From Aliiroseovarius crassostreae (GTDB taxonomy: Bacteria > Pseudomonadota > Alphaproteobacteria > Rhodobacterales > Rhodobacteraceae), in assembly GCF_001307765.1 (NCBI RefSeq), contig NZ_LKBA01000023.1:1-64000 (forward strand): a stretch of 64,000 nucleotides of DNA. Direction: 5' to 3'. Below are positions 1 to 64,000 of the stretch, in pieces; within the stretch, counting starts at the first letter, position 1; each line of letters opens with the position of its first letter. Made by a program: the position numbers and the translations under genes. The notes under the pieces are model-generated. The model was not told the origin of the DNA and searched no databases. It saw only the letters and a list, made by a program, of their open reading frames with translations.

Positions 1-193
1 AGCGGTTGTAGAGCGTCTTGGCGGGGCCATATTCCGGCGGCACATCGGACCAGCGATAGCCTCGCTGAATGCAGAAAATGATGCCCGATAACACGCGCCG
101 GTCGTCGACACGCGGAACACCGCGCGGCTTTCTGGGCAACAAGGGCCTGATTTTATTGTACTGTTCTTCGGTGAGCCAGAAATGCGACGACAT
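1..193 (-). mobile_element. IS5-type transposase, N-terminal part, cut by window edge
   Basis: The minus strand encodes about 64 residues beginning MSSHFWLTEEQ and continuing with VDDRRVLSGIIF and PEYGPAKTLYNR. These are the hallmarks of the N-terminal domain (orfA product) of IS5-superfamily, IS427-like transposases. The ATG lies at 193-191 and the reading frame runs off the left edge, so the catalytic DDE part cannot be judged. The protein resembles, but is not identical to, the orfA product encoded on the other strand at 324-671, so these are two different elements lying head to head. The 5' end of this element probably lies near 248. Identification is by motif reading only. Confidence 0.8.
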
Positions 194-250
194 GAACCCC
201 CCCGGATTTCACATCTTGAATCACATCAGCGTTTATAGGTCTACGCCCTA

Positions 251-817
251 GGCTCAGGCCCCATTAATCGGCTTGAGATCGCATTGGTCGCATGCTTCAC
301 CCCCCAGACTTTCAGGGGGTATCATGAGCAATCTTTTTTGGCTGACCGACGAACAGATGGCGCGGCTGCGACCGTTTTTTTCCAAGAGCCATGGCAAGCC
401 GAGGGTTGATGATCGGCGGGTGTTGAGTGGGATAATCTTCATCAATCGCAATGGCTTACGGTGGTGCGATGCGCCCAGGGAATACGGCCCGCCGAAGACG
501 CTCTATAATCGCTGGAGACGTTGGAGCGAGATGGGTGTTTTTGCCAGGATCTTTGAAGGGTTGGCTGCGGAAGCGACGGACCTGACGACGATCATGATCG
601 ATGCGACCTATCTGAAAGCCCATCGTACAGCGTCCAGTCTGGGCGTCAAAAAGGGGGGCGTGGGCGCCTGATCACTGCCGGGCAGTGATCGAGATCATGT
701 TCGGGCGTCTGAAGGATTGGCCGCGGGTCGCCACCCGATATGACCGCTGCCCCAAAGTCTTCCCCTCGGCCATCGCTCTCGCCGCAACAGTTATGTTTTG
801 GTTATGAGGCCTGAGCC
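251..817 (+). mobile_element. Internally deleted IS5/IS427-like insertion sequence
   Basis: Inverted ends GGCTCAGGCC (251-260) and GGCCTGAGCC (808-817) bound the element, and TA is present just outside each end (249-250 and 818-819), which fits the 2-bp TA duplication of IS427-like elements. Inside are an intact orfA and only the last ~45 codons of orfB. The 567-bp length is well short of the roughly 850 bp usual for this group, so most of the DDE catalytic region has been deleted. The element cannot supply its own transposase but keeps both ends. It abuts the other IS5-type element at the left edge of the window. Confidence 0.75.
324..807 (+). pseudogene. IS5-type transposase orfA plus orfB tail, catalytic core missing
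   Basis: Codons 324-671 encode MSNLFWLTDEQ through VDDRRVLSGIIF, REYGPPKTLYNRW and MIDATYLKAHRTASS, the normal orfA product of IS427-type transposases, ending just after KKGGVGA. Immediately after the stop, in the next frame, the DNA encodes VIEIMFGRLKDW, RVATRYDRCPK and AIALAATVMFWL and stops at 805-807, which is the normal C-terminus of orfB. The intervening two aspartates and surrounding DDE fold are absent. The catalytic Glu region alone remains, so this is a non-functional remnant. Confidence 0.8.
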
Positions 818-1023
818 TAGATAGAAGGGCACCATCGGTAGGATGCAAGGGCTGGCAAAGGACAGAAGACCGGCCAGCGCCGCCCCTTGCAAAACTGATC
901 TCGAGCATTTCCATCCCCACCTGCTTACTGCTGCTTGCCCCCAACGGACACCGAACACGGCTTGCGGTCAAAACATATTCAACTTACGCATTGTATTGAA
1001 ACAAGGTCAACCGGGGTCTCCTC

Positions 1024-1406
1024 ATGCGCCGCACATTTCCCAAGATTGCCGCCGCTTTTGTGGTCTTCGGCAGCTTTGCCTGACCGCTGAGGCGGCCGAA
1101 CTGGTGATGGTGGAAGAACCCGGTTGCGCATGGTGTGCGCAGTGGGAGCATGATCTGGGGGCAATCTACCCAAAAACTCCCAAAGGCCGCTTTGCCCCGC
1201 TGAGCAAACTGGATCTGCGCGCAACCCGCAAAGAGACGCTCGGGTTCACACTGGCCCGCCCCGTGTCCTTCACCCCGACCTTCCTGCTTGTGGAAGACGG
1301 TCAGGAATTGGCGCGGATCGAAGGATATCCGGGCGAGGATTTCTTCTGGGGGCTGCTGGAAAAGATGCTGCTGGAACACACGCGTTTTGCCCAGCCGGAA
1401 GGCTGA
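1024..1406 (+). pseudogene. soxS: SoxS-like periplasmic thioredoxin, frameshifted after the signal peptide
   Basis: SoxS-family proteins are small periplasmic thioredoxin-fold partners of sulfur-oxidation (Sox) systems. An ATG at 1024 starts a typical signal peptide (MRRTFPKIAAAFVVFGSFA) that hits TGA at 1081-1083. The mature protein continues in another frame from 1080: LTAEAAELVMVEEPGC, then the CAWC active site, FTPTFLLVEDGQELARIEGYPG and a stop at 1404-1406. The break is one base and falls exactly between the leader and the mature domain. Restoring one base gives a normal ~128-residue SoxS. Either the gene is newly inactivated or the base is a sequence error. It lies next to soxR, as expected, and 200 bp from the IS cluster. 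Confidence 0.8.
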
Positions 1407-1612
1407 GATCCGGCCCTCGGCGTCCCCTCTCTACACGGATCCGTGATTGTTGCGAAACCTTTGCAATTCAATCAAGCTCTTCTATATAGTATACGGACGC
1501 GCCCCGGACGCAAAGACCGGGCTGTCTGCGCATGGGCCGGGTTCCTCTTGGCACAGCGCTGCACAAACACTCCCCGGCGGGCCCACCGCCGGAGCAACCA
1601 GAGGATCGCAAG

Positions 1613-1975
1613 ATGGCCCTACCCGTCATTCGCGAAGACATGACAAGCGAAGAGTTGGATCAGATGATGTCCAGCGCCTGTGACGCATCGACCCTGCTTA
1701 AGGCGATCAGTCACGAAGGTCGTCTGATGATCCTGTGCCATCTGGTCACCGGCGAGAAATCCGTAACCGAGCTGGAAAAACTGCTTTCTGCCCGTCAGGC
1801 CGCCGTGTCACAGCAACTGGCCCGACTGCGTCTGGAAGGGTTGGTAACCCCCCGGCGCGACGGCAAGACCATCTACTATTCCTTGACCGACGACCGCCCC
1901 CGGCGCATCCTCGAAGTGATTTACGAGATGTTCTGCACGGTTGGGAAAACGGACACGCACAAGGCTGCGGAATAA
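1613..1975 (+). CDS. soxR: SoxR-type ArsR/SmtB family transcriptional regulator
   Basis: The 120-residue protein is a winged-helix ArsR-type repressor: residues about 20-100 contain LLKAISHEGRLMILCHL, the recognition helix region ARQAAVSQQLARLRLEGLV and the wing RRDGKTIYYSL. Next to soxS and a YeeE/YedE gene this is best read as SoxR/BigR-like, a thiol-based sensor of sulfane sulfur. Two cysteines expected for such sensing are present (Cys in MSSACDAS and ILCHL), with a third near the C-terminus. The ATG at 1613 follows a GAGG element and was preferred over upstream in-frame starts, which would add a non-conserved extension. The gene is intact although both neighbours are broken. Confidence 0.8.
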   Translation: MALPVIREDMTSEELDQMMSSACDASTLLKAISHEGRLMILCHLVTGEKSVTELEKLLSARQAAVSQQLARLRLEGLVTPRRDGKTIYYSLTDDRPRRILEVIYEMFCTVGKTDTHKAAE

Positions 1976-2138
1976 CCGCAACGCCAACCCTGTGGTCGCT
2001 GCGTGACCAAGCGGCCGGGCAAAACATCTGAAACCATGACCGAACGGCGCCGCGTTAAACCAGTGTGCCCGGTGCAAACGACGTCTGTTCGGGATTATCC
2101 CGGTCAGGAAATTTTGTTTTGTTTTGGGAGGAGCGACC

Positions 2139-2502
2139 ATGCTGGACTGGATTTCAGACGCCAATCTGGCAGCGATTGTGGGGCCGGTGGAGGGGCATCC
2201 TCCTGGGACTGTATGAGAGCTCGGACGGCGTGCGTAGTCTTGCCGCTCCCGTGAAGAACTTGTCCCATAGAGTTTCCTTTTGATGGTCACAGATCCGTAG
2301 ACCATCACACCTTGGGACTGAACACCTAGGTGCGGCGATCATGGGGGGCGGCGCGGCGGTTGCCTTCGGGTGTTCCATCGGCCAGGGGCTGTCGGCCTTT
2401 GCGCTTTTGTATTACGGCGCACCGGTCACCTTTCTGGCCATCGTCGCCGGGGCAGCCATCGGGCTGCGCCACCTGATTTCAGGTTTTGCCATCACTGAAT
2501 AG
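2139..2502 (+). pseudogene. YeeE/YedE-type sulfur transporter gene, disrupted
   Basis: A strong ribosome binding site (GGGAGGAG) precedes ATG 2139. The start encodes MLDWISDANLAAIVG; a one-base shift then gives GILLGL, a normal YeeE/YedE N-terminus (thiosulfate or sulfur-compound importer, DUF395, multiple membrane helices). The match stops at about 2208-2211. From about 2332 the DNA again encodes a YeeE/YedE C-terminus (GGGAAVAFGCSIGQGLSAF, then VTFLAIVAGAAIGLRHL) ending at 2502. The middle is missing and replaced by an IS481-type remnant. Such genes accompany soxR and pmp clusters in roseobacters, so this is the lost transport partner of the sox remnant. Confidence 0.75.
2209..2330 (-). mobile_element. 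IS481-type transposase 5' remnant inside yeeE
   Basis: Reading the minus strand from 2268, the DNA encodes MGQVLHGSGKTTHAVRALIQ, the very characteristic start of IS481-family transposases, and stops matching at 2209 where the yeeE sequence resumes. The 60 bp between 2269 and about 2330 would be the element's left end. The right end, nearly all of the transposase and the middle of yeeE are gone, so an insertion was followed by a deletion running from inside the element into the target gene. The outer boundary is approximate. Confidence 0.65.
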
Positions 2503-2532
2503 GCATCTCTGGCGGCGGCAGGCCAGACCGGG

Positions 2533-2602
2533 CATTCAGGTCAAGCTGCAGGCCAGGTATTCAGGCCAAGCATTCAGACCAGCCATTCAGGCGGGGCATT
2601 CC
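2533..2602 (+). repeat. Cluster of five imperfect GCATTCAGGCCA-like repeats
   Basis: Five short imperfect copies of a GCATTCAGGCCA unit (GCATTCAGGTCA, GTATTCAGGCCA, GCATTCAGACCA, CCATTCAGGC, GCATTCCTC) follow one another in about 70 bp between the yeeE remnant and the flavin reductase gene. Spacing is irregular (24, 14, 12 and 13 bases). No open frame or hairpin explains them. They may be slippage products or binding sites. Confidence 0.45.
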
Positions 2603-2724
2603 TCATGAAGATTGACGGAACACTGCGTATCTGCTGCAAAATTTGCCGCTTTTGACCTTTTCACCACCCGCCCTGCCTTATAGGGTCGCGCGGCAACGGA
2701 TCTGCAACGCGCGAGACAGACCAG

Positions 2725-3231
2725 ATGAAGAGTTTCAATCCCGGCCCGGAACATGCCGCAGAACTGAGGGGCGTTCTCGGGACCTTTCCGACCGGTGTCA
2801 CGGTTGTGACCACCTCTGCCCTGATCGCGGGGAAGCGGCAACCTGTCGGCATGACGGTGAACAGTTTCACGTCGGTTTCCCTCGACCCGCCATTGGTATT
2901 GTGGTGTCCCGCGCTTGTCTCGGCCCGCCATGATGTTTTTGTCACGGCAGAGCATTTCGCCATCCACATCCTTGCCGAAACCCAGCGCGAACTGGCGCAG
3001 CATTTTGCCCGCAATGGCGATGATTTCACGCGAGTTCCTCACCAAATCGACGATCATGGTGTCCCGCATCTGGAAGGCTGCGTGGCGCGTCTGGATTGTA
3101 TCACTGAGCGCGTGATGGACGGGGGAGACCATTCGATCATCCTCGGACGGGTGCTGCGCGCCAGTCACGATATGTCTGCCTCCCTTGCCTTTCGAGCAGG
3201 CAAGTTTGGCGCGTTCAGAGAAGGGGTATGA
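2725..3231 (+). CDS. Flavin reductase family protein
   Basis: The 168-residue protein is a flavin reductase-like, FMN-binding split-barrel protein. Family motifs are FPTGVTVVTT near residue 21, GMTVNSFTSVSLDPPLV at about 42-58 and the C-terminal GDHSIILGRV near 135. Relatives are the small NAD(P)H:flavin reductase components that feed reduced flavin to two-component monooxygenases, or stand-alone flavoproteins. No oxygenase partner is adjacent, so the substrate system is unknown. There is no strong ribosome binding site in front of ATG 2725; the start was chosen because the family begins close to this point. Confidence 0.85.
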   Translation: MKSFNPGPEHAAELRGVLGTFPTGVTVVTTSALIAGKRQPVGMTVNSFTSVSLDPPLVLWCPALVSARHDVFVTAEHFAIHILAETQRELAQHFARNGDDFTRVPHQIDDHGVPHLEGCVARLDCITERVMDGGDHSIILGRVLRASHDMSASLAFRAGKFGAFREGV

Positions 3232-3248
3232 CGTCCCCTGTCCGCTTT

Positions 3249-3265
3249 CCTGCCACTTTGGCAGG
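3249..3265. terminator. Small hairpin between convergent genes
   Basis: CCTGCCA and TGGCAGG form a 7-bp stem with a 3-base loop between the convergent flavin reductase gene and the gene at 3280-3708. TGGCAGGGTCT is repeated directly just after it. No T-run follows on either strand, so it is a weak terminator candidate. Confidence 0.35.
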
Positions 3266-3279
3266 GTCTTGGCAGGGTC

Positions 3280-3708
3280 TCAGTTCATCAGGATATTGGC
3301 CCGCGCGTAACTGCCTGACGCGGTTGCCCCGTCATCATAGGTCAGTGTCACATCCACCTGCTCAACCGAATTGAGCGGGAAATTCAGGAAAGGCAGGCTG
3401 TCCGTTGCCTTGATGGCGTTGGGCTGGGCTTCCTCCATATAGCAGGGCTCCAGCTCAAAAACCTGCACATCGCCCCCATTCACGGAAAACTGCACCTGCT
3501 CCAACCCGCACCGCCACGCGAGGAGATGGGTGAAATAAAGCAGGTCCTGCCCATCATATTCCCGCAAAGCCACCCAATTGGCCTGCGTGGCATCAAGAAT
3601 GGGACGCACTTCTGCGGCAGTGGTGAAAGGCTGCGATGCCGCAGGGCTGGCAAGTGCCCCCAACGCGGTCATCCCCAATACGGATAATTTCGGAACAAGT
3701 CTCATCAT
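3280..3708 (-). CDS. Exported protein of unknown function
   Basis: The 142-residue protein has a clear signal peptide (two starting Met, Arg-Leu-Val-Pro-Lys, hydrophobic core, cleavage near ALASPAASQ), so it is probably periplasmic. The mature part contains two cysteines (WRCGLEQ and EPCYMEE) that may form a disulfide, and an acidic, beta-rich sequence. I do not recognise a domain. GAGGAG lies just upstream of ATG-ATG; either codon could be used. It stands alone between a convergent gene and a divergent glycosyltransferase-like gene. Confidence 0.75.
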   Translation of the reverse strand: MMRLVPKLSVLGMTALGALASPAASQPFTTAAEVRPILDATQANWVALREYDGQDLLYFTHLLAWRCGLEQVQFSVNGGDVQVFELEPCYMEEAQPNAIKATDSLPFLNFPLNSVEQVDVTLTYDDGATASGSYARANILMN

Positions 3709-3849
3709 GATTACTCCTCACATGCAGGCGAAATCCTGCGCAGGCAAAGGCTTGCCTGAAATCCACGCGACATTCACGTGAAAGCGCCCCTATGCGGCGC
3801 CTGCTTTCCCACCTATACTGCCCGAAAAGACCAAAGCAGGCAAAGAGCA

Positions 3850-4941
3850 ATGGTAAAATCGGCAAAAAAGCGAGCAAACCCAAAGCGGACCGGCGCCGGT
3901 GCGCATAAAGCAGGCACCCCCAAGGCACGCGCCCCACGCGTTTCGGGTAACACGCCACCTAAGGCTGCTTTCAACATCATGATTGTTGGGCAATCGGGCC
4001 GCCTGTCCTATGAGGCATTGCTGTTTGTGGCCTCGCTGCGCCAGTCCGATCCTGAGTTTTCCGGGCGCGTTTTTGTTGCCGAACCGCAACCCGGCGACGC
4101 ATGGTCCGATGATCCGCGCATTCGCCCTTCGGTGCGGGAGGCGCTTGAGGCCATGGGGGCAGAAATCCTGCCATTCCAGAACCGCCATTTCGGGGCAAGC
4201 TATCCAAATGCCAATAAGATTGAGGCGCTGCTGGAAATGCCCGAAGGTGAGCCCTTCATCTTTTTTGACAGCGACACGGTGGTTACCGGCAAACTGTCTG
4301 ACATGGATCTGAATTTCGATCGCCCCTCCGCCTCGATGCGGCGAGAAAACACCTGGCCAAAGATTGAACTTTACGGTCCGGGATATGCCGACACATGGCG
4401 TGCGCTTTATGAAAAGTTCGACCTCGACTTCGATGGCTCACTTGATCTTGGCCAACCGGATGAGCATTGGGAACGCTATATGTATTTCAATGCGGGCTGG
4501 TTCTTTGGCGCCTGTCCCCGTCAGTTTGGCGCCCGTTTTCTGGAATATGCGCTGGCAATCCGCGGCGACGCGCCCGAGGCGCTGGTCTGTCAGGAGCTGT
4601 ATCCCTGGCTCGATCAGATTGCCCTGCCCCTTGTGATCTCATCTTTCGGAGGCGGACGGCCGGGGCCGGAGCTGGCGGGGCTGGACGGGGATATAACCTG
4701 CCACTGGCGGGTTCTGCCGCTTGCTTATGCGCGCGAAAGTGACCGGGTGATCGAGGTCATCGAAACGGCCTCGGCGCCGAACAGGGTCAAGAAGGTGCTG
4801 AAAGAATATGAACCGATGTTGCGAATGATCTTTCAGGGGCGTGGCCAAAAGGTGCGCGCCATGTTTGACCGCAATGACCTTCCCCGGCGCGAACAGATCC
4901 TTCGCAACAAGATCAAGCGCGAAGGGTTCTGGCTGCGCTGA
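3850..4941 (+). CDS. Glycosyltransferase-like protein (GT-A type fold suspected)
   Basis: The 363-residue protein begins with a strongly basic, low-complexity stretch (KKRANPKR..., about residues 3-40). The following domain has features of a GT-A nucleotide-sugar transferase: IMIVGQSGRLSYEALLFVASLR at its start and PFIFFDSDTVVTG, in which DSD fits the metal-binding DxD motif, near residue 140. Later come YFNAGWFFG and CHWR, also common in such enzymes. Neither donor nor acceptor can be named, and no polysaccharide cluster surrounds it. ATG 3850 was chosen over an upstream in-frame ATG at 3778, which would fall in the divergent promoter region. Confidence 0.7.
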   Translation: MVKSAKKRANPKRTGAGAHKAGTPKARAPRVSGNTPPKAAFNIMIVGQSGRLSYEALLFVASLRQSDPEFSGRVFVAEPQPGDAWSDDPRIRPSVREALEAMGAEILPFQNRHFGASYPNANKIEALLEMPEGEPFIFFDSDTVVTGKLSDMDLNFDRPSASMRRENTWPKIELYGPGYADTWRALYEKFDLDFDGSLDLGQPDEHWERYMYFNAGWFFGACPRQFGARFLEYALAIRGDAPEALVCQELYPWLDQIALPLVISSFGGGRPGPELAGLDGDITCHWRVLPLAYARESDRVIEVIETASAPNRVKKVLKEYEPMLRMIFQGRGQKVRAMFDRNDLPRREQILRNKIKREGFWLR

Positions 4942-4968
4942 ACGCCCCAAATCTTCGCCAGCGGAAAA

Positions 4969-5382
4969 TCAGCTGGCAAAGACTTGAGAAAGATCCCGGA
5001 ACCCTTTGACCTCAATGGGGTTTCCGGATGGATCGTGAAAGAACATGGTCCATTGCTCTCCCGGCTCTCCTTCGAACCTCACAGTGGGGGCAATTGCCCA
5101 TGCCACCCCGGCTGCCTCCAGCCGGTCGGCCAGCGCGCGCCAGTCCTCATAGGGCAACACGACGCCGAAATGCGGCATCGCCACCATATGCGCCCCGACT
5201 TTCCCGCTCTTCGTCGTCGAAAATGGGGGGCCCAGATGCAGGCTCAACTGGTGTCCAAAAAAACTGAAATCCACCCAACTGTCGGTCGACCTGCCCTCTT
5301 CACAGCCAAGAATGTCCCGATAAAATCTGCGGGTTTGGTCCAGATCCGTTACGTGGATCGCAAGATGAAAAGGTGTCAGCAT
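4969..5382 (-). CDS. VOC (glyoxalase/bleomycin resistance) family protein
   Basis: The 137-residue protein begins MLTPFHLAIHVTDLDQTRRFYRDILGC, a classical vicinal oxygen chelate start with the first metal-ligand His, and ends with MFFHDPSGNPIEVKGF, containing the last ligand Glu. The paired beta-alpha-beta-beta-beta modules suit a metal-dependent lyase, isomerase or dioxygenase; many relatives have no known substrate. An in-frame upstream extension of 21 residues (to 5445) is not conserved-looking and was dropped. The gene converges on the glycosyltransferase-like gene. Confidence 0.85.
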   Translation of the reverse strand: MLTPFHLAIHVTDLDQTRRFYRDILGCEEGRSTDSWVDFSFFGHQLSLHLGPPFSTTKSGKVGAHMVAMPHFGVVLPYEDWRALADRLEAAGVAWAIAPTVRFEGEPGEQWTMFFHDPSGNPIEVKGFRDLSQVFAS

Positions 5383-5451
5383 GTGCGGTCCTTCTGAGAG
5401 AATGCATCCCCCGACAGGTCCGTTGTCCGGGAAATACAATGACATTGCCCC

Positions 5452-5491
5452 TAAAGCGTTTCGGGATCAACTTGAAGCACAGGGTTGTTCC
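5452..5491 (+). repeat. GCGTTTC palindromic-family repeat, copy 1 (half element)
   Basis: TAAAGCGTTTCGGGATCAAC starts a copy of the dispersed element described in the findings. The inner arm GGATCAAC can pair with GTTGTTCC downstream (7 of 8), but the closing GAAACGC arm is absent. The copy lies in the 344-bp gap between the VOC gene and metY. Apart from this repeat I see only likely promoter and leader sequence of metY in that gap, and no riboswitch that I can recognise. Confidence 0.6.
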
Positions 5492-5726
5492 GCCCCCCAT
5501 CCTGCGCGGCAAACTTGCCCTGTCGTCACCACAACCTGCAATATTTTGTTACAAACCCCGCCTCACCACGAAACGACATCCCAAAAAGAATGGTATTTGC
5601 GGAATATTATTTCGCACTTTGAAAATGCTGCAAATCCCCTCCCCTTTCCAATGGCGGGTGCACCCTGTTATTGAAGCGGTTTCGTCTTTCGCCTAGCCTG
5701 CCGGCAACGAGTTTAGGGAGACAGAC

Positions 5727-7019
5727 ATGACCGAAGAACGTCAATGGGGTTTTGACACGCTGCAAATTCATGCCGGAACCGCTCCGGATCCGGCAACTGG
5801 CGCCCGTCAGGTTCCGATTTACCAGACCACTGCCTATGTATTCAAAGACGCCGAACACGCCGCGCGCCTCTTCAACCTTGAAGAAGTCGGCTATATCTAC
5901 TCGCGCCTGACCAACCCGACCGTGGGGGCGCTGCAAAACCGGATTGCCGAACTCGAAGGCGGCGCGGGCGCTGTCTGCTGCTCTTCCGGTCACGCCGCCC
6001 AGATCATGGCGCTGTTTCCGCTGATGGGACCGGGGCTGAATATCGTGGCCTCGAACAAGCTTTATGGCGGCACGGTCACCCAGTTCACCCAGACATTCAA
6101 ACGGTTCGGCTGGGAAGCCAAGCTGGTGAACTTTGATGATCCGGCCGCAGTGGAAGCCGCGATTGACGACAACACCCGCGCGCTTTTCTGCGAAACCCTG
6201 GCCAACCCGGCGGGCGTGCCCACCGACATTCCGGCCATGGCCGACATTGCCAACAAGGCCGGCATTCCGCTGATTGTTGACAACACCTCGGCCACCCCCT
6301 ACCTGGTGCGCCCGATCGAGCTTGGCGCCACCATTGTTGTGCACTCCACCACCAAATACCTGACCGGCAATGGCACCGTGACCGGCGGGGCAATTGTCGA
6401 CAGCGGCAAGTTTGACTGGATGCAAAACGATAAGTTCCCATCACTCAGCCAGCCGGAACCGGCCTATCACGGGCTGTGCTTCGGTCAGGCGCTTGGCCCG
6501 ATGGCCTATACGTTCCACGGTATCGCCATCGGCCTGCGCGACCTCGGCATGACGATGAACCCGCAGGCCGCGCATTACACGCTGATGGGGATCGAAACCC
6601 TGTCGCTGCGGATGGAAAAACATCTGGCCAATGCGCGCAAAGTGGCAGAATGGCTGGAAGCGGATGACCGGATCGACGGCGTGACCTGGGCCAGCCTCGA
6701 CAGTTCACCCTATAAGGCGCTGGCCGACAAGATCAGCCCGAAAGGCGCCGGTGCATTGTTCACCGTGGCGGTCAAGGGCGGGTATGATGCCTGTACCAAG
6801 CTGGTCGACAGCCTGAAACTGTTCAGCCATGTGGCCAATCTTGGCGACACCCGCTCGCTGATCATCCATTCGGCCTCGACCACCCACCGCCAGCTGAGCG
6901 AAGAGCAGCAGGTGATGGCGGGCGCGGCCCCCAATGTGGTGCGCCTGTCCATTGGAACCGAGGATGCAGATGACATCATCGCCGACCTTGATCAGGCGCT
7001 GGACACCGCCTGCTCCTAA
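5727..7019 (+). CDS. metY: O-acetylhomoserine aminocarboxypropyltransferase (sulfhydrylase)
   Basis: The 430-residue, full-length enzyme belongs to the PLP-dependent Cys/Met metabolism family. It makes homocysteine directly from O-acetylhomoserine and sulfide for methionine synthesis in the cytoplasm. Diagnostic stretches are DTLQIHAGTAPDPATGARQVPIYQTTAYVF at the start, YSRLTNPTV, and VVHSTTKYLTGNG, whose Lys (about residue 210) binds PLP. The length and the QTTAYVF start favour MetY over the shorter MetZ or MetB types. A GGGAGA element precedes ATG 5727. The gene ends in TAA that is also the first triplet of a dispersed palindromic repeat, followed by a terminator. Confidence 0.93.
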   Translation: MTEERQWGFDTLQIHAGTAPDPATGARQVPIYQTTAYVFKDAEHAARLFNLEEVGYIYSRLTNPTVGALQNRIAELEGGAGAVCCSSGHAAQIMALFPLMGPGLNIVASNKLYGGTVTQFTQTFKRFGWEAKLVNFDDPAAVEAAIDDNTRALFCETLANPAGVPTDIPAMADIANKAGIPLIVDNTSATPYLVRPIELGATIVVHSTTKYLTGNGTVTGGAIVDSGKFDWMQNDKFPSLSQPEPAYHGLCFGQALGPMAYTFHGIAIGLRDLGMTMNPQAAHYTLMGIETLSLRMEKHLANARKVAEWLEADDRIDGVTWASLDSSPYKALADKISPKGAGALFTVAVKGGYDACTKLVDSLKLFSHVANLGDTRSLIIHSASTTHRQLSEEQQVMAGAAPNVVRLSIGTEDADDIIADLDQALDTACS

Positions 7020-7050
7020 AGCGTTTCAGGATAAACTTGATACACTTTAA
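7016..7050 (+). repeat. GCGTTTC palindromic-family repeat, copy 2 (half element) overlapping metY stop
   Basis: CTAAAGCGTTTCAGGATAAAC and the following TTGATACACTT match the left half of the dispersed repeat. The TAA at 7017-7019 is the metY stop codon. The right arm is missing; an intrinsic terminator follows 20 bases later. Confidence 0.6.
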
Positions 7051-7070
7051 GAGCTTTAAGACAAAAAAGA

Positions 7071-7100
7071 AGAGCCGCCCATCAGGCGGCTCTTTTATTT
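7071..7100 (+). terminator. Bidirectional Rho-independent terminator
   Basis: AGAGCCGCC (7071-7079) pairs perfectly with GGCGGCTCT (7085-7093) around a 5-base loop, followed by TTTATTT and preceded by an A-rich run. It sits between convergent metY and the SIMPL-domain gene and can serve both. Confidence 0.88.
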
Positions 7101-7121
7101 ACAAAGGCTTACATAGGGTTT

Positions 7122-7820
7122 TTAATTCTCAATACCCAGAGAAAACTCCATCAGAACCTGCGCTGAGATTTCGATTTCCCCTGCCGCGACCGGCATGTTT
7201 CCGTCTGCCTCCATCGACATGCGCGCCATACCGAACTGGGGCGACGGAGAGGCGCCCCCTTCGCTGATCCGCAGCACCGGTCCAAGCGACACCCCCGCGA
7301 CCTCAGCCAGCAGATTGGCCTTGTGCACCGCGTTTTTGACCGCTGCGGCACGGGCCTGATCCTCGGCAGCCTGCCGGTCGCTCAGATCGAAACTCAATCC
7401 TTCGAACTGGTTCGCCCCGGCACGCATCACCCGGTCCAGAACCGGACCCAGATCTGTGAGGTCGCGCACGACAACTGTCAGGGTCGATATGGCCTCGAAC
7501 CCGACCTGTCGAGGGGAGGTGTTGCCAGAATAATCCATCATGGGCGAAAGACGCAGCTGGGTGGTTTGCATATCCTTTTCGGCAATGCCCGCCTTGCGCA
7601 GGTTTTCCAAAACCGAGGACATCGCCACGGCAACCTGACCGCTGGCTTCAGCCGCCTCCTTTGCCTGCTGACGCACCCCCAGACGGATCCGCGCGAGATC
7701 GGGTGCAACCGACACCGTGCCCTGCCCGCTGACCTGCACCTTTGGCAAGGGGCCCGTATCCGCCTGCGCAGCACCTGCCATGCAGAGCGCAATCCCAAAA
7801 ACAGCAAGTAATTTCTTCAT
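7122..7820 (-). CDS. SIMPL (DUF541) domain periplasmic protein
   Basis: The 232-residue protein has a signal peptide (MKKLLAVFGIALCMAGAAQA) followed by a SIMPL/DUF541 domain: VSGQGTVSVAPDLARIRLGV, MQTTQLRLSPMMDYSG, FEAISTLTVVVRDL and the C-terminal EIEISAQVLMEFSL. Family members are periplasmic or outer-membrane associated; some are implicated in oxidative-stress tolerance, but no enzymatic activity is established. A TAGGAGAG ribosome binding site precedes the ATG. It is transcribed away from the large PilP-tailed gene and ends at the shared terminator with metY. Confidence 0.88.
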   Translation of the reverse strand: MKKLLAVFGIALCMAGAAQADTGPLPKVQVSGQGTVSVAPDLARIRLGVRQQAKEAAEASGQVAVAMSSVLENLRKAGIAEKDMQTTQLRLSPMMDYSGNTSPRQVGFEAISTLTVVVRDLTDLGPVLDRVMRAGANQFEGLSFDLSDRQAAEDQARAAAVKNAVHKANLLAEVAGVSLGPVLRISEGGASPSPQFGMARMSMEADGNMPVAAGEIEISAQVLMEFSLGIEN

Positions 7821-8080
7821 GTTACTCTCCTATCTCACGCCAGCTTGCGCCATTTCCCGCCTTGTTCAATCAATTGCACCCTCCCACTCTTTCCATGGGC
7901 AATTTCCTGCTGTAGTTTCGGCTTGGCAGGCGGTTATTGGACCTAAATTGCAAGCGGGTATTGGGCTGGCTGGGTCCTCTCGTGTTTTGGCAAATGCCAC
8001 AGGATCAGAAAGACGCAATGGCTGCGGTGGCGTGCGCATGGAACGGCACCGGAGATGCGACAAGGGAAAAGAACACCGGT

Positions 8081-10879
8081 ATGACGCCAGGATTTGCGCT
8101 TGATCTCACCCATGAGGGAATCGCCCTGATGCACCGCGGAAAGGGTGGCTGGTCCCTTGTTGGCGAGGTTAAGCTGGATGCAGCGGACCTGCCCGCACAA
8201 CTGGGCATGATGCGCCAACGGGCCGTGGATCTGAACACCGGTGGATTTGCCACCTCGCTGATCATCCCTCCTTCTCAGCTGCTGTTCACAACCATGACAG
8301 CCCCCGGCCCCGATGACATCACCCGCGAGGCCCGCATCCGTGAAGGGTTGGAAGGGCTAACCCCCTACCCGGTCGATAAGCTGGTGTTTGACTGGTATGC
8401 CGATGGCGACATGGCTCATGTGGCGGTTGTGGTTCGCGAAACCCTGAAGGAAGCGGAAAGCTTTGCCGTGGAAAACCGACTGAACCCGGTTGCTTTCATG
8501 GCTCGCCCGCATGGCAGCTATGAGAGGGTGGCCTGTTTCGGCAAAACGGCCTGCGCGGCGGAACACCTGCCGGAAGGGGCCACGGTGAACCTTGACGAGC
8601 TTGCCCCTCCAATCCTGATGGGCACCGGCGCATCCCTTTCCTCTTTGGACACGCCTGCTTTGGACGCAGCCCAGACAGACACGCCGGAGGTGACTGCCAA
8701 CGCCCCTCTGGCAGAGCCTGAAGAGAACGCATCGACACAGGATGGCGAAAAGCAGGATGATACCGCCCCGACGGCAGATACCGCCCCTGTTCTGGCGCCT
8801 TTTCCCCCCGACTTTGTTCCCGAAGAAAAAAGTGGTTCCAAACAGCCTCAAAAGGAGGCTGGCAAGTCCGGCGACCAGAGCCTTGCTGGACAGAATACCG
8901 AACAGAACACTGACAAGCAGGACCGTGACAGGCAGGACAGTGATCAGCGTCCGGACGCACCGGCCTCTGCCCCCCGCTCCGATATGGCGCCGCCTTCCGC
9001 CCTTGGCAGCACCTCCAAGACCCCCTCTTCGGACACGGGCAACAAAACACCTGCAGAAACATCCGCCCCCCCCGCATTCGCAAGCCAGCGCAGTGGTCAG
9101 GATGCACAAGCGGGTGGAAAGACCGCCCCCTCCGTTCCAACAAAAACCGTTGCGACCCGACTTCACATCACCCCCCCGACAGCCCCCACACATCGCCCGC
9201 AAGAAGTGCATGTGCCCGTGACGGCCCCCTCGCTGGAGGGTGCGGAAAACAAAACCATCACTCCCCCGGCTGAGGGCACCCTGACGCCGCAGAAAACCGA
9301 CAACACCGCACGGCCACACGAGGCGAAAGCTGCCAAGAAACCTGAACAACCGTCGCCAGAGGGGCCCCTTTCTGCCAACGAAGACAAGGCAGGCAAGCCC
9401 CCTGTCGCAGCACCAGCTCAACCAGCAAAGCCGAAACGGCCCGCTCAGAAAACCAGCCCAGGCGCCACCGCAACTCAGTCGAATATGACTGTCGCGCCAC
9501 CCCCCGGAGCAATGTCAGGCGCCCCGAAAATCCCGCAGCCTGGCAAAGCCCACCGGTCCCCTTCTGAGACCGACGCGATGACGGTCTTTGGTGCGCGCCG
9601 CAGTGACACGCCTGCGGGGCAGCGCAAATATCTCGGCCTGATTTTGGTGCTCGGTTTGCTCCTGATGATGGCCATTCTGGCCGTATGGTCGATGTTCTTT
9701 CTATCAGATCAGGCCAGCGAACTGTTCCCCGACCAGCCTGACCAGTTTGAAAGTGCAATCACAACCGGACAAGACAGCATTGACGCGGCAGAGCTGGAGG
9801 CCGAGCCGGAAGCGGCGGAAGATCTGGACGTCACAGATGCTGCGGCGCCTGAAGGGTTTGAGCAGCTCTCTCAGGAAGTCGCCGCAACACGTTACGCGGC
9901 CACGGGCATCTGGGAACGCGCCCCCGATGCCATCGTCGGTCCGCCTGCCGGGGCCATTGACGACCTTTATGTTGCCTCGATTGACCCGGAAGGTCTTGCC
10001 CATGATGCGGTTGCTTTGCCCGACATTCCTCTTCAGACCTTGGCCTCGGGGACGCAGATCGGGGGCAGCCATCTTGCCCCACCCCCAAAAGGAACCAAAT
10101 TTGACCTGGATGAGAACGGTTTCGTGCGCCCGACGGCTGAAGGCAGCCTGACACGTGACGGGGTTATGGTTTTTGCAGGACTCCCCCCCCGTGTGCCGCC
10201 AATAAGGCCGGACGGGCTTTTTGCGGAAACAAGCCTGCCTGCCCCCGTTACGGCGGATCCCGCCCTGGCCGGCAAACGCCCGCTGCTCCGTCCGGAGGGG
10301 TTGGTTTTGACAGAAGAGGAGCGGTTGTTTGCAGGCCGCACCCGTCAGGAACTGGCCACACCTGCGCCAACCCTACGCCCAGCCGGGCTGATTTCTCAGG
10401 GGCAGGCCGTCGCTCAGGCTGAGAGCATCGCAAATGCCGTGGAAAACGCAGCGCAGGTGACATTTGTCAGCCCTACGGAACGCGCCATCACCAGATCGCT
10501 CCTCCCCCGCCCGCGCCCCGGTCGCTTTGATAAAATCGTCTCCTCTGCCCCTTCGGTCGAGGATGCGTCAGACGGATCGGTGGTCATTGCGGCAACTCCG
10601 CCCAATCAGGTTGTCACCCCTGCCCTGCCGACCCGCGCGTCTGTGGCCAAACAGGCCACGATGAAAAATGCGATCCCGCTGCGCAAGGTTGCGTTGATTG
10701 GCATCTATGGAAGTGCTGCAAAGCGCCAGGCATTGGTGCGCTTGTCCAACGGCCGGTATGTCAAAGTTGGCGTGGGGGATCGTCTGGATGGCGGACGGGT
10801 GGTGTCGATCTCTGAAGGGCAACTTGTCTACAAAAAGGGATCCCGGACCAACACGCTGAAAATTCTTCCTTTCAGCTGA
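8081..10879 (+). CDS. Large membrane protein: PilM/GspL-like head, disordered linker, one TM helix, PilP-like tail
   Basis: About 932 residues. Residues 1-180 look like the actin-like cytoplasmic head of PilM/GspL proteins (ALDLTHEGIALMHRG, SQLLFTTMTAPGPD, LEGLTPYPVDKLVFDWY). Residues about 185-510 are a Pro/Ala/Thr/Gln-rich, probably disordered linker. A single membrane helix (KYLGLILVLGLLLMMAILAVW) covers about 516-541. The periplasmic part carries repeated RPxGL motifs (IRPDGLF, LRPEGLV, LRPAGLI), and the last ~65 residues (KVALIGIYGS, ALVRLSNGRYVKVGVGD, VVSISEGQLVYKKG) resemble PilP/GspC domains. It may tie a type IV pilus or secretion-like envelope machine together, but no pilus gene is nearby. 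The start at 8081 matches where the conserved domain begins; 8019 and 7937 are alternatives. Confidence 0.75.
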   Translation: MTPGFALDLTHEGIALMHRGKGGWSLVGEVKLDAADLPAQLGMMRQRAVDLNTGGFATSLIIPPSQLLFTTMTAPGPDDITREARIREGLEGLTPYPVDKLVFDWYADGDMAHVAVVVRETLKEAESFAVENRLNPVAFMARPHGSYERVACFGKTACAAEHLPEGATVNLDELAPPILMGTGASLSSLDTPALDAAQTDTPEVTANAPLAEPEENASTQDGEKQDDTAPTADTAPVLAPFPPDFVPEEKSGSKQPQKEAGKSGDQSLAGQNTEQNTDKQDRDRQDSDQRPDAPASAPRSDMAPPSALGSTSKTPSSDTGNKTPAETSAPPAFASQRSGQDAQAGGKTAPSVPTKTVATRLHITPPTAPTHRPQEVHVPVTAPSLEGAENKTITPPAEGTLTPQKTDNTARPHEAKAAKKPEQPSPEGPLSANEDKAGKPPVAAPAQPAKPKRPAQKTSPGATATQSNMTVAPPPGAMSGAPKIPQPGKAHRSPSETDAMTVFGARRSDTPAGQRKYLGLILVLGLLLMMAILAVWSMFFLSDQASELFPDQPDQFESAITTGQDSIDAAELEAEPEAAEDLDVTDAAAPEGFEQLSQEVAATRYAATGIWERAPDAIVGPPAGAIDDLYVASIDPEGLAHDAVALPDIPLQTLASGTQIGGSHLAPPPKGTKFDLDENGFVRPTAEGSLTRDGVMVFAGLPPRVPPIRPDGLFAETSLPAPVTADPALAGKRPLLRPEGLVLTEEERLFAGRTRQELATPAPTLRPAGLISQGQAVAQAESIANAVENAAQVTFVSPTERAITRSLLPRPRPGRFDKIVSSAPSVEDASDGSVVIAATPPNQVVTPALPTRASVAKQATMKNAIPLRKVALIGIYGSAAKRQALVRLSNGRYVKVGVGDRLDGGRVVSISEGQLVYKKGSRTNTLKILPFS

Positions 10880-10976
10880 CCCTGCCACTTGCAGACACTC
10901 CGCACCACCTTGCATTTTCTTGCGTGATCCACCAGCCCGAACTATGGTTTGTGAAAAATTTCTGCAGGAAATGCTT

Positions 10977-11441
10977 ATGGATCACCTAGATGCCCGCCTC
11001 TTGTCGGCACTCCAGAAAAATGCCCATCTCACCGCCCAGGAACTAGGGGAAATCCTGCACCTGTCCCCCAGCCAGGCAGGGCGCCGCAGGCAACGTCTTG
11101 AGGAGCTTGGTATCGTCAAAGGATATACGGTGCGTCTGGATCCGCTGGAACTGGGCCTGTCCGTGCAGAGCTTTATTCAGGTAGAAATGTCGAGCCACAC
11201 GCCAGAAGCGGCACACGCCTTTTCGCGCATGATCGAAACCCATCCAGAGGTGATTTCGGCCTGGACCCTGACCGGAGCTGCGGACTATCTGCTGCGGGTT
11301 TATTGCGCAAATCTGGCAGCACTCAATCACCTGATCCATGATGTTCTGTTGCCACATCCTTCAGTCGCGCGTGTCCAAAGCCAAATCGTGATGAACCAGT
11401 TGAAATCAGACGCCCCTTTACCTGTCTCACCGGACATATGA
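10977..11441 (+). CDS. Lrp/AsnC family transcriptional regulator
   Basis: The 154-residue protein has the family layout: an N-terminal helix-turn-helix (LDARLLSALQKNAHLTAQELGEILHLSPSQAGRRRQRLEELGIVKGY) and a C-terminal RAM ligand-binding domain (HPEVISAWTLTGAADYLLRVYC, then VARVQSQIVMNQL). Such proteins form octamers that respond to amino acids. The ligand is unknown, since neither neighbour is an amino acid gene. CAGGAA seven bases before ATG 10977 decides the start over an upstream in-frame candidate at 10920. Confidence 0.9.
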   Translation: MDHLDARLLSALQKNAHLTAQELGEILHLSPSQAGRRRQRLEELGIVKGYTVRLDPLELGLSVQSFIQVEMSSHTPEAAHAFSRMIETHPEVISAWTLTGAADYLLRVYCANLAALNHLIHDVLLPHPSVARVQSQIVMNQLKSDAPLPVSPDI

Positions 11442-11537
11442 GCGAAGTTCTGGCAGATTTCCGTCCGGTGTTAACCAAGCGGGAAGGTCTGCCACATAAT
11501 CTCCAGAGCAGCCATTTCTTACTCTGGATGTCTAACC

Positions 11538-12761
11538 GTGACCATGATTGAGCGCCGCAAGGATTTTCGCCCTGAAACAGGCGAAGCTCCCTTTCATCTG
11601 AATGAAATTTTCTTCTCACGAACAGATGAGCGTGGGATCATTCGGTCAGGCAATGACATTTTCAAACGCGTGGCACATTATGAATGGTCTGAACTAATCG
11701 GCCAACCACACAATATCATTCGCCACCCGGACATGCCCAAGGGCGTCTTCTGGCTGATCTGGGATGAGCTGAAAAAAGGCAACCCGATCAGCGGATATGT
11801 CAAAAACCGGGCAAAGGACGGGCTGCATTACTGGGTTTTCGCCGCGATGCTTCCCTTCGGAAACGGGTATCTGTCTGCGCGGATCAAACCGTCTTGTGGC
11901 AAGCTTAAGCTGATCGAAAACCTATATTCCGAATTGCTGCAAACGGAAGAGAATACATCCATCACGCCACAGGACAGCGCCACCCTGCTGCTCGAAAAAC
12001 TCGCGGATCATGGCTATGCAAGCTACATGCAATTCATGGCCCAGAGCTTGGTCGAGGAAATGATTTCGCGAGATAAGAAACTGGAATATCCCAGCGACCG
12101 CACCATTCATAATTTCCAACAAATGCACCAGCTTTCTGGGGAATTGCTTCAACAGACACAACAGCTCATTCAGCAATTTGAAGCGATGCGGACCGTTCCC
12201 CATAATCTGCGTGTAATCGCCTCGCGGCTGGAACCCACCGGAGGGCCTGTTTCGACCCTCTCGCAAAACTATGGCATCATGTCACGGGAAATGTCGCAAT
12301 GGTTTGAAACACATGTTTTGGGGGAGAACAGCAACTTTTCAACCATTCGCGGAGCGGTGGAAAGCGCGATGACCATGTCGGGCATGGCAAAACTCTTGAA
12401 AGAATGCGCAGCGCAATTGCACAAGGAACGCCGCAGCATGGGGGAAAATGTGTCAATCACCAATGAGCGCCGTTACATGGACGAAATTGCTGCGCGATAT
12501 GTCCAGAAATGCGACACCTGCTTTCACGAGGTAAAACACGAAGCAGAGCGCATCACCAAAGCCTGCGCCATCATGAACCGTCACGTTCTGGGCCTGTCGA
12601 CGACGCGCGTCATGTGTAAAATTGAAAGCGCCCGCCGGCCTGACGCCGGGGACGCTCTCGATGACATCATCTCTCAATTGATGACATTCCAAAACCGGAT
12701 CAAGCACCAGTTGGACAGCATTGCAACGCTCGGAGAAGATATTTCGCAACTGCGTGTCTGA
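11538..12761 (+). CDS. PAS-domain protein with degenerate chemoreceptor-like signalling half
   Basis: About 407 residues. Residues 15-130 are an Aer-type PAS domain: FFSRTDERGIIRSGNDIFKRVAHYEWSELIGQPHNIIRHPDMPKGVFWLIW and VKNRAKDGLHYWVFA are the strongest signals and suggest redox or oxygen sensing through a bound flavin or haem. No membrane segment or HAMP domain follows. The C-terminal half is helical; VPHNLRVIASRLEPTGGPVS occupies the place of the chemoreceptor hairpin tip but has lost its usual NLLALNAAIEAARAGE consensus. Canonical CheA/CheW coupling is therefore doubtful. Start is GTG 11538 or ATG 11544; no clear ribosome binding site decides. Confidence 0.8.
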   Translation: MTMIERRKDFRPETGEAPFHLNEIFFSRTDERGIIRSGNDIFKRVAHYEWSELIGQPHNIIRHPDMPKGVFWLIWDELKKGNPISGYVKNRAKDGLHYWVFAAMLPFGNGYLSARIKPSCGKLKLIENLYSELLQTEENTSITPQDSATLLLEKLADHGYASYMQFMAQSLVEEMISRDKKLEYPSDRTIHNFQQMHQLSGELLQQTQQLIQQFEAMRTVPHNLRVIASRLEPTGGPVSTLSQNYGIMSREMSQWFETHVLGENSNFSTIRGAVESAMTMSGMAKLLKECAAQLHKERRSMGENVSITNERRYMDEIAARYVQKCDTCFHEVKHEAERITKACAIMNRHVLGLSTTRVMCKIESARRPDAGDALDDIISQLMTFQNRIKHQLDSIATLGEDISQLRV

Positions 12762-12799
12762 CACCATATTCGAGTGACAAAACCGGGTTGCGAGGCCCC

Positions 12800-13819
12800 T
12801 TACCCGTCCGAGACACCTGCTTCGGCAAAGGTCGCCATCCCGGAGTGGCAGGCAATCGCACCTTTCAGGACGCCAATGGCAAGCGCCGCGCCGGAGCCTT
12901 CCCCCAGGCGCATCCCAAGCGACAAAAGCGGGGCTTTGCCGATATGCGTCAGAACACGCTCATGCGCGGCTTCAGCAGAAACATGCCCTGCCACAGCGTG
13001 ATCCAACGCCCCCGGCACCACTGCCGACAGGCAGGCCGCCGCCGCCGAACAGATAAAGCCATCAAGAATGACCGGAATACCCTCAACCCGCGCACGCGCA
13101 ATTGCACCTGCCATGGCAGCAATTTCACGCCCGCCCAGACAGCGAAGGGCCTCCAGACCGTTTTCCGAAGCTTGCGGATTTGCTGCGAGACCCTCTGCAA
13201 CCACGCGGGATTTCAGATCAATTCCCGCATCATCCACCCCCGTGCCACGCCCGGTCCAATCGCCAGAGGCTCCGCCGAACAAAGCATGCGCAATGGCAGC
13301 GGCCGAGGTGGTATTTCCGATGCCCATTTCCCCGGTCACCAGAAGATCACATGCGGGATCAACCGCCTCCCAACCCGCAGTCAGCGCCGCAACCACCTCG
13401 TCTTCGCTCATGGCGGGGGCCTGCGTGAAATCAGCAGTGGGTTTGTCCAGCGACAGGGCATGCACATCCATTTTTGCCCCAAAAGCTTTCGACAACTGAT
13501 TGATCGCCGCCCCACCATGCTGGAAATTCAGAACCATCTGTTCGGTCACTTCCGCCGGGAATGCGGAAACGCCCCGGACGGTCACACCGTGGTTTCCAGC
13601 AAAAACAATCACCTGCGGCGCCTCAAGCGACGGACGCCCGTTGCCGCGCCAGCTTGCATACCAGATAGCGAGGTCTTCCAGACGGCCAAGCGCGCCCGGT
13701 GGCTTTGTCAGCTGCCCATTGCGGTCCTGCGCTGCGGCTTCGGCAGCGGTGTCTGGCCCGCGAGCCCCCTCCAAAAGCGCCTTGAATTCCGCAAGTGTGG
13801 AAAATGACTTGTCTGACAT
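12800..13819 (-). CDS. cobT: Nicotinate-nucleotide--dimethylbenzimidazole phosphoribosyltransferase
   Basis: The 339-residue enzyme makes alpha-ribazole phosphate, the lower ligand of cobalamin, from 5,6-dimethylbenzimidazole and nicotinate mononucleotide. Family motifs are [50 protein letters not shown] and the C-terminal [15 protein letters not shown] containing the catalytic Glu. Length is normal. It is transcribed divergently from cobS, 80 bp away, the two acting in consecutive steps of nucleotide-loop assembly. Confidence 0.95.
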
Positions 13820-13899
13820 GGCCCGATCCCCGATTGATTCCTCGCTCTCTCCTCTTTACCGAGGAGAGGTGGAACGAACCAGATCACAAAAGACTTAAT

Positions 13900-14685
13900 A
13901 TGGCCAAACACGACATGCCCCTTCTTCACCCACAGGACGTGCCCGCCGCCCTTGGGCTGCTCAGCCGGTTACCTGTGCCGGTGAATGGCACCCTGGCCCT
14001 CGAGCGCGGGGCGCAAAGCGCATGGGCCTGGCCGCTGGCGGGTCTGCTGATTGCCGCCATCCCCAGCATCGCAGCACTTGCGCTCATTTGGATCGGATTG
14101 CCCGCCCCTTTGGCGGCTGTCAGTTTTCTGACGGTCCAGATCTTGATCACCGGCGCCCTGCATGAGGATGGGCTGGCCGATTGTGCGGACGGGTTTTGGG
14201 GCGGGTATGACCGTGTCAGACGGCTGGAGATCATGAAAGACAGCCGCATTGGTGCCTATGGTGTGATCGCCATTGGTCTGTCTCTGGCGGCGCGTCTGCT
14301 TGCCCTGACTACGGTTCTGCCCGCGGATCTGGCGGTGCCTTATTCCACTGTCATCCCCCTGATGGCCATCGGCATGATCAGCCGCCTGCCAATGGTGATA
14401 CTCATGCATCTGCTGCCCAACGCACGCGGTGACGGGCTGGCGCAATCGGTTGGCCGCCCCCCCCTTTCAATCGTTTGCATCGCCACGTCCCTCACCCTCG
14501 CGCTGGGTTTTGCGCTGCTTGGTATGCAGCTTCTGCCCATTCTGATCTGGACAAGTGCAGCGATGGGTCTGCTGGCTTTGCTCGCCAGGCAAAAAATAGC
14601 AGGCCAGACCGGCGACGTTCTGGGGGCCAGTCAACAGATCTCAGAAATTATCGGGCTGTTTGTTGTCGCAAGCCTGCTGACATAA
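13900..14685 (+). CDS. cobS: Adenosylcobinamide-GDP ribazoletransferase (cobalamin synthase)
   Basis: The 261-residue membrane enzyme joins adenosylcobinamide-GDP to alpha-ribazole (phosphate), the last assembly step of cobalamin. It contains the signature ALHEDGLADCADGFWGG and RRLEIMKDSRIGAYGV and about six hydrophobic helices. ATG 13900 gives the family's usual N-terminus (AALGLLSRLPVPV); an upstream in-frame ATG at 13795 would overlap the cobT start and was rejected. A strong hairpin follows the stop. Confidence 0.93.
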   Translation: MAKHDMPLLHPQDVPAALGLLSRLPVPVNGTLALERGAQSAWAWPLAGLLIAAIPSIAALALIWIGLPAPLAAVSFLTVQILITGALHEDGLADCADGFWGGYDRVRRLEIMKDSRIGAYGVIAIGLSLAARLLALTTVLPADLAVPYSTVIPLMAIGMISRLPMVILMHLLPNARGDGLAQSVGRPPLSIVCIATSLTLALGFALLGMQLLPILIWTSAAMGLLALLARQKIAGQTGDVLGASQQISEIIGLFVVASLLT

Positions 14686-14686
14686 A

Positions 14687-14717
14687 AACCGCCGCCTGCA
14701 GGATACAGGCGGCGGTT
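14687..14717 (+). terminator. GC-rich hairpin after cobS
   Basis: AACCGCCGCCTG (14687-14698) pairs with CAGGCGGCGGTT (14706-14717), a perfect 12-bp stem with a 7-base loop, between convergent cobS and carD. An A-run precedes it, giving a T-run for the minus (carD) transcript, but no T-run follows on the plus strand. Confidence 0.75.
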
Positions 14718-14757
14718 CCAGATATTCACACCGATCGGGCACCCTGATCGGGCCAGT

Positions 14758-15264
14758 TTACGCGGCGCGCGAGGTCAGGACATCGCTGACTTTTTTCTGC
14801 GCAGCCAGCTCATCACCACCAGCAACCGCAGCCACTTCACGGGTCAGACGCTCAAGTGCAGCTTCATACAGCTGACGCTCGGAATAGCTCTGTTCGCGCT
14901 GGTCATCATTGCGGTGCAGGTCACGCACCACTTCAGCGATGGCAATCAGGTCACCCGAGTTGATCTTCTGTTCATATTCCTGGGCACGACGCGACCACAT
15001 GGCGCGCTTGACCCGGGCTTTGCCCTTGAGCGTGTCCATCGCCTTGGTGACTTCCGCATCACTTGCCAGTCCCCGCATGCCCACTTCCGTGGCCTTGTTG
15101 GTGGGGACGCGCAGGGTCATTTTGTCTTTTTCAAAGGAAATGACGAACAGCTCCAGCTGAATTCCGGCGATTTCCTGCTCCTCGATCGACAGGATCTTGC
15201 CAACCCCATGGGCCGGGTAGACCACATAGTCATTCGGGCGGAAATCATTCGTTTTCTTGCTCAT
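14758..15264 (-). CDS. carD: CarD/CdnL-family RNA polymerase-binding regulator
   Basis: The 168-residue protein has the CarD_CdnL_TRCF RNA polymerase-interacting domain at its start (FRPNDYVVYPAHGVGKILSIEEQEIAG, ELFVISFEKDKMTLRVPTNKA) and the helical DNA-binding C-terminal domain (RRAQEYEQKINSGDLIAIAEVVRDLHRND, SERQLYEAALERLTREVA). These proteins stabilise open promoter complexes, for example at ribosomal RNA promoters, and are nearly universal in Rhodobacterales. The ATG is preceded by AGGAAGAC. The gene follows fdxA on the same strand after a 352-bp gap, so it probably has its own promoter. Confidence 0.93.
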   Translation of the reverse strand: MSKKTNDFRPNDYVVYPAHGVGKILSIEEQEIAGIQLELFVISFEKDKMTLRVPTNKATEVGMRGLASDAEVTKAMDTLKGKARVKRAMWSRRAQEYEQKINSGDLIAIAEVVRDLHRNDDQREQSYSERQLYEAALERLTREVAAVAGGDELAAQKKVSDVLTSRAA

Positions 15265-15616
15265 ACAAGTCTTCCTTCACAAGTCTGGTCATTTGCACGG
15301 TGCCGAAGACGCTCCTCAACAGACGAAAAAAACACCGCGGGGGTGCAATTGCGCCCCTCGGCATGGTCATTTGATCGGAACATCCCCCGGACAGAGAGTG
15401 GCGCGGCCCATCTTACCATCTGCACCACCCTGATCCTATGTTTGGATCCTAGCTTTCATTGGCGACAGTATATCAAAAAAACAGACCAGACGAAAGAGCA
15501 GCCGCGCGCGCGCCCTCACCACCCGTTGTAAATCAAAGGATTAAAGGGGGGGGCTCAGTAGAATTCGCCCCCGATATCATGACCGGCAGGCGAATCAGAT
15601 CTTTGGCAGGCTGAGA
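15265..15616. other. carD-fdxA intergenic region with two palindromes
   Basis: This 352-bp gap holds no convincing gene. Near carD is the palindrome GGGGTGCAATTGCGCCCC (15340-15357; one pair mismatched), about 80 bp upstream of the carD start, which could be an operator or a hairpin in the leader. Near fdxA, GGGGGC (15549-15554) pairs with GCCCCC (15567-15572), followed on the minus strand by a C/T-rich run ending CCTTTAATCCTTT, a plausible fdxA terminator. A run of eight G and a GCGCGCGCGC tract are also present. Confidence 0.5.
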
Positions 15617-15952
15617 TTACTGCTCGGCAGGTGCTTCCGAAAAATGGGTTTCGAGCTTGTTCTCGACACCATCCATGTCTCCTGCCTCCGGCAGCGGGTC
15701 TTTGCGTTCAACAATAACCGGCCAAAGCTCGGCATATTTACGGTTGAATTCCACCCATTTTTCCGTTCCCGGCTCGGTATCAGCCCGGATCGCATCTGCA
15801 GGACATTCCGGTTCACACACGCCACAGTCGATGCATTCATCCGGATGGATGACCAGCATGTTTTCACCCTCATAGAAGCAATCCACGGGGCAGACTTCGA
15901 CGCAGTCGGTGTATTTGCAGGCGATACAGTTGTCTTGAACAACGTAAGTCAT
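15617..15952 (-). CDS. fdxA: 7Fe ferredoxin (FdxA)
   Basis: The 111-residue electron carrier begins [26 protein letters not shown] and continues [12 protein letters not shown], the cysteine pattern of ferredoxins with one [3Fe-4S] and one [4Fe-4S] cluster. The C-terminal ~45 residues ([16 protein letters not shown] and beyond) are the extension typical of the alphaproteobacterial FdxA type. Its electron partners cannot be told from the neighbours. It lies between the S4-domain gene upstream and carD downstream, an arrangement common in Rhodobacterales. Confidence 0.95.
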
Positions 15953-16002
15953 GATGCATCCTCAAACCTTTGGCTGTGCCCCACTTATTTGAAGGCGCCG
16001 GA

Positions 16003-16425
16003 TCAATCAAGCGGGGGGGGGCCGCTTTTCATCAAGTTGCGACGATCTTTCTTCGTTGGGCGCCCTTTTCCGTCAAATTTTGGCGCAGCCCCCATATTTG
16101 GAGGAAAGTCGTTTTCCCCCAGTGGCGGGCTCAGATCCTCATACAGGGTCTGCGCCTCAGACGCCGGACCGCGCCGCACGGATAGCAGGGAAATTCTGAC
16201 CACACGCACAAGGCGCGCCTGCGGGAATGTCAAAACGTCACCGGGGCCGATCTGGAAGGCAGGTTTGGAGATCTTCTCTCCATTCACCCGCAGATGCCCC
16301 GCTGCGATCAGCTTGGTGGCCAAACCGCGGGTTTTGAAAAACCGCGCATGCCAGAGCCATTTATCGGCCCGCATCCGGGCAGACGCGCCGCCCGGAGGAG
16401 TTTCTTCAGTGGGCGTAGCCGCCAC
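16003..16425 (-). CDS. S4-domain RNA-binding protein (Hsp15-like)
   Basis: The 140-residue protein has an S4 RNA-binding domain at about residues 18-70 (MRADKWLWHARFFKTRGLATKLIAAGHLRVNGEKISKPAFQIGPGDVL), as in Hsp15, which rescues 50S subunits carrying stalled peptidyl-tRNA. The C-terminal part is basic and Pro-rich (GRPTKKDRRNLMK). Its start lies 6 bp after the stop of the SUV3-like helicase gene, so the two are surely co-transcribed and probably act in RNA metabolism together. Met 18 is a possible alternative start. Confidence 0.87.
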   Translation of the reverse strand: MAATPTEETPPGGASARMRADKWLWHARFFKTRGLATKLIAAGHLRVNGEKISKPAFQIGPGDVLTFPQARLVRVVRISLLSVRRGPASEAQTLYEDLSPPLGENDFPPNMGAAPKFDGKGRPTKKDRRNLMKSGPPPLD

Positions 16426-16431
16426 TTACAC

Positions 16432-19329
16432 TTAACCCTTGTCCTTGAGCGCCAGAAGCGCCGCGAACGGATTGTCCGGATCAACCTTCTTGTCGCGGTT
16501 CGACGGCCCGGTTGTGTAGGTCTTGGGTTTATTGTCGCGTTGGGGCTTGCCCCCTTTGCCCCGACGATCGCCCTGCGGTTTGCCCCGAGGCTTACCGCCA
16601 TCACGACCACCTTCGCGGCGTTTGCCGCCCTGGGCTTTGCGATCCCCTTGCCGCTCACCGCTGTCGCGGCGACCACCTTGGTTGCGCGCGCCCTGACGGC
16701 GGTTGAACCCGCCCCAGGTGAACGTAAAAAACGTTTCCATCTCAGCCACGTCCACCGCCGCCTCTTCGCCCGGCGTTTCTGAGGGGGCTTCTTCCGGCGC
16801 ATCCACAGGAATTTCCGCGGGGGCAGCCGCAGGCGCCTCTGCCGGAGTTTCCGGCTGAGTTTCTGACGGTTGTTCAACCGGTGTTTCCGCAGGCGTTTCC
16901 TTCGGATCCGCACCAGCTTCGGCGTCTGCCTCAGCCTTCACTTTCACCCGCTCCCCTTTTTCAGCCTTGTAGCCCAGCCCCTGCATCAGGTCCGCAAACT
17001 GCTCCAAGGTCATGCCGGTGATCGACAGCATATCCGCCTTGGCTTCAAAACCGCTGCGGCTATCCTCAACACGCAACTGGTCGGCCAGGCGTTCCAGCAT
17101 ATCAATGCGAATCGCACGCGCACCTGCGGGACGATACCCGGACAGAAGATAGGCCGACGGGTCCACTGCCTCGATCACCGGGATGGTAACGAGGCCGGGG
17201 GGCGGCGCTTCGGGGAATTCCTGCAGATTTTGCCACAGCGAATGCAGCACCAGACGCAGCCGGGTCGGTGCCGGTTTCAGCAAAAGCGGCATGAAAATGG
17301 TGAACTGACCAAAGCGGATGCCATGTTTGCGCAATGCCCCACGGGCGTCCTGATCAAGATCCTTGACCTCCCCCGCGACCTTGTCGCGCGGGATAATGCC
17401 CAGCTCTTCAACCATGCGGAAGGCAAAGCCGCGGGCAAGCCCGGACAGGGTTTCATCTTTCTGCATCGCCGAAAGCGGCTCGAACAACGCGGCCACTTTC
17501 CGGTCGATGAAGTGCTGCAGACGGCGGGCGACCTTTTCAGCCACATCCGCCCCGGCTTCTTCATCCACAAATGCCTCGACACGCGGTTTCAAAACATCGT
17601 CACCTTTGACGAGTTTCCCGACCGCGTATTCCCCCCACATCAGGCCACCTTGCTCGGTGAAATCCATTTCCGTATCGGGGGCATTATAGAATCGGTCTGC
17701 CCGCAGATGGAATTCCGGTGCCAGCGCCTGAAGGCTGGCCGCACGCAGGGTTTTTGCCTCTTCGGGAGATCGCGAGGCATCCTGGCTAAACCGGAACCCT
17801 TCCAGACGACCAACAAACTGGCCTTCTACCGTCACTTCACCCTTGTCATTCACGTCAGCCACGAGGCTCTCCTTCTGCTTCAACCGGCGCAGAAGCACAG
17901 AGGTGCGCCGGTCAACAAATCTTTGGGTCAGCGCATTATGTAATGCGTCCGACAATCGGTCTTCTACAGCACGGGTGGCCCCGCGCCAATGGGCAACATC
18001 ACGTAACCAGTCGCGGCGTTGCGCCACATATGTCCAGGTGCGAATAAACGCCAACCGTTTCGACAATGTGTCAATATCGCCATCGGTGCGGTCGATGCGT
18101 TTCACCTGTCGCGCGAACCAGTCTTCGCGAATCTCTGTGTGCTGGTGCAGATCCTTAAAGAGGCTGGTAACGAGGCTCGCATGTTCACCATGGCTGATGC
18201 CGCGGAAATCCGGCAGGCGACAGACCTCCCACAAAAGCTGGGTTGAGGCACCATCGGTTGCGCGGGCAGACACTTCTTCGTCGGCAGATACCAGTTTCAG
18301 CGCAATGAGGTCATCGGCGTCTCGGGCGCGGGTCAGGTGTTCGTTACCGCTTGGCGCCTCAAGCGACCGGATCAGCGCCTCGGGGGTGCCCATCTGCAGA
18401 TCGCCATTGCGCCACATCAGTTTTTTCTGCGGTATAAAGCGATGCGACGTGATAGCCTCAACCACCTCTTCCGCCATCGGAGGAGCCTCTCCGGTGACAC
18501 CGAAAGAGCCATGGTTCATATGCCGACCAGCGCGGCCCGCAATCTGAGCAAGCTCATGCGGGAATAACGGGCGCATCCGGCGGCCGTCGAACTTCTCCAG
18601 CGCGGAAAACGCCACATGGTCGATATCGAGGTTCAACCCCATCCCGATCGCATCAGTGGCCACCAGGTAGTCCACATCCCCGTTTTGATACATCGCCACC
18701 TGGGCGTTTCGGGTGCGCGGGCTGAGCGCCCCCATGACCACCGCAACCCCGCCTTTCTGTCGGCGCATCAATTCCGCAATGGCATAGAGGTTATCGACCG
18801 AGAACCCGACAATGGCCGAGCGTCCGGGCATCCGGCTGATCTTTTTCGATCCGCCATAGACCAGTTCGGAAAACCGCTCACGGCGCAGAAATTCGACCTT
18901 CGGCACGAGGGCCGCAATCACCCCGCGCATCGTATCCGACCCGAGGAACAGCGTTTCATGGGTGCCACGCATATGCAGAAGACGGTCGGTAAAGACATGG
19001 CCGCGCTCTGGATCACAGCACAGCTGGATCTCGTCAATGGCCACGAAATCCGCCCCGATGCCCGGTGGCATCGCCTCAACCGTGCAGACCCAATATTGCG
19101 CCCGATCCGGCACGATCCGCTCTTCGCCGGTTACCAGCGCCACCACATTTGGCCCGCGCAACCCAACCAGTTTGTCGTAGACTTCGCGTGCCAGCAGACG
19201 CAGGGGCAGGCCAATCACACCGGTGCGATAGCTGAGCATCCGCTCAAGCGCGTAATGGGTTTTCCCGGTATTTGTGGGCCCAAGCACCGCAGTGATGCGA
19301 TTGCCGGCACGGGCTGTATCGGAAACCAT
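16432..19329 (-). CDS. SUV3-like DExH RNA helicase with acidic and RG-rich tail
   Basis: The 965-residue protein starts with a superfamily 2 helicase core: Walker A GPTNTGKTH (residues ~17-25), DEIQ box (motif II), VVMGALSPRTRNAQ, the ATDAIGMGLNLDI motif and QIAGRAGR (motif VI). This matches the bacterial SUV3/mitochondrial degradosome helicase branch. The middle ~400 residues are helical. From about residue 800 the protein turns Pro/Glu/Ala-rich (ETPAEAPAAAPAEIP), then basic and RG-rich (RRQGARNQGGRRDSGER, GKPRGKPQGDRRGKGG), a tail suited to RNA binding or condensation. It is probably an RNA processing or decay helicase. The S4-domain gene follows within 6 bp. Confidence 0.88.
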   Translation of the reverse strand: MVSDTARAGNRITAVLGPTNTGKTHYALERMLSYRTGVIGLPLRLLAREVYDKLVGLRGPNVVALVTGEERIVPDRAQYWVCTVEAMPPGIGADFVAIDEIQLCCDPERGHVFTDRLLHMRGTHETLFLGSDTMRGVIAALVPKVEFLRRERFSELVYGGSKKISRMPGRSAIVGFSVDNLYAIAELMRRQKGGVAVVMGALSPRTRNAQVAMYQNGDVDYLVATDAIGMGLNLDIDHVAFSALEKFDGRRMRPLFPHELAQIAGRAGRHMNHGSFGVTGEAPPMAEEVVEAITSHRFIPQKKLMWRNGDLQMGTPEALIRSLEAPSGNEHLTRARDADDLIALKLVSADEEVSARATDGASTQLLWEVCRLPDFRGISHGEHASLVTSLFKDLHQHTEIREDWFARQVKRIDRTDGDIDTLSKRLAFIRTWTYVAQRRDWLRDVAHWRGATRAVEDRLSDALHNALTQRFVDRRTSVLLRRLKQKESLVADVNDKGEVTVEGQFVGRLEGFRFSQDASRSPEEAKTLRAASLQALAPEFHLRADRFYNAPDTEMDFTEQGGLMWGEYAVGKLVKGDDVLKPRVEAFVDEEAGADVAEKVARRLQHFIDRKVAALFEPLSAMQKDETLSGLARGFAFRMVEELGIIPRDKVAGEVKDLDQDARGALRKHGIRFGQFTIFMPLLLKPAPTRLRLVLHSLWQNLQEFPEAPPPGLVTIPVIEAVDPSAYLLSGYRPAGARAIRIDMLERLADQLRVEDSRSGFEAKADMLSITGMTLEQFADLMQGLGYKAEKGERVKVKAEADAEAGADPKETPAETPVEQPSETQPETPAEAPAAAPAEIPVDAPEEAPSETPGEEAAVDVAEMETFFTFTWGGFNRRQGARNQGGRRDSGERQGDRKAQGGKRREGGRDGGKPRGKPQGDRRGKGGKPQRDNKPKTYTTGPSNRDKKVDPDNPFAALLALKDKG

Positions 19330-19360
19330 CTGTTGGCCTTTTTTGCGGGCTGGTTGCGGG

Positions 19361-19918
19361 TCAGAGATCAGTTGCCAGCTGTTTGGTCAGCCGGGCCACC
19401 GCCTCTTTTACGTCCGGATTTCGCGGATGTATAGCAAGGACTTCGTGGTAGATTTCCAGGGCCCGGTCAGGTTCATCCAGGATTTCCATCACCACAGCAA
19501 CCCCTTGCAGCGCATCAAAATGACGTGGCTCCAATGCCAGGGTCCGGCGCAGACTGTCCAGCGCGAGCCCATAGCGTTCTGCGCGGAAAAATGCCGTGGC
19601 GCGCAAATGCCAGCCCTCGGCAAACTCGGGGGCATGATCGGTCAGGGCGCCCAGATGCGAGAATGCCCCCTCAAGATCGCCCGCTTCGATGGCGGATTTG
19701 GCCCGCGTATAAAGCAGGTCAACCGAGGCAGACCCACTTTGCGCCCAACGGCTCTGGATCGCCTGTTCCAGCGCCTGCCAGTTGCTGTCATCCGCCTGTT
19801 CCAATTGGGCATAAAGGGCGTCCAGCGGCACCTCTCTCTGATCTTGTGCCTGTGCACTCACCGGCGTCAGCAGACCCAGTGTGGATATCAGTAAAAAGAG
19901 GTGAAGGACACGAAACAT
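19361..19918 (-). CDS. Periplasmic TPR-repeat protein
   Basis: The 185-residue protein begins with a signal peptide (MFRVLHLFLLISTLGLLTPVSAQAQ) and continues with about three tetratricopeptide repeats: ARAKSAIEAGDLEGAFSHLGALTDHAPEF-like units, then FFRAERYGLALDSLRRTLALEPRHFDALQG and ILDEPDRALEIYHEVLAIHPRNPDV. It is a periplasmic scaffold of unknown partner. The start at 19918 was chosen because it begins the signal peptide; an in-frame ATG at 19981 adds 21 residues without a membrane-targeting pattern. It lies 31 bp upstream of the helicase gene on the same strand. Confidence 0.82.
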   Translation of the reverse strand: MFRVLHLFLLISTLGLLTPVSAQAQDQREVPLDALYAQLEQADDSNWQALEQAIQSRWAQSGSASVDLLYTRAKSAIEAGDLEGAFSHLGALTDHAPEFAEGWHLRATAFFRAERYGLALDSLRRTLALEPRHFDALQGVAVVMEILDEPDRALEIYHEVLAIHPRNPDVKEAVARLTKQLATDL

Positions 19919-20065
19919 GACCAAGGCTAGCGCGCATGGAATGACAGAACAATGGGGAAGCTTTCCCCCTTCCATCAACAAACCTCACATTCCCAAACGT
20001 CAGCGAAAAAATGAGTTTACCTCAACGTAAAGTCTAGGTTAGCGTTTCGGTAACACCTATATGTC

Positions 20066-20176
20066 TAAAGCGGTTCGGTATTGACCTGACAATGGGAAAA
20101 ACCGAACCACTGCAAGAGATATCAATGATGTGGGCGTTTCAGAATAAACATGTGTCTCAAGTTTATCCAGAAACGC
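20066..20176 (+). repeat. GCGTTTC palindromic-family repeat, copy 3 (two hairpins)
   Basis: The first hairpin, 20066-20108, has arms GGTTCGGT (20072-20079) and ACCGAACC (20101-20108) after TAAAGC. The second, 20134-20176, has outer arms GCGTTTC and GAAACGC and inner arms ATAAAC (20144-20149) and GTTTAT (20161-20166). Between them lies CAAGAGATATCAATGATG, which recurs in copy 4 and partly in copy 5. A further loose TTAGCGTTTCGG is at 20039. The second hairpin ends 20 bp before the SCP2 gene's ribosome binding site, so it lies in or near its leader. Confidence 0.75.
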
Positions 20177-20207
20177 TTCAGGTAAAGTGACCAATGGAGG
20201 ATTGCAC

Positions 20208-20498
20208 GTGAGCGACGTGATCACTGCGGCCGTAGCGGCCCTGAGCGAAAAACTGACCGGCGGATTTGACGCCGGCACCGCCAAATTCGAGATTGAAGGC
20301 GAAGGCGCCATCATCCTCGACAGCAACGGTGTGCGCGCAGGTGACGATGATGCGGATGTTACCCTGAAAGCAGATGCCGATGTCTTCGAAGACATTCTGG
20401 CCGGGAACCTGAACCCGACCACCGCCTTCATGACCGGCAAGCTGAGCGTGGATGGCAATATGGGGCTGGCGATGCAGCTGGGCAGCGTCCTGAGCTGA
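20208..20498 (+). CDS. SCP2 sterol-binding domain protein
   Basis: The 96-residue protein is a single SCP2 domain: VAALSEKLTGGFDAGTAKFEIEGEGAIILD, ADVTLKADADVFEDILAGNLNPTTAFMTGKLSVDGNMGLAMQLGSVL. Family members bind lipids or fatty acyl groups in a hydrophobic tunnel; the bacterial role is usually unknown. GTG 20208 was chosen as start because GGAGG (20196-20200) sits seven bases before it; an upstream in-frame ATG at 20187 has no such site. The alpha/beta hydrolase gene follows 52 bp later on the same strand, and a shared role in lipid handling is plausible. Confidence 0.88.
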   Translation: MSDVITAAVAALSEKLTGGFDAGTAKFEIEGEGAIILDSNGVRAGDDDADVTLKADADVFEDILAGNLNPTTAFMTGKLSVDGNMGLAMQLGSVLS

Positions 20499-20550
20499 TC
20501 CCCTCTTCCAAGGACGGCGGATCACGCGATCAATCTGCACAAGAGGCACC

Positions 20551-21513
20551 ATGCTGAACGCACCGCTTTTTCATGATATTGCACAGGGTCCCGATGGCGG
20601 GCAGGCCTATTGGCTGACTGCGACGGATGCTGTGCGCCTGCGGGCCGGCCATTGGCCGGCCGCTTCCAGCTCAAACCTGCGGGGCAGCATTCTTCTGTTT
20701 CCCGGACGCACCGAATATATTGAAAAATATGGCATTATTGCCAAAGAACTGTCTGCACAGGGATATCATACCCTGACGGTGGATTGGCGCGGACAGGGGC
20801 TTGCGGATCGTCCAGAGCATGATCGCGCCCTTGGACATGTTGGGGATTTTGCAGAATACCAGCTGGATGTGCAGGCTTTTGTGGATCTGGCCCGGCAACT
20901 TGACCTCCCACGCCCATGGTACCTGATCGGTCATTCCATGGGGGGCTGCATCGGCTTGCGGGCCCTATTGAACAATCTTCCTGTGGAGGGGGCCATTTTC
21001 TCTGCCCCCATGTGGGGGATCTCCATGGCACCCGTATTGCGACCGGTGGCGTGGAGCCTGAGCTGGGCCCTGCATATGAGCCCGTTCAAACATATTCTGA
21101 CCCCCGGCACCCAGCGCGAAACATACCTGTCTCTTGCCCCGTTTGCCGATAACCTGCTGACCACGGATCCAGAGATGTATCGCTATATGAAGGCCCAGGC
21201 CGAGGCGCATCCGGAGCTGACACTGGGGGGCCCGACGGCAGGCTGGTTATACGCCGCATTGTCAGAAACCCGCGCTTTGATGTTAACCCCGCCACCAAAA
21301 GTCAGAACCGTTACCTTTCTGGGCAGTTGCGAACGGATCGTGCAGGCATCACCGATCCATGAACATATGCAACGGTGGCAAGACGGCAAACTGGTCATGA
21401 TCGAGGGGGCAGAACACGAGGTCCTGATGGAAAGCGCGGAAATCCGGCAACGTGTCTATGACAGCTTGTCCTGCCTGTCCTCCCAACAGCCCTCCGTTGC
21501 GGAGCCGGCATGA
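20551..21513 (+). CDS. Alpha/beta hydrolase, lysophospholipase (PldB) type
   Basis: The 320-residue protein is a serine hydrolase of the monoacylglycerol lipase/lysophospholipase L2 group: ILLFPGRTEYIEKYG, the DWRGQGLADRP turn, the nucleophile elbow GHSMGG (Ser near residue 131), and a C-terminal GAEHEVLMES with the likely catalytic His. The predicted substrate is a lysophospholipid or monoglyceride. Length is usual for the family. It follows the SCP2 lipid-binding gene, and the pgi gene converges on it. Confidence 0.87.
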   Translation: MLNAPLFHDIAQGPDGGQAYWLTATDAVRLRAGHWPAASSSNLRGSILLFPGRTEYIEKYGIIAKELSAQGYHTLTVDWRGQGLADRPEHDRALGHVGDFAEYQLDVQAFVDLARQLDLPRPWYLIGHSMGGCIGLRALLNNLPVEGAIFSAPMWGISMAPVLRPVAWSLSWALHMSPFKHILTPGTQRETYLSLAPFADNLLTTDPEMYRYMKAQAEAHPELTLGGPTAGWLYAALSETRALMLTPPPKVRTVTFLGSCERIVQASPIHEHMQRWQDGKLVMIEGAEHEVLMESAEIRQRVYDSLSCLSSQQPSVAEPA

Positions 21514-21598
21514 TAAGATCGCCACGTTCAGCCCGATTTCACCCGTGACCGCTCAAAAACGCGGCCTACCCATCGGTCCCAAAGCGTATCTGTAAAAA

Positions 21599-23221
21599 TT
21601 ACGTTACATCAGATCCGTGGGTCAGGTATTTGACCATCCGGGCGGTCGAGGCGTCCAGCCCGTCGACACCCTGCGCACCCGTCACCACCGGGACCAGCGC
21701 CGTGGCCAGTTCTTTACCCAGCTCCACCCCCCATTGATCGAAGGAGTTGATCCCGAGGAGCACCCCTTCGACAAACACCCTGTGCTCGTAAAGCGCCACA
21801 ATCTGGCCAAGCACACGCGGTGTCAGTTTGGGGTAAATCAATGTGGTTGAAGGACGGTTGCCGGGGAATTCTCTATGAGCTGCCTGACGGATCATTTCCT
21901 CCCCCTCAAAACCTGCGGCGCGCATACGGGCTTCGGCCTCCTCCCGGCCGCGGCCCATCATCAATGCCTGCGACTGGGCCAGACAATTGGCGACCAGAAG
22001 TTTGTGCTGATCTGCAAGGTCCGGCTCATGCCCTTCCCGCGCCACCATGAATTCGCAGGGGATCACTGCGGTCCCCTGATGGATCATTTGATAAAACGCG
22101 TGCTGCCCATTGGTTCCGGGTTCGCCCCAGACCAGCGGGCCGGACACCACTTTCAGTGCCGTCCCATCCATCGCCACACGCTTGCCGTTCGATTCCATCT
22201 CCAATTGCTGCAAATAGGCAGGCAAACGTGCAAGTCGCTGCTCATACGGCAAAACCGCCCGCGTGGGATACCCACAGATCTGATGGTGCCAGACCCCCGT
22301 AAGGGCCAACATCAGTGGCATATTTTCGCGCCCTTTGGCGGACCTGAAATGGGTGTCCATCGCCCGTGCCCCGGCCAACATCTCGGAAAACCGATCTGCC
22401 CCGATGGCAATCATAATCGACAGACCGATTGGTCCCCACATGGAATAGCGCCCACCAACCCAGTCTTCAAACCCGAACACGCGCTCAGCCGACAAGCCCC
22501 ATTCGGCGGTCTTTTCTTCATTCGAGGACAGGGCCACGAAATGCAGTGCGGCGGCAGCGTCACCAACCTGATTGGCGATCCATTTGCGGGCCACCTCGGC
22601 ATTGGTCATGGTTTCGACAGTGGTAAATGTCTTTGACGCCACGATCACCAGGGTTTCCGCCGGGTTGAGGCGGCGCAGCGTGTCGTGAATATGCGCCCCG
22701 TCGAGGTTTGAGACGAAATGCACGTCGGGCCCGTCATGATAAGGCGCCAGCGCCCGGACAGCCATCACCGGGCCAAGGTCGGACCCGCCAATCCCAATGT
22801 TCAAAACATGCCTGAACCGCCCCCCCGATGGGGAGCGGATCTGTCCCGCGCGCAGCCGGGTCGAGAAATCGCGCATCCGCTCCAGCGTCGCCTGAACCTC
22901 AGGCACGACATCCTGCCCGTCCACCATGATCCGCCGCGCCGTGGTGGCGCGCAGCGCAGTGTGCAGCACCGCCCGGCCTTCGGTTTCGTTGATGGGTTCA
23001 CCGGAAAACATGGCTTCACGCCGATCTTCCAACCCGGCCTCTGATGCGAGCTCCAGAAGAAGTGACACGGCTTTGTTGTCCATCGCGGTTTTTGACCAGT
23101 CAAGCACCATATCCAAGGCTGCGGTCGAAAACATCTCTGCCCGGTCGGGCGCGTCGAAAAGGTCAATAATACGCTGAGCTTGATGCGTGTCCCGATGGGC
23201 TACAAGCTTTTCAAATGTCAT
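21599..23221 (-). CDS. pgi: Glucose-6-phosphate isomerase
   Basis: The 540-residue cytoplasmic enzyme interconverts glucose 6-phosphate and fructose 6-phosphate. Motifs include [51 protein letters not shown]-like sequence with the catalytic His, and the C-terminal signature [19 protein letters not shown] 23221 begins [13 protein letters not shown], normal for the family; a longer in-frame start at 23296 was rejected. It is the last gene of a zwf-pgl-pgi operon, starting 88 bp after pgl. Confidence 0.95.
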
Positions 23222-23308
23222 ACTGCGCTCTGTTTGATAGGGTGGAAACCTGCACTGCACTGAACCGACTATACACATTCCCCACGGGCTGACCATATAC
23301 CCCGAACA

Positions 23309-23983
23309 TCACGCGGCCCAGTGCACGATCAGCGCCCCAAGCAGCGCCTTGACGGGAGCGTCCAGCGCATCCTCTGCCTCCATCGCCTGTGCAAGCGCGT
23401 CACGCTTGGCCTGCCCGGTGATAATCAGGTGTTTGTTCACCGCCGAGTTCAACGCCCGCGCGGACAACGTGACGCGCGGCTCCTGTGCACCGGGGGCGAT
23501 CATGGTCAGTGCAGCTGGCGCTTCACGCGACAAAGCCTGTGCAAGCTGGTCTCCGCCGGGAAACAAGCTGGCCGTATGCATATCCTCCCCCATCCCCAAC
23601 ACGGCGACAGAGAGCGGCAGGCAATCCTCCACCCGGTCGGAAATCTGCGCAATCACCTGCTCGGGCGTGGCCCCGGCGTGATAGAGAGGCACAAGATTGG
23701 CGCGGACCGCCCGGCTGGTCAGCAGCCGGTCCCGCAGCATGGCCGTGTTGGAACGCGGATGCGTTTCCGGCACCCAGCGTTCATCGGTCAGCATCACATC
23801 CACCCGCGCCCAATCCAGATCCGCTGCACAAAGCGCGTCAAAAATCGGGCCCGGTGTCGCGCCGCCCGGCACCGCCAGGCTGGCACGTTCTTCATGTTCC
23901 AATGTCATCACAAGCTCAGATGCGATGCGGTCTGCCAGATCCAGCATCATCATGTCCTGATCGGGGTAATCAATCAGCTTCAT
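23309..23983 (-). CDS. pgl: 6-phosphogluconolactonase
   Basis: The 224-residue DevB/SOL-type enzyme hydrolyses 6-phosphogluconolactone, the product of Zwf. Visible motifs are LAVPGGATPGPIFDAL, VDVMLTDERWVPETHPRSN and AVLGMGEDMHTASLFPG. ATG 23983 overlaps the zwf stop (ATGA), which implies translational coupling and decides the start over an in-frame candidate at 24001. It serves the oxidative pentose phosphate and Entner-Doudoroff pathways. Confidence 0.94.
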   Translation of the reverse strand: MKLIDYPDQDMMMLDLADRIASELVMTLEHEERASLAVPGGATPGPIFDALCAADLDWARVDVMLTDERWVPETHPRSNTAMLRDRLLTSRAVRANLVPLYHAGATPEQVIAQISDRVEDCLPLSVAVLGMGEDMHTASLFPGGDQLAQALSREAPAALTMIAPGAQEPRVTLSARALNSAVNKHLIITGQAKRDALAQAMEAEDALDAPVKALLGALIVHWAA

Positions 23984-25434
23984 TCCCGCAGCTCCCTCCA
24001 TCGACGGCCGTCTTTATGTAATAGCATCAATGCCTCATCCGGCCCAGACGTGAATGGGTCATAGGAATGCGGTTTGTCGCGACGCGCCTGCCAGCCTTCG
24101 ATGATCGGATCCGTCCAGGCCCAGGCCGCCTCCACCTCGTCGCCACGCATGAACAGGGTCTGATTGCCGCGGATCACGTCCATGATCAACCGCTCATAAG
24201 CATCCGGCACGTCAGCCACGTCTTCGCCAAGGGCTTCTGCAAAGGTCATGTCGAGCGGCACATCGATCAGCCGCATCCCCCCCGGCCCCGGTTCCTTGAT
24301 GGTCACTTTCAGATCCATGCCCTCATTTGGCTGCAACCGGATCGACAACTCATTGGCAGACTGGCCGGTATCTTCCTCAAAAATGGAATGGGGCGGCTCT
24401 TTGAAACGAACCACGATCTCGGACATGCGCGCGCGAAGGCGCTTGCCCGTGCGCAGGTAAAACGGCGTGCCGTTCCAACGCCAGTTCGACACGTGCAGCT
24501 TCATCGCGATGAAACTTTCCGTATCACTTGCATCAACTTCCGCATCCCCCGCATAGGCAGGAACTTCGTCGTCGCCACGATACTGCCCCCGCACCAGATC
24601 TTCTGGCGCCACCGGATCGAGGGCCCGGATCACCTTCAGCTTTTCATCCCGCACCGCATCGGGATCGAATTTCGAGGGAGGCTCCATCGCCGTGAGGCAC
24701 AAAAGCTGCATCAGGTGGTTCTGCACCATATCGCGCATCGCCCCCGAGCGGTCATAATAGGCCCCGCGCCCGGCGACCCCAACGGTTTCCGCAACAGTGA
24801 TCTGGATATGGTCCACATATTGCGCGTTCCACAGCGGCTCAAACAGCATGTTTCCAAAGCGCAGCGCCATCAGGTTCTGCACCGTTTCCTTGCCCAGGTA
24901 ATGATCAATCCGATAGATCTGGCTTTCTTCGAAATGCCGGGCCAGCGTGGCATTGAGCGCACGCGCGGTTTCCAGATCATGCCCGAACGGTTTTTCGACA
25001 ACGATCCGCGCCTGCGGGCCAGCAATTTCATGCCCCCGAAGGCGTTCGGCGATCGGCCCAAACAGGCGCGGGCCAACAGAAAAGTAAAAGGCCTGCACCA
25101 CGTCCTTGCGCATTTCTTTGGCGAGATGCGCCCATCCCTCATCCCCAAGCGCGTCAATCGCGACGTAAGAAAAAAGATCAAGAAACCCCGGCAAAACACT
25201 GGGATCACTTTTCTTTTTCGACACGAATTCGCGCACGGCAGTTTCAACAAAGCCCCTATACCCCGCACAATCAAGCTCTGACCGGGCTGCGCCGATGATA
25301 CGCGCCTCCGCGGGAATCTGCCCATCACGATAGCGGCGATAGAGGCCCGGCAGGATCTTGCGACGGGCCAGATCACCGGTCCCTCCAAAGATGACCAGAT
25401 CGAAAGGATCCACAGGGATAACGCGCGAAACCAT
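23980..25434 (-). CDS. zwf: Glucose-6-phosphate 1-dehydrogenase
   Basis: The 484-residue enzyme oxidises glucose 6-phosphate to the 6-phosphogluconolactone with NAD(P)+. It shows the nucleotide-binding start DLVIFGGTGDLARRKILPGLY, the active-site signature RIDHYLGKETVQN and EKPFGHDL. It is the first gene of the zwf-pgl-pgi operon; in roseobacters, which commonly use the Entner-Doudoroff route, this operon supplies 6-phosphogluconate. edd and eda are not in this window. Confidence 0.95.
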   Translation of the reverse strand: MVSRVIPVDPFDLVIFGGTGDLARRKILPGLYRRYRDGQIPAEARIIGAARSELDCAGYRGFVETAVREFVSKKKSDPSVLPGFLDLFSYVAIDALGDEGWAHLAKEMRKDVVQAFYFSVGPRLFGPIAERLRGHEIAGPQARIVVEKPFGHDLETARALNATLARHFEESQIYRIDHYLGKETVQNLMALRFGNMLFEPLWNAQYVDHIQITVAETVGVAGRGAYYDRSGAMRDMVQNHLMQLLCLTAMEPPSKFDPDAVRDEKLKVIRALDPVAPEDLVRGQYRGDDEVPAYAGDAEVDASDTESFIAMKLHVSNWRWNGTPFYLRTGKRLRARMSEIVVRFKEPPHSIFEEDTGQSANELSIRLQPNEGMDLKVTIKEPGPGGMRLIDVPLDMTFAEALGEDVADVPDAYERLIMDVIRGNQTLFMRGDEVEAAWAWTDPIIEGWQARRDKPHSYDPFTSGPDEALMLLHKDGRRWRELRE

Positions 25435-25481
25435 GAAGTTCTCCGTAACTTATCTGTCGCAAACCACGTGCTGGTTCGTGA

Positions 25482-26465
25482 TCATCCATCCTGCGTGGGC
25501 TTGCAAGCAGCCATGACACACAGAAGTTCGAACATGATCGACGCTCCTAGATAGGCTGTTGCGCCAGCGGGGTCAAATGGCGGCGACACCTCAACCAGGT
25601 CGGCACCGACAATCTTTACCCCCTGAAGGGCACGCACCACCTGAAGCGCCTGATAGGAGGTCGGTCCCCCCACCTCTGGCGTGCCGGTGCCCGGCGCAAA
25701 GGCGGGGTCCACAAAATCGATATCATAGCTGACATAGGTATCCCCCGCGCCGACAATTTCGCACGCCTCGCGCATCACATCGACAACGCCACGGGCATGA
25801 AACTCCTCAATCGCGATCACGCGAATGCCCACTGCATTGGCAAAATCCCGGTCTTCACTATCATATGCCGTGCCACGGATCCCGATCATCACCACACGCT
25901 TCGGATCCAGCAGCTCTTCTTCAACCGCGCGCCGAAACGGGGTGCCATGGGTATACATGGTGCCATCAAAATAGGAATGGAACAGGTCAGTGTGGCTGTC
26001 GAAATGCACCATACCCAGCGGGGCATCCACGCTCAGCGCCCGCAAAATGGGTAAGGTGCACAGGTGGTCCCCTCCGCCGGTCAGAGGCCGGATCCCTGCC
26101 CGCTTCACACGGGTGTAAAAGATCTGCATCCGCTCCAGACTGTCCATGACATCCGCGGGGTTTGGCGCCACATCCCCCAGATCAGCACAGTTCATCACTT
26201 CAAACGGGCGTATACCGGTGGCGCCATTTTGCGCACGGATCATGGTGGACATGTCCCGCAACTGGCGGGGACCGTGGCGCGGGCCTGGCCGGTTGGTGGT
26301 GCCCCCATCCCATGGCGCTCCAACCAGCCCCACCTCCACCTCTTTGATCCGCGCATGATCCAGATCGACATGTGGCAAGCGCATGAAAGTTGGGATGCCC
26401 GCAAAGCGTGGCAGGTCAAACCCCGAGACGGGTTTGAAAAAGTCATCGGTTTTCTGATTGATCAT
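25482..26465 (-). CDS. Agmatinase/arginase-family ureohydrolase
   Basis: The 327-residue protein belongs to the binuclear-metal ureohydrolases. Metal-binding stretches are GGGDH, HFDSHTDLFHSY and SYDIDFVDP; the usual DAHxD motif here reads DSHTD, which keeps the Asp and His ligands. WDGGTTNRPGPRHGPRQLR near the start favours agmatinase or guanidinobutyrase-type enzymes rather than arginase. The substrate (agmatine or another guanidino compound) cannot be fixed from sequence. GGGAGG lies just before ATG 26465, deciding the start. It is separate from zwf by 47 bp and may have its own promoter. Confidence 0.87.
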   Translation of the reverse strand: MINQKTDDFFKPVSGFDLPRFAGIPTFMRLPHVDLDHARIKEVEVGLVGAPWDGGTTNRPGPRHGPRQLRDMSTMIRAQNGATGIRPFEVMNCADLGDVAPNPADVMDSLERMQIFYTRVKRAGIRPLTGGGDHLCTLPILRALSVDAPLGMVHFDSHTDLFHSYFDGTMYTHGTPFRRAVEEELLDPKRVVMIGIRGTAYDSEDRDFANAVGIRVIAIEEFHARGVVDVMREACEIVGAGDTYVSYDIDFVDPAFAPGTGTPEVGGPTSYQALQVVRALQGVKIVGADLVEVSPPFDPAGATAYLGASIMFELLCVMAACKPTQDG

Positions 26466-26540
26466 CTGAGCCTCCCTTTGGGACAGGCTAACCCGATCCA
26501 GACATCCCGTCTTCACTTTTCAGATGGCACCGCCTGTCCA

Positions 26541-27125
26541 TCAGGCATCCAACTCGGCATCCCAATACAGAAAATCCATCCAACTTTCATGCAAATGGTT
26601 AGGAGGAAACTTGCGCCCGACATTGCGCAGCTCTTCTGCCGTGGGTTGCCTCGCGGGTTTGCGCAAGCTCAGACCTGACCGATGCAGGGGTTTGCACCCC
26701 TTTTTCAGATTGCACTTCTGGCACGCCGCGACCACGTTTTCCCAACTGGTCACGCCACCTGATGCCCGTGGCACCACGTGATCGAAGGTCAGGTCCCCTT
26801 TTCCGCCGCAATACTGACAGCAAAATTCATCCCTCAGAAATAAATTAAAGCGCGTGAAGGCCACGCGCTTTTGGGGTTTGACGTAATCTTTCAGAACCAC
26901 AACCGAGGGGATCCGCATCTCCATACTGGGGGAATGAACCAGCTCATCATATTCCGCCAGAATATTGACCCGATCCAGAAACACCGCCTTGATCGCCTCC
27001 TGCCAGGGCCAAAGCGAAAGCGGATAATAGGACAGGGGCCTGAAATCCGCATTCAGGACCAAGGCCGGGTGCTGCTTTATCCGCCCCGGCTCCCTCGTAA
27101 ACTCTGTTCTGAAATCGCCATCCAT
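26541..27125 (-). CDS. HNH endonuclease family protein
   Basis: The 194-residue protein contains a C-terminal HNH nuclease domain with paired cysteines: CCQYCGGKGDLTFDHVVPRASGGVTSWENVVAACQKCNLKKG. The N-terminal ~80 residues (ALVLNADFRPLSYYPLSLWPWQEAIKAVFLDRVNIL, PSVVVLKDYV) are those of a conserved chromosomal HNH subfamily present in many alphaproteobacteria, whose target is unknown. Nothing nearby suggests restriction or an intron. GGGGGAG six bases before ATG 27125 decides the start; an in-frame GTG at 27140 overlaps that site. A perfect 20-bp palindrome lies about 44 bp upstream. Confidence 0.9.
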   Translation of the reverse strand: MDGDFRTEFTREPGRIKQHPALVLNADFRPLSYYPLSLWPWQEAIKAVFLDRVNILAEYDELVHSPSMEMRIPSVVVLKDYVKPQKRVAFTRFNLFLRDEFCCQYCGGKGDLTFDHVVPRASGGVTSWENVVAACQKCNLKKGCKPLHRSGLSLRKPARQPTAEELRNVGRKFPPNHLHESWMDFLYWDAELDA

Positions 27126-27159
27126 TTGGGACTCCCCCACCGCCCTGTGCTTAACCTCT

Positions 27160-27201
27160 TTGGTTCACGGGGCGGGAGCTCCCGCCCCTGCGCTTGGTTC
27201 A
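27160..27201. repeat. Perfect 20-bp palindrome flanked by TTGGTTCA direct repeats
   Basis: GGGGCGGGAGCTCCCGCCCC (27169-27188) is perfectly self-complementary. It is bounded by two direct copies of TTGGTTCA (27160-27167 and 27194-27201). It lies between the esterase gene (which ends at 27310) and the HNH gene (which starts at 27125), both on the minus strand. It could be an operator, a leader hairpin or a terminator, but no T-run follows. Confidence 0.55.
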
Positions 27202-27309
27202 ACTATATATAGGAACAGAAACCAAACAACCCCCAAGATAGAGGGTTGTGGGAGCTATAACCGCAAGAGGTGACAAAGATGTGACGTACCAAATGACCGT
27301 GACTAGCGC

Positions 27310-28005
27310 TTATTGTTCGCCTTCATTTCCCATCTGCATCTTCTGAATGCCGAGTTTATCGAGCATGAACTGCAACGCAACCGACAGCCCGTCCATGGCA
27401 ATGCCATGGCCAGTGCCTTTCATAATGAACCCATAGGTTTCAAACCCATTGGCCTCAAGAATGGTGCCACTTTCGCTGAAATGTTGCGGCGGGACCATAT
27501 CGTCCTGATCGCCATGAACCAAAAGCACCGGCGGCTTGCTGACAATATGAGCTGCAAACTCGTCCGGCTCCAGCATCCGACCCGAAAAGGCCACGATACC
27601 GGCCACCGGCTCGGCGCGTTTCGGCAACACGCGAAGGCTCATCATCGTGCCCTGAGAGAACCCGAAAACAATGAGTTGTGAGTGGGTTATACCCTCTTCC
27701 TCAAGAACCCGGTCCAGAAAGGCGTTGATGTCGGCCTCGGCCATTTCCGCGCCACGCATTGCGTCTTCTTCCGACGATCCATCAAGCCACGGGATGGGAA
27801 ACCACTGATAGCCAAACGGATTGCCCGCACATTTTTCGGGCGCGTCAGGGGCAATGAATGTGGTATCCGGCAGATGTTCGGACAGGGGATCCGCCAACCC
27901 CAGAAGGTCCGCCCCATCCGCACCATACCCATGCAGGAACACCACCACAGATTTGGTTGTGCCCGAAGCCGCAGGGCGGCGTTTTGCATCCAGAATGCGA
28001 GTCAT
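27310..28005 (-). CDS. Phospholipase/carboxylesterase-type alpha/beta hydrolase
   Basis: The 231-residue protein is an acyl-protein thioesterase-like serine hydrolase. It has VVVFLHGYGADGADLLGLA, the nucleophile elbow GFSQGT (Ser near residue 118), VLLVHGDQDDMVPPQH with the catalytic Asp, and GTGHGIAMDGL with the His. Small soluble carboxylesterases of this type hydrolyse short esters; the physiological substrate is unknown. Its ATG overlaps the alkA stop (TGATG), so it is translationally coupled to it. An in-frame start at 28077 was rejected for that reason. Confidence 0.88.
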   Translation of the reverse strand: MTRILDAKRRPAASGTTKSVVVFLHGYGADGADLLGLADPLSEHLPDTTFIAPDAPEKCAGNPFGYQWFPIPWLDGSSEEDAMRGAEMAEADINAFLDRVLEEEGITHSQLIVFGFSQGTMMSLRVLPKRAEPVAGIVAFSGRMLEPDEFAAHIVSKPPVLLVHGDQDDMVPPQHFSESGTILEANGFETYGFIMKGTGHGIAMDGLSVALQFMLDKLGIQKMQMGNEGEQ

Positions 28006-28634
28006 CAGCGGATCCCTTCCCTTTGTTTGATCACCCGGTAATAGGCCCACAAGAGCCGCGCTGCAACGCCCCTCCATGGGGACCAGGCCTCTGCCATCAC
28101 TTTCAGTTCACGATCTTTTGGGCGCGCAGGCAGATCAAACATCTCTTTCGCGGCTTCCTGAAGGGCCAGATCCTTAGCTGGAAAGATATCTGCACGCCCC
28201 AGCGAAAACAGGGCATAGATCTCGGCGGTCCACTCTCCGATGCCGGTGACCGCAGTGAGCGTCGCAATCACCTGATCAGACGAGGCAGACTGCAACGCCG
28301 CATAATCAATCCCCGCATTTGCAAGGGCCTGCGCATAGCGGATTTTTGGACGAGACAGGCCAAGTTGCGCGAGGTCTTCGGTGCTTGCCTGCGCAACCCG
28401 CTCGGGCGTGACCAGCCCGGCCCCCTCGATCCGCTCCCAGATGGCCTGCGCCGATGCGGTCGACACCTGCTGAGAGACGATCGCGGACAAAAGCGCCGCA
28501 AACCCGTCCGATCTCAGCCGCAACGGGATTTCATCAATCTGCTCAAGGGCTTTCGCAAATCTTGGCTCACATTCAACCAGCCAATCGGCCCCTTCTTTCA
28601 AGCAGGCCTGCCCTGTGATCACGCGTTCCATCAT
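28005..28634 (-). CDS. DNA-3-methyladenine glycosylase II family protein
   Basis: The 209-residue AlkA-type base-excision repair enzyme removes alkylated bases from DNA. It contains the helix-hairpin-helix LTAVTGIGEWTAEIYALFSLG and the following FPAKDLAL, whose Asp is the expected catalytic residue. The short length matches single-domain bacterial AlkA proteins lacking the Ada-like N-terminal part. Its ATG overlaps the cobK stop (ATGA) and its stop overlaps the esterase start, so a repair gene is locked into a cobalamin-gene transcript. Confidence 0.9.
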   Translation of the reverse strand: MMERVITGQACLKEGADWLVECEPRFAKALEQIDEIPLRLRSDGFAALLSAIVSQQVSTASAQAIWERIEGAGLVTPERVAQASTEDLAQLGLSRPKIRYAQALANAGIDYAALQSASSDQVIATLTAVTGIGEWTAEIYALFSLGRADIFPAKDLALQEAAKEMFDLPARPKDRELKVMAEAWSPWRGVAARLLWAYYRVIKQREGIR

Positions 28635-29365
28635 TGATGGGCCTCTGCCCAGGCCATGACCTCGCCCAATGTCGAAACCGTCTCTGCATCCGGCCCATCC
28701 GGACGGGCGATCATGGCCACCTTCACCCCAAGCGCCCGCGCGGCATCAAGTTTGGCGCGCGCCGCCCCCCCAGCGTTTTTGGCAACCAGCCAACCCACGC
28801 CGAGCTGCTCTAGCAAAGCGGTTTCTGCCGCCAGGGTGAAAGGCGGCCGTCCGGTGATCCATCCGCCGGACAAGAGAAAAGGCTCTGGCCCATCATCCAC
28901 CCGCCTGCAAAACAGAACCCGGCCCGGCAATGCCTTGGCGATATCCTCGCTCTGCCCGCCAGTGGCGAGGAACACGCGCGATTTTTCACAAATCAAGTCA
29001 GGAAGTTGCATTGCACTCTTGACGAAATTCCAGGTTTCACCGGGGTTCGGTGTCCACGCGGGGCGGGAATATCTGAGATAGGGGATCGACAAGGCGGCGC
29101 AAATCTCGGCACTCCGCTGGCTGATCCGGTCGGCAAAAGGGTGAGTGGCGTCGATGACAAGATCAAATGCCTGATCCGTCATATAGGCGGCCTGCGCCTC
29201 CTGACCACCAAACCCACCTATGCGCGTGGTCACCGCCATTGGTCTGGGCTGGCGCGTTGAACCGGCAAGGGACGCAATCACCTCAAACCCCGCCTTGGCA
29301 AGACGGTTTGCCAATTCACGCGCTTCCGCAGTTCCCGCAAGCAGCAGGAGGCGCCGCCGGCTCAT
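28631..29365 (-). CDS. cobK: Precorrin-6A reductase (cobalt-precorrin-6A reductase)
   Basis: The 244-residue NADPH-dependent enzyme reduces the corrin macrocycle. Motifs are LLLLAGTAEARELANRLAKAGFEVIASLAG at the start, GGFGGQEAQAAYM, VIDATHPFADRISQRSAEIC and the C-terminal AKNAGGAARAKLDAARALGVKVAMIARP. Its ATG at 29365 overlaps the cbiD stop (ATGA), which sets the start against an upstream in-frame ATG at 29425. It functions in the middle of corrin-ring synthesis, next to CbiD. Confidence 0.93.
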   Translation of the reverse strand: MSRRRLLLLAGTAEARELANRLAKAGFEVIASLAGSTRQPRPMAVTTRIGGFGGQEAQAAYMTDQAFDLVIDATHPFADRISQRSAEICAALSIPYLRYSRPAWTPNPGETWNFVKSAMQLPDLICEKSRVFLATGGQSEDIAKALPGRVLFCRRVDDGPEPFLLSGGWITGRPPFTLAAETALLEQLGVGWLVAKNAGGAARAKLDAARALGVKVAMIARPDGPDAETVSTLGEVMAWAEAHQ

Positions 29366-30417
29366 CCGCCCACCTGTGCGATGATGGCGCCCGGTCGGTC
29401 GATGATGACGATATCCGCGACACAATCCGTGTTGCGCAATATGTGACGCACCTGCGCCAACGCCTTTTCCGCCACAACATCGACCATTATTTTTCCATGT
29501 TTTTCATAGACCTGAAGCGCTGTATTCATCCCCCGGACATCGTCATCGCCAAGCCAATCCGCCAGCAGATCAAAGTCCACCTGACTGCGGCGCGAATGCA
29601 GATCACGCGCGCCCTGTGCGAGTTTGGTGATCTTGCCGATCCCGCCCCCAACCGTCACCCGGCCCACCGGGTGTTTGGCAAGGTATTTCAGCATGCCCCC
29701 GGCAAAATCCCCCATGTCGATCATGGCGCCGTCACTCAGGCCATAGAGGGCCTGAACAGTGGCCTCTGAGGTGGCCCCGGTGCAGCCAGCCACATGGGGC
29801 AACCCGGTGGCCCGCGCCACATCGACACCACGGTGAATAGAGGCGATCCATGCCGCACAGGAAAACGGCCGCACCACCCCCGTAGTGCCGAGGATCGACA
29901 GCCCACCAACAATTCCCAGCCGCGGGTTCCAGGTCTTTTGAGCGAGGTCCGCGCCTCCCCGCACGGAAATGGTCACATCAAGGTCAGGCGCGTGATTGAA
30001 TTGGCGGGCGGCGGCCTCGATCACTTCGGTGATCATACGGCGCGGCACCGGGTTGATTGCAGGCTCTCCCGGGGGCACGGGCAGGCCCGGCTTGGTCACC
30101 ATACCCACGCCTTCCCCCGCGAGAAAACGAATGCCCTGACCCGCAGTGCCAGTGCGCACATGGGAAAGAATCAGCGCACCGTGGGTGACATCCGGATCAT
30201 CGCCCGCATCCTTGATCACCCCGACCTCGGCCCAGCCCTGACCATGATGCGCAACCTCAAGGTCGAACTCGGGCATCTCGCCTTTGGGCAAAGTGATCGA
30301 CACCTTATCCGGAAACGCCCCGCCCCACAGGTGATGCACCGCCGCACAGGTGGCAGCGGTGGCACAGGCCCCCGTGGTCCAGCCACGGCGCAATTGAACT
30401 GTATTTATCTCGGTCAT
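29362..30417 (-). CDS. cbiD: Cobalt-precorrin-5B C1-methyltransferase (CbiD)
   Basis: The 351-residue protein begins LRRGWTTGACATAATCAAVHHLW, the CbiD hallmark, and includes GEGVGMVTKPGLPVPPGEPAINPVPRRMI and GGLSILGTTGVVRPFS. CbiD methylates C1 of the corrin ring. Its use together with CobK-type reductase and a CobB-type amidase is a mixed arrangement common in alphaproteobacteria. A longer in-frame start at 30549 would overlap the divergent cobA promoter and was rejected. The gene heads the cbiD-cobK-alkA-esterase run. Confidence 0.94.
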   Translation of the reverse strand: MTEINTVQLRRGWTTGACATAATCAAVHHLWGGAFPDKVSITLPKGEMPEFDLEVAHHGQGWAEVGVIKDAGDDPDVTHGALILSHVRTGTAGQGIRFLAGEGVGMVTKPGLPVPPGEPAINPVPRRMITEVIEAAARQFNHAPDLDVTISVRGGADLAQKTWNPRLGIVGGLSILGTTGVVRPFSCAAWIASIHRGVDVARATGLPHVAGCTGATSEATVQALYGLSDGAMIDMGDFAGGMLKYLAKHPVGRVTVGGGIGKITKLAQGARDLHSRRSQVDFDLLADWLGDDDVRGMNTALQVYEKHGKIMVDVVAEKALAQVRHILRNTDCVADIVIIDRPGAIIAQVGG

Positions 30418-30562
30418 CGGCGTGACCTTACCAGCGTCTTTTCGCGCCGCCAATCGGCGTTTGCGCCATTTGAGCGCGCGAGCGCGGCAGGGTGGCGGTG
30501 GCAGACAACTGAATGTCGCAAGACGGCTTTCGCCCGATCGAACTCCCACCTATAAGAGCGCC

Positions 30563-31429
30563 ATGCAAAACGAACTCTCTTTTCCTGCCTCTCTTGCCGG
30601 AGGCGCATGGCCCGAAATGAAACCCGGCTGGGTCTGGCTGGTGGGCGCTGGCCCCGGAGACCCCGGCCTGTTGACGCTGCATGCTGTCAATGCGCTGCGT
30701 CAGGCAGATGTGATTGTCTATGACGCGCTGGTTCAAAAGGTCATCCTGGACTGGGCGCGCCCGGATGCCGAGGTCATCTATGCCGGCAAGCGCGGTGGCA
30801 AACCCTCTGCCAACCAGCGCGATATTTCGCTGCAACTGGTGGATCACGCCCGTGCAGGCAAGCGCGTGTTGCGCCTGAAGGGGGGGGATCCGTTTGTCTT
30901 CGGGCGTGGCGGCGAAGAAGGACAGACGCTGGTTCAGCACCAGATCCCGATCCGCATCATCCCCGGCATCTCTGCAGGGATTGGCGGTCTTGCCTATGCC
31001 GGCATCCCGGTCACCCATCGTGATGTGAACCAGTCGGTTACCTTTGTGACCGGGCATGACCAGTCCGGCAATACGCCCGGTTCCCTGGACTGGAGCGCAA
31101 TTTCCAAAGGGTCGCAGGTCATCGTAATCTACATGGGCATGAAACATCTGGGTCGGATCCGCTCCGCCCTGATTGCCGCCGGGCGCGAACCGGAAGAACC
31201 CGTTGCCATTGTCACCAATGCCACCACGCCAGAGCAGCGCGTGCTGGAAACCACCCTGATCACCTGTGTCGAAGACGCCGAAGCTGGTGGCTTTGGTGCC
31301 CCGGCAATCATCTGCGTCGGGCGCGCGACATTGATGCGTCAGGCGCTTGACTGGCAGGCGATCGCAGAAGGCATGGCGCCGCGCAACACCGACCCGCTTG
31401 GGCGGGGACGCCCGGCCGAGGATCGCTGA
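30563..31429 (+). CDS. cobA: Uroporphyrinogen-III C-methyltransferase
   Basis: The 288-residue SAM-dependent enzyme methylates uroporphyrinogen III at C2 and C7 to precorrin-2, the entry to cobalamin (and siroheme) synthesis. Motifs: VGAGPGDPGLLTLHAVNALRQADVIVYDALV, LRLKGGDPFVFGRGGEE, GIPVTHRDVNQSVTFVTGH and VIYMGMKHL. No CysG-type dehydrogenase domain is fused. It is transcribed divergently from cbiD and its stop lies one base before the cobB ATG. Confidence 0.94.
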   Translation: MQNELSFPASLAGGAWPEMKPGWVWLVGAGPGDPGLLTLHAVNALRQADVIVYDALVQKVILDWARPDAEVIYAGKRGGKPSANQRDISLQLVDHARAGKRVLRLKGGDPFVFGRGGEEGQTLVQHQIPIRIIPGISAGIGGLAYAGIPVTHRDVNQSVTFVTGHDQSGNTPGSLDWSAISKGSQVIVIYMGMKHLGRIRSALIAAGREPEEPVAIVTNATTPEQRVLETTLITCVEDAEAGGFGAPAIICVGRATLMRQALDWQAIAEGMAPRNTDPLGRGRPAEDR

Positions 31430-31430
31430 G

Positions 31431-32723
31431 ATGGCCGCCGCGCAATTGCCCCACCCGCAGGGTGTGATCATCGCCGCCCCCAATTCGGGGTCTGGCAAGA
31501 CCACGCTTACCTTGGGCATTCTGCGCGCCCTGACCCGGCAGGGGCATCATGTCACCGGGGCGAAATCCGGGCCGGACTACATCGACCCGCGCTTTCACGC
31601 CGCCGCCTGCGGGCGGGACTGCCTGAATTTGGACGCATGGGCAATGTCTCCGGACCGGGTGCGGGCATTGGCGGGACAGAGTGGTGATCTGCTGATCATC
31701 GAAGGGGCCATGGGGCTGTTTGACGGCGCCCCGCCAGTAGGCAAAGGCGCCACTGCGGACCTTGCCCGCATCCTGAACCTTCCGGTCATTCTGGTGGTGG
31801 ATTGTGCGCGTATGGCGCAATCGCTTGCCCCGCTGATTGCCGGGTTTGCCGCCCATGATCCCGATGTGCGGGTCGCCGGGGTGATTCTCAATCAGGTTGG
31901 ATCGGCGCGCCATGAGGCAATGCTGCGCGCCGCCATGGCGCGGATCGAACTGCCGGTTCTGGGCGCAGTCTATCGTCAGGATCAGATGGCGCACCCGTCA
32001 CGCCACCTTGGGCTGGTACAGGCGGGCGAGCATCCGGACCTGCAGGCCTATCTGGACCGGGTTGGCGACGCGGTGAGCGAAGCGATCGACCTCGAAGCCC
32101 TGACCTCTCTGGCAACCACCCTTCCCAACGCACCCACCGCCGCACGCCTGCCCTCTCCGGGCAGTCGCATTGCTGTGGCACATGATCGCGCCTTTGCCTT
32201 TGCCTATCCGCATATTCTGGCCGATTGGCGGGCGGGGGGTGCAGAAATCCTGCCGTTTTCACCGCTGGCGGATGAAGCCCCGGCAAAAGATGCGGATTTC
32301 ATTTTCCTGCCCGGTGGCTACCCGGAGCTTCATGCAGCCCAACTGGCAGCTGCGCAAAACTTCAAATCTGGTATGCGCACCGCAACCTGCCCCATCTACG
32401 GCGAGTGCGGAGGTTACATGACCCTTGGCCAAACCATTGAAGACAAAGATGGAAATACCCATGAGATGCTTGGCCTCCTGGGGCTTGAGACCAGTTTCTC
32501 CAAGCGCAAGCTGCATCTGGGGTATCGGCAGGTCAGCACGGATCACGGGCCCTTTGCCGGGCGCTGGAACGCACATGAGTTCCACTACGCCACCACAATC
32601 CGCGCCGAAGGAACCGCCCTGTTCGAGGCCACGGATGCCGAGGGACAGACGCTTATTCCAATGGGACTCATCCGCGCCAATGTCAGTGGCAGCTTTGCCC
32701 ATCTGATCGACAAAGCGGATTGA
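31431..32723 (+). CDS. cobB: Cobyrinate a,c-diamide synthase
   Basis: The 430-residue enzyme amidates side chains a and c of (hydrogeno)byrinic acid using glutamine and ATP. The N-terminal dethiobiotin-synthetase-like ATPase domain has the P-loop IIAAPNSGSGKTTL and GAKSGPDYIDPRFH; the C-terminal class I glutaminase domain has CPIYGECGGYMTLG with the nucleophilic Cys near residue 325. ATG 31431 follows the cobA stop by one base, so the two are co-translated; a longer in-frame start at 31347 lies inside cobA and was rejected. Confidence 0.94.
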   Translation: MAAAQLPHPQGVIIAAPNSGSGKTTLTLGILRALTRQGHHVTGAKSGPDYIDPRFHAAACGRDCLNLDAWAMSPDRVRALAGQSGDLLIIEGAMGLFDGAPPVGKGATADLARILNLPVILVVDCARMAQSLAPLIAGFAAHDPDVRVAGVILNQVGSARHEAMLRAAMARIELPVLGAVYRQDQMAHPSRHLGLVQAGEHPDLQAYLDRVGDAVSEAIDLEALTSLATTLPNAPTAARLPSPGSRIAVAHDRAFAFAYPHILADWRAGGAEILPFSPLADEAPAKDADFIFLPGGYPELHAAQLAAAQNFKSGMRTATCPIYGECGGYMTLGQTIEDKDGNTHEMLGLLGLETSFSKRKLHLGYRQVSTDHGPFAGRWNAHEFHYATTIRAEGTALFEATDAEGQTLIPMGLIRANVSGSFAHLIDKAD

Positions 32724-32785
32724 TTTTTTTGCGGCAATTTGCTTGGTGCTTGGGGGTGACCCCTTCATGTCAGGCTTATTGACCC

Positions 32786-34012
32786 ATGACCGATATTAAT
32801 GCCCCTTCCATGGCGGATGACAGCCGCGCCAGGCGAAATGTAACCATTCTGGTGCTGGCCCAGGCCATTCTGGGCGCGCAAATGCCGATGATTTTCACCA
32901 TGGCAGGTCTGGCGGGACAGTCTCTGGCGTCAAACCCGTGTTGGGCAACATTGCCGATCTCACTGATGGTGGCCGGGTCGATGGTCTGGGCCAATCCGAT
33001 CAGCTGGGTGATGCAGACCTATGGTCGCCGGGTTGGGTTTTGGGTTGGCACGGGTGGAGGGTCGCTCGGCGCAGCCATCAGCGCCTATGCATTGATGCAA
33101 TATGACTTCTCGCTCTTCCTTCTGGGGTCTTTCCTGATGGGCCTGTATCAATCCGCACAGGGTTTTTACCGGTTTGCCGCGGCCGATACCGCCTCACCCG
33201 AATTCCGCCCCAAGGCCATTTCCTATGTGATGGCGGGCGGGCTGGCCTCGGCCATTATCGGCCCTCAACTGTTCAACCTGACCAATGACATGCTGGTTGT
33301 GCCCTTCCTTGGTGCCTACCTGGCGATCATTGCCATCAACCTTGCAGGCTCCTTTCTTTTCCTTGGGCTCGACATTCCCAAGCCGGAAAAGCCACATATG
33401 GACGCCCCCAAGGGCCGCACCAGGCTTGAGCTGTTGCGGGATCCGGTGATTGCCGTGGCCATTATTTGCGGCATGGTTTCATACGCTTTGATGAATCTGG
33501 TCATGACCTCTACCCCGCTGGCCGTTGTCGGCTGTGGTTTTGAGACCGACATGGCGGGAAATATAGTCACCGCCCATGTGCTGGCTATGTTTGTGCCCAG
33601 CTTCTTCACCGGGCATCTGATTGCCCGCTTCGGGGTGCGCGCCGTGATTTCCTCGGGGCTGGTCATCCTCGGGCTGGCGGGGATCGTCGCGCTTCAGGGG
33701 GTCGAACTGGAGAACTTCTTCCTTGCTCTGGTTCTGCTTGGGATTGGCTGGAACTTCGGCTTTATCGGCGCAACCACCATGCTGGCCGGCGCACATAAAC
33801 CCGAAGAACGCGGGCGGGTGCAGGGGATGAATGACATGATCGTCTTTGGCTGCGTGACCGTGGCCTCGCTCGCATCTGGCGGGCTGATGAATTGTTCGGG
33901 GGGAACCGCCGTGGAAGGCTGGAGCGCTGTGAATATCGCGATGGTGCCGTTTCTAGCCCTGGCAGGCGCGTCGCTTATCTGGCTGATGCTGCGCCCGAAA
34001 GAGGCGTTCTGA
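32786..34012 (+). CDS. Major facilitator superfamily transporter
   Basis: The 408-residue protein has about twelve membrane helices in the MFS pattern, with a conserved-loop remnant YGRRVGFWVGTGGGSLGA after helix 2 and FGVRAVISSGLVILG in the second half. It has NFGFIGATTMLAG and KPEERGRVQGMNDMIVFG typical of a widespread group with unknown substrate. It lies 62 bp downstream of cobB on the same strand, so a link with cobalamin or its intermediates is possible, but nothing in the sequence shows it. Confidence 0.87.
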   Translation: MTDINAPSMADDSRARRNVTILVLAQAILGAQMPMIFTMAGLAGQSLASNPCWATLPISLMVAGSMVWANPISWVMQTYGRRVGFWVGTGGGSLGAAISAYALMQYDFSLFLLGSFLMGLYQSAQGFYRFAAADTASPEFRPKAISYVMAGGLASAIIGPQLFNLTNDMLVVPFLGAYLAIIAINLAGSFLFLGLDIPKPEKPHMDAPKGRTRLELLRDPVIAVAIICGMVSYALMNLVMTSTPLAVVGCGFETDMAGNIVTAHVLAMFVPSFFTGHLIARFGVRAVISSGLVILGLAGIVALQGVELENFFLALVLLGIGWNFGFIGATTMLAGAHKPEERGRVQGMNDMIVFGCVTVASLASGGLMNCSGGTAVEGWSAVNIAMVPFLALAGASLIWLMLRPKEAF

Positions 34013-34158
34013 TTGACCGAACAGCGCCTTTGGGGACGAGTGGGGTAACGGGAGACAGGGGGCAAAGGAGCTTTGCCCAGCTTTAGCGATAGGCCTTTCC
34101 CCCAAATATCTTGCCCCTATCAGCCAATGGCTCAGGCAGGGTTATGGTGCCACCGGTT

Positions 34159-34434
34159 TCAGGTTTTCACCCGCGCATTGCGCCCGCCGCGGCGGCCGGT
34201 TGTTACAGCGGGTTCCAGAGCAGCCCGCATGACCGACGTCATCGGATGATCCGGGGCGTCCGCGCCGTAGGCCTCAAGCAACAACGCAATCCGTTCAGCC
34301 TGCGGTAATTCATGTTCGTCAAACAGCGCCCAATCAAGGAAGATCGACCGGCATTCTTCGGACCGGATCCCGTCGATCCGGTAGCTTTCGCGGATCAGAC
34401 CCCGTTTATCGATGGCGGCAATCAGCTCGCTCAT
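34159..34434 (-). CDS. Conserved small protein of unknown function
   Basis: The 91-residue protein (MSELIAAIDKRGLIRESYRIDGIRS...) is acidic and helical for most of its length and ends in a basic tail (TTGRRGGRNARVKT). I do not recognise a domain. A GAGAGG element just before ATG 34434 makes it the likely start; a longer in-frame start exists at 34455. It follows glnE by 33 bp on the same strand and is probably co-transcribed with it. Confidence 0.7.
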   Translation of the reverse strand: MSELIAAIDKRGLIRESYRIDGIRSEECRSIFLDWALFDEHELPQAERIALLLEAYGADAPDHPMTSVMRAALEPAVTTGRRGGRNARVKT

Positions 34435-34467
34435 GTCCTCTCCCTCCTCACGCATGGGCCCCTCTCC

Positions 34468-37287
34468 TCACGCCGAAACCGATCCCGCCACCACCGGCGG
34501 ATGCGACAGCACCTCTTCGATTGCTTCCGCGGCACGGGCGGCACGGGTTTCAACCTCGCTCACCAGCTCGCCCTCATCCTCGACCCCGGTTTCGCGCAAG
34601 AGCAGGTCCTGCCCCCCCTGCCCCAGCGCCTGCAGATCCAGCGGACCATCGCTGAGCAGTTTGGACGCGGCCTGCAACCGCCACATTAGGTCATGGCTGT
34701 CGGCCATGGCTTGCCCTTGGGCGTCAGTGAACCAGCCAATTGCGACCCCCTGCGCGATCTGTTCCCGGGGCGTGCGCGCCACATCCGGGGACAGGAGCGA
34801 GGCGGATTGCGCCACCAGTTCCACATCCTGCAGATGTCCCACCCCCAGCTTGGCCTCAAGCGCCCCACCGCCTTCGCCCTTGGCGGCGGCAATGCGCGCC
34901 CGCATATCAATCACATCCTGCACCACCTTGACCGGATCGCGGTCAAAGCTCAGCACGTCCTGGCGAACCGCTTCGTAGGCGGCCGCAACATCGGCAGGCC
35001 CGGTGACCACCCGCGCGCGGGTCAGTGCCAGATGCTCCCAGGTCCAGGCCTCGTCGCGCTGGTAGGTGCGGAAACTGTCAATGGACGTGGCCACCGGCCC
35101 CTGTCGACCGGATGGGCGCAGGCGCATATCAATCTCGTAAAGCTTGCCTTCTGCCATCGGCGCGGAAACTGCGGTGACAAACGCCTGGGTCAGGCGGGCG
35201 TAATAGGGCTTGGTGGCCAGCGGACGTTTGCCATCCGACATGTCCTGCCCGTCTGCATCGTAAATCACGATCAGATCGAGATCCGACGTCGCCGAAAGCG
35301 AGCGCGCGCCAAGGCTGCCCATGCCGACAAGCACCGCCCCTTTCCCCGGCGGCGGGCCATGCTTCACTGCAAAATTCGCCACCACCTCGGGCCAGAGCGC
35401 CCGGATCACCGCATCGGCAAGGTCGGTATATTGCGCCCCGGCCTCGCGTGCGTGGATCAATCCGCGCAGGAAATGCACACCAATGCGGAAATGCCATTCC
35501 TTCATCCAGCGCCGGGTGGTGTCGAGCTTGACTTCGTAATCCGGCGCCTTTGACAGCCGGTCCTTCAGCATCCCCGTCAAGGCCGCCTCTCCGGGCCAGG
35601 GTTCGAAAAACCCGCCTCCGATCACCGCATCCAGCACCTGGGCGTTGTGGCCAAGATAGGCGGCAAGGGCCGGCGCGGTGGCGGCGATATCGACAATAAG
35701 ATCCACCAGGGTTGGATTGGCTTCAAACAGCGAAAACAGCTGCACCCCGGCCGGCAATCGGCTGAGAAACCCATCAAACTGGATCATCGCATCATGCGGA
35801 CGGGGGGCCGCGGCCAAGCGCGCCAAAAGATCAGGTTTCAACCGGTTGAAAATCTCGACCGCGCGCGAGGATCGCAGGCAGGAATAGGTTTCCCACCGCG
35901 ACACAATCTCGGCTTCGCTTTCCTCCAACTGGGGCACGGATGCGCCTGTGTCATCGGGGGCAAAGAAGCCTTCGGTCACCTCATGCACTTCGGTCAAAGC
36001 ATCGTGGATACGGGATTTCAACGCTTCGGTGTCCCCCTCGCCCATCATCCGCGCGAGGCGGTCGAACTCCTCGGGGTTTGAGGGGAGTTTATGGGTCTGC
36101 GCATCGCGAAACATCTGAACCCGGTGTTCAACCTCGCGATGGAACCGGTAATGGCGGGTCAAAACCTCGGCCGTCTCATCCGGGAGCCAGTTGGCCGCGG
36201 CAAGGGCGGCCAGCCCCGACACGGTCTGGCGAGAGCGCAGGGTTTCATCGCGCCCGCCCGCAATGATCTGGCGGGTCTGGGTGAAAAACTCGATTTCCCG
36301 AATGCCACCGCGCCCCAGCTTCATGTCATGGCCGGGAAGGGTGATATCACCATGCAGCCCTTTATGGGCGCGGATCCGCAACCGCATGTCATGGGCGTCC
36401 TGAATGGCGGCAAAATCCAGATGCTTGCGCCAGACAAAGGGGCTGAGTCGTTTGAGATAGGCCTCACCTGCGGCCAGATCGCCCCCACAAGGGCGCGCCT
36501 TGATATGCGCCGCCCGTTCCCAGGTGCGTCCCAGACTTTCATAATAGCGCTCTGCCGCCTGCATCGCCACGCAGACCGGGGTGACCGAAGGATCCGGACG
36601 CAGCCGCAGGTCGGTGCGGAACACATAGCCATCCGCCGTCAGTTCAGACAGCATCGCGCTCATCCGGCGGGTGGCCTTTACATGGCTTGCGCGCGCGTCA
36701 TGGAAGTCGAGATTGTCGAACCGGCTGTCATCAAACAGCATGATCAGGTCAATATCGGACGAGTAATTGAGCTCATGCCCGCCCATCTTTCCCATGGCAA
36801 GCGCAACCATACCGCCTGCCGTGGCAATGTCGTCCTCGCTCATGCCCGGCAATTTGCCGCGCCGGATTTCCTGCCCCACCTGAAACTTCATGGCAAGATC
36901 GGTCGCGTGCCCGGCAAAATCAGTCAGCGCCCCGGTGACCTGTTCCAGTGTCCACACACCCGCAAGATCTGCCAGCCCGGTGAGCAGGGCCACACGTTGC
37001 TTGGCAATTCGCAACGCGCTGCGCAGCGCGCTGTCACTGTCGCCGTCGATCGCCTGCATCGCATCTTCAAAAGCACCCTCAGGGCTCTGCGACAAGGCCG
37101 CTCGCAACCAATCCGCCTGTTTTTCCATCAATCCCCGCAAATAGGGCGAACAGCCGGCGGTGCCGGCCAGGACCTCACGCAGCTCGGGGGAGAGATCTTT
37201 GAAGTGGTCGGCAATCTCTCCGGCGGGTTCGGTTTCATATGCGATTGGAGAACGCGTGATGCGGGCGGCGAAAGGTTCTGTTGTCAT
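34468..37287 (-). CDS. glnE: Bifunctional glutamine synthetase adenylyltransferase/deadenylylase
   Basis: The 939-residue protein has two nucleotidyltransferase domains. The N-terminal (deadenylylating) one shows GKMGGHELNYSSDIDLIMLFDD near residue 180; the C-terminal (adenylylating) one shows GMGSLGARSLSATSDLDLIVIYD near residue 670. Both keep the paired Asp residues. Each is followed by its GlnD/PII_UTase-like helical domain. GlnE covalently switches glutamine synthetase according to nitrogen status. ATG 37287 begins MTTEPFAARI; an upstream in-frame start at 37311 is less likely. The upstream region contains a double palindromic repeat. Confidence 0.94.
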   Translation of the reverse strand: MTTEPFAARITRSPIAYETEPAGEIADHFKDLSPELREVLAGTAGCSPYLRGLMEKQADWLRAALSQSPEGAFEDAMQAIDGDSDSALRSALRIAKQRVALLTGLADLAGVWTLEQVTGALTDFAGHATDLAMKFQVGQEIRRGKLPGMSEDDIATAGGMVALAMGKMGGHELNYSSDIDLIMLFDDSRFDNLDFHDARASHVKATRRMSAMLSELTADGYVFRTDLRLRPDPSVTPVCVAMQAAERYYESLGRTWERAAHIKARPCGGDLAAGEAYLKRLSPFVWRKHLDFAAIQDAHDMRLRIRAHKGLHGDITLPGHDMKLGRGGIREIEFFTQTRQIIAGGRDETLRSRQTVSGLAALAAANWLPDETAEVLTRHYRFHREVEHRVQMFRDAQTHKLPSNPEEFDRLARMMGEGDTEALKSRIHDALTEVHEVTEGFFAPDDTGASVPQLEESEAEIVSRWETYSCLRSSRAVEIFNRLKPDLLARLAAAPRPHDAMIQFDGFLSRLPAGVQLFSLFEANPTLVDLIVDIAATAPALAAYLGHNAQVLDAVIGGGFFEPWPGEAALTGMLKDRLSKAPDYEVKLDTTRRWMKEWHFRIGVHFLRGLIHAREAGAQYTDLADAVIRALWPEVVANFAVKHGPPPGKGAVLVGMGSLGARSLSATSDLDLIVIYDADGQDMSDGKRPLATKPYYARLTQAFVTAVSAPMAEGKLYEIDMRLRPSGRQGPVATSIDSFRTYQRDEAWTWEHLALTRARVVTGPADVAAAYEAVRQDVLSFDRDPVKVVQDVIDMRARIAAAKGEGGGALEAKLGVGHLQDVELVAQSASLLSPDVARTPREQIAQGVAIGWFTDAQGQAMADSHDLMWRLQAASKLLSDGPLDLQALGQGGQDLLLRETGVEDEGELVSEVETRAARAAEAIEEVLSHPPVVAGSVSA

Positions 37288-37380
37288 GGGGCAAAATTGC
37301 CCCCGCGGCACCGCCGGGTCAACAGCGCAAAGGGGGGCTGCGACATTTCAGTCGCTGTCTTTTTGCATCCTTAGGGGAAT

Positions 37381-37487
37381 GCGTTTCGGGACAAACCTGA
37401 AACACATGTATTTTGCGAAACGCCCATGAGATTGATATCTCATACGGCGGCTCGACGTTTCCCGATAGAAGGTTAAAGTCGAAACGC
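37381..37487 (+). repeat. GCGTTTC palindromic-family repeat, copy 4 (two hairpins)
   Basis: The first unit, 37381-37423, runs from GCGTTTCGGGACAAAC to GCGAAACGC with CAAA/TTTG as the inner pairing. The spacer contains GATTGATATCTCAT, which on the other strand reads ATGAGATATCAATC, the same spacer seen in copy 3. The second unit, 37454-37487, has GACGTTTC and GAAACGC arms. The pair fills most of the space between divergent glnE and the YbaK gene. Confidence 0.72.
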
Positions 37488-37520
37488 CTGAGGGTGCGAG
37501 GAACGAACGAAGGAACAGAG

Positions 37521-37991
37521 ATGTCAAAAAGCCTGAAACGGGTGCGGGCCGCACTGGAAACACATGGGATCGCGGTCGAGATCATGGAAATGGCCGAGAG
37601 CACCCGCACCGCCAAAGAGGCAGCCGCCGCGGCGGGCTGCGCGCTGGATCAGATCGTGAAATCCATTATGTTCCGGGGGGAAAACTCCGGGAACCTCATC
37701 TTGTTTCTGACTGCGGGCGGCAATCAGGTCTGTGCGGACAAGGCCACCGCCCTGGCGGGAGAACCTCTGGGCAAAGCTGATGCGCGATTGATCCGGGATC
37801 AGAGCGGATTTGCAATCGGTGGCGTCTCCCCCGTTGGGCACCTGACCCCCATTCGTGCATTCTGCGACCCTCGTCTGAATGAATTTGACCTTGTCTGGGC
37901 CGCCGCAGGCACACCGCGCCATATTTTTGCAGCCCCTCCGGAGGATGTGATCCGCGCGAGCGGGGCAAAACTGGCCTGTTTTACTGTTTAA
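37521..37991 (+). CDS. YbaK/EbsC-type aminoacyl-tRNA deacylase
   Basis: The 156-residue protein is a YbaK/ProX-like deacylase, which hydrolyses mischarged tRNA (for example Cys- or Ala-tRNA-Pro). Family stretches: TRTAKEAAAAAGCALDQIVKSIMFRG with the conserved Lys, ADARLIRDQSGFAIGGVSPVGHLTPI and the C-terminal EDVIRASGAKLACFTV. Exact tRNA specificity cannot be read from sequence. AAGGAA lies seven bases before ATG 37521, deciding the start over an in-frame ATG at 37413. Confidence 0.9.
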   Translation: MSKSLKRVRAALETHGIAVEIMEMAESTRTAKEAAAAAGCALDQIVKSIMFRGENSGNLILFLTAGGNQVCADKATALAGEPLGKADARLIRDQSGFAIGGVSPVGHLTPIRAFCDPRLNEFDLVWAAAGTPRHIFAAPPEDVIRASGAKLACFTV

Positions 37992-38076
37992 GCGCGGTAT
38001 TCGGGCCATTATTTCGCAACAGACAGAATGCAAAGCATCAGTTTATATTTAATGTTTTCAATTAGGTAACTGAAAA

Positions 38077-38154
38077 ATGTAAAAAACATTCACATTTACC
38101 CTTGCACCCCCTTCGTAGGCTCCCCACATGCAGTAATGTGAAAGGCATTCACAT
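38077..38154 (+). promoter_or_regulatory. Two matching palindromic operators upstream of the DUF2852 gene
   Basis: ATGTAAAAAACATTCACAT (38077-38095) and ATGTGAAAGGCATTCACAT (38136-38154) share the form ATGTrAA-N5-TTCACAT. They are centred 59 bp apart and the second lies 30 bp before the DUF2852 start codon. TTGCAC at 38102 could be a -35 element between them. The two sites are very likely bound by one dimeric regulator, not identified here. Confidence 0.65.
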
Positions 38155-38183
38155 ACACCGAAACAATCCTACGGAGAACCACC

Positions 38184-38675
38184 ATGTCCACCGCCGCCCA
38201 ATCGCATATCAGCCCCGCCCCGCAAGGCTGGTTTTCGCGCGCCGAGAGCTGGCTGGATCAACGTGGCAAAGGCGCCTGGATCGCTGCCATGGTTGTGTCC
38301 TTCATCCTGTTCTGGCCTGCAGGCCTCGCCCTTCTTGCCTATATGATCTGGAGCAAACGCATGTTTTCGAAATCCTGTTCCCATCACCGCCACCACATGT
38401 CAGGCGATCAGCATTTCGCCCGTCGACACGGGTTCCGCAGTTCTGGCAATACCGCCTTTGACGCCTATAAGGCAGAAACCCTGCGCCGGTTGATGGATGA
38501 GCAGGAAGCCTTTGAAAACTTCCTCGAGCGCCTGCGGGCCGCCAAGGACAAGTCGGAGTTCGACCAATTCATGGACGAGCGCGCCGATGCCACCCGTGAT
38601 GCGGCCGTAAAGGCTGGTGACGATTTGGCAGATGAGGCAGATACGCTTGATGAACCGGGCAAAAACGAGAAGTAA
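38184..38675 (+). CDS. DUF2852 domain protein, small inner-membrane protein
   Basis: The 163-residue protein has one hydrophobic helical hairpin (GAWIAAMVVSFILFWPAGLALLAYMIWSKRM, residues about 30-60), a His-rich cluster (SHHRHHMSGDQHFARRHGF), the DUF2852 core FDAYKAETLRRLMDEQEAFENFLERLRAAKDKSEFDQFMDER and an acidic tail. The family is common in Rhodobacterales and Rhizobiales and has no known role. The gene has an unusually well-marked regulatory region with two palindromes, and its own terminator, so it is a tightly controlled single-gene unit. CGGAGAA lies before ATG 38184. Confidence 0.87.
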   Translation: MSTAAQSHISPAPQGWFSRAESWLDQRGKGAWIAAMVVSFILFWPAGLALLAYMIWSKRMFSKSCSHHRHHMSGDQHFARRHGFRSSGNTAFDAYKAETLRRLMDEQEAFENFLERLRAAKDKSEFDQFMDERADATRDAAVKAGDDLADEADTLDEPGKNEK

Positions 38676-38706
38676 CCCCTTTCCTCCCTTCTCACCTGCC
38701 CACCCT

Positions 38707-38745
38707 GCGCGCCCCGCAACCTGACTTAATGGGGCGCGCTTTTCC
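38707..38745 (+). terminator. Rho-independent terminator after the DUF2852 gene
   Basis: GCGCGCCCC (38707-38715) pairs with GGGGCGCGC (38731-38739), a 9-bp perfect stem, followed by TTTTCCTTT. Confidence 0.85.
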
Positions 38746-38771
38746 TTTGCATCACAACCCGGTAAAGAAAG

Positions 38772-39233
38772 ATGATGACCCATACAGATAATGCGCTTTG
38801 GGGGCTGCCAGATCCCGCCTACCAGCCTGAATATTACGAAAGTGTTGCGCTGAAGCGCCTGATGGCCTGGGGCGTGGACGTGGTTGTGATCTTCACCCTT
38901 TCGGTGCTGGCCAGCCTGTTGAGTTTCGGGATCGGCTTTTTCCTGTTTGGGCTGGTCTATTTCTCGGTTGGTTTTGTTTACCGGGTCCTCACGATCTCTG
39001 GACGTTCTGCCACCTTGGGCATGCGCCTGATGGCCATCGAATTGCGCACCCATCGCGGAGACCGGTTTGATCCGATGACGGCGATTTTCCACACGCTGGG
39101 CTATTATATCTCAATGGCGACATTTCTGTTGCAACTGATCTCTCTGGTGATGATGTTCACCACCCCGCGCGGTCAGGGGCTGATCGACATGGTGCTGGGC
39201 ACAACCGCCCTGAACCGACAAGCCCGACAATAG
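38772..39233 (+). CDS. RDD family membrane protein
   Basis: The 153-residue protein carries an RDD domain: LKRLMAWGVDVVVIFTLSVLA with the Arg and Asp of the motif, a second hydrophobic segment FGIGFFLFGLVYFSVGFVY, then SGRSATLGMRLMAIELRTHRG and QGLIDMVLGTTALNR. Three hydrophobic segments are visible. RDD proteins are suspected ion or metabolite transporters but most are uncharacterised. The start is ATG 38772 or the next ATG at 38775. Confidence 0.88.
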   Translation: MMTHTDNALWGLPDPAYQPEYYESVALKRLMAWGVDVVVIFTLSVLASLLSFGIGFFLFGLVYFSVGFVYRVLTISGRSATLGMRLMAIELRTHRGDRFDPMTAIFHTLGYYISMATFLLQLISLVMMFTTPRGQGLIDMVLGTTALNRQARQ

Positions 39234-39347
39234 CACCAAAACGGGGGCAGAACGGCTGTGACAATCAGCCGTTTACCCTTTTCATTCTATGGGGTTGAAG
39301 GAACCTGCCTATTGGCGTTACCTTTTTGGAAACCATGATTTACACGG

Positions 39348-40184
39348 ATGACCATGCGCCATTCTCTTCCCCTTGCGCCGCAGTTTTATGTAACTGCGCC
39401 CCAGACCTGCCCCTATCTTGAGGATCGGCAGGAGCGCAAACTGTTTACCGCGCTTCAGGGGGAACACGCATCCGAACTGAATGACAGCCTGTCCAAGCAG
39501 GGATTCCGCCGCTCACAAAATGTGCTCTATCGCCCCTCTTGCGCGGAATGTAATGCCTGCCTGTCGGCCCGAATTCGGGTTGAGGATTTCGTTCCGACCA
39601 AAAGCCAGAAACGGACCGCGCGGAAAAATGCAGCCCTGCAACGGCGGGCCCGCGCGCCTTGGGCCACCGAAAACCAGTTTGACCTGTTTCGCACCTATCT
39701 CGACAGCCGCCATGCAGATGGAGGCATGGCGGATATGGATGTGTTCGAATTTGCAGCGATGATCGAAGAAACCCCGATCAAGACGCGGGTGATTGAATAC
39801 CGTTCCCCCAGCGATCAGCGCAAAGGAGACCTGACCGCGGTCTGCCTGACCGATGTGCTCGATGATGGGCTGTCGATGGTGTATTCCTTCTATGACCCGG
39901 ACCTGCAGGATCTGTCCCTGGGCACCTACATGATCCTTGATCACATTGAACTGGCCCGCGAAGTGGGTCTTCCCTATGTCTATCTGGGCTATTGGGTGCC
40001 CGGCAGCCCGAAAATGGACTACAAGGCCAAATTCTCCTCTCTCGAAGTGTATCGCCGTGGGGAGTGGGAGCCGTTGCAGGACCCGAAAGCCTATGAGGTG
40101 GATCAGCATCCGCTCTCTACTGATCCGATTTCAGAGCAGGTTGCGGGGATCCAGCTGCCCAGCCTGCCAAACACGGATCATTAA
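39348..40184 (+). CDS. bpt: Aspartate/glutamate leucyltransferase (Bpt, arginyltransferase-like)
   Basis: The 278-residue enzyme transfers leucine from Leu-tRNA to N-terminal Asp or Glu of proteins, marking them for ClpS/ClpAP degradation (N-degron pathway). The start has [24 protein letters not shown]; the cysteine-rich element [13 protein letters not shown] and the C-terminal [24 protein letters not shown] are typical. The related eukaryotic ATE1 transfers arginine; bacterial Bpt sequences like this use leucine. The TAA stop is the first triplet of a dispersed palindromic repeat. Confidence 0.92.
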
Positions 40185-40225
40185 AGCGTTTTGGTTTTCT
40201 CCTGACACAGGAGACGTCGAAACGC
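40182..40225 (+). repeat. GCGTTTC palindromic-family repeat, copy 5, overlapping bpt stop
   Basis: TAAAGCGTTTTGG starts at the bpt stop codon. Outer arms GCGTTT and AAACGC (40186-40191, 40220-40225) enclose a different inner stem, TCTCCTG/CAGGAGA (40198-40204, 40208-40214). GGCAAGAGATGCCAATAC follows, resembling the spacer of copies 3 and 4. The rest of the region up to the ilvB promoter (about 40250-40440) shows no gene. Confidence 0.72.
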
Positions 40226-40444
40226 GGCAAGAGATGCCAATACTATTGACGTATCGGGATATACGCCCCCCTGAACCCGTTTCATGCCGCCCTGCGTGTC
40301 CGTCACAAAAGGTCTGCGCAAAATTTTGACCGCACCCGACCAATTCCCGCCAGCATTTTTTCACTTATTACCAGAATGAGCAATATTATTTCCAAATAAT
40401 TCAAAAAAACAGACCCTGCGACATTTTATTCGTCATTTTCGCTG

Positions 40445-40473
40445 TTGACGCCCCTGCCCCCCCCTCATAATGT
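40445..40473 (+). promoter_or_regulatory. Candidate sigma-70 promoter of the ilv operon
   Basis: TTGACG (40445-40450) and TAATGT (40468-40473) are separated by 17 bases and lie about 65 bp before the leader-peptide start codon. Confidence 0.6.
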
Positions 40474-40537
40474 CGCGCAGGAAGTCACTCCCCATCCGGG
40501 GATGCTAAGAAAACGTGGAACATAGGGACCTTCCCCA

Positions 40538-40585
40538 ATGAACATCCTTCTGGTCGTCGTAGGAACATGGCGCATGGGCCGGTAA
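40538..40585 (+). CDS. ilvBN leader peptide (branched-chain amino acid attenuator peptide)
   Basis: A 15-codon open frame encodes MNILLVVVGTWRMGR and stops at TAA 40583-40585. It is made largely of Ile, Leu and Val codons in a row, the regulatory amino acids of acetolactate synthase, and lies between a good promoter and a strong terminator 92 bp before ilvB. This is the classic design of transcription attenuation: ribosome stalling at the Ile-Leu-Leu-Val-Val-Val codons when charged tRNAs are scarce would prevent the terminator from forming. It is too short for usual gene calling. Confidence 0.85.
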   Translation: MNILLVVVGTWRMGR

Positions 40586-40636
40586 CGGAACCTGAAGGTA
40601 ACCCCATGCGCCCCCGAAGATCGGGGGTTTTTTTTT
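40570..40636 (+). terminator. ilvBN attenuator: competing hairpin and terminator
   Basis: GGCGCATGGG (40570-40579) can pair with CCCATGCGCC (about 40603-40612). The second arm runs into CCCCCGA (40611-40617), which pairs with TCGGGGG (40621-40627) to form a terminator with a following run of nine T. The first hairpin covers the end of the leader-peptide reading frame and its stop codon, so ribosome position would decide which structure forms. Confidence 0.82.
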
Positions 40637-40677
40637 AGCACTTCACAAAATTTGGACGCGTGTAGACGGAGAGTAAG

Positions 40678-42432
40678 ATGACACGTCAAATGACCGGAGC
40701 GAAAATGGTGGTTCAAGCCCTTAAGGATCAGGGTGTGGACACAGTATTCGGCTATCCGGGGGGGGCCGTCCTACCTATTTATGACGAGATCTTCCAGCAA
40801 AACGACATTCGCCACATCCTTGTGCGCCACGAACAGGGGGCGGTTCATGCGGCCGAAGGCTACGCCCGTTCAACCGGCAAACCGGGTGTTGTGCTGGTGA
40901 CCTCCGGCCCCGGTGCCACCAACGCGGTGACCGGCCTGACCGATGCGCTTTTGGACTCGATCCCGCTGGTGGTTCTGACCGGCCAGGTGCCGACCTTCAT
41001 GATTGGCACCGATGGTTTCCAAGAAGCGGACACGGTGGGCATCACCCGCCCCTGCACCAAGCATAACTGGCTGGTGAAAGAGACTGACAAGCTGGCGGAC
41101 ACAATCCATCAGGCGTTCCATGTGGCCAAATCCGGCCGCCCCGGCCCGACGCTGATCGACATCCCGAAAGACGTGCAGTTTGCCACCGGCACATATACCG
41201 CCCCGTCAAAAACCGATATTTCCCATTACGCCCCGCAACTGCGTGGCGATCTTGAGGCAATCACCGCACTGGTTGACCTGATGGAGAGCGCCAAGCGCCC
41301 CATTTTCTATACTGGCGGCGGCGTGATCAACTCGGGCACCGCGGCCTGTCAGTTGCTGCGCGAACTGGTGGATGCCACCGGCTTCCCGATCACCTCAACC
41401 CTGATGGGGCTTGGGGCCTATCCCGCCTCGGGCGAGAAATGGGTTGGGATGCTGGGCATGCATGGTCTTTATGAGGCCAATATGGCCATGCATGACTGCG
41501 ATCTGATGATCAATATCGGCGCCCGTTTCGACGACCGGATCACCGGGCGCGTGGATGCCTTCTCACCGAAATCAAAAAAGGCGCATGTGGATATCGACCC
41601 CAGCTCGATCAACAAGGTGATCCATGTGGATCTGCCGATTGTGGGGGACGTGGGGCATGTGCTTGAAGATATCCTCAAGGTCTGGAAGGCACGTGGCCGC
41701 AAGACGGACCGCGAGGCCATCGCCAAATGGTGGGGCCAGATTGACGAATGGAAAGCGCGCAAATGCCTGACCTACAAGCAAAATGACCAGATCATCCAAC
41801 CGCAATATGCGCTGGAACGTCTGGAAGCCCTGACCAAGGACAAGGACCGTTACGTGGCCACGGAAGTGGGACAGCACCAGATGTGGGCTGCTCAGTTCCT
41901 GGGCTTTGAAGATCCGAACCGCTGGCTGACATCCGGCGGGTTGGGCACGATGGGCTATGGCCTGCCGGCAACCGTTGGCGCACAGGTCGCCCACCCGGAC
42001 AGCCTTGTCATCAACGTGGCGGGGGATGCCTCCTGGCTGATGAATATGCAGGAAATGGGCACGGCCGTGCAGTTCCGCCTGCCAATCAAGCAGTTCATTT
42101 TGAACAATGAACGCCTGGGCATGGTGCGCCAGTGGCAGGAGCTTTTGCATGGCGAACGCTATTCGCACAGCTGGTCCGAGAGCCTGCCTGATTTCGTGAA
42201 ACTGGCCGAAGCCTTTGGCTGCAAGGGCCGTCAGGTGTCGGACCCGGCAGAGATGGATGACGCCATTCAGGAAATGCTGGACTATGACGGGCCGTTCATT
42301 CTGGATGTTCTGGTCGAGAAACACGCCAACTGTTTCCCGATGATCCCGTCGGGGGCCCCGCATAACGATATGTTGATGGGTGAAGCGGAAACCCAGGGTG
42401 TTATTGGCGCTGCTGGCGCAACTTTGGTGTAA
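40678..42432 (+). CDS. ilvB: Acetolactate synthase large subunit
   Basis: The 584-residue ThDP enzyme makes acetolactate or acetohydroxybutyrate, the first common step of valine, leucine and isoleucine synthesis. Its motifs are [17 protein letters not shown], the catalytic Glu in [20 protein letters not shown], and the ThDP-binding [15 protein letters not shown] and [12 protein letters not shown]. It is full length and lies behind the attenuator. AGGAGA-type spacing is less clear here (GGAGAGTAAG) but the start fits the family. ilvN follows after 13 bp. Confidence 0.96.
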
Positions 42433-42445
42433 GGAGACGAAGAAA

Positions 42446-43009
42446 ATGTCTGCACTGAAAATCAAAAAAGGCTCGTCGCGCAAATCGGCCTATGATCTGC
42501 GGGACCCGCATTCGGGCCTGATCGAGCGTCACACTCTGGCCTGTGTGGTCGACAACGAAGCGGGCGTTCTGGCGCGTGTGATCGGGCTTTTTGCCGGTCG
42601 TGGCTACAATATCGAAAGCCTGACCGTGGCAGAGGTGGATCATCAGGGGCACCGCTCGCGCATCACCATTGTCACCACAGGCACCCCCTCGATCATCGAA
42701 CAGATCAAAGCCCAGCTGGGGCGGATTGTTCCGGTGCACGAGGTCCACGATCTGACCGTTGAAGGGCCGGCTGTGGAGCGTGAACTTGCCCTGTTCAAGG
42801 TGGAAGGCAGTGGGGACAAACGGGTTGAGGCTCTGCGTCTGGCAGATATTTTCCGCGCCAATGTGGTCGACAGCACGCTGAACAGCTTTGTGTTCGAAAT
42901 CACCGGCACCACGGAAAAAATCGATGCCTTTGCTGAATTGATGCGTCCGCTCGGATTGCTGGAAGTGGCCCGGACCGGGGTTGCCGCGCTGTCTCGCGGA
43001 GACAGCTGA
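42446..43009 (+). CDS. ilvN: Acetolactate synthase small (regulatory) subunit
   Basis: The 187-residue subunit activates IlvB and confers valine feedback inhibition. It has the ACT domain ERHTLACVVDNEAGVLARVIGLFAGRGYNIESLTVAEV and a C-terminal ACT-like domain (RALRLADIFRANVVDSTLNSFVFEITG). The N-terminal ~20 residues (KIKKGSSRKSAYDLRDPHS) are the extension usual in alphaproteobacteria. AAGGAGACG lies before ATG 42446. A terminator follows. Confidence 0.95.
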   Translation: MSALKIKKGSSRKSAYDLRDPHSGLIERHTLACVVDNEAGVLARVIGLFAGRGYNIESLTVAEVDHQGHRSRITIVTTGTPSIIEQIKAQLGRIVPVHEVHDLTVEGPAVERELALFKVEGSGDKRVEALRLADIFRANVVDSTLNSFVFEITGTTEKIDAFAELMRPLGLLEVARTGVAALSRGDS

Positions 43010-43038
43010 CACCTGCCCTTTGAAGGTTTCTCAAGACT

Positions 43039-43072
43039 GGCCTGCACCGATCGGTGTGGGCCATTTTCTTTC
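43039..43072 (+). terminator. Rho-independent terminator after ilvN
   Basis: GGCC-TG-CACC and GGTG-TG-GGCC (43039-43062) form a hairpin with one TG/TG internal loop and a GATC loop, followed by ATTTTCTTT. Confidence 0.75.
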
Positions 43073-43126
43073 AGGAGAGGTCTCTCAAGAGAGGCAAGAC
43101 ACGCGGCTGAACAGGGGCAGGCTGCT

Positions 43127-43525
43127 TTACGCAACAACCCTCAGATGGCCGCCGGATTGAGGGATCGGACGCACACCGCCTTCCTGTGGCTCCTGATTTA
43201 TTGCCGTGGGGGTGTCCGGTTCAGCCTGATCGCTTACCGGGGCGTCCCCTGCCCCGCCCACCTGCTCTGTTTTATCAGCTTCGGCCCGCAGCAGAACCTG
43301 CACATCCAAAGCGGAGGAGCACGGGCGGTGGCTCAGGATCTGGCAAACTTCTCGCATGCCGCCAGCGTCACGAACGTCGCAAAGGATCTGATCTCCTGCC
43401 TCCAAGTGGTCAAACCCACTTCGAACCAGCGTGTCTGACGTGATACAGGCCAGAGGGCCCTGATCATCACACCATACCAAACCGATCTTCTTGTCCCTCT
43501 TGTACCAGAGAACAATACCGTTCAT
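43127..43525 (-). CDS. Protein of unknown function, possibly a diverged cold-shock-like fold
   Basis: The 132-residue protein begins MNGIVLWYKRDKKIGLVWCDDQG and continues with DTLVRSGFDHLEAGDQILCDVRD, a pattern weakly like a cold-shock domain (a lysine-rich strand, a FxHxxxL-like loop and a GD-Q turn) but without the RNP motifs. The second half is Pro/Glu-rich and probably disordered. I do not assign a function. GGAG six bases before ATG 43525 decides the start over an in-frame ATG at 43537. It converges on the ilvN terminator. Confidence 0.65.
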   Translation of the reverse strand: MNGIVLWYKRDKKIGLVWCDDQGPLACITSDTLVRSGFDHLEAGDQILCDVRDAGGMREVCQILSHRPCSSALDVQVLLRAEADKTEQVGGAGDAPVSDQAEPDTPTAINQEPQEGGVRPIPQSGGHLRVVA

Positions 43526-43589
43526 GACCTGCTCCATTCTTATAGGGTAACTCTATTCACCGGTTACGAGACCCGCCAGCGGAGTTTTG

Positions 43590-43666
43590 ACCTCGGCACA
43601 CACAATTTCGGCGTCACAATCCACGAACTTGACGCGAAAGAGCGTCAACTCCACAACAGCCGAGGT
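43590..43666. other. Structured intergenic element with nested perfect hairpins
   Basis: ACCTCGGC (43590-43597) pairs with GCCGAGGT (43659-43666). Within it TTGACGC (43629-43635) and GCGTCAA (43642-43648) pair around a 6-base loop. The 77-base unit lies in the 400-bp gap between the unknown-function gene and nrdJ. It is not a tRNA (no T-loop, no anticodon arm). It may be a small RNA or an element of an untranslated region. Confidence 0.45.
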
Positions 43667-43750
43667 GCTTTCCGACTGCCACCTGCCATTTGATCTTGGG
43701 TCACGACGAATGTTTACGCAAGGGAAAGTAGAGTTAAATCATCCTTCCGA

Positions 43751-43776
43751 AAAAGAAAGGACGCCCGCAGGCGCCC
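43751..43776 (-). terminator. Rho-independent terminator downstream of nrdJ
   Basis: On the minus strand GGGCGCC, loop TGCG, GGCGTCC (one G-U pair) is followed by TTTCTTTTT. It lies 167 bp past the nrdJ stop, so a long 3' untranslated region is implied. Within that region GATAAGGC and GCCTTATC (about 43788-43848) also pair. Confidence 0.7.
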
Positions 43777-43942
43777 AGTTTCGCTGATAAGGCTCTTCGT
43801 TCACTGCCCGTCGTATTTATTGCCTGCGGCCTTATCCGCGTCGAGGGCGAGCGCACCCGCCCCGCGTGAGGATGGGGGGCAAGACCGCCCACCCTATCCC
43901 TTGCGCCCACCCCGAAGAAGGGGAATTAAGGCGCAAATTCAA

Positions 43943-46900
43943 TCAGCTACACCCAGAAGTTCCCCCGCAGGTGTTGCATTTCATACAGGTGCCATTGCGC
44001 ACCAGCGTGTAATTCCCGCATTCGCCACAGGGATCCCCCTCATAGCCCTGCATCTTTGCCTTGGTCCGCTGGTCCATCGACATGACCATACCTGACGCAT
44101 CGGCTGCATCGCTTGTCGAAACAGACGTGATGTCCGTTGGGGCTGCACGATCCAGCGCGGTTTCCGGGACCAGCGTTTCAAGAGCGACCACCGGATCGGT
44201 CCCGTTCAACGACACATCCTGTCCGCCCTGCAGCACCACCAGCTCTTGCGGCAATCGTTTGCGCAGATATCCGGTAGAGCTGATTTGTTTCAGCACTTCC
44301 AAAGACTTGGAGGCCGCACTTTCAGACATTTCCTGAACATTGGAGACACCCTCATCCTGCCCACGACCCAAATCGTCGAAACTGGCGCCTGACGGTTTTA
44401 CATGGGCCAGATCAGTGCGATCGAGATAGGACACTGCCAGTTCGCGGAAGATGTAATCGAGGATCGAGGTGGCATTCTTGATCGAGTCATTGCCCTGCAC
44501 CATCCCCGCCGGTTCAAACTTGGTGAAGGTGAACGCGTCCACGAATTCTTCCAGCGGCACGCCATATTGCAGGCCAACCGACACCGCGATGGCAAAATTG
44601 TTCATCATCGCCCGGAACCCTGCGCCTTCCTTATGCATGTCGATGAAAATCTCACCCAGATTACCATCTTCATATTCACCCGTGCGCAGATAGACCTTGT
44701 GGCCGCCGACAATCGCCTTCTGGGTATAGCCCTTGCGCCGTTCCGGCAGTTTCTCGCGGCCGCGCGCCACCTCTTTGATCACCACTTTCTCGATGATCTT
44801 TTCAGCCAGAACCACCGCTTTTTCCTGCGGGGTGCCCGAGGTCAGAACCTCTTCTGCCTCCTCGTCATCTTCGACCAGCGACGCGGCCAGAGGTTGGGAC
44901 AGTTTCGATCCGTCGCGGTAAAGCGCATTGGCCTTGATGCCAAGCGACCAGCTCAGCTCATACGCTTTCTGGCAATCCTCGATCGTGGCGTCATTGGGCA
45001 TGTTGATCGTTTTGGAAATGGCGCCGGAAATAAAGGACTGCGCCGCGGCCATCATGTGGATATGGCTGTCAACACTCAGGAAACGCTTGCCTTTTTTACC
45101 GCAGGGATTGGCGCAATCGAAAATGGCATAATGCTCTTTCTTCAGGAATGGCGCCCCTTCAAGCGTCATCGTCCCGCAAACGTGATCATTCGCCGCCTCG
45201 ATGTCCTGACGGGTAAAGCCCAGGTGGGAAAGCAGGCTGAACCCGGGATCATTCAGCTTCTCTTCCGGGATGCCCAGCACATTGGTGCAGAACTCCTCAC
45301 CAAGGGTCCATTGGTTGAACACGAAACGAATGTCGAAAGCGGAGGGCAGCGCCGCCTCGATCTTTTCGATCTCATTTGCGCCGAACCCATGCCCGATCAG
45401 CGTGGTATGGTTGATCGCCGGACCATTGCCCAGGGTGCCATGCCCCACAGCATATGACACGATCTCTTCGATCTGTGCCGAACTGTAGCCCAGTTTTTCG
45501 AGGGCCGCCGGCACCGAGCGGTTGATGATCTTGAAATACCCGCCCCCGGCAAGCTTTTTGAACTTCACCAGCGCGAAATCCGGCTCAATCCCGGTTGTGT
45601 CGCAATCCATCACAAGGCCGATTGTGCCGGTGGGCGCAATGACCGAAACCTGTGCATTGCGGAACCCGTGTTTTTCGCCAAGAAGCAGTGCTTCGTCCCA
45701 AGATCCCATCGCCAGCTCAACCAGACGGGCATCGGGACAGTTGGCGTGATCCAGTGGCACGGGAAGAACCTCAAGCTGCTCATACCCATCCGACGCACCA
45801 TAAGACGCGGTGCGATGGTTGCGGATCACCTTGAGCATGTGTTCACGATTGCGGGCATAACCGTCAAACGCCCCCAGCTCTCCCGCCATTTCAGCCGAAG
45901 TGGCATAGGCGACGCCGGTCATGATCGCGGTCAGCGCCCCACACAGGGCACGCCCCTCAACCGAGTCGTAGCCAAGCCCCATATTCATCAGCAGGCCACC
46001 GATATTGGCATAACCCAACCCGAGCGTGCGGAAATCATGGCTGAGCTGCGCAATCTCTTTCGACGGGAACTGTGCCATCATCACCGAGATTTCCAGCGTC
46101 ACGGTCCAGAGCCGGGTCGCATGCATGTAATCCTCAGCCTGAAAAACGCCGTCCTTCAGGAAGGTCAGCAGGTTCATCGACGCGAGGTTACAGGCGGTGT
46201 CATCAAGGAACATATATTCCGAACACGGGTTTGAGCCGCGAATCTCGCCATCTTCAGGGCAGGTGTGCCAGGCGTTGACCGTGTCGTGATATTGGATGCC
46301 GGGATCGGCACAGGCCCAGGCGGCATGACCGATCTGATCCCAGAGATCGCGGGCGGAAATGGTCTTGGCAACGGCACCATCGGTTCGGCGGATCAGCTCC
46401 CAGTCCGCATCGTTTTCAACGGCTTTCAGGAAGGCATCCGTCACCCGGACCGAGTTGTTGGAGTTCTGCCCCGAGACGGTGGCATAGGCCTCGCTATCCC
46501 AATCGGTGTCATAGGTCGGGAACTCAATCGCGGCGAAGCCCTGCTTGGCGTAATCCAACACGCGCTTTACGTAAACCTCTGGGATTGCTACTTTTTTCGC
46601 AGCCCGCACAGCGCCCTTCAGGCTTTCGTTGACCTTCGGATCATAGGCGTCTTCTTCCGCCCCGTCCCAGGCGCGGATCGCGGCGAAAATGTCGTTCAGA
46701 TGCGCTTCGTGCATCTTCGAGCCCGCGACCAGAGAGGCCACTTTCTGCTCTTCCTTGACCTTCCAGTTGATATATTCCTCGATATCCGGGTGGTCGGCGT
46801 CAACAATCACCATCTTGGCGGCGCGCCGGGTGGTGCCACCGGATTTGATCGCCCCAGCCGCCCGATCCCCGATCTTGAGGAACCCCATCAGGCCCGAGCT

Positions 46901-47650
46901 TTTGCCGCCGCCTGACAGGGCTTCGTTTTCGGCACGCAGGCTGGAAAAATTCGTGCCGGTGCCCGACCCGTATTTGAACAGGCGCGCCTCGCGCACCCAC
47001 AGATCCATGATCCCGCCATTACCCACCAGATCATCGCCAACGGATTGGATGAAGCAGGCATGGGGTTGCGGATGCTCATATGCGCTGGTCGAACGGGTCA
47101 GTTTCTTTGTCGTATGATCGACATAGTGATGCCCCTGACTTGGCCCATCAATCCCATAGGCCCAGTGCAGCCCCGTGTTGAACCATTGGGGCGAGTTCGG
47201 GGCGGCCCGCTGGCTTGCAAGCATGTGGCGCATTTCGTCGAAATACGCGCGCGCATCCTCTTCTGACGTGAAATACCCGCCCTTCCAGCCCCAGTAGGCC
47301 CAGGCCCCGGCCAACCGATCGAAAACCTGTTTGGCTGAGGTTTCGCCACCAAACCGCGCCTCTTGCGGCAGTTCATCCATAGCTTTTTCGTCCGGAACCG
47401 AGCGCCAGAGGAAGGATGGAACCCCCTTCTCCTTCACCCGTTTCGACACCGCCGGAACGCCTGCTTTGCGGAAATATTTCTGCGCAATCACATCCGAGGC
47501 AACCTGGCTCCAAGAGGCGGGAACTTCGCAGTTTTCAAGCTGGAACACAATACTTCCATCAGGGTTTCGGATCTCGGATGAAGTGGTGGTGAAATCCAGG
47601 TCAGCATAGGCATCCGCTCCGGCTTTGGTGAATTTGCGCTCAATCTTCAT
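43943..47650 (-). CDS. nrdJ: Vitamin B12-dependent (class II) ribonucleoside-diphosphate reductase
   Basis: The 1235-residue enzyme reduces ribonucleotides using an adenosylcobalamin-derived radical and needs no oxygen or iron subunit. Recognisable stretches: [74 protein letters not shown] (with the substrate-site Cys) and [22 protein letters not shown]. The C-terminus ends in a Cys-rich finger ([23 protein letters not shown]), which normally reduces the active site or binds metal. The upstream region holds a candidate NrdR box. It gives the cell a direct need for the cobalamin genes elsewhere in the window. Confidence 0.96.
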
Positions 47651-48197
47651 CTTGCCCTGTCATCCTTATGCATGCGGTATGGCCATTGGCCACTCTGTCC
47701 CAAAAATCTTCGGCATCGACAACCCAAGGCAGAAACAGGATCTTTCATGCGCATTGCGACAACGCCAAGACCGCCACGGCAGCCCTCATGCACTATGCCA
47801 ACTGTCCCATCACCACCAGTCCACCATATATTGTGGCCATGCGATCGACCCCCACAACGTGGCGTAGGAGGACATGAGACGTCAATGATATTTTAAGATA
47901 TATCCACAGCTCTTTTCCATTGACCCAACATGGCAGTTTTGCCGTTAGAAATTAACCTTTTGATTCCCCGGAACACAACCACCACGTGCAGCCTTATTTT
48001 CCTGATAATTCGGTTGGCTGATCCCCTCTTCTCCCGACGCGGCCACATACGTCTGGGGTGCGCCCCTCATTTCGGGATCTGTGGAAAACCTTGTGTAAAG
48101 ATACACAAATCCGAAAACTCGGGCGCTCTCACCCCAAACCTCTCAGGGGACACACGCCCCTTCGGAGCGGTCCAGACACAACAGATAGAAGGGAAGA
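47651..48197. other. Intergenic region between nrdJ and tRNA-Pro
   Basis: Apart from the candidate NrdR box pair, this 547-bp stretch shows no convincing gene. An AT-rich segment near 47893-47905 (TTTTAAGATATATCCACAG) probably belongs to the nrdJ promoter area. Several short open frames exist, but none has coding-like composition or a ribosome binding site. Confidence 0.5.
47821..47836. promoter_or_regulatory. Candidate NrdR box upstream of nrdJ
   Basis: CCACCATATATTGTGG fits the NrdR consensus (a palindrome around ATATAT with CAC and GTG arms). A second, weaker palindrome CCACAACGTGG lies at 47852-47862, about three helical turns away, as NrdR boxes usually come in pairs. NrdR represses ribonucleotide reductase genes when dATP is high. 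The box is about 170 bp before the nrdJ start. Confidence 0.55.
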
Positions 48198-48274
48198 TGG
48201 TCGGGACGGCAAGATTCGAACTTGCGACCTACGGTACCCAAAACCGTCGCGCTACCAGGCTGCGCTACGCCCCG
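48198..48274 (-). tRNA. tRNA-Pro (anticodon UGG)
   Basis: The minus strand gives a full cloverleaf: acceptor CGGGGCG/CGTCCCG (one G-U pair), D arm GCGCAGCCTGGTAGCGC, anticodon arm ACGGT-TTTGGGT-ACCGT with anticodon TGG, T arm GCAAG-TTCGAAT-CTTGC, discriminator A and an encoded CCA (48200-48198). The UGG anticodon reads CCA and CCG, and with modification other Pro codons. Confidence 0.95.
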
Positions 48275-48378
48275 ACAGAAGGACAGATAACGATCTCTTT
48301 TGTGCGAGAAAAGCCCTAAACGACGGAAAAGTGAGAAATCTGGCCAGAAAATTTTCAGGTGACAGCCAGGAAATCGTG

Positions 48379-48843
48379 TCACTCGGAACAGGGCCAGGCG
48401 GCAAGGCTTTGCACAACGAAAGGAGAGCGCAATTCGCTGCCTTCTGAAATGCCGATCTGCCGCGCCAGCCCCCCGTTGATTTCCAGAACATAGCGCACAT
48501 CCTGCCCCCCGCTGACAGGGGTCAAATCCCCGGGCTGCGCATTTTCATGCACATAGGTGACCCGCCCATCAGAGGAGAGAAAGATCATGTCCAGCGGGAT
48601 CAGGGTGTTTTTCATCCAGAATGCCACCTGATGCGCGAAAGGATAGACAAACAGCATCCCCTGCCCTTTTGGCAGTTCTTCACGAAACATCAGCCCCTTG
48701 GCGCGCTCCCGGTTCGTTTGGGCCACTTCAACGGAAAACCCCGCCTGCCCCCAGACCCCGCGCAGATCCACGCGATCAGAACGACACTCAGCCTGCCCTG
48801 GCAAGGCCAGACAGATCAGCAAAACTGAAAGCAAAAAACGCAT
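48379..48843 (-). CDS. DUF192 family exported protein
   Basis: The 154-residue protein has a signal peptide (MRFLLSVLLICLALPGQA) and a DUF192 domain: VEVAQTNRERAKGLMFREELPKGQGMLFVYPFAHQVAFWMKNTLIPLDMIFLSSDGRV and the C-terminal RYVLEINGGLARQIGISEGSEL. DUF192 proteins are small secreted beta-rich proteins of unknown activity. ATG 48843 begins the signal peptide; an in-frame upstream start at 48873 was rejected. It follows the cold-shock gene by 63 bp on the same strand. Confidence 0.9.
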   Translation of the reverse strand: MRFLLSVLLICLALPGQAECRSDRVDLRGVWGQAGFSVEVAQTNRERAKGLMFREELPKGQGMLFVYPFAHQVAFWMKNTLIPLDMIFLSSDGRVTYVHENAQPGDLTPVSGGQDVRYVLEINGGLARQIGISEGSELRSPFVVQSLAAWPCSE

Positions 48844-48906
48844 GAACCAGATCCCTTGTCGCCCTGCCCGCATTCAAAACGCAAAGGCAGGACAAGATCA
48901 ACCACT

Positions 48907-49437
48907 TCAGTTCACGGCAGTATCCCAAGCCGATACGACAAGAGCGAGTTTTCCGCGTTTTCCCTGAACCGTGCGCAGGCAAATCGCCTCTCCGGGCTGG
49001 AGGTCTGCCAAGCCGGACCGGCGCAGAACCTCGATATGAATGAACACGTCTTCATCCGAGCCAAAGATATTGGCAAAGCCAAACCCTTTGCCCTTATCAA
49101 ACCACTTCACGCGGGCGGGCTCAATCGGGCCAGCATTTTCGAGATCTATTTCACCGGTCTGTTCTTCGCTCAGCCCCGTCAGATCATCTGTTTCCGGCGG
49201 CGTTATCGACCGGACGAGAACCGCCTGACGACCACGCTGGGTGTCCTGCACTTCAATCTCAATCCCGGCCCCGTCCGCAACGGAGCTTTGCCCATAATTT
49301 CTCAGGACATTGGCGTGAAGCAGAATATCTGCGCCACCCTCATCGGCAATCACAAACCCAAATCCCTTGGTGGGATCAAACCACTTTACATGTCCATGCA
49401 GAACCACTGTGTTCTGCACCTCAGACTCGTGCATCAT
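48907..49437 (-). CDS. Cold-shock protein with two cold-shock domains
   Basis: The 176-residue protein has two CSDs. The first, about residues 11-75, contains GHVKWFDPTKGFGFVIADEGGADILLHANVLRNYG; the second, about 108-172, contains ARVKWFDKGKGFGFANIFGSDEDVFIHIEVLRRSGLADLQPGE. Both keep the RNP1 (KGFGF) and RNP2 (DILLH/DVFIH) motifs, so both can bind single-stranded nucleic acid. Double-CSD proteins of this length are typical of alphaproteobacteria. Start is ATG 49437 or the adjacent ATG 49434. Confidence 0.94.
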   Translation of the reverse strand: MMHESEVQNTVVLHGHVKWFDPTKGFGFVIADEGGADILLHANVLRNYGQSSVADGAGIEIEVQDTQRGRQAVLVRSITPPETDDLTGLSEEQTGEIDLENAGPIEPARVKWFDKGKGFGFANIFGSDEDVFIHIEVLRRSGLADLQPGEAICLRTVQGKRGKLALVVSAWDTAVN

Positions 49438-49574
49438 CTGGTCACCCTAAAAGTTCACATCCCCATGTATAGTTTTGAAACAATTGGTGTTTGCCCGCAA
49501 GCCAAAACTACCTGTCCTTTTAGACAGGTTTTGACCGGTAACCCTGCATGAACAACGCAAAAATTTACTTTCTT

Positions 49575-50180
49575 TTAAGGATTTAACCGGGTCACACACC
49601 AATTCAGATTACCCTTTTCGCGTGTCCATCGAAAGCGGTCATGCAATCGGAACGCGCCATCCGCCCAGAACTCTATCTCGACCGGGTGAATGCGATACCC
49701 CCCCCAGAAAGGAGGACGTTTCGGTGATGGACCATGGGTGGCGGTGACTTTGGCAACCTCAGCCATCAGCGCGGCACGCGATGAAAGCGGCGCGCTTTGG
49801 TGTGAGGCCCACGCCCCGAGGCGGCTTTTCAGCGACCGGGAGCTGTAATAGGCATCTGCCTGCGGCCCCTCCTCACGTGTCACCGTGCCGCGCACCCGGA
49901 TCTGTCGGCGCAGCGATTTCCAGTGCATTACAAACGATGCCTTGCCGGTGGCTTCGATCTCCTGCGCCTTGGCCGAGCCATAATTGGTATAGAAAACGAA
50001 AGCGTCATCCTCGATCTCTTTCAACAGCACCATTCGGGAATTCGGCATCCCCTTCGGATCCACCGTGGAAAGCGCAATGGCATTGGGGTCGTTCGGCTCG
50101 GATACTTCCGCCTCAATCAACCAGTTGCGCGCAATTTCAAATGGGTTGTCGCCCGCAAAGATCCCGTCCCGCTCAGACAT
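49575..50180 (-). CDS. pdxH: Pyridoxine/pyridoxamine 5'-phosphate oxidase
   Basis: The 201-residue FMN enzyme makes pyridoxal 5'-phosphate. It has [63 protein letters not shown] and the C-terminal [14 protein letters not shown]...DRFRW...W. The C-terminal ends [11 protein letters not shown] rather than the usual ...RLAP/RLYP but keeps the R-L-x-P form. ATG 50180 ([14 protein letters not shown]) was chosen over 50216. It is divergent from fabI. Confidence 0.94.
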
Positions 50181-50337
50181 GTCACTTCCTTTCAGAACCA
50201 ATCTAACAGATGCCATTAAGGCGCATTTGCCTCGCGATTGTCAGCCTAATGTATCTGGCCTTTCCAAGCAGGCTTGCAGTAAGATGGGCAATCGCCTAAA
50301 TGGGCTTAAACCAGAAATGTGGGACGGGGAACAGAGA

Positions 50338-51156
50338 ATGTCGACCGGTTTGATGAATGGCAAGCGCGGCCTGATTATGGGGCTCGCAAATGACAAATCC
50401 ATTGCATGGGGGATTGCCAAAGCCTGTGCGGATCAGGGTGCAGAGCTTGCCTTTTCCTATCAAGGGGACGCTTTGAAAAAGCGGGTGGCCCCGCTGGCGC
50501 AACAGCTTGGGTCGGATATTGTCGAACCCTGCGACGTGTCGGATGCCGCTTCGATTGACGCGCTTTTTGCCACGCTGGAAGAGAAATGGGGCAAGCTGGA
50601 CTTTATCGTACATGCCATTGGTTTCTCGGACAAAACTGAACTTCGCGGGCGGTATATCGACACCAGCCCCGAGAACTTCCGCCTGACCATGGATATCTCT
50701 GTCTACAGCTTTACGGCCGTGGCCCGCCGTGCGGCGGCAATGATGCCGGATGGCGGTTCGATGCTGACACTGACCTATTACGGCGCCGAACAGGTGATGC
50801 CGCATTACAATGTGATGGGTGTTGCCAAAGCCGCGCTTGAGGCCTCGGTCCGCTACATGGCCGAAGACCTGGGCAAGGATAATATTCGTGTAAATTCGAT
50901 CTCTGCCGGCCCGATCAAGACGCTCGCCGCTTCCGGGATCGGGGATTTCCGCTACATTCTGAAATGGAATGAGCTGAATTCGCCCCTGCGCCGCAATGTG
51001 ACGATTGAAGATGTCGGCAAGTCCGCGCTGTATCTCCTGTCCGACCTCGGCAGCGGTGTCACCGGTGAAACCCATCACGTGGATGCCGGCTATCACGTTG
51101 TCGGCATGAAAGCGGTCGATGCACCGGATATCGACGTGGCCACCGGCCGCAAGTGA
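50338..51156 (+). CDS. fabI: Enoyl-[acyl-carrier-protein] reductase (NADH)
   Basis: The 272-residue short-chain dehydrogenase carries out the last reduction of each fatty acid elongation cycle. Motifs: GLIMGLANDKSIAWGIAKACADQGAELAFSYQGDALKKR, HAIGFSDKTELRGRYIDTSPENF and the catalytic Tyr-x6-Lys in YNVMGVAKAALE. It is a single-gene member of the FabI branch, the usual triclosan target. A short upstream in-frame extension begins at 50065 but overlaps pdxH. gpt follows after 15 bp. Confidence 0.95.
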   Translation: MSTGLMNGKRGLIMGLANDKSIAWGIAKACADQGAELAFSYQGDALKKRVAPLAQQLGSDIVEPCDVSDAASIDALFATLEEKWGKLDFIVHAIGFSDKTELRGRYIDTSPENFRLTMDISVYSFTAVARRAAAMMPDGGSMLTLTYYGAEQVMPHYNVMGVAKAALEASVRYMAEDLGKDNIRVNSISAGPIKTLAASGIGDFRYILKWNELNSPLRRNVTIEDVGKSALYLLSDLGSGVTGETHHVDAGYHVVGMKAVDAPDIDVATGRK

Positions 51157-51171
51157 TTGAAAGGGACTGTT

Positions 51172-51675
51172 ATGACTGATCGTCTGCCCCATGAAAAAGG
51201 ATTCCACATCAGCTGGGACCAGATCCATCGCGATTCTCGGGCGCTGGCATGGCGTCTGGACGGACAGGGCCCGGATGATGGCGCATGGCGCGCGGTTGTG
51301 GCCATTACCCGTGGCGGCATGGCCCCCGCGATGATTGTCAGCCGTGAACTCGACATTCGCACCGTGGATACGATTTCCGTACGCTCCTACCACCATCAGG
51401 CCCAGGGCGAGGCGGAAGTCCTGAAAGCGCCGGACGAAAAGATCATGGGCGACGGCGAAGGCATCCTGATCATCGACGATCTTGTCGACAGTGGCAAAAC
51501 GCTGGAACTGGTACGGCAAATGTATCCGAAAGCGCATTTCGCAACGGTTTATGCCAAGCCCAAGGGCCGCCCTCAGGTGGACACGTTCATCACTGAAGTC
51601 AGCCAGGACACATGGATTTTCTTCCCCTGGGACATGGCCCTGCAATATGTCGAACCCTATCGGGGCAAAGACTGA
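51172..51675 (+). CDS. gpt: Xanthine phosphoribosyltransferase
   Basis: The 167-residue purine-salvage enzyme has the PRPP-binding loop [20 protein letters not shown] near residue 98 and the usual start [21 protein letters not shown] with [17 protein letters not shown]. It converts xanthine, and less well guanine or hypoxanthine, to nucleotides. AAGGGA lies before ATG 51172. It follows fabI closely and is probably co-transcribed with it. The region after it is a mobile-element graveyard. Confidence 0.92.
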
Positions 51676-52537
51676 CCGCCGCAGACAGGTAAGCTGGCAG
51701 GAAAATGGATCGGTGAACTGACCGGCAAAAGACACCCCGACCCTGCGTGAAGCATTCCAGGTTCTGGGACACAAAACGGCCCCCTGTTGAGATTTTTCTC
51801 GCCAGCGGAGTGGGAAACTACACGCTCAGCGCTGATGAGATCGCCAGGCCCTCCTGACGTGCCCCCATGGGGTGGTCCAGATCGATGATGTCGTCGCTCA
51901 GATGGTCTTCATCGGCACGGCCTAGCGGCACCTTGCGCTGAGTGGATCGATGCCGCACATGATCAATGCACTTCCGGCGACGTGAAGGGGTTAGAAACCT
52001 CTCGGTGATTGCTGCGCATTCACCTGCCGGTCAGCGGTATTCCCCTCACGGCTTCGCTCAGAATGAGCTTGTCCAGGATCAGGTCAACACCACCCGCTGC
52101 ATCCCGCCATAAAGCTTCCGCCATCGAGAGAACCTTTGCTGGGTCACGCCGATCTGGCACACCGCTTCCGCAACCGTCGCCCCTTGTCCTTGCAGAACTT
52201 AAACCTGCCGAAGATTTAATACTATCTCTTCGGGTTTCTCTCGCTTTCCAGCCATCGCAGATCCTCCAATTTACAGAACAAAATATCCCAGTTGCTGGAC
52301 CACTTTCAGGGGAATAATCTACAAAAGTTGGCGTCGGCCGTCGTCAGGCAGTGGTTTGAAGTTGCTTAATTCCGTCTTTGAACTCAACACCCTGAATGAC
52401 CTCGGGCAGACGGGTTTGCCCTGCCGCAATCAGACGTTGCAGTGGGATACCGCAAGGTGTTTGCCACATCTCCTCCTCATTTCCGTGTTAACCTTAACTT
52501 GTGCAAAAACAGTGATCCGGGGGGAGGAAGAGGCAGC
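51676..52537. other. 862-bp region without intact genes
   Basis: Besides the IS3 remnant, the minus strand at about 52440-52344 encodes a coding-like fragment (LPEVIQGVEFKDGIKQL) of unrecognised origin. The stretch 51676-51877 shows no recognisable coding signal, though some of it may be more of the decayed orfB. The region separates gpt from two small intact genes and looks like a former insertion hotspot. Confidence 0.55.
51878..52315 (-). mobile_element. Degenerate IS3-family element remnant
   Basis: From 52255 the minus strand encodes MAGKREKPEEIVLNLRQV, then stop, then VLQGQGATVAEAVCQIGVTQQ and RWRKLYGGMQR, and in a shifted frame LILDKLILSEAVRG: a decayed IS3-family orfA with an in-frame stop and an internal deletion. 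Further on, 51955-51878 encodes RHRSTQRKVPLGRADEDHLSDDI, the start of IS3 orfB. The sequence TGGACCACTTTCAGGGG near 52296-52312 is the typical IS3 terminal sequence. The rest of orfB is gone. Confidence 0.75.
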
Positions 52538-52690
52538 ATGACCAAGATCCGTCCCCCTGACCCAAAAGGTGCAACTGAGCGCAGGATGCACAAATCCGAC
52601 CCCACCCCGCCATCGAAACGCAACAAGGCGAAACTCACGCCTCAGGACAAAGAAACAGATGTGGTTTTCACCGACTGGGCCAGTATCTGA
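52538..52690 (+). CDS. Small conserved-looking protein of unknown function
   Basis: A 50-residue frame (MTKIRPPDPKGATERRMHK...) follows an excellent ribosome binding site (GGGGGAGGAAG) seven to ten bases before ATG 52538. It is hydrophilic, rich in Lys and Pro, and ends VVFTDWASI. It lies 39 bp before the TfoX-type gene on the same strand and could be co-transcribed with it. I do not recognise it. The strong ribosome binding site is the main reason to call it. Confidence 0.6.
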   Translation: MTKIRPPDPKGATERRMHKSDPTPPSKRNKAKLTPQDKETDVVFTDWASI

Positions 52691-52729
52691 TCCTTTTTCC
52701 CGCCGGGATTTCACGCTAATCTACGGGCT

Positions 52730-53077
52730 ATGAGCAACCCTGTTTCCAGCATTCGAAATCTCGGCCCCGCCTCCGATGACGCCTTTGCCCGCGCCGGGAT
52801 CACCAGCGCGGAGGAGTTGCGCTCTCTTGGGCCGGATGAAGCCTATTTCCGGCTGCTCGACAGCGGGCACACCCCACATTTCATAGGATATTACGCCATG
52901 GTGATGGGACTTCAGGGTCGGCCATGGAACGATTGTCAGGGCGCTGAGAAAGCCAAGCTGCGCAAGCGGTTCGACAAGATCAAGGCGCGGGTGGCAAATG
53001 GGGCTATCAGCGATCTGGCCCATGACGCGGCTTTTGAACGGATCCTCGACGAGATTGGTATCCGCGCCCGGCGATGA
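52730..53077 (+). CDS. TfoX/Sxy C-terminal domain protein
   Basis: The 115-residue protein matches the helical C-terminal domain of TfoX/Sxy: IRNLGPASDDAFARAGITSAEELRSLGPDEAYFRLLDSGHTPHFIGYYAMVMGLQGRPWNDC. The N-terminal TfoX domain, which in gammaproteobacteria activates competence, is absent. Stand-alone versions are common in Rhodobacterales and their role is unknown; a link to competence should not be assumed. ATG 52730 fits the family start. Confidence 0.85.
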   Translation: MSNPVSSIRNLGPASDDAFARAGITSAEELRSLGPDEAYFRLLDSGHTPHFIGYYAMVMGLQGRPWNDCQGAEKAKLRKRFDKIKARVANGAISDLAHDAAFERILDEIGIRARR

Positions 53078-53098
53078 CACGCTTTATGGCGACTCGCA

Positions 53099-53130
53099 CA
53101 AAAAAACCCGACCCCTTACCGGGGCCGGGC
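53099..53130 (-). terminator. Rho-independent terminator downstream of ndk
   Basis: On the minus strand a CCCG-GCCCC / GGGGTCGGG stem (one mismatch) is followed by a run of seven T. It lies about 140 bp past the ndk stop, beyond the double palindromic repeat, so the repeat is transcribed as part of the ndk 3' region. Confidence 0.75.
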
Positions 53131-53157
53131 TGATCATCTGGATCGAACCTGTGGCTT

Positions 53158-53272
53158 AAAGCGTTTCGAGATTAACTTAAGACACAAGTTGATTTCGAAA
53201 CGCCCGCAACATCAGTAGGTTTCGAGCGTTTCGCCTCATTATTGTTTCTCAATAATAAGTCGAAACACTTTA
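53158..53272. repeat. GCGTTTC palindromic-family repeat, copy 6 (two hairpins), overlapping ndk stop
   Basis: Hairpin one (53158-53203) has AAAGCGTTTCGA and TCGAAACGC ends and inner arms ATTAACTT/AAGTTGAT (one G-U). Hairpin two (53226-53272) has GCGTTTCG and CGAAACACTTTA ends and inner arms with CTCATTATTG/CAATAATAAG (one G-U). Read on the minus strand, hairpin two starts with the ndk stop TAA. The 22-bp spacer is CCGCAACATCAGTAGG-like. This is the best-paired copy. Confidence 0.8.
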
Positions 53273-53692
53273 GCCCACCAGTTCCAGACCCGAGAAGAAG
53301 TAAGCGATTTCTTCTGCGGCGGTTTCCGGAGCGTCCGAACCGTGCACCGAGTTTTCGCCAACCGACTGGGCGAACTCTTTGCGGATAGTGCCTTCGTCAG
53401 CGTCAGCCGGGTTGGTGGCGCCCATCACGGTGCGGTAGGCTTTGATCGCGTCTTCGCCTTCCAGAACCTGCACAACAACCGGTTCCGAGATCATGAACTC
53501 GACCAGTTCACCGAAGAAGGGGCGCTCTTTGTGCACACCATAGAAGGTTTCGGCTTGTTTCTGGGTCATGTGGATGCGCTTTTGCGCGATGATGCGCAGA
53601 CCAGCGGCTTCGATCTTGGCGTTGATGGCGCCGGTCAGGTTGCGTTTGGTGGCATCGGGTTTGATGATCGAGAAGGTGCGTTGAATGGCCAT
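53270..53692 (-). CDS. ndk: Nucleoside diphosphate kinase
   Basis: The 140-residue enzyme balances nucleoside triphosphates. It has [18 protein letters not shown] at the start and the active-site [20 protein letters not shown] with the phosphorylated His near residue 117. ATG 53692 gives the family's normal start; an in-frame ATG at 53704 adds four residues. The stop codon is the first triplet of a palindromic repeat. Confidence 0.96.
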
Positions 53693-53824
53693 GTCGGTCC
53701 TCATTTATCTGCATGTTTCACGGGTGCCGGGATCGGCAATGTCTTTGGTCGCCCCCGTAACATGCCTAAGCCGTTCTGAAAAGAGCCGATTGACGCCTTG
53801 CCTGTGGTCAGGCACATGGGAAAC

Positions 53825-55675
53825 ATGTTGAAGATTTCCGATATCTCCTATGCGGTCGAAGGTCGCCCGCTGATCGAACATGCCTCGGCCACCATCCCCG
53901 ACGGCCACAAGGTGGGTCTTGTCGGGCGCAATGGCACCGGGAAAACCACGCTGTTTCGGCTGATCCGGGGCGAGCTGACGCTGGAAACCGGTGAAATTTC
54001 GGTGCCCAAGGGCGCACGGATTGGCGGCGTGGCGCAGGAGGTTCCGGCCAGCGACACTTCGCTTCTGGACACGGTTCTGGCGGCCGACACCGAGCGCGCG
54101 GCCCTGATGCAGGAGGCCGAGACCGCAACCGATCCCACACGCATTGCCGAGGTTCAGACCCGCCTGGCAGATATTGACGCCTGGAGCGCCGAAGCACGCG
54201 CCTCTTCCATCCTGAAGGGGCTTGGGTTTGACGATCACCAGCACGCCCTGCCCTGCGCCGATTTCTCCGGCGGCTGGCGGATGCGGGTGGCATTGGCCGC
54301 CGTGCTGTTTTCCCAACCAGATCTGTTGCTGCTCGATGAACCGACCAACTATCTCGATCTTGAAGGGGCGCTGTGGCTGGAGCAATATCTGGCGAAATAT
54401 CCCCATACGGTGATCATCGTCAGCCACGACCGGGGGCTGTTGAATCGGGCTGTGGGCGGGATCCTGCATTTGGAAGATCGCAAGCTGACCTATTATTCGG
54501 GACCGTATGACACATTCGCGGAAACCCGGGCTGCGCGGATTGCGGCGGCGGAAAGCGAAAACAAGAAGATCGCCGCACGCAAGGCCCATCTGCAATCTTA
54601 TGTAGACCGCTTCCGCTATAAGGCATCGAAAGCCGTTCAGGCCCAGTCGCGGCTGAAGATGATCGAAAAGCTGAAACCGATCACCACGCCGCAAGAGGCG
54701 GCTTTGAAGGCGTTCAGCTTCCCCGAACCAGAAGAGCTCTCTCCTCCGATCATCAACATGGAGGGCGCGGAAACCGGTTATGGGGAGACCACAATCCTGT
54801 CACGGATGAGCCTGCGCATTGATCAGGACGACCGGATCGCCCTTCTGGGCAAGAATGGTCAGGGCAAATCCACCCTGTCGAAACTCCTGTCCGACCGGCT
54901 GGAACTGAAATCGGGCCGCATGGTGAAATCCGCCAAGCTGCGGATCGGCTATTTTGCCCAGCATCAGATGGACGAACTTTACCCCGATGAAACCCCGATT
55001 GAGCACCTGCGCCGCCTGCGCCCGGATGAATTGCCCGGAAAGCATCGCGCGCGTCTGTCGGGATTTGGCCTGGGCGCCGAACAGGCCGAAACCGAGGTGC
55101 GGCGCCTGTCGGGGGGGCAAAAGGCACGGCTGACCCTGCTTCTGGCCACGCTGGACGCACCACATCTTCTGATTCTTGACGAGCCCACCAACCACCTCGA
55201 CATTGAAAGCCGCGAAGCCCTGGTCGAGGCGCTGACCGCTTATTCCGGCGCGGTGGTGCTGGTCAGTCACGACATGCATCTACTGTCGCTGGTGGCTGAT
55301 CGTCTGTGGCTTGTGAGCAAGGGGCGCGTCACCCCGTTTGACGGTGATCTTGAGGATTATCGCAAGCTCCTTCTGACCTCGGACACCCCCAAGAAACCCG
55401 CCAAACCTGCACCTGAAAAAGCCAAACGTGCGGATCGAGATACCCTGCTGGCCCTCAGAGCCGAGGCGCGCAAATGCGAGACACGCGTGGACAAGCTTTT
55501 GGAAATGCGAGATAAACTCGATCAGAAACTGGCTGATCCGACCCTCTATGATGGCAGCAAAGCCGATGAAATCGCCCTTTGGCAGAAAAAACACGCCGAG
55601 GTGATGGACGGGCTGGAACGCGCGGAGGAATTGTGGATGGTGGCGCAGGAAAACCTTGAGAAGGCAGAGGCTTGA
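53825..55675 (+). CDS. ABC-F family ATPase (ribosome-associated type)
   Basis: The 616-residue protein has two ABC ATPase domains and no membrane segment. Domain one: GLVGRNGTGKTTL (Walker A), FSGGWRMRVALAAVL, LLLLDEPTNYLD. Domain two: ALLGKNGQGKSTL, LSGGQKARLTLLLATL, LLILDEPTNHLD. The linker between them (about residues 230-310) is the ABC-F signature region. A C-terminal coiled coil follows (about 520-616). It resembles Uup/YheS-type translation factors. Start 53825 (MLKISDISYAVEG) was preferred to in-frame ATG 53798 or 53816. marC overlaps its stop (TGATG). Confidence 0.92.
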   Translation: MLKISDISYAVEGRPLIEHASATIPDGHKVGLVGRNGTGKTTLFRLIRGELTLETGEISVPKGARIGGVAQEVPASDTSLLDTVLAADTERAALMQEAETATDPTRIAEVQTRLADIDAWSAEARASSILKGLGFDDHQHALPCADFSGGWRMRVALAAVLFSQPDLLLLDEPTNYLDLEGALWLEQYLAKYPHTVIIVSHDRGLLNRAVGGILHLEDRKLTYYSGPYDTFAETRAARIAAAESENKKIAARKAHLQSYVDRFRYKASKAVQAQSRLKMIEKLKPITTPQEAALKAFSFPEPEELSPPIINMEGAETGYGETTILSRMSLRIDQDDRIALLGKNGQGKSTLSKLLSDRLELKSGRMVKSAKLRIGYFAQHQMDELYPDETPIEHLRRLRPDELPGKHRARLSGFGLGAEQAETEVRRLSGGQKARLTLLLATLDAPHLLILDEPTNHLDIESREALVEALTAYSGAVVLVSHDMHLLSLVADRLWLVSKGRVTPFDGDLEDYRKLLLTSDTPKKPAKPAPEKAKRADRDTLLALRAEARKCETRVDKLLEMRDKLDQKLADPTLYDGSKADEIALWQKKHAEVMDGLERAEELWMVAQENLEKAEA

Positions 55676-56307
55676 TGGTCGATCTTCAGTATTTCATACC
55701 GGCCTTTGTGACGCTATTTGTGGTCATGGACCCCATTGGTCTGACACCGCTGTTCCTCGCGCTGACCCAAGGGATGAACACACACCAGCGCCGGGTGATT
55801 GCGCTGCGGGCGGCGGGGGTTGCTGGCGTCTTGCTCACCCTCTTTGCCTTTCTTGGCGACAATGTGCTTGGGTTTTTGGGCATTTCCATGGCCGCTTTCC
55901 GTATTTCCGGTGGGATCCTTTTGCTGCTGACCGCGCTCGATATGCTGTTTGAGCGGCGCACCAAGCGGCGCAAGGACACGTCCGAGAAAACCATTGATGC
56001 CGAAGATGACCCGTCGGTCTTTCCCCTCGCCATGCCGTTGATGGCAGGTCCGGGGGCGATCGCCACGATGATCCTGTTATCCGGCGAAGGGGACGGGTAT
56101 TCCGGTGTGATGCTTGCCCTGGTGGTCATGGCGATGGTGCTGTTGATCACATTGGTCTTTTTCTTTGCCGCCAACCTGCTTGAACGGATGCTGCGTGAAA
56201 CCGGGATCACGGTGCTGACGCGCCTGCTTGGCATGCTTCTTGCCGCGTTGGCGGTGCAGTTTGTGCTGGACGGGCTGAAGGATTTTGGCCTGTTTGGCAT
56301 GGGCTAA
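55675..56307 (+). CDS. MarC family membrane protein
   Basis: The 210-residue inner-membrane protein of the MarC/NAAT family has about six helices. It shows FVTLFVVMDPIGLTPLFLALT near the start, FRISGGILLLLTALDMLFE in the middle and PLAMPLMAGPGAIATMILLSGE in the second half. MarC was once thought to mediate multiple antibiotic resistance, but that role is not supported; a transport function is suspected. Its ATG overlaps the ABC-F stop codon, indicating one operon. Confidence 0.9.
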   Translation: MVDLQYFIPAFVTLFVVMDPIGLTPLFLALTQGMNTHQRRVIALRAAGVAGVLLTLFAFLGDNVLGFLGISMAAFRISGGILLLLTALDMLFERRTKRRKDTSEKTIDAEDDPSVFPLAMPLMAGPGAIATMILLSGEGDGYSGVMLALVVMAMVLLITLVFFFAANLLERMLRETGITVLTRLLGMLLAALAVQFVLDGLKDFGLFGMG

Positions 56308-56450
56308 CTGAGAGCAGACAACCGTTTGGAAAAAATTGCTTCTTTGGCCTGTGGCCGGGATAGCAAAACACGGCACGAGGCGACAATTTTGCCCCCGCCC
56401 CGATGACAATTCCACGCGCGGTTCCTATATTTCGGGGACGGAGGAATGGA

Positions 56451-57032
56451 ATGACCGCTGATGATCTTGGACGTCTGGCCTATCTCGCGCTGCTGCTGAC
56501 AGCGGTGGCGGGGTATTTCATCTCCGAAAACCGGTTCAACCTCGGACAAACCCTGCGCCATGCCCTGCTCTGGGTGTTCATCTTCATTGGCGCCATGGCT
56601 GGGGTTGGTTTGTGGAATGACATCAGAAATGACATTTCCCCCAAACAAAGCTTTATTGAGACCTCCGGGCAGGTTGTGTTGCCCCGCGCCTTTGACGGAC
56701 ATTTCTACATACAACTCAAGATGAACGGGCAACCAATTGATTTCATAGTCGATACGGGCGCCAGCAATGTCGTGTTGACCAAAGAGGATGCCGAGCGCGC
56801 CGGGGTTGATCCATCCAGCCTGCGTTATTTTGGCCGCGCGCTGACCGCCAATGGGACCACCCGGACGGCCCCGGCCAATATTGCCCGGGTTGAGCTGGAA
56901 GGGATCACCGATTACGGGGTTGAGGTCTGGGTCAATGAAGGTGAAATGCCGCAATCTCTTCTTGGAAACAGCTATCTGCAACGCTTTGACAAGATCGAGA
57001 TCCGCCGCGACCAGCTGGTGCTGACGCGCTGA
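56451..57032 (+). CDS. Membrane-anchored retropepsin-like aspartic protease
   Basis: The 193-residue protein has two N-terminal hydrophobic segments (YLALLLTAVAGYFIS and HALLWVFIFIGAMAGVGLW, residues about 9-60) and a clan AA single-domain aspartic protease with the active-site motif IDFIVDTGASNVVLT near residue 100 and NSYLQRFDKIEI at the C-terminus. Such proteases act as dimers in the periplasm; substrates are unknown in Rhodobacterales. GGAGGAA precedes ATG 56451, deciding the start. Confidence 0.88.
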   Translation: MTADDLGRLAYLALLLTAVAGYFISENRFNLGQTLRHALLWVFIFIGAMAGVGLWNDIRNDISPKQSFIETSGQVVLPRAFDGHFYIQLKMNGQPIDFIVDTGASNVVLTKEDAERAGVDPSSLRYFGRALTANGTTRTAPANIARVELEGITDYGVEVWVNEGEMPQSLLGNSYLQRFDKIEIRRDQLVLTR

Positions 57033-57174
57033 ACCGCTGACCTTCGACAAGTGGGCGCAGCCGGTCCCGCTTGGCCCCCTTCCGTCCTGCTTCACCGATC
57101 CTGTTCACGGGGGCCGGCTCACCCGTGCCCGCAGCCGAAGTGCAACCGGGGTGAAAATAACGGGGGGTCGCCAA

Positions 57175-57681
57175 TCAGGAGCTTGCTTTCAGCTTCCATC
57201 GCCCACTGTCCTGGGACCAGTATTTTGCAGTGCATCCCGCCGCCACAACCGCTTTCCACTGGGTGCGGGCATGTGCCACCGCGTCCGGGTCATTGCCATC
57301 AAACAGGATGGAAACACGCTCCATCCCAGTCATTTCTTCGGGGCTCACCCCGGCCCCGTCCACTGAAATCAGCGTGTTGGCGCCGTTTGGGTTGTCCTGC
57401 CCCTCGGTCAGCAGCACCGGCTGGTCTGCCTCATGCGCGCCCCCGGCGCGCCCATGAGGCAAGAACCCGTCCTCCGGGGACAGCCAGAGTTTCTCATCCA
57501 GCCAGGTCAGCTGCTCCGGGTTGCGCCCCCGCACCAGCACCCGCCAGCCATTTTGCAGCGAACGGGTGAGAAGCACGGGCAGCGTGGCCTCAAGCGGCGT
57601 CAGGGTCATGTGGTAGAAAAAGACCTCGCCACCTGTCGGCGCGATGCCTTTTCCCTCCGAATTCTCCGCCGCCTGAGACAT
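57175..57681 (-). CDS. holC: DNA polymerase III chi subunit
   Basis: The 168-residue protein shows the HolC pattern: GEVFFYHMTLTPLEATLPVLLTRSLQNGWRVLVRGRNPEQLTWLDEKLWLSPEDGFLPHGRAG and PVLLTEGQDNPNGANTLISVDG. Chi links the clamp loader to single-stranded DNA-binding protein. It starts four bases after the pepA stop, the well-known pepA-holC order. The C-terminal ~30 residues (YWSQDSGRWKLK) form the usual short tail. Confidence 0.92.
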   Translation of the reverse strand: MSQAAENSEGKGIAPTGGEVFFYHMTLTPLEATLPVLLTRSLQNGWRVLVRGRNPEQLTWLDEKLWLSPEDGFLPHGRAGGAHEADQPVLLTEGQDNPNGANTLISVDGAGVSPEEMTGMERVSILFDGNDPDAVAHARTQWKAVVAAGCTAKYWSQDSGRWKLKASS

Positions 57682-57685
57682 GGGG

Positions 57686-59155
57686 TCAGCCTTCGAACAG
57701 GTCTGACACCAGACGGTTCAGGGCCAGAACGCCCCAACCGGTGGCACCTTTGGGCGCGTAGGTGGTATCCCCTGCGGTCTGCGCCGTGCCGGCGATATCG
57801 AGGTGAATCCAGGGAGTGCCCTCTTTGACGAAACGTTGCAGGAACTGGGCGGCGGTGATCGACCCCGCGGCGCGACCTCCGACGTTTTTCATATCCGCCT
57901 TGTTCGATTTCAGCAGCTTGTCATAGGCATCGCCCAGCGGCATGCGCCAGGCGCCTTCGCCTTCGGATTGCGCCGCCTTCAACATCGCGTTGCAAAGCGG
58001 GTCATCGTTTGAGAACACACCGGTATTTTCATGCCCAAGGCCGATGATGATCGCGCCGGTCAGGGTGGCCAGGTCGATCATCCCCATCGGGCTGAACGTT
58101 TCCTGCGCATACCACATGATGTCACACAGAACCAAACGCCCTTCGGCATCGGTGTTGATCACTTCGATCGTGTCACCTTTCATCGATGTCACGATGTCAC
58201 CGGGGCGTTGGGCACGACCATCAGGCATGTTTTCCACAAGCCCCACAACACCGACAACATTTGCCTTGGCCTTGCGTCCGGAAATTGCTTTCATTGCGCC
58301 TGCCACGGTGCCCGCACCGCCCATATCCATGGTCATGTCTTCCATGCCAGCCGCAGGTTTCAGGCTGATCCCGCCGGTGTCAAAGACCACGCCTTTGCCG
58401 ATCAGCGCCAGCGGGGCTGCGTCTTTCTCACCGCCATTCCATTTCATCACCACAACCTTGGACGGGCTTTCCGATCCCTGCCCGACCCCCAACAGCGCCC
58501 GCATACCGAGTTGTTCCAGCTCCGGCTCGTCCAGGACCGAAACCTCAACCCCAAGCTCTTTCAACGCCACCAGACGGTCGGCAAATTCGGTGGTGGTCAG
58601 GATGTTGGAGGGTTCGTTGACCAGATCGCGGGTGAAGAACACACCATCGGTCAGGGCGGCTGCCAGCTCTGCCTTGCCGTCGAAGGTTTCCGGCTTTGAG
58701 ACCATCACGGTCAACGCGCCGCCTTCCTGGGCGTCTTTGGACATGTGGTCCACGAATTCATAGGCGCGAAGGCAGGCCCCAAGCGCAAGTTCGTCAGCAA
58801 ACCGACGATTGCCGGCGAGCACCAGAACCTCTTTGCCCAACAGGGATTTACCGATGACCGCACCGGCCTTGCGCATGGCATTGCCCTTGGACCGTTTTGA
58901 CAGGCGCAGCACCTGGACCGCCTCGGCGGCAAGACCTGTGGGCCAGGCCAGCTCCGCTGCTTCCCCCTCTTTCATCTTTTCAAACCGCTCGCTTGAGGCA
59001 AATCGCGCCAGCGCGCCGCGCATGAGCTTGTTCACCCGGCGGGCGGCCGGGTCGAGTTTTCCGGGCTCGGAAACGATCACCACGATTCGTCCGCCATGGG
59101 TCGCAATGGCATCAAGGTCGGTGGCAATGAAGCGGGGGGTGATCGGGGTGGCCAT
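57686..59155 (-). CDS. pepA: Leucyl aminopeptidase
   Basis: The 489-residue M17 metallopeptidase removes N-terminal residues from peptides. The C-terminal catalytic domain shows LALIGKGVVFDTGGISLKPAAGMEDMTMDMGGAGTV and NTDAEGRLVLCDIMWYA, containing metal ligands. The N-terminal domain begins MATPITPRFIATDLDAIA. GGAAGGAG precedes ATG 59155. The longer in-frame start at 59335 overlaps the divergent lptF promoter region and was rejected. holC follows. Confidence 0.95.
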   Translation of the reverse strand: MATPITPRFIATDLDAIATHGGRIVVIVSEPGKLDPAARRVNKLMRGALARFASSERFEKMKEGEAAELAWPTGLAAEAVQVLRLSKRSKGNAMRKAGAVIGKSLLGKEVLVLAGNRRFADELALGACLRAYEFVDHMSKDAQEGGALTVMVSKPETFDGKAELAAALTDGVFFTRDLVNEPSNILTTTEFADRLVALKELGVEVSVLDEPELEQLGMRALLGVGQGSESPSKVVVMKWNGGEKDAAPLALIGKGVVFDTGGISLKPAAGMEDMTMDMGGAGTVAGAMKAISGRKAKANVVGVVGLVENMPDGRAQRPGDIVTSMKGDTIEVINTDAEGRLVLCDIMWYAQETFSPMGMIDLATLTGAIIIGLGHENTGVFSNDDPLCNAMLKAAQSEGEGAWRMPLGDAYDKLLKSNKADMKNVGGRAAGSITAAQFLQRFVKEGTPWIHLDIAGTAQTAGDTTYAPKGATGWGVLALNRLVSDLFEG

Positions 59156-59404
59156 GGGAACTCCTTCCAAAGGGCAACAAATGAGGCGCAGCTGAACCTG
59201 CAATCGGTCCGCGCCACCGTGACTATTGATCAAAACCGCCGCGATTCGAAGGGGGCATTCTCCGCTTGCAAATCCTTCCGGTTTTTCATCCGGGGGCGGC
59301 ATTCTTTTGCCATTCCTACCTGTCAGAGCAAACAAAGGCCAGATAGCAGTTTTCCCGCCCGCACCAATCCGCTAGAACCGCTTGAAGATGTTGTAATCTA
59401 TCGC

Positions 59405-60607
59405 ATGTGGCAATTGGGAAAAGTTGGGGGAAATTTGGCCAGGCTGGATCGATATATCTTGTCACAGCTCTTGGTGCTGTTCGGGCTGGCCGGCCTGGTC
59501 CTGGTTCTGATCTTCTGGATCAACCGGGCGGTGCGCCTGTTCGACTATATCATCTCTTCTGGCGAAACGGCGTTGGTCTTTCTTGAAATCTCGACCATGA
59601 TTCTGCCCAGCGTGATCGTGTTTGTCCTGCCGATTGCCGCCTTTACGGCCTCGATTGTGGTGATCAACCGACTGAATTCCGAAAGCGAGCTGGTGATCGC
59701 ACAGGCCACCGGGTTCGGCCCGTTCCGACTGGCGCGCCCGGTGCTGATCTTCGGGGTCATAGGGGCTGCGTTCATGCTGGTGCTGACCCATTACCTCTCC
59801 CCCAAAAGCCAGCTGAGCTTTGCCCAGAGGCAGGCGGAGATCTCGTCAGATGTGACATCGCGCTTCCTGATCGAAGGCAGTTTCGTACACCCCACCTCCG
59901 GGATCACCCTATATGTGCGCGAAATTACGCCCGAGGGTGAGCTTTTGGACCTGTTCCTGTCCGATGAGCGCGAGAAATCTGAGGGCGGGACCCTGGCCAC
60001 CTATACCGCCCAGCGGGCGCTTATCCTGAACACCGCAGAGGGCCCGCGCCTGTTGATGTTTGACGGGTTGGTGCAGATCCTGTCCCCCGATGGCCGACTG
60101 ACCACCACCGGGTTCGAAGAATTCACCTATGACATTTCTGCGCTGATTTCCGATCCGATTGCTGGCAAACGCAAGATCCGCCAGCTTTACACCCATGAAA
60201 TGCTGTTTCCCACCGAAGCCCTGATTGCCGAAACCCGCCAAAGCGCCACCGCCCTGCGCGCCGAGGCGCATTTCCGCAATGCCCAGGCGCTTTATGTCAT
60301 TGTCGCCGCCCTGACTGGCTATTCCATGCTGATTGCTGGCGGTTTCAGCCGCTTTGGCATGTGGCGTCAGGTGGTGATTTCCATCGGCGTTGTGGCCAGT
60401 TTCCAGACACTCGACAACACGATGCTTGATATCGCCCGCCGGAGCGACAGCGCCCTGCCCCTGATCTATCTGGCTTCTATTCTCGGCCTGCTGTTCAATT
60501 TCACGGTATTATGGAGCGCCACGCGCCCCTCCTTCCTGGCCATCCGCAAACGCCGGAAAGCGGCGACGCTTTTGGCCCGGACCACCGCACAGGAGGGGTC
60601 CGCATGA
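59405..60607 (+). CDS. lptF: LPS export permease LptF
   Basis: The 400-residue YjgP/YjgQ-type protein has the usual six membrane helices with a large periplasmic jelly-roll domain between helices 3 and 4. It begins RLDRYILSQLLVLFGLAGLVLVLIFW and has EISTMILPSVIVFVLPIAAFTA. Together with LptG and LptB it extracts lipopolysaccharide from the inner membrane. ATG 59405 gives the family start; the earlier in-frame start is inside pepA. Its stop overlaps the lptG start (ATGA). Confidence 0.95.
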   Translation: MWQLGKVGGNLARLDRYILSQLLVLFGLAGLVLVLIFWINRAVRLFDYIISSGETALVFLEISTMILPSVIVFVLPIAAFTASIVVINRLNSESELVIAQATGFGPFRLARPVLIFGVIGAAFMLVLTHYLSPKSQLSFAQRQAEISSDVTSRFLIEGSFVHPTSGITLYVREITPEGELLDLFLSDEREKSEGGTLATYTAQRALILNTAEGPRLLMFDGLVQILSPDGRLTTTGFEEFTYDISALISDPIAGKRKIRQLYTHEMLFPTEALIAETRQSATALRAEAHFRNAQALYVIVAALTGYSMLIAGGFSRFGMWRQVVISIGVVASFQTLDNTMLDIARRSDSALPLIYLASILGLLFNFTVLWSATRPSFLAIRKRRKAATLLARTTAQEGSA

Positions 60608-61701
60608 GGCTGCACCTCTATTTCGCCCGCCGTTTCCTGTTTTCCTTCGTGACCATGCTGGTGGTGCTGGGACTGGTGTTTGTGCTGCTGGATATGGTTG
60701 AGGGCATGCGCAAATTCGACGCAAGCCAGGTCGGCTTCACCGAGGTTCTGGGGCTGACACTTCTGAACATGCCCATGTGGATGTATCGCATCCTGCCGCT
60801 GGTGACCATTCTGGCAACCATCTGGATGTTCCTGAGCCTTGCGCGCAGCTCCGAGCTGGTGGTGACGCGTGCGTCGGGACGATCGGCCATGATCACCCTG
60901 ATTTCCCCGGTGGTCACGGTTTTCCTGATCGGGGTTGTGGCGCTGCTGATCTTCAACCCGATTTCCGCGGCAACCCAAAAGAAATATGAGCGCCTGTCGG
61001 CAGAATATTCCGGCGGAAGCCGTTCCATTTCCTCTGTTTCAAAAGGCGGGGTCTGGCTGCGACAGGGCAACAAGCAAGGGCAGATCGTGATCCGTGCCAG
61101 CCAGTCAAACAATGACGGAACCCGCTTGCAGGATGTGACGTTTTATTCATTTTCATCTGACGGCATGCCGACCAAACGCGTTTCGGCCCGTCAGGCCACG
61201 CTGGAACCGGGCCGCTGGGCGCTGCGCTCGGCCAAGGTCTGGAATTTTGATCTGTCCGACAACCCCGAAGGTGAGGCACTGGTGCTGCCCTCCTATTGGA
61301 TCGCCACAAACCTGACCGAGGAACAGATCCGCGACAGTTTCGGCAAGCCCTCCAATATTTCAATTTGGGATCTGCCCAGTTTTATCACCCGGTTGAATGA
61401 GGCAGGGTTTTCCCCCCGCCTGCATCAGGTCTGGTTGCAGATCGAGCTTTCCACCCCCCTGTTTCTGGTGGCCATGGTGCTGATCGGCGCCTCGTTCACC
61501 ATGCGTCATACCCGGTTCGGACGCACCGGCATCATGGTTGTGTCAGCGCTTGTTCTTGGGTTTGGCTTTTATTTCATTCGTAATTTCGCGCAGATCCTTG
61601 GCGAGAACGGACAGATCCCGGTGATTTTTGCCGCCTGGACCACCCCGATTTCGGGGATCCTTCTGTCGCTCGGATTTCTGCTGCATCTGGAGGATGGGTA
61701 A
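60604..61701 (+). CDS. lptG: LPS export permease LptG
   Basis: The 365-residue partner of LptF, also six helices around a periplasmic domain, begins MRLHLYFARRFLFSFVTMLVVLGLVFVLLD and has MYRILPLVTILATIWMFLSLARSSELVVTRASG. It completes the LptB2FG exporter. It overlaps lptF by ATGA and lptD by TAATG, so the three genes are translationally coupled. The gene for LptB is not in this window. Confidence 0.95.
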   Translation: MRLHLYFARRFLFSFVTMLVVLGLVFVLLDMVEGMRKFDASQVGFTEVLGLTLLNMPMWMYRILPLVTILATIWMFLSLARSSELVVTRASGRSAMITLISPVVTVFLIGVVALLIFNPISAATQKKYERLSAEYSGGSRSISSVSKGGVWLRQGNKQGQIVIRASQSNNDGTRLQDVTFYSFSSDGMPTKRVSARQATLEPGRWALRSAKVWNFDLSDNPEGEALVLPSYWIATNLTEEQIRDSFGKPSNISIWDLPSFITRLNEAGFSPRLHQVWLQIELSTPLFLVAMVLIGASFTMRHTRFGRTGIMVVSALVLGFGFYFIRNFAQILGENGQIPVIFAAWTTPISGILLSLGFLLHLEDG

Positions 61702-63884
61702 TGTTCACCATATCCGACCTGTGGTCTGGCCGTATCAGCAAGCTGGCCCTGATTGCCGGTCTGGCCGCGGCCATTGGCCTTGCCCCCCCTCCGACAACCT
61801 TTGCACAGTCCCGCCCCGTCGCGGACAGCTCTGCCCCTGCCCTGTTGGTGGCAGACCGTATCACGGTTCAGGGCAATAAGGGGCTTTTGGCCGAAGGCAA
61901 TGTGATGGTCCACTTCGCGGGCACCACACTGACCGCGGCCAGCATTTCCTTTGACAAGACCACCAACCAGCTGACCATCAGCGGCCCGATCGTGTTGCAA
62001 AACGGTGAGGATCAGCTGATCCTGGCCAGTGCGGCCGAGCTGTCCTCCGATCTGCGCAACGGGATATTGCAATCCGCCCGTCTGGTTCTGAACCAGCAGT
62101 TGCAAATTGCCGCCGTCGAAATCAACCGCGTGCAGGGCCGCTATACCCAACTGAACAAGATCGTGGCCTCCTCCTGTCAGGTCTGCGCAAAATCGCCTGT
62201 GCCCTTGTGGCAGATCCGGGCTGAGAAAGTCGTGCATGACGAACAGGAGCGCCAGCTTTATTTCCACAATGCCCAGCTGCGTGTTGCGGATGTTCCGATC
62301 CTGTTCCTGCCGCGCCTGCGCCTCCCGGATCCGACCCTCAAGCGCGCAACCGGCTTTCTGGCCCCGAAGCTGCGCACGCGAAGCAGTTTTGGCACCGGGG
62401 TCAGGCTGCCTTATTTCATTCGGCTAGGCGACCATGCGGACCTGACGCTGGCCCCGTTCATCGCCACCAGGTCCAGAACTCTGGAATGGCGTTATCGTCA
62501 GGCGTTTTACAACGGCAACCTGTCTTTCAACGGCGCTGTCAGCAATGACGATATTCGGAGAGACCAGACCCGGTCCTATGTGTTCGGAGAGGGATCGTTT
62601 GACCTTCCGCAGGATTTCAAACTTGATTTCACCCTTCAGGAAGTCTCAGACCCCGGCTATCTGAACGATTACGACTACTCCAGTGCCGACCGGCTGCGCA
62701 ACGCGCTTGAAGTGTCGCGTGTGCGTCGGGATGAGTTCATCTTTGCCGGCATCACCCGACACGAAAGCCTGCGCGCCTCGGAACGGGCCATTTCAGATCA
62801 ACTGCCTTTCGCCCAGCTGGAATTTCTGTATCAACGCCGCTTTGATCCGGTTCTTCTTGGCGGCGTCGCCGAATATGAACTGTCCGCGCGGTCCTATTTC
62901 CGGGAAAGCACCCTGGACGGCCCAAAGGGGCGCGATGTGACCCATGTGGGAGCGTCCTTTCACTGGAAACGCGACTGGATGATCAGGGGCGGGATGATCG
63001 CATCCCTGGAAACCGGGATTGACTGGGGAAATTACTGGATCAACCAAGACAGCAGCTTTGATCCCAACCAGAGCTTTGCCACCCCCTCCGTCGCCGCCAC
63101 GCTGCGCTGGCCTTTGTCGCGGGTTTCCGCCAATGGAAGCGTCGATGTGATCGAACCGGTGCTGCAGCTGGTCTGGAGTGATCAGATCGGTGCCACCCTG
63201 CCCAATGAAGACAGCACCTATGTCGAACTTGACGAAAACAACCTGTTCGACATGTCCCGGTATCCGGGATTTGACCGACGAGAAGAGGGCACACGGGCCA
63301 ATATTGGCGTGAAATGGAGCCGCTTTTCCCCAACCGGCTGGAGCTCGACAATCGGCATCGGACGCGTGTTTCGCTTTGATGGGAATAATTCTTTCTCCAA
63401 TGCCTCCGGCCTGTCCGGCGACAGTTCGGACTGGTTGATCGCAGCGCAGTTGCAATTCGGGGCAAACCTCGCCTTCCAAGGCCGTGCGCTGATCAATGAC
63501 CAGTTCGAAGTTGCCAAGACCGAAAGCCGCTTTGCCTATATCGGGGAAGACTGGAACCTGAGTGCGGCCCATCTCTGGGTTGTCGCAGATCCCGATGAAA
63601 ACCGTGACGCCTCGATCCACGAGCTGCGCCTGACAGGCGGGTATCAGCTGACCGATGGCTGGCGCATCAGCGCGGAGGGCGATGTTGACCTTTCGGCCAA
63701 TCAGGTCACCAAGGGCCAGCTTGGGCTGCAATATCGCAATGAATGCCTCCAGGTCGATCTGGCCGTCTCGCGCCGGTTCACCGCCTCACAAACCATTACA
63801 CCCACCACGGAACTTGGCCTTCAGGTCGAGCTGTTGGGGTTTGGGGGGGCCCCGAAAGGAGCTGCGCGCAGATGCCTGCAGTGA
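61701..63884 (+). CDS. lptD: LPS-assembly outer-membrane protein LptD
   Basis: The 727-residue protein has a signal peptide (about residues 1-35, ending TTFAQ), an OstA/LptA-like beta-jellyroll (LLVADRITVQGNKGLLAEGNVMVHFAGTTLTAASISFD) and a long C-terminal beta-barrel. The stretch SSCQVCAKSPVPLW carries the cysteines found early in alphaproteobacterial LptD. It places lipopolysaccharide in the outer leaflet of the outer membrane, usually with the LptE lipoprotein. It is the last complete gene in the window. Confidence 0.94.
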   Translation: MFTISDLWSGRISKLALIAGLAAAIGLAPPPTTFAQSRPVADSSAPALLVADRITVQGNKGLLAEGNVMVHFAGTTLTAASISFDKTTNQLTISGPIVLQNGEDQLILASAAELSSDLRNGILQSARLVLNQQLQIAAVEINRVQGRYTQLNKIVASSCQVCAKSPVPLWQIRAEKVVHDEQERQLYFHNAQLRVADVPILFLPRLRLPDPTLKRATGFLAPKLRTRSSFGTGVRLPYFIRLGDHADLTLAPFIATRSRTLEWRYRQAFYNGNLSFNGAVSNDDIRRDQTRSYVFGEGSFDLPQDFKLDFTLQEVSDPGYLNDYDYSSADRLRNALEVSRVRRDEFIFAGITRHESLRASERAISDQLPFAQLEFLYQRRFDPVLLGGVAEYELSARSYFRESTLDGPKGRDVTHVGASFHWKRDWMIRGGMIASLETGIDWGNYWINQDSSFDPNQSFATPSVAATLRWPLSRVSANGSVDVIEPVLQLVWSDQIGATLPNEDSTYVELDENNLFDMSRYPGFDRREEGTRANIGVKWSRFSPTGWSSTIGIGRVFRFDGNNSFSNASGLSGDSSDWLIAAQLQFGANLAFQGRALINDQFEVAKTESRFAYIGEDWNLSAAHLWVVADPDENRDASIHELRLTGGYQLTDGWRISAEGDVDLSANQVTKGQLGLQYRNECLQVDLAVSRRFTASQTITPTTELGLQVELLGFGGAPKGAARRCLQ

Positions 63885-64000
63885 CCCAGCCCCCTCAAGC
63901 GGCGACAATCATCCGCATCTCCCTGTCACGGGGCAGATCGGGCTGGCATCCTGAGGCCGCTTTGGGCAATATACCCGCAGACCCGCAAGATGTTCGCGGC
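63885..64000. other. Right edge after lptD, no gene called
   Basis: An open plus-strand frame from ATG 63873 runs to the window end, but it overlaps lptD and has neither a signal peptide nor a recognisable motif. A minus-strand frame ending at 63897 (DREMRMIVAA at its C-terminus) is also open to the edge. surA would be the usual next gene after lptD but its start is not seen here. Confidence 0.3.

Follow-up and report, generated by a model that had tools for sequence, protein, structure and literature searches.

The window, a 64,000-nt stretch of the Aliiroseovarius crassostreae genome, carries element-like sequence at six intergenic places, and both the sequence itself and scoring with model R1 confirm all six that the initial annotation had pointed out. 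The palindromes found there are copies of a 115/116-bp element that consists of a hairpin, a linker and a second hairpin, with ends TAAAGCG…CGCTTTA. The initial annotation described about nine full or half copies of one dispersed family. That there is one family is supported, but the count was wrong because single hairpins had been taken as copies, while three of the places each hold one two-hairpin element. By R1 and sequence, the window contains three complete elements, a copy with a single hairpin and two fragments (Table 1).

Table 1. Copies and fragments of the two-hairpin element in the window
Feature	Position (nt)	Strand	Support
Full two-hairpin element, subfamily B, 116 bp	53157..53272	+	R1 113.3 bits, sequence
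Layout of the preceding element	hairpin 1 53161-53203, linker, hairpin 2 53226-53268	+	
Full two-hairpin element, subfamily A, 115 bp	20066..20180	-	R1 117.6 bits
Full two-hairpin element, subfamily A, diverged ends GAAT...CTGA	37377..37491	+	R1 87.9 bits
One hairpin and partial linker, second hairpin lost	40182..40249	-	R1
Truncated first hairpin, fragment (end set partly by eye)	5452..5492	+	R1 18.9 bits, E 0.028, over 5452-5547
Outer arm and apex alone, fragment	7017..7045	+	R1 18.0 bits (-), 11.1 bits (+); E 0.045

Several copies lie exactly at stop codons. The last bases of the subfamily B element (TTA, 53270-53272) are the minus-strand stop codon of an ORF with an NDK domain (53270-53704, -; Pfam), the opening TAA of the one-hairpin copy terminates the ATE (arginyl-tRNA-protein transferase) ORF 39348-40184 (Pfam), and the TAA of the 7017 fragment ends the ORF of a Cys/Met-metabolism enzyme (5727-7019). 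Such an insertion would be harmless because the element brings a new TAA. The 115-bp element sits shortly upstream of an SCP-2 domain ORF (20187-20498, +; Pfam); for the copy with diverged ends, the orthologous intergenic stretch is about 100-125 bp shorter in three compared relatives (G001, G005 and G019), as judged from gaps between flanking matches. Copies 94.8% identical to the subfamily B element are present on A. crassostreae plasmids. R1 gives the one-hairpin copy 38.4 bits over 40182-40284 (-) and 23.2 bits over 40182-40249 (+); its scores for the two fragments are near noise, and the 7017 fragment is a 90% inverted match to 20152-20182.

The family extends well beyond the window. GCGTTTC/GAAACGC occurs 27 times in the window compared with a mean of 11.5 in shuffles, none of 100 shuffles being as high, and the 11-mer TAAAGCGTTTC is found 205 times genome-wide against 0 for the reversed control pattern. 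The genome-wide hits are not the mere handful that would speak against a family: R1, which was built from copies including the three full elements of the window, scores at least about 134 distinct places, a lower bound obtained from at least 150 match rows in which a hand count found 15 to be the same place on the opposite strand and one to be an overlapping pair. Copy finding relied on the terminal pattern and on structure-containing models, which biases it toward intact, paired copies. Rfam gives no element match in the window at the gathering threshold (tRNA only), nor in 14 loci at E up to 1. Among the matches listed in topic literature searches, judged from titles and abstract openings, no paper names the family, and the titles listed for searches with the element sequence look unrelated.

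Comparison with orthologous empty sites reveals a clean 113-bp insertion at TA, with the TA duplicated. The duplication is clear at two sites. At the G019 site all five aligned relatives (more were matched) are empty, each with a single TA, and at the putA site two of eight A. crassostreae strains are filled while all six empty ones carry a single TA. The tamB/katG site is filled in 7/8 strains and a third compared site in 8/8; the junctions at tamB/katG and at L065, L223 and L068 are blurred in the alignment and too diverged to judge. The target follows the rule Y-TA-R, with Y preceding the TA (-1) in 61 and R following it (+1) in 62 of the 65 full copies from the window's own genome, and TA stands at both ends of 78 of 106 full copies. 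The distribution of the family is patchy: it is present in 14 of 295 genomes of the bacterial family, own genome included, and among 80 named loci around aspartate kinase just one has matches (L135, a Rhodobacteraceae MAG). The TA duplicated on insertion is indicative of an IS630-type DDE transposase; IS630-family elements are described as producing TA duplications (PMC2170065).

The ends of the element point the same way. End-to-end IS630-family elements in relatives, one of them in the same genus, have ends that resemble those of the element at 22-26 of 28 positions. Twelve IS630 ends score 22-27 of 28, whereas a score of at least 22 is seen at 4 of 741 same-seed control sites. The loci with matching ends are L279 (1045 bp, with a 320-aa transposase that scores 172 bits against NF033545), the Octadecabacter sp. 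SW4 plasmid copy L377, identical to L354 (1054 bp, the transposase reading of L354 being spread over more than one frame, with a longest ORF of 227 aa), L376 (1056 bp, an end pair that is not independent because it was found by similarity to L279) and, in addition, relics. A matching end-to-end IS with a 320-aa transposase ORF is present in the same-genus genome G013. Three observations count against the IS630 link: clearly matching ends occur in only 7 of the 19 IS630 loci examined, although several of these run into contig ends; DDE_3 is found in only 2 of 21 genomes of the genus; and the 27-contig draft of the window's own genome contains no matching autonomous IS630. Its single DDE_3 match is a fragment, rejected as the partner on account of its dissimilar ends (9-11 of 28).

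A short element, terminal inverted repeats and TA target duplication at empty sites are thus all observed, and at 115/116 bp it is impossible for the element to hold a transposase gene. Together, TA-duplicating insertion, the Y-TA-R target and IS630-like ends argue for a non-autonomous element (MITE) of the IS630/Tc1-mariner kind and not for REP/BIME, a reading to which we assign a probability of about 0.88. Each element end carries the outermost ~28 bp of an IS630-family element, TA-AAGCGTNNCG....AACCTGA[ATC/GAC]A, but unlike in the IS, each end is followed by its own inverted complement, so that the element folds into two linker-joined hairpins. An IS630-family DDE transposase, acting in trans, would excise the element at its TA ends and insert it into Y-TA-R, duplicating the TA. 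The short forms of ~50 bp probably arose by deletion between repeated arms, GAAACGC or GCGTTTC. Our best guess for the use of the fold is that read-through transcripts can better tolerate an insertion whose end folds, or that folding aids end pairing in transposition.

The fold itself raises a separate question, namely at which level pairing is selected. The initial annotation had observed that inner arms differ in sequence but still pair, and had attributed this to selection for a folded structure. The observation is borne out, since the arms vary with pairing kept and covariation is strong in both hairpins, with 31 of 35 pairs changed on both sides. Set A2 comprises 84 first hairpins, all distinct, taken from 106 full copies (9 were left out for indels or poor arms, the remainder being duplicates), and set A4 comprises 61 of 62 cross-genome copies (L075 omitted) plus 15 from the genus. 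The attribution holds in part, in that selection for structure is likely, but its apparent target is the propagating lineage and not each resident copy. Among copies with one or two differences, 0 of 80 changed pair cells are compensatory and 62% lose or regain pairing, and with three or four differences double changes make up about 1% of 332 changed pair cells; because the sequence pairs overlap, these cells are not independent. In modal-length copies (26/29 of subfamily B and 21/29 of subfamily A), the inner stems of young subfamily B accumulate 0.0221 changes per site per copy compared with 0.0228 in linker and loop. In older subfamily A the stems are slower, 0.108 compared with 0.155, and 12 changed pairs are compensatory, so that drift is incomplete there. 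Strong covariation combined with near-free drift of young dispersed copies suggests that pairing of both hairpins is kept long-term in the propagating lineages while single resident copies drift. Covariation as proof of structure is often merged with covariation as proof that every copy serves the host, and the comparison sets the two apart. Here a real structure goes together with resident copies that for the most part drift, so that the benefit seems to be the element's own.

The same data bear on an alternative in which the host keeps each hairpin at its place as an RNA signal, i.e., a terminator, a 3'-end protection or an RNase site. The strong covariation and the copies exactly at stop codons would fit such a role, as would the slower stems and compensatory changes of subfamily A; nevertheless we consider it improbable, given that close copies change without compensation, that the inner stems of young subfamily B evolve at the rate of linker and loop, and that strains differ in whether an element is present. 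A preference for G.T over A.C, mirrored between the hairpins, would also fit a role for the first hairpin that a transcript meets, but column composition largely predicts it, and young copies do not show it. Since composition explains so much, wobble asymmetry is only a lead and was rejected as proof of RNA function. Because named A. crassostreae strains include both filled and empty alleles, the effect of a hairpin insertion on transcripts can be tested directly.

Complementarity of the arms could also be produced by mutation instead of selection, either through template switching between the arms (quasi-palindrome correction), to which long inverted arms are known to be subject, or through exchange of arms among copies. 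Mosaic copies such as L043/L045, in which by eye a subfamily A-like 5' arm is joined to a subfamily B 3' arm, fit an exchange. Correction, however, predicts double changes in near-identical copies, precisely where they were absent or close to it, and we regard this explanation as unlikely.

A kinship with REP or BIME families, to which the initial annotation had noted a resemblance, is not supported. With more than 100 intergenic copies of inverted hairpin pairs the family does look REPIN-like, and a RAYT, a tyrosine HuH transposase, would then move it as single-stranded DNA. The genome has eight matches to Y1_Tnp (PF01797), two of them adjoining the family: L052 is directly 3' of an element and L054 beside a half element. 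But the five proteins scored are IS200 TnpA, all above the NCBIfam IS200 cut-off (96.6-148.9 bits compared with 55) and all below the REP-transposase cut-off (31-43 compared with 80), so that no REP-associated tyrosine transposase was found among them; the other three matches cover just 64 profile positions. By eye, aligned copies have TAAA or something close to it at the foot of the hairpin, and the GTAG/CGTC tag is absent. Together with the TA duplication, which also led us to reject IS200 as the mover, and the IS630-like ends, this makes a RAYT-moved element highly improbable. A fixed regulatory or chromosome-organising protein-binding site, spread by gene conversion with no transposon involved, would account for the high conservation of arms and apex but is contradicted by exact 113-bp presence/absence with TA duplication and by the patchy distribution, and is hardly tenable.

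As a MITE of the IS630 kind, the family can be compared with repeats described elsewhere. The RIME repeats of Rhizobium, reportedly described by Osteras in 1995, are said to be ~108-bp two-palindrome alphaproteobacterial repeats, which by that description the present family resembles in size and in its two palindromes. By the descriptions in a 2007 review (PMC2229807), RUP of Streptococcus pneumoniae, a MITE of IS630-Spn1, likewise has ~107 bp, TA insertion and IS630-family ends, but it is from another host, and the review does not present it as a pair of covarying hairpins. Correia/NEMIS and ERIC (Table 1 of the same review, PMC2229807) are also short MITEs with TA termini, target duplication and folding transcripts, but they fold end-to-end and not as two arms.

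Another close description is that of the CIR elements of Brucella and Caulobacter (Chen & Shapiro 2003, summarised in Delihas 2007, PMC2229807): ~110 bp, intergenic, two long stem-loop arms with a linker, and TA termini, a plan that the present family shares. Of the 62 copies from other genomes, 36 contain GANTC, nearly always apically, and in three genomes that belong to other alphaproteobacterial families model R2 finds 101-105-bp elements, with GAATC at the first apex in 5 of 7 readable ones. Two differences stand out. The review gives the target duplication of CIR as unknown and mentions no inverted terminal repeat (PMC2229807), whereas the present family shows both, and the subfamilies of the window genome are mostly without GANTC (8 of 65 copies, three of these at the hairpin-1 apex), which excludes it as a conserved site there.

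We tentatively propose, as one joint reading that is possible but far from established, that CIR-type two-arm repeats of alphaproteobacteria are IS630-driven MITEs. The apical GANTC site (CcrM methylation) would be a portion of one IS630 end, so that transposition might be tied to the cell cycle through methylation; addition of a second, inverted copy of each end would have produced hairpins on which selection acts through the spreading lineage and not through the host; and the window genome might represent a burst of subfamilies that lost the methylation site. For alphaproteobacterial repeats of this type, whose means of movement the 2007 review left unresolved (PMC2229807), the present family already supplies IS630 as a concrete partner class and Y-TA-R as the target rule.

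A count of gene context, made with a crude ORF caller and too rough for weight, assigned 34 element matches within 242 kb to convergent (10), tandem (8) and divergent (3) gaps, to edges (2) and to overlapped ORFs (11), many of which look spurious, the background gaps being 45 convergent, 81 tandem and 35 divergent.

The palindromes belong to an IS630-type MITE family (non-autonomous DNA transposons) with two covarying hairpins, a family assignment that we regard as firm. The GCGTTTC/GAAACGC arms picked out in the initial annotation are indeed enriched in the window (27 against 11.5 expected) and the palindromes that carry them are real, but the unit is larger: the copies in the window, read together with those elsewhere in the same genome, define an element of 115/116 bp, laid out as TAAAGCGTTTCG, hairpin 1, linker, hairpin 2 and CGAAACGCTTTA. 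The two main subfamilies, A and B, are distinguished by the linker and the inner stems. Shorter one-hairpin forms of 48-51 bp and longer forms of 128 bp also occur in the genome, the latter at two places (L031:1023-1150 and L037:956-1083) where hairpin 2 is enlarged by 13 bp. A 105-bp relative (L011:1407-1511) ends in TAGAGCG/TAAAGCG, folds differently inside and contains two GANTC sites, and at L119:1260-1487 (G000:C7:85259-85486) element ends overlap or are nested, which suggests that one copy inserted into another. At the gathering threshold, Rfam gave a single match in the window, a tRNA gene (48201-48274, minus strand).

Copies of the element in the window, and end-to-end IS630-family elements in relatives
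Feature	Position or genome	Length	Basis
Full element copy	20066-20180		R1 match
Full element copy	37377-37491		R1 match
Full element copy	53157-53272		R1 match
Single hairpin and part of linker	40182		R1 match
Element fragment	5452		R1 match
Element fragment	7017		R1 match
L279	G013, same genus	1045 bp	320-aa transposase ORF, NF033545 172 bits
L354		1054 bp	Transposase in more than one frame
L376	Pseudosulfitobacter	1056 bp	Annotated IS630 family transposase; found by similarity to L279

In the 3.72 Mb genome the terminal 11-mer has 205 occurrences and its reversed control none. The covariance model R1, built from 28 copies (alignment A1), gives at least 150 match rows there, corresponding to at least about 134 places by a hand count that removed 15 opposite-strand duplicates and one overlapping pair from 150 rows. 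Within the genus R1 matches 20 of 21 genomes, this one included, G007 being the only one without a match; in the class's other families, 24 genomes gave no match. Identical match coordinates equate three of the genus genomes with named Aliiroseovarius genomes, which makes the genus of the window the GTDB genus of Aliiroseovarius. The spread across the family is patchy: with each genus represented by one genome, 14 of 295 match, this one included; copy numbers per genome from the wide search are to be read as 'at least'.

Some copies occupy the same place in different species, in surroundings 86-92% alike. Elsewhere, flanks joined without the element and run against the 21 genus genomes revealed empty sites. 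The copy at G019:C2:383348-383462 is missing in all five aligned relatives (G002, G003, G005, G011 and G016; further relatives matched), each of which reads ...ACC-TA-AGC..., against ACC-TA-[113 bp]-TA-AGC when filled. The element is likewise absent in aligned relatives at the L065, L219, L223 and L068 sites, where junctions are blurred; the clearest is L219, at a stop codon. Across eight A. crassostreae strains, compared through their named plasmids, the site at the putA stop codon is filled in two and empty in six, all six with a single TA, and this is within-species proof that the element transposes. In the same eight strains the tamB/katG site is filled in seven and empty in one, with a diverged junction, and all eight carry the element at a third site. 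A pyrimidine precedes the TA in 61/65 copies of this genome and a purine follows it in 62/65 (35/41 and 38/41 in other genomes). The stop codons TAA and TAG both fit TAR, which makes them good targets wherever a pyrimidine comes before them, and a TAA is put back by the element, as at 7017, 40182, 53270 and putA.

Duplication of TA is a property of IS630-family elements, as the part of the ISY100 study consulted describes (PMC2170065). DDE_3 (PF13358) was found in 2 of the 21 genus genomes and in 7 of 16 carrier genomes, and the loci inspected yielded elements that share the MITE's ends. Three are end-to-end, of which L354 and the Octadecabacter sp. SW4 copy L377 are identical, an identity that reaches 30 bases into one flank; relics with matching ends lie at L356, L353, L282, L358 and L365. 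Twelve IS ends agree with those of the element at 22-27 of 28 positions (22-26 for the end-to-end elements), whereas in 79 loci without the element only 4 of 741 sites with the same seed reach at least 22, the best being 24. Polarity is preserved in all three end-to-end elements, by a margin of 1-4 positions: the IS end with CTGAATC fits element 5' ends better, and that with CTGAGACA or CTGCGACA fits 3' ends better. In carrier G149 a relic end is 27/28 identical to that genome's own elements. A G149 element (L355:1288-1402) directly abuts IS630-like transposase coding sequence on the one side inspected, a position that recalls RUP insertions into IS genes. A genome of another alphaproteobacterial family, G548, has a 1054-bp IS630 with TAGAGC[GA] ends. 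Over 60 bases the IS ends reach -4 to -13 kcal/mol against -24.8 for the element; because they do not fold as it does, the inner arms seem to be an addition peculiar to the element.

Interest centres on the role of the hairpins, and on a possible link to CIR and CcrM. Among 84 distinct, ungapped first hairpins, 92.1% of cells pair, both-sided changes occur in 15 of 19 pairs, and double-changed cells number 133 against 30.6 after shuffling (0/500 shuffles). Alignment A4, with 76 full copies from the genus and eleven further genomes (twelve groups in all), has double changes in 31 of 35 pairs across both helices, 429 double-changed cells against 144.5 shuffled, and 88% pairing against 33-45% in slid versions. 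Outer arms too change jointly, e.g. GCGTCTCGCC in G148. Copies with only one or two differences, however, show no compensatory change among 80 changed cells, and in 62% of those cells pairing is lost or regained. Inner stems of subfamily B change about as fast as linker and loop (0.0221 and 0.0228 per site per copy), with transitions that keep or break pairing at 11 to 8; in the older subfamily A the corresponding rates come to 0.108 and 0.155, with 12 compensatory changes and transitions at 26 to 26. Change in the outer stems is slower for both subfamilies (0.0103 in B, 0.0432 in A), though copies were fetched by their ends. Pairing is thus kept in the lineages that propagate, and drift largely governs the resident copies. 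This pattern argues against a host use for each copy's hairpin and against routine template-switch repair between the arms. In A4, G.T and A.C cells number 142 and 32 in hairpin 1 and 45 and 98 in hairpin 2 (column composition predicts 155:64 and 75:121), a mirror-image asymmetry in which G.T is preferred, in either hairpin, on the strand read inwards from the element end at which that hairpin lies; young copies gave no sign of a wobble bias.

A REP or BIME identity was rejected on transposase, tag and TA duplication, using REP criteria from the portions consulted of PMC3733652 and PMC6006769 (see also parts of PMC10969869 and PMC1273637). The genome has eight Y1_Tnp matches (L051-L058), and all five scored are of IS200 type; L056-L058 are a common shortened IS200-like ORF (64 profile positions) at three places.

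The architecture agrees with that of CIR as described in the available part of Delihas 2007 (PMC2229807), namely about 110 bp with two arms, a linker, TA termini and GANTC in a terminal loop; that part left CIR mobility unresolved. In this genome GANTC is mostly absent (8/65 copies), as it is from another 41 copies mostly of the genus (6/41), whereas other genomes have it in 36 of 62 copies, almost without exception at an apex. Because GANTC is so rare here, we would call the element CIR-like, not CIR, a likeness judged from that partial description. A second covariance model, R2, run against 385 genomes of other alphaproteobacterial families with few candidates scored per genome, found 101-105 bp elements in three, with GAATC at the first apex in five of the seven readable.
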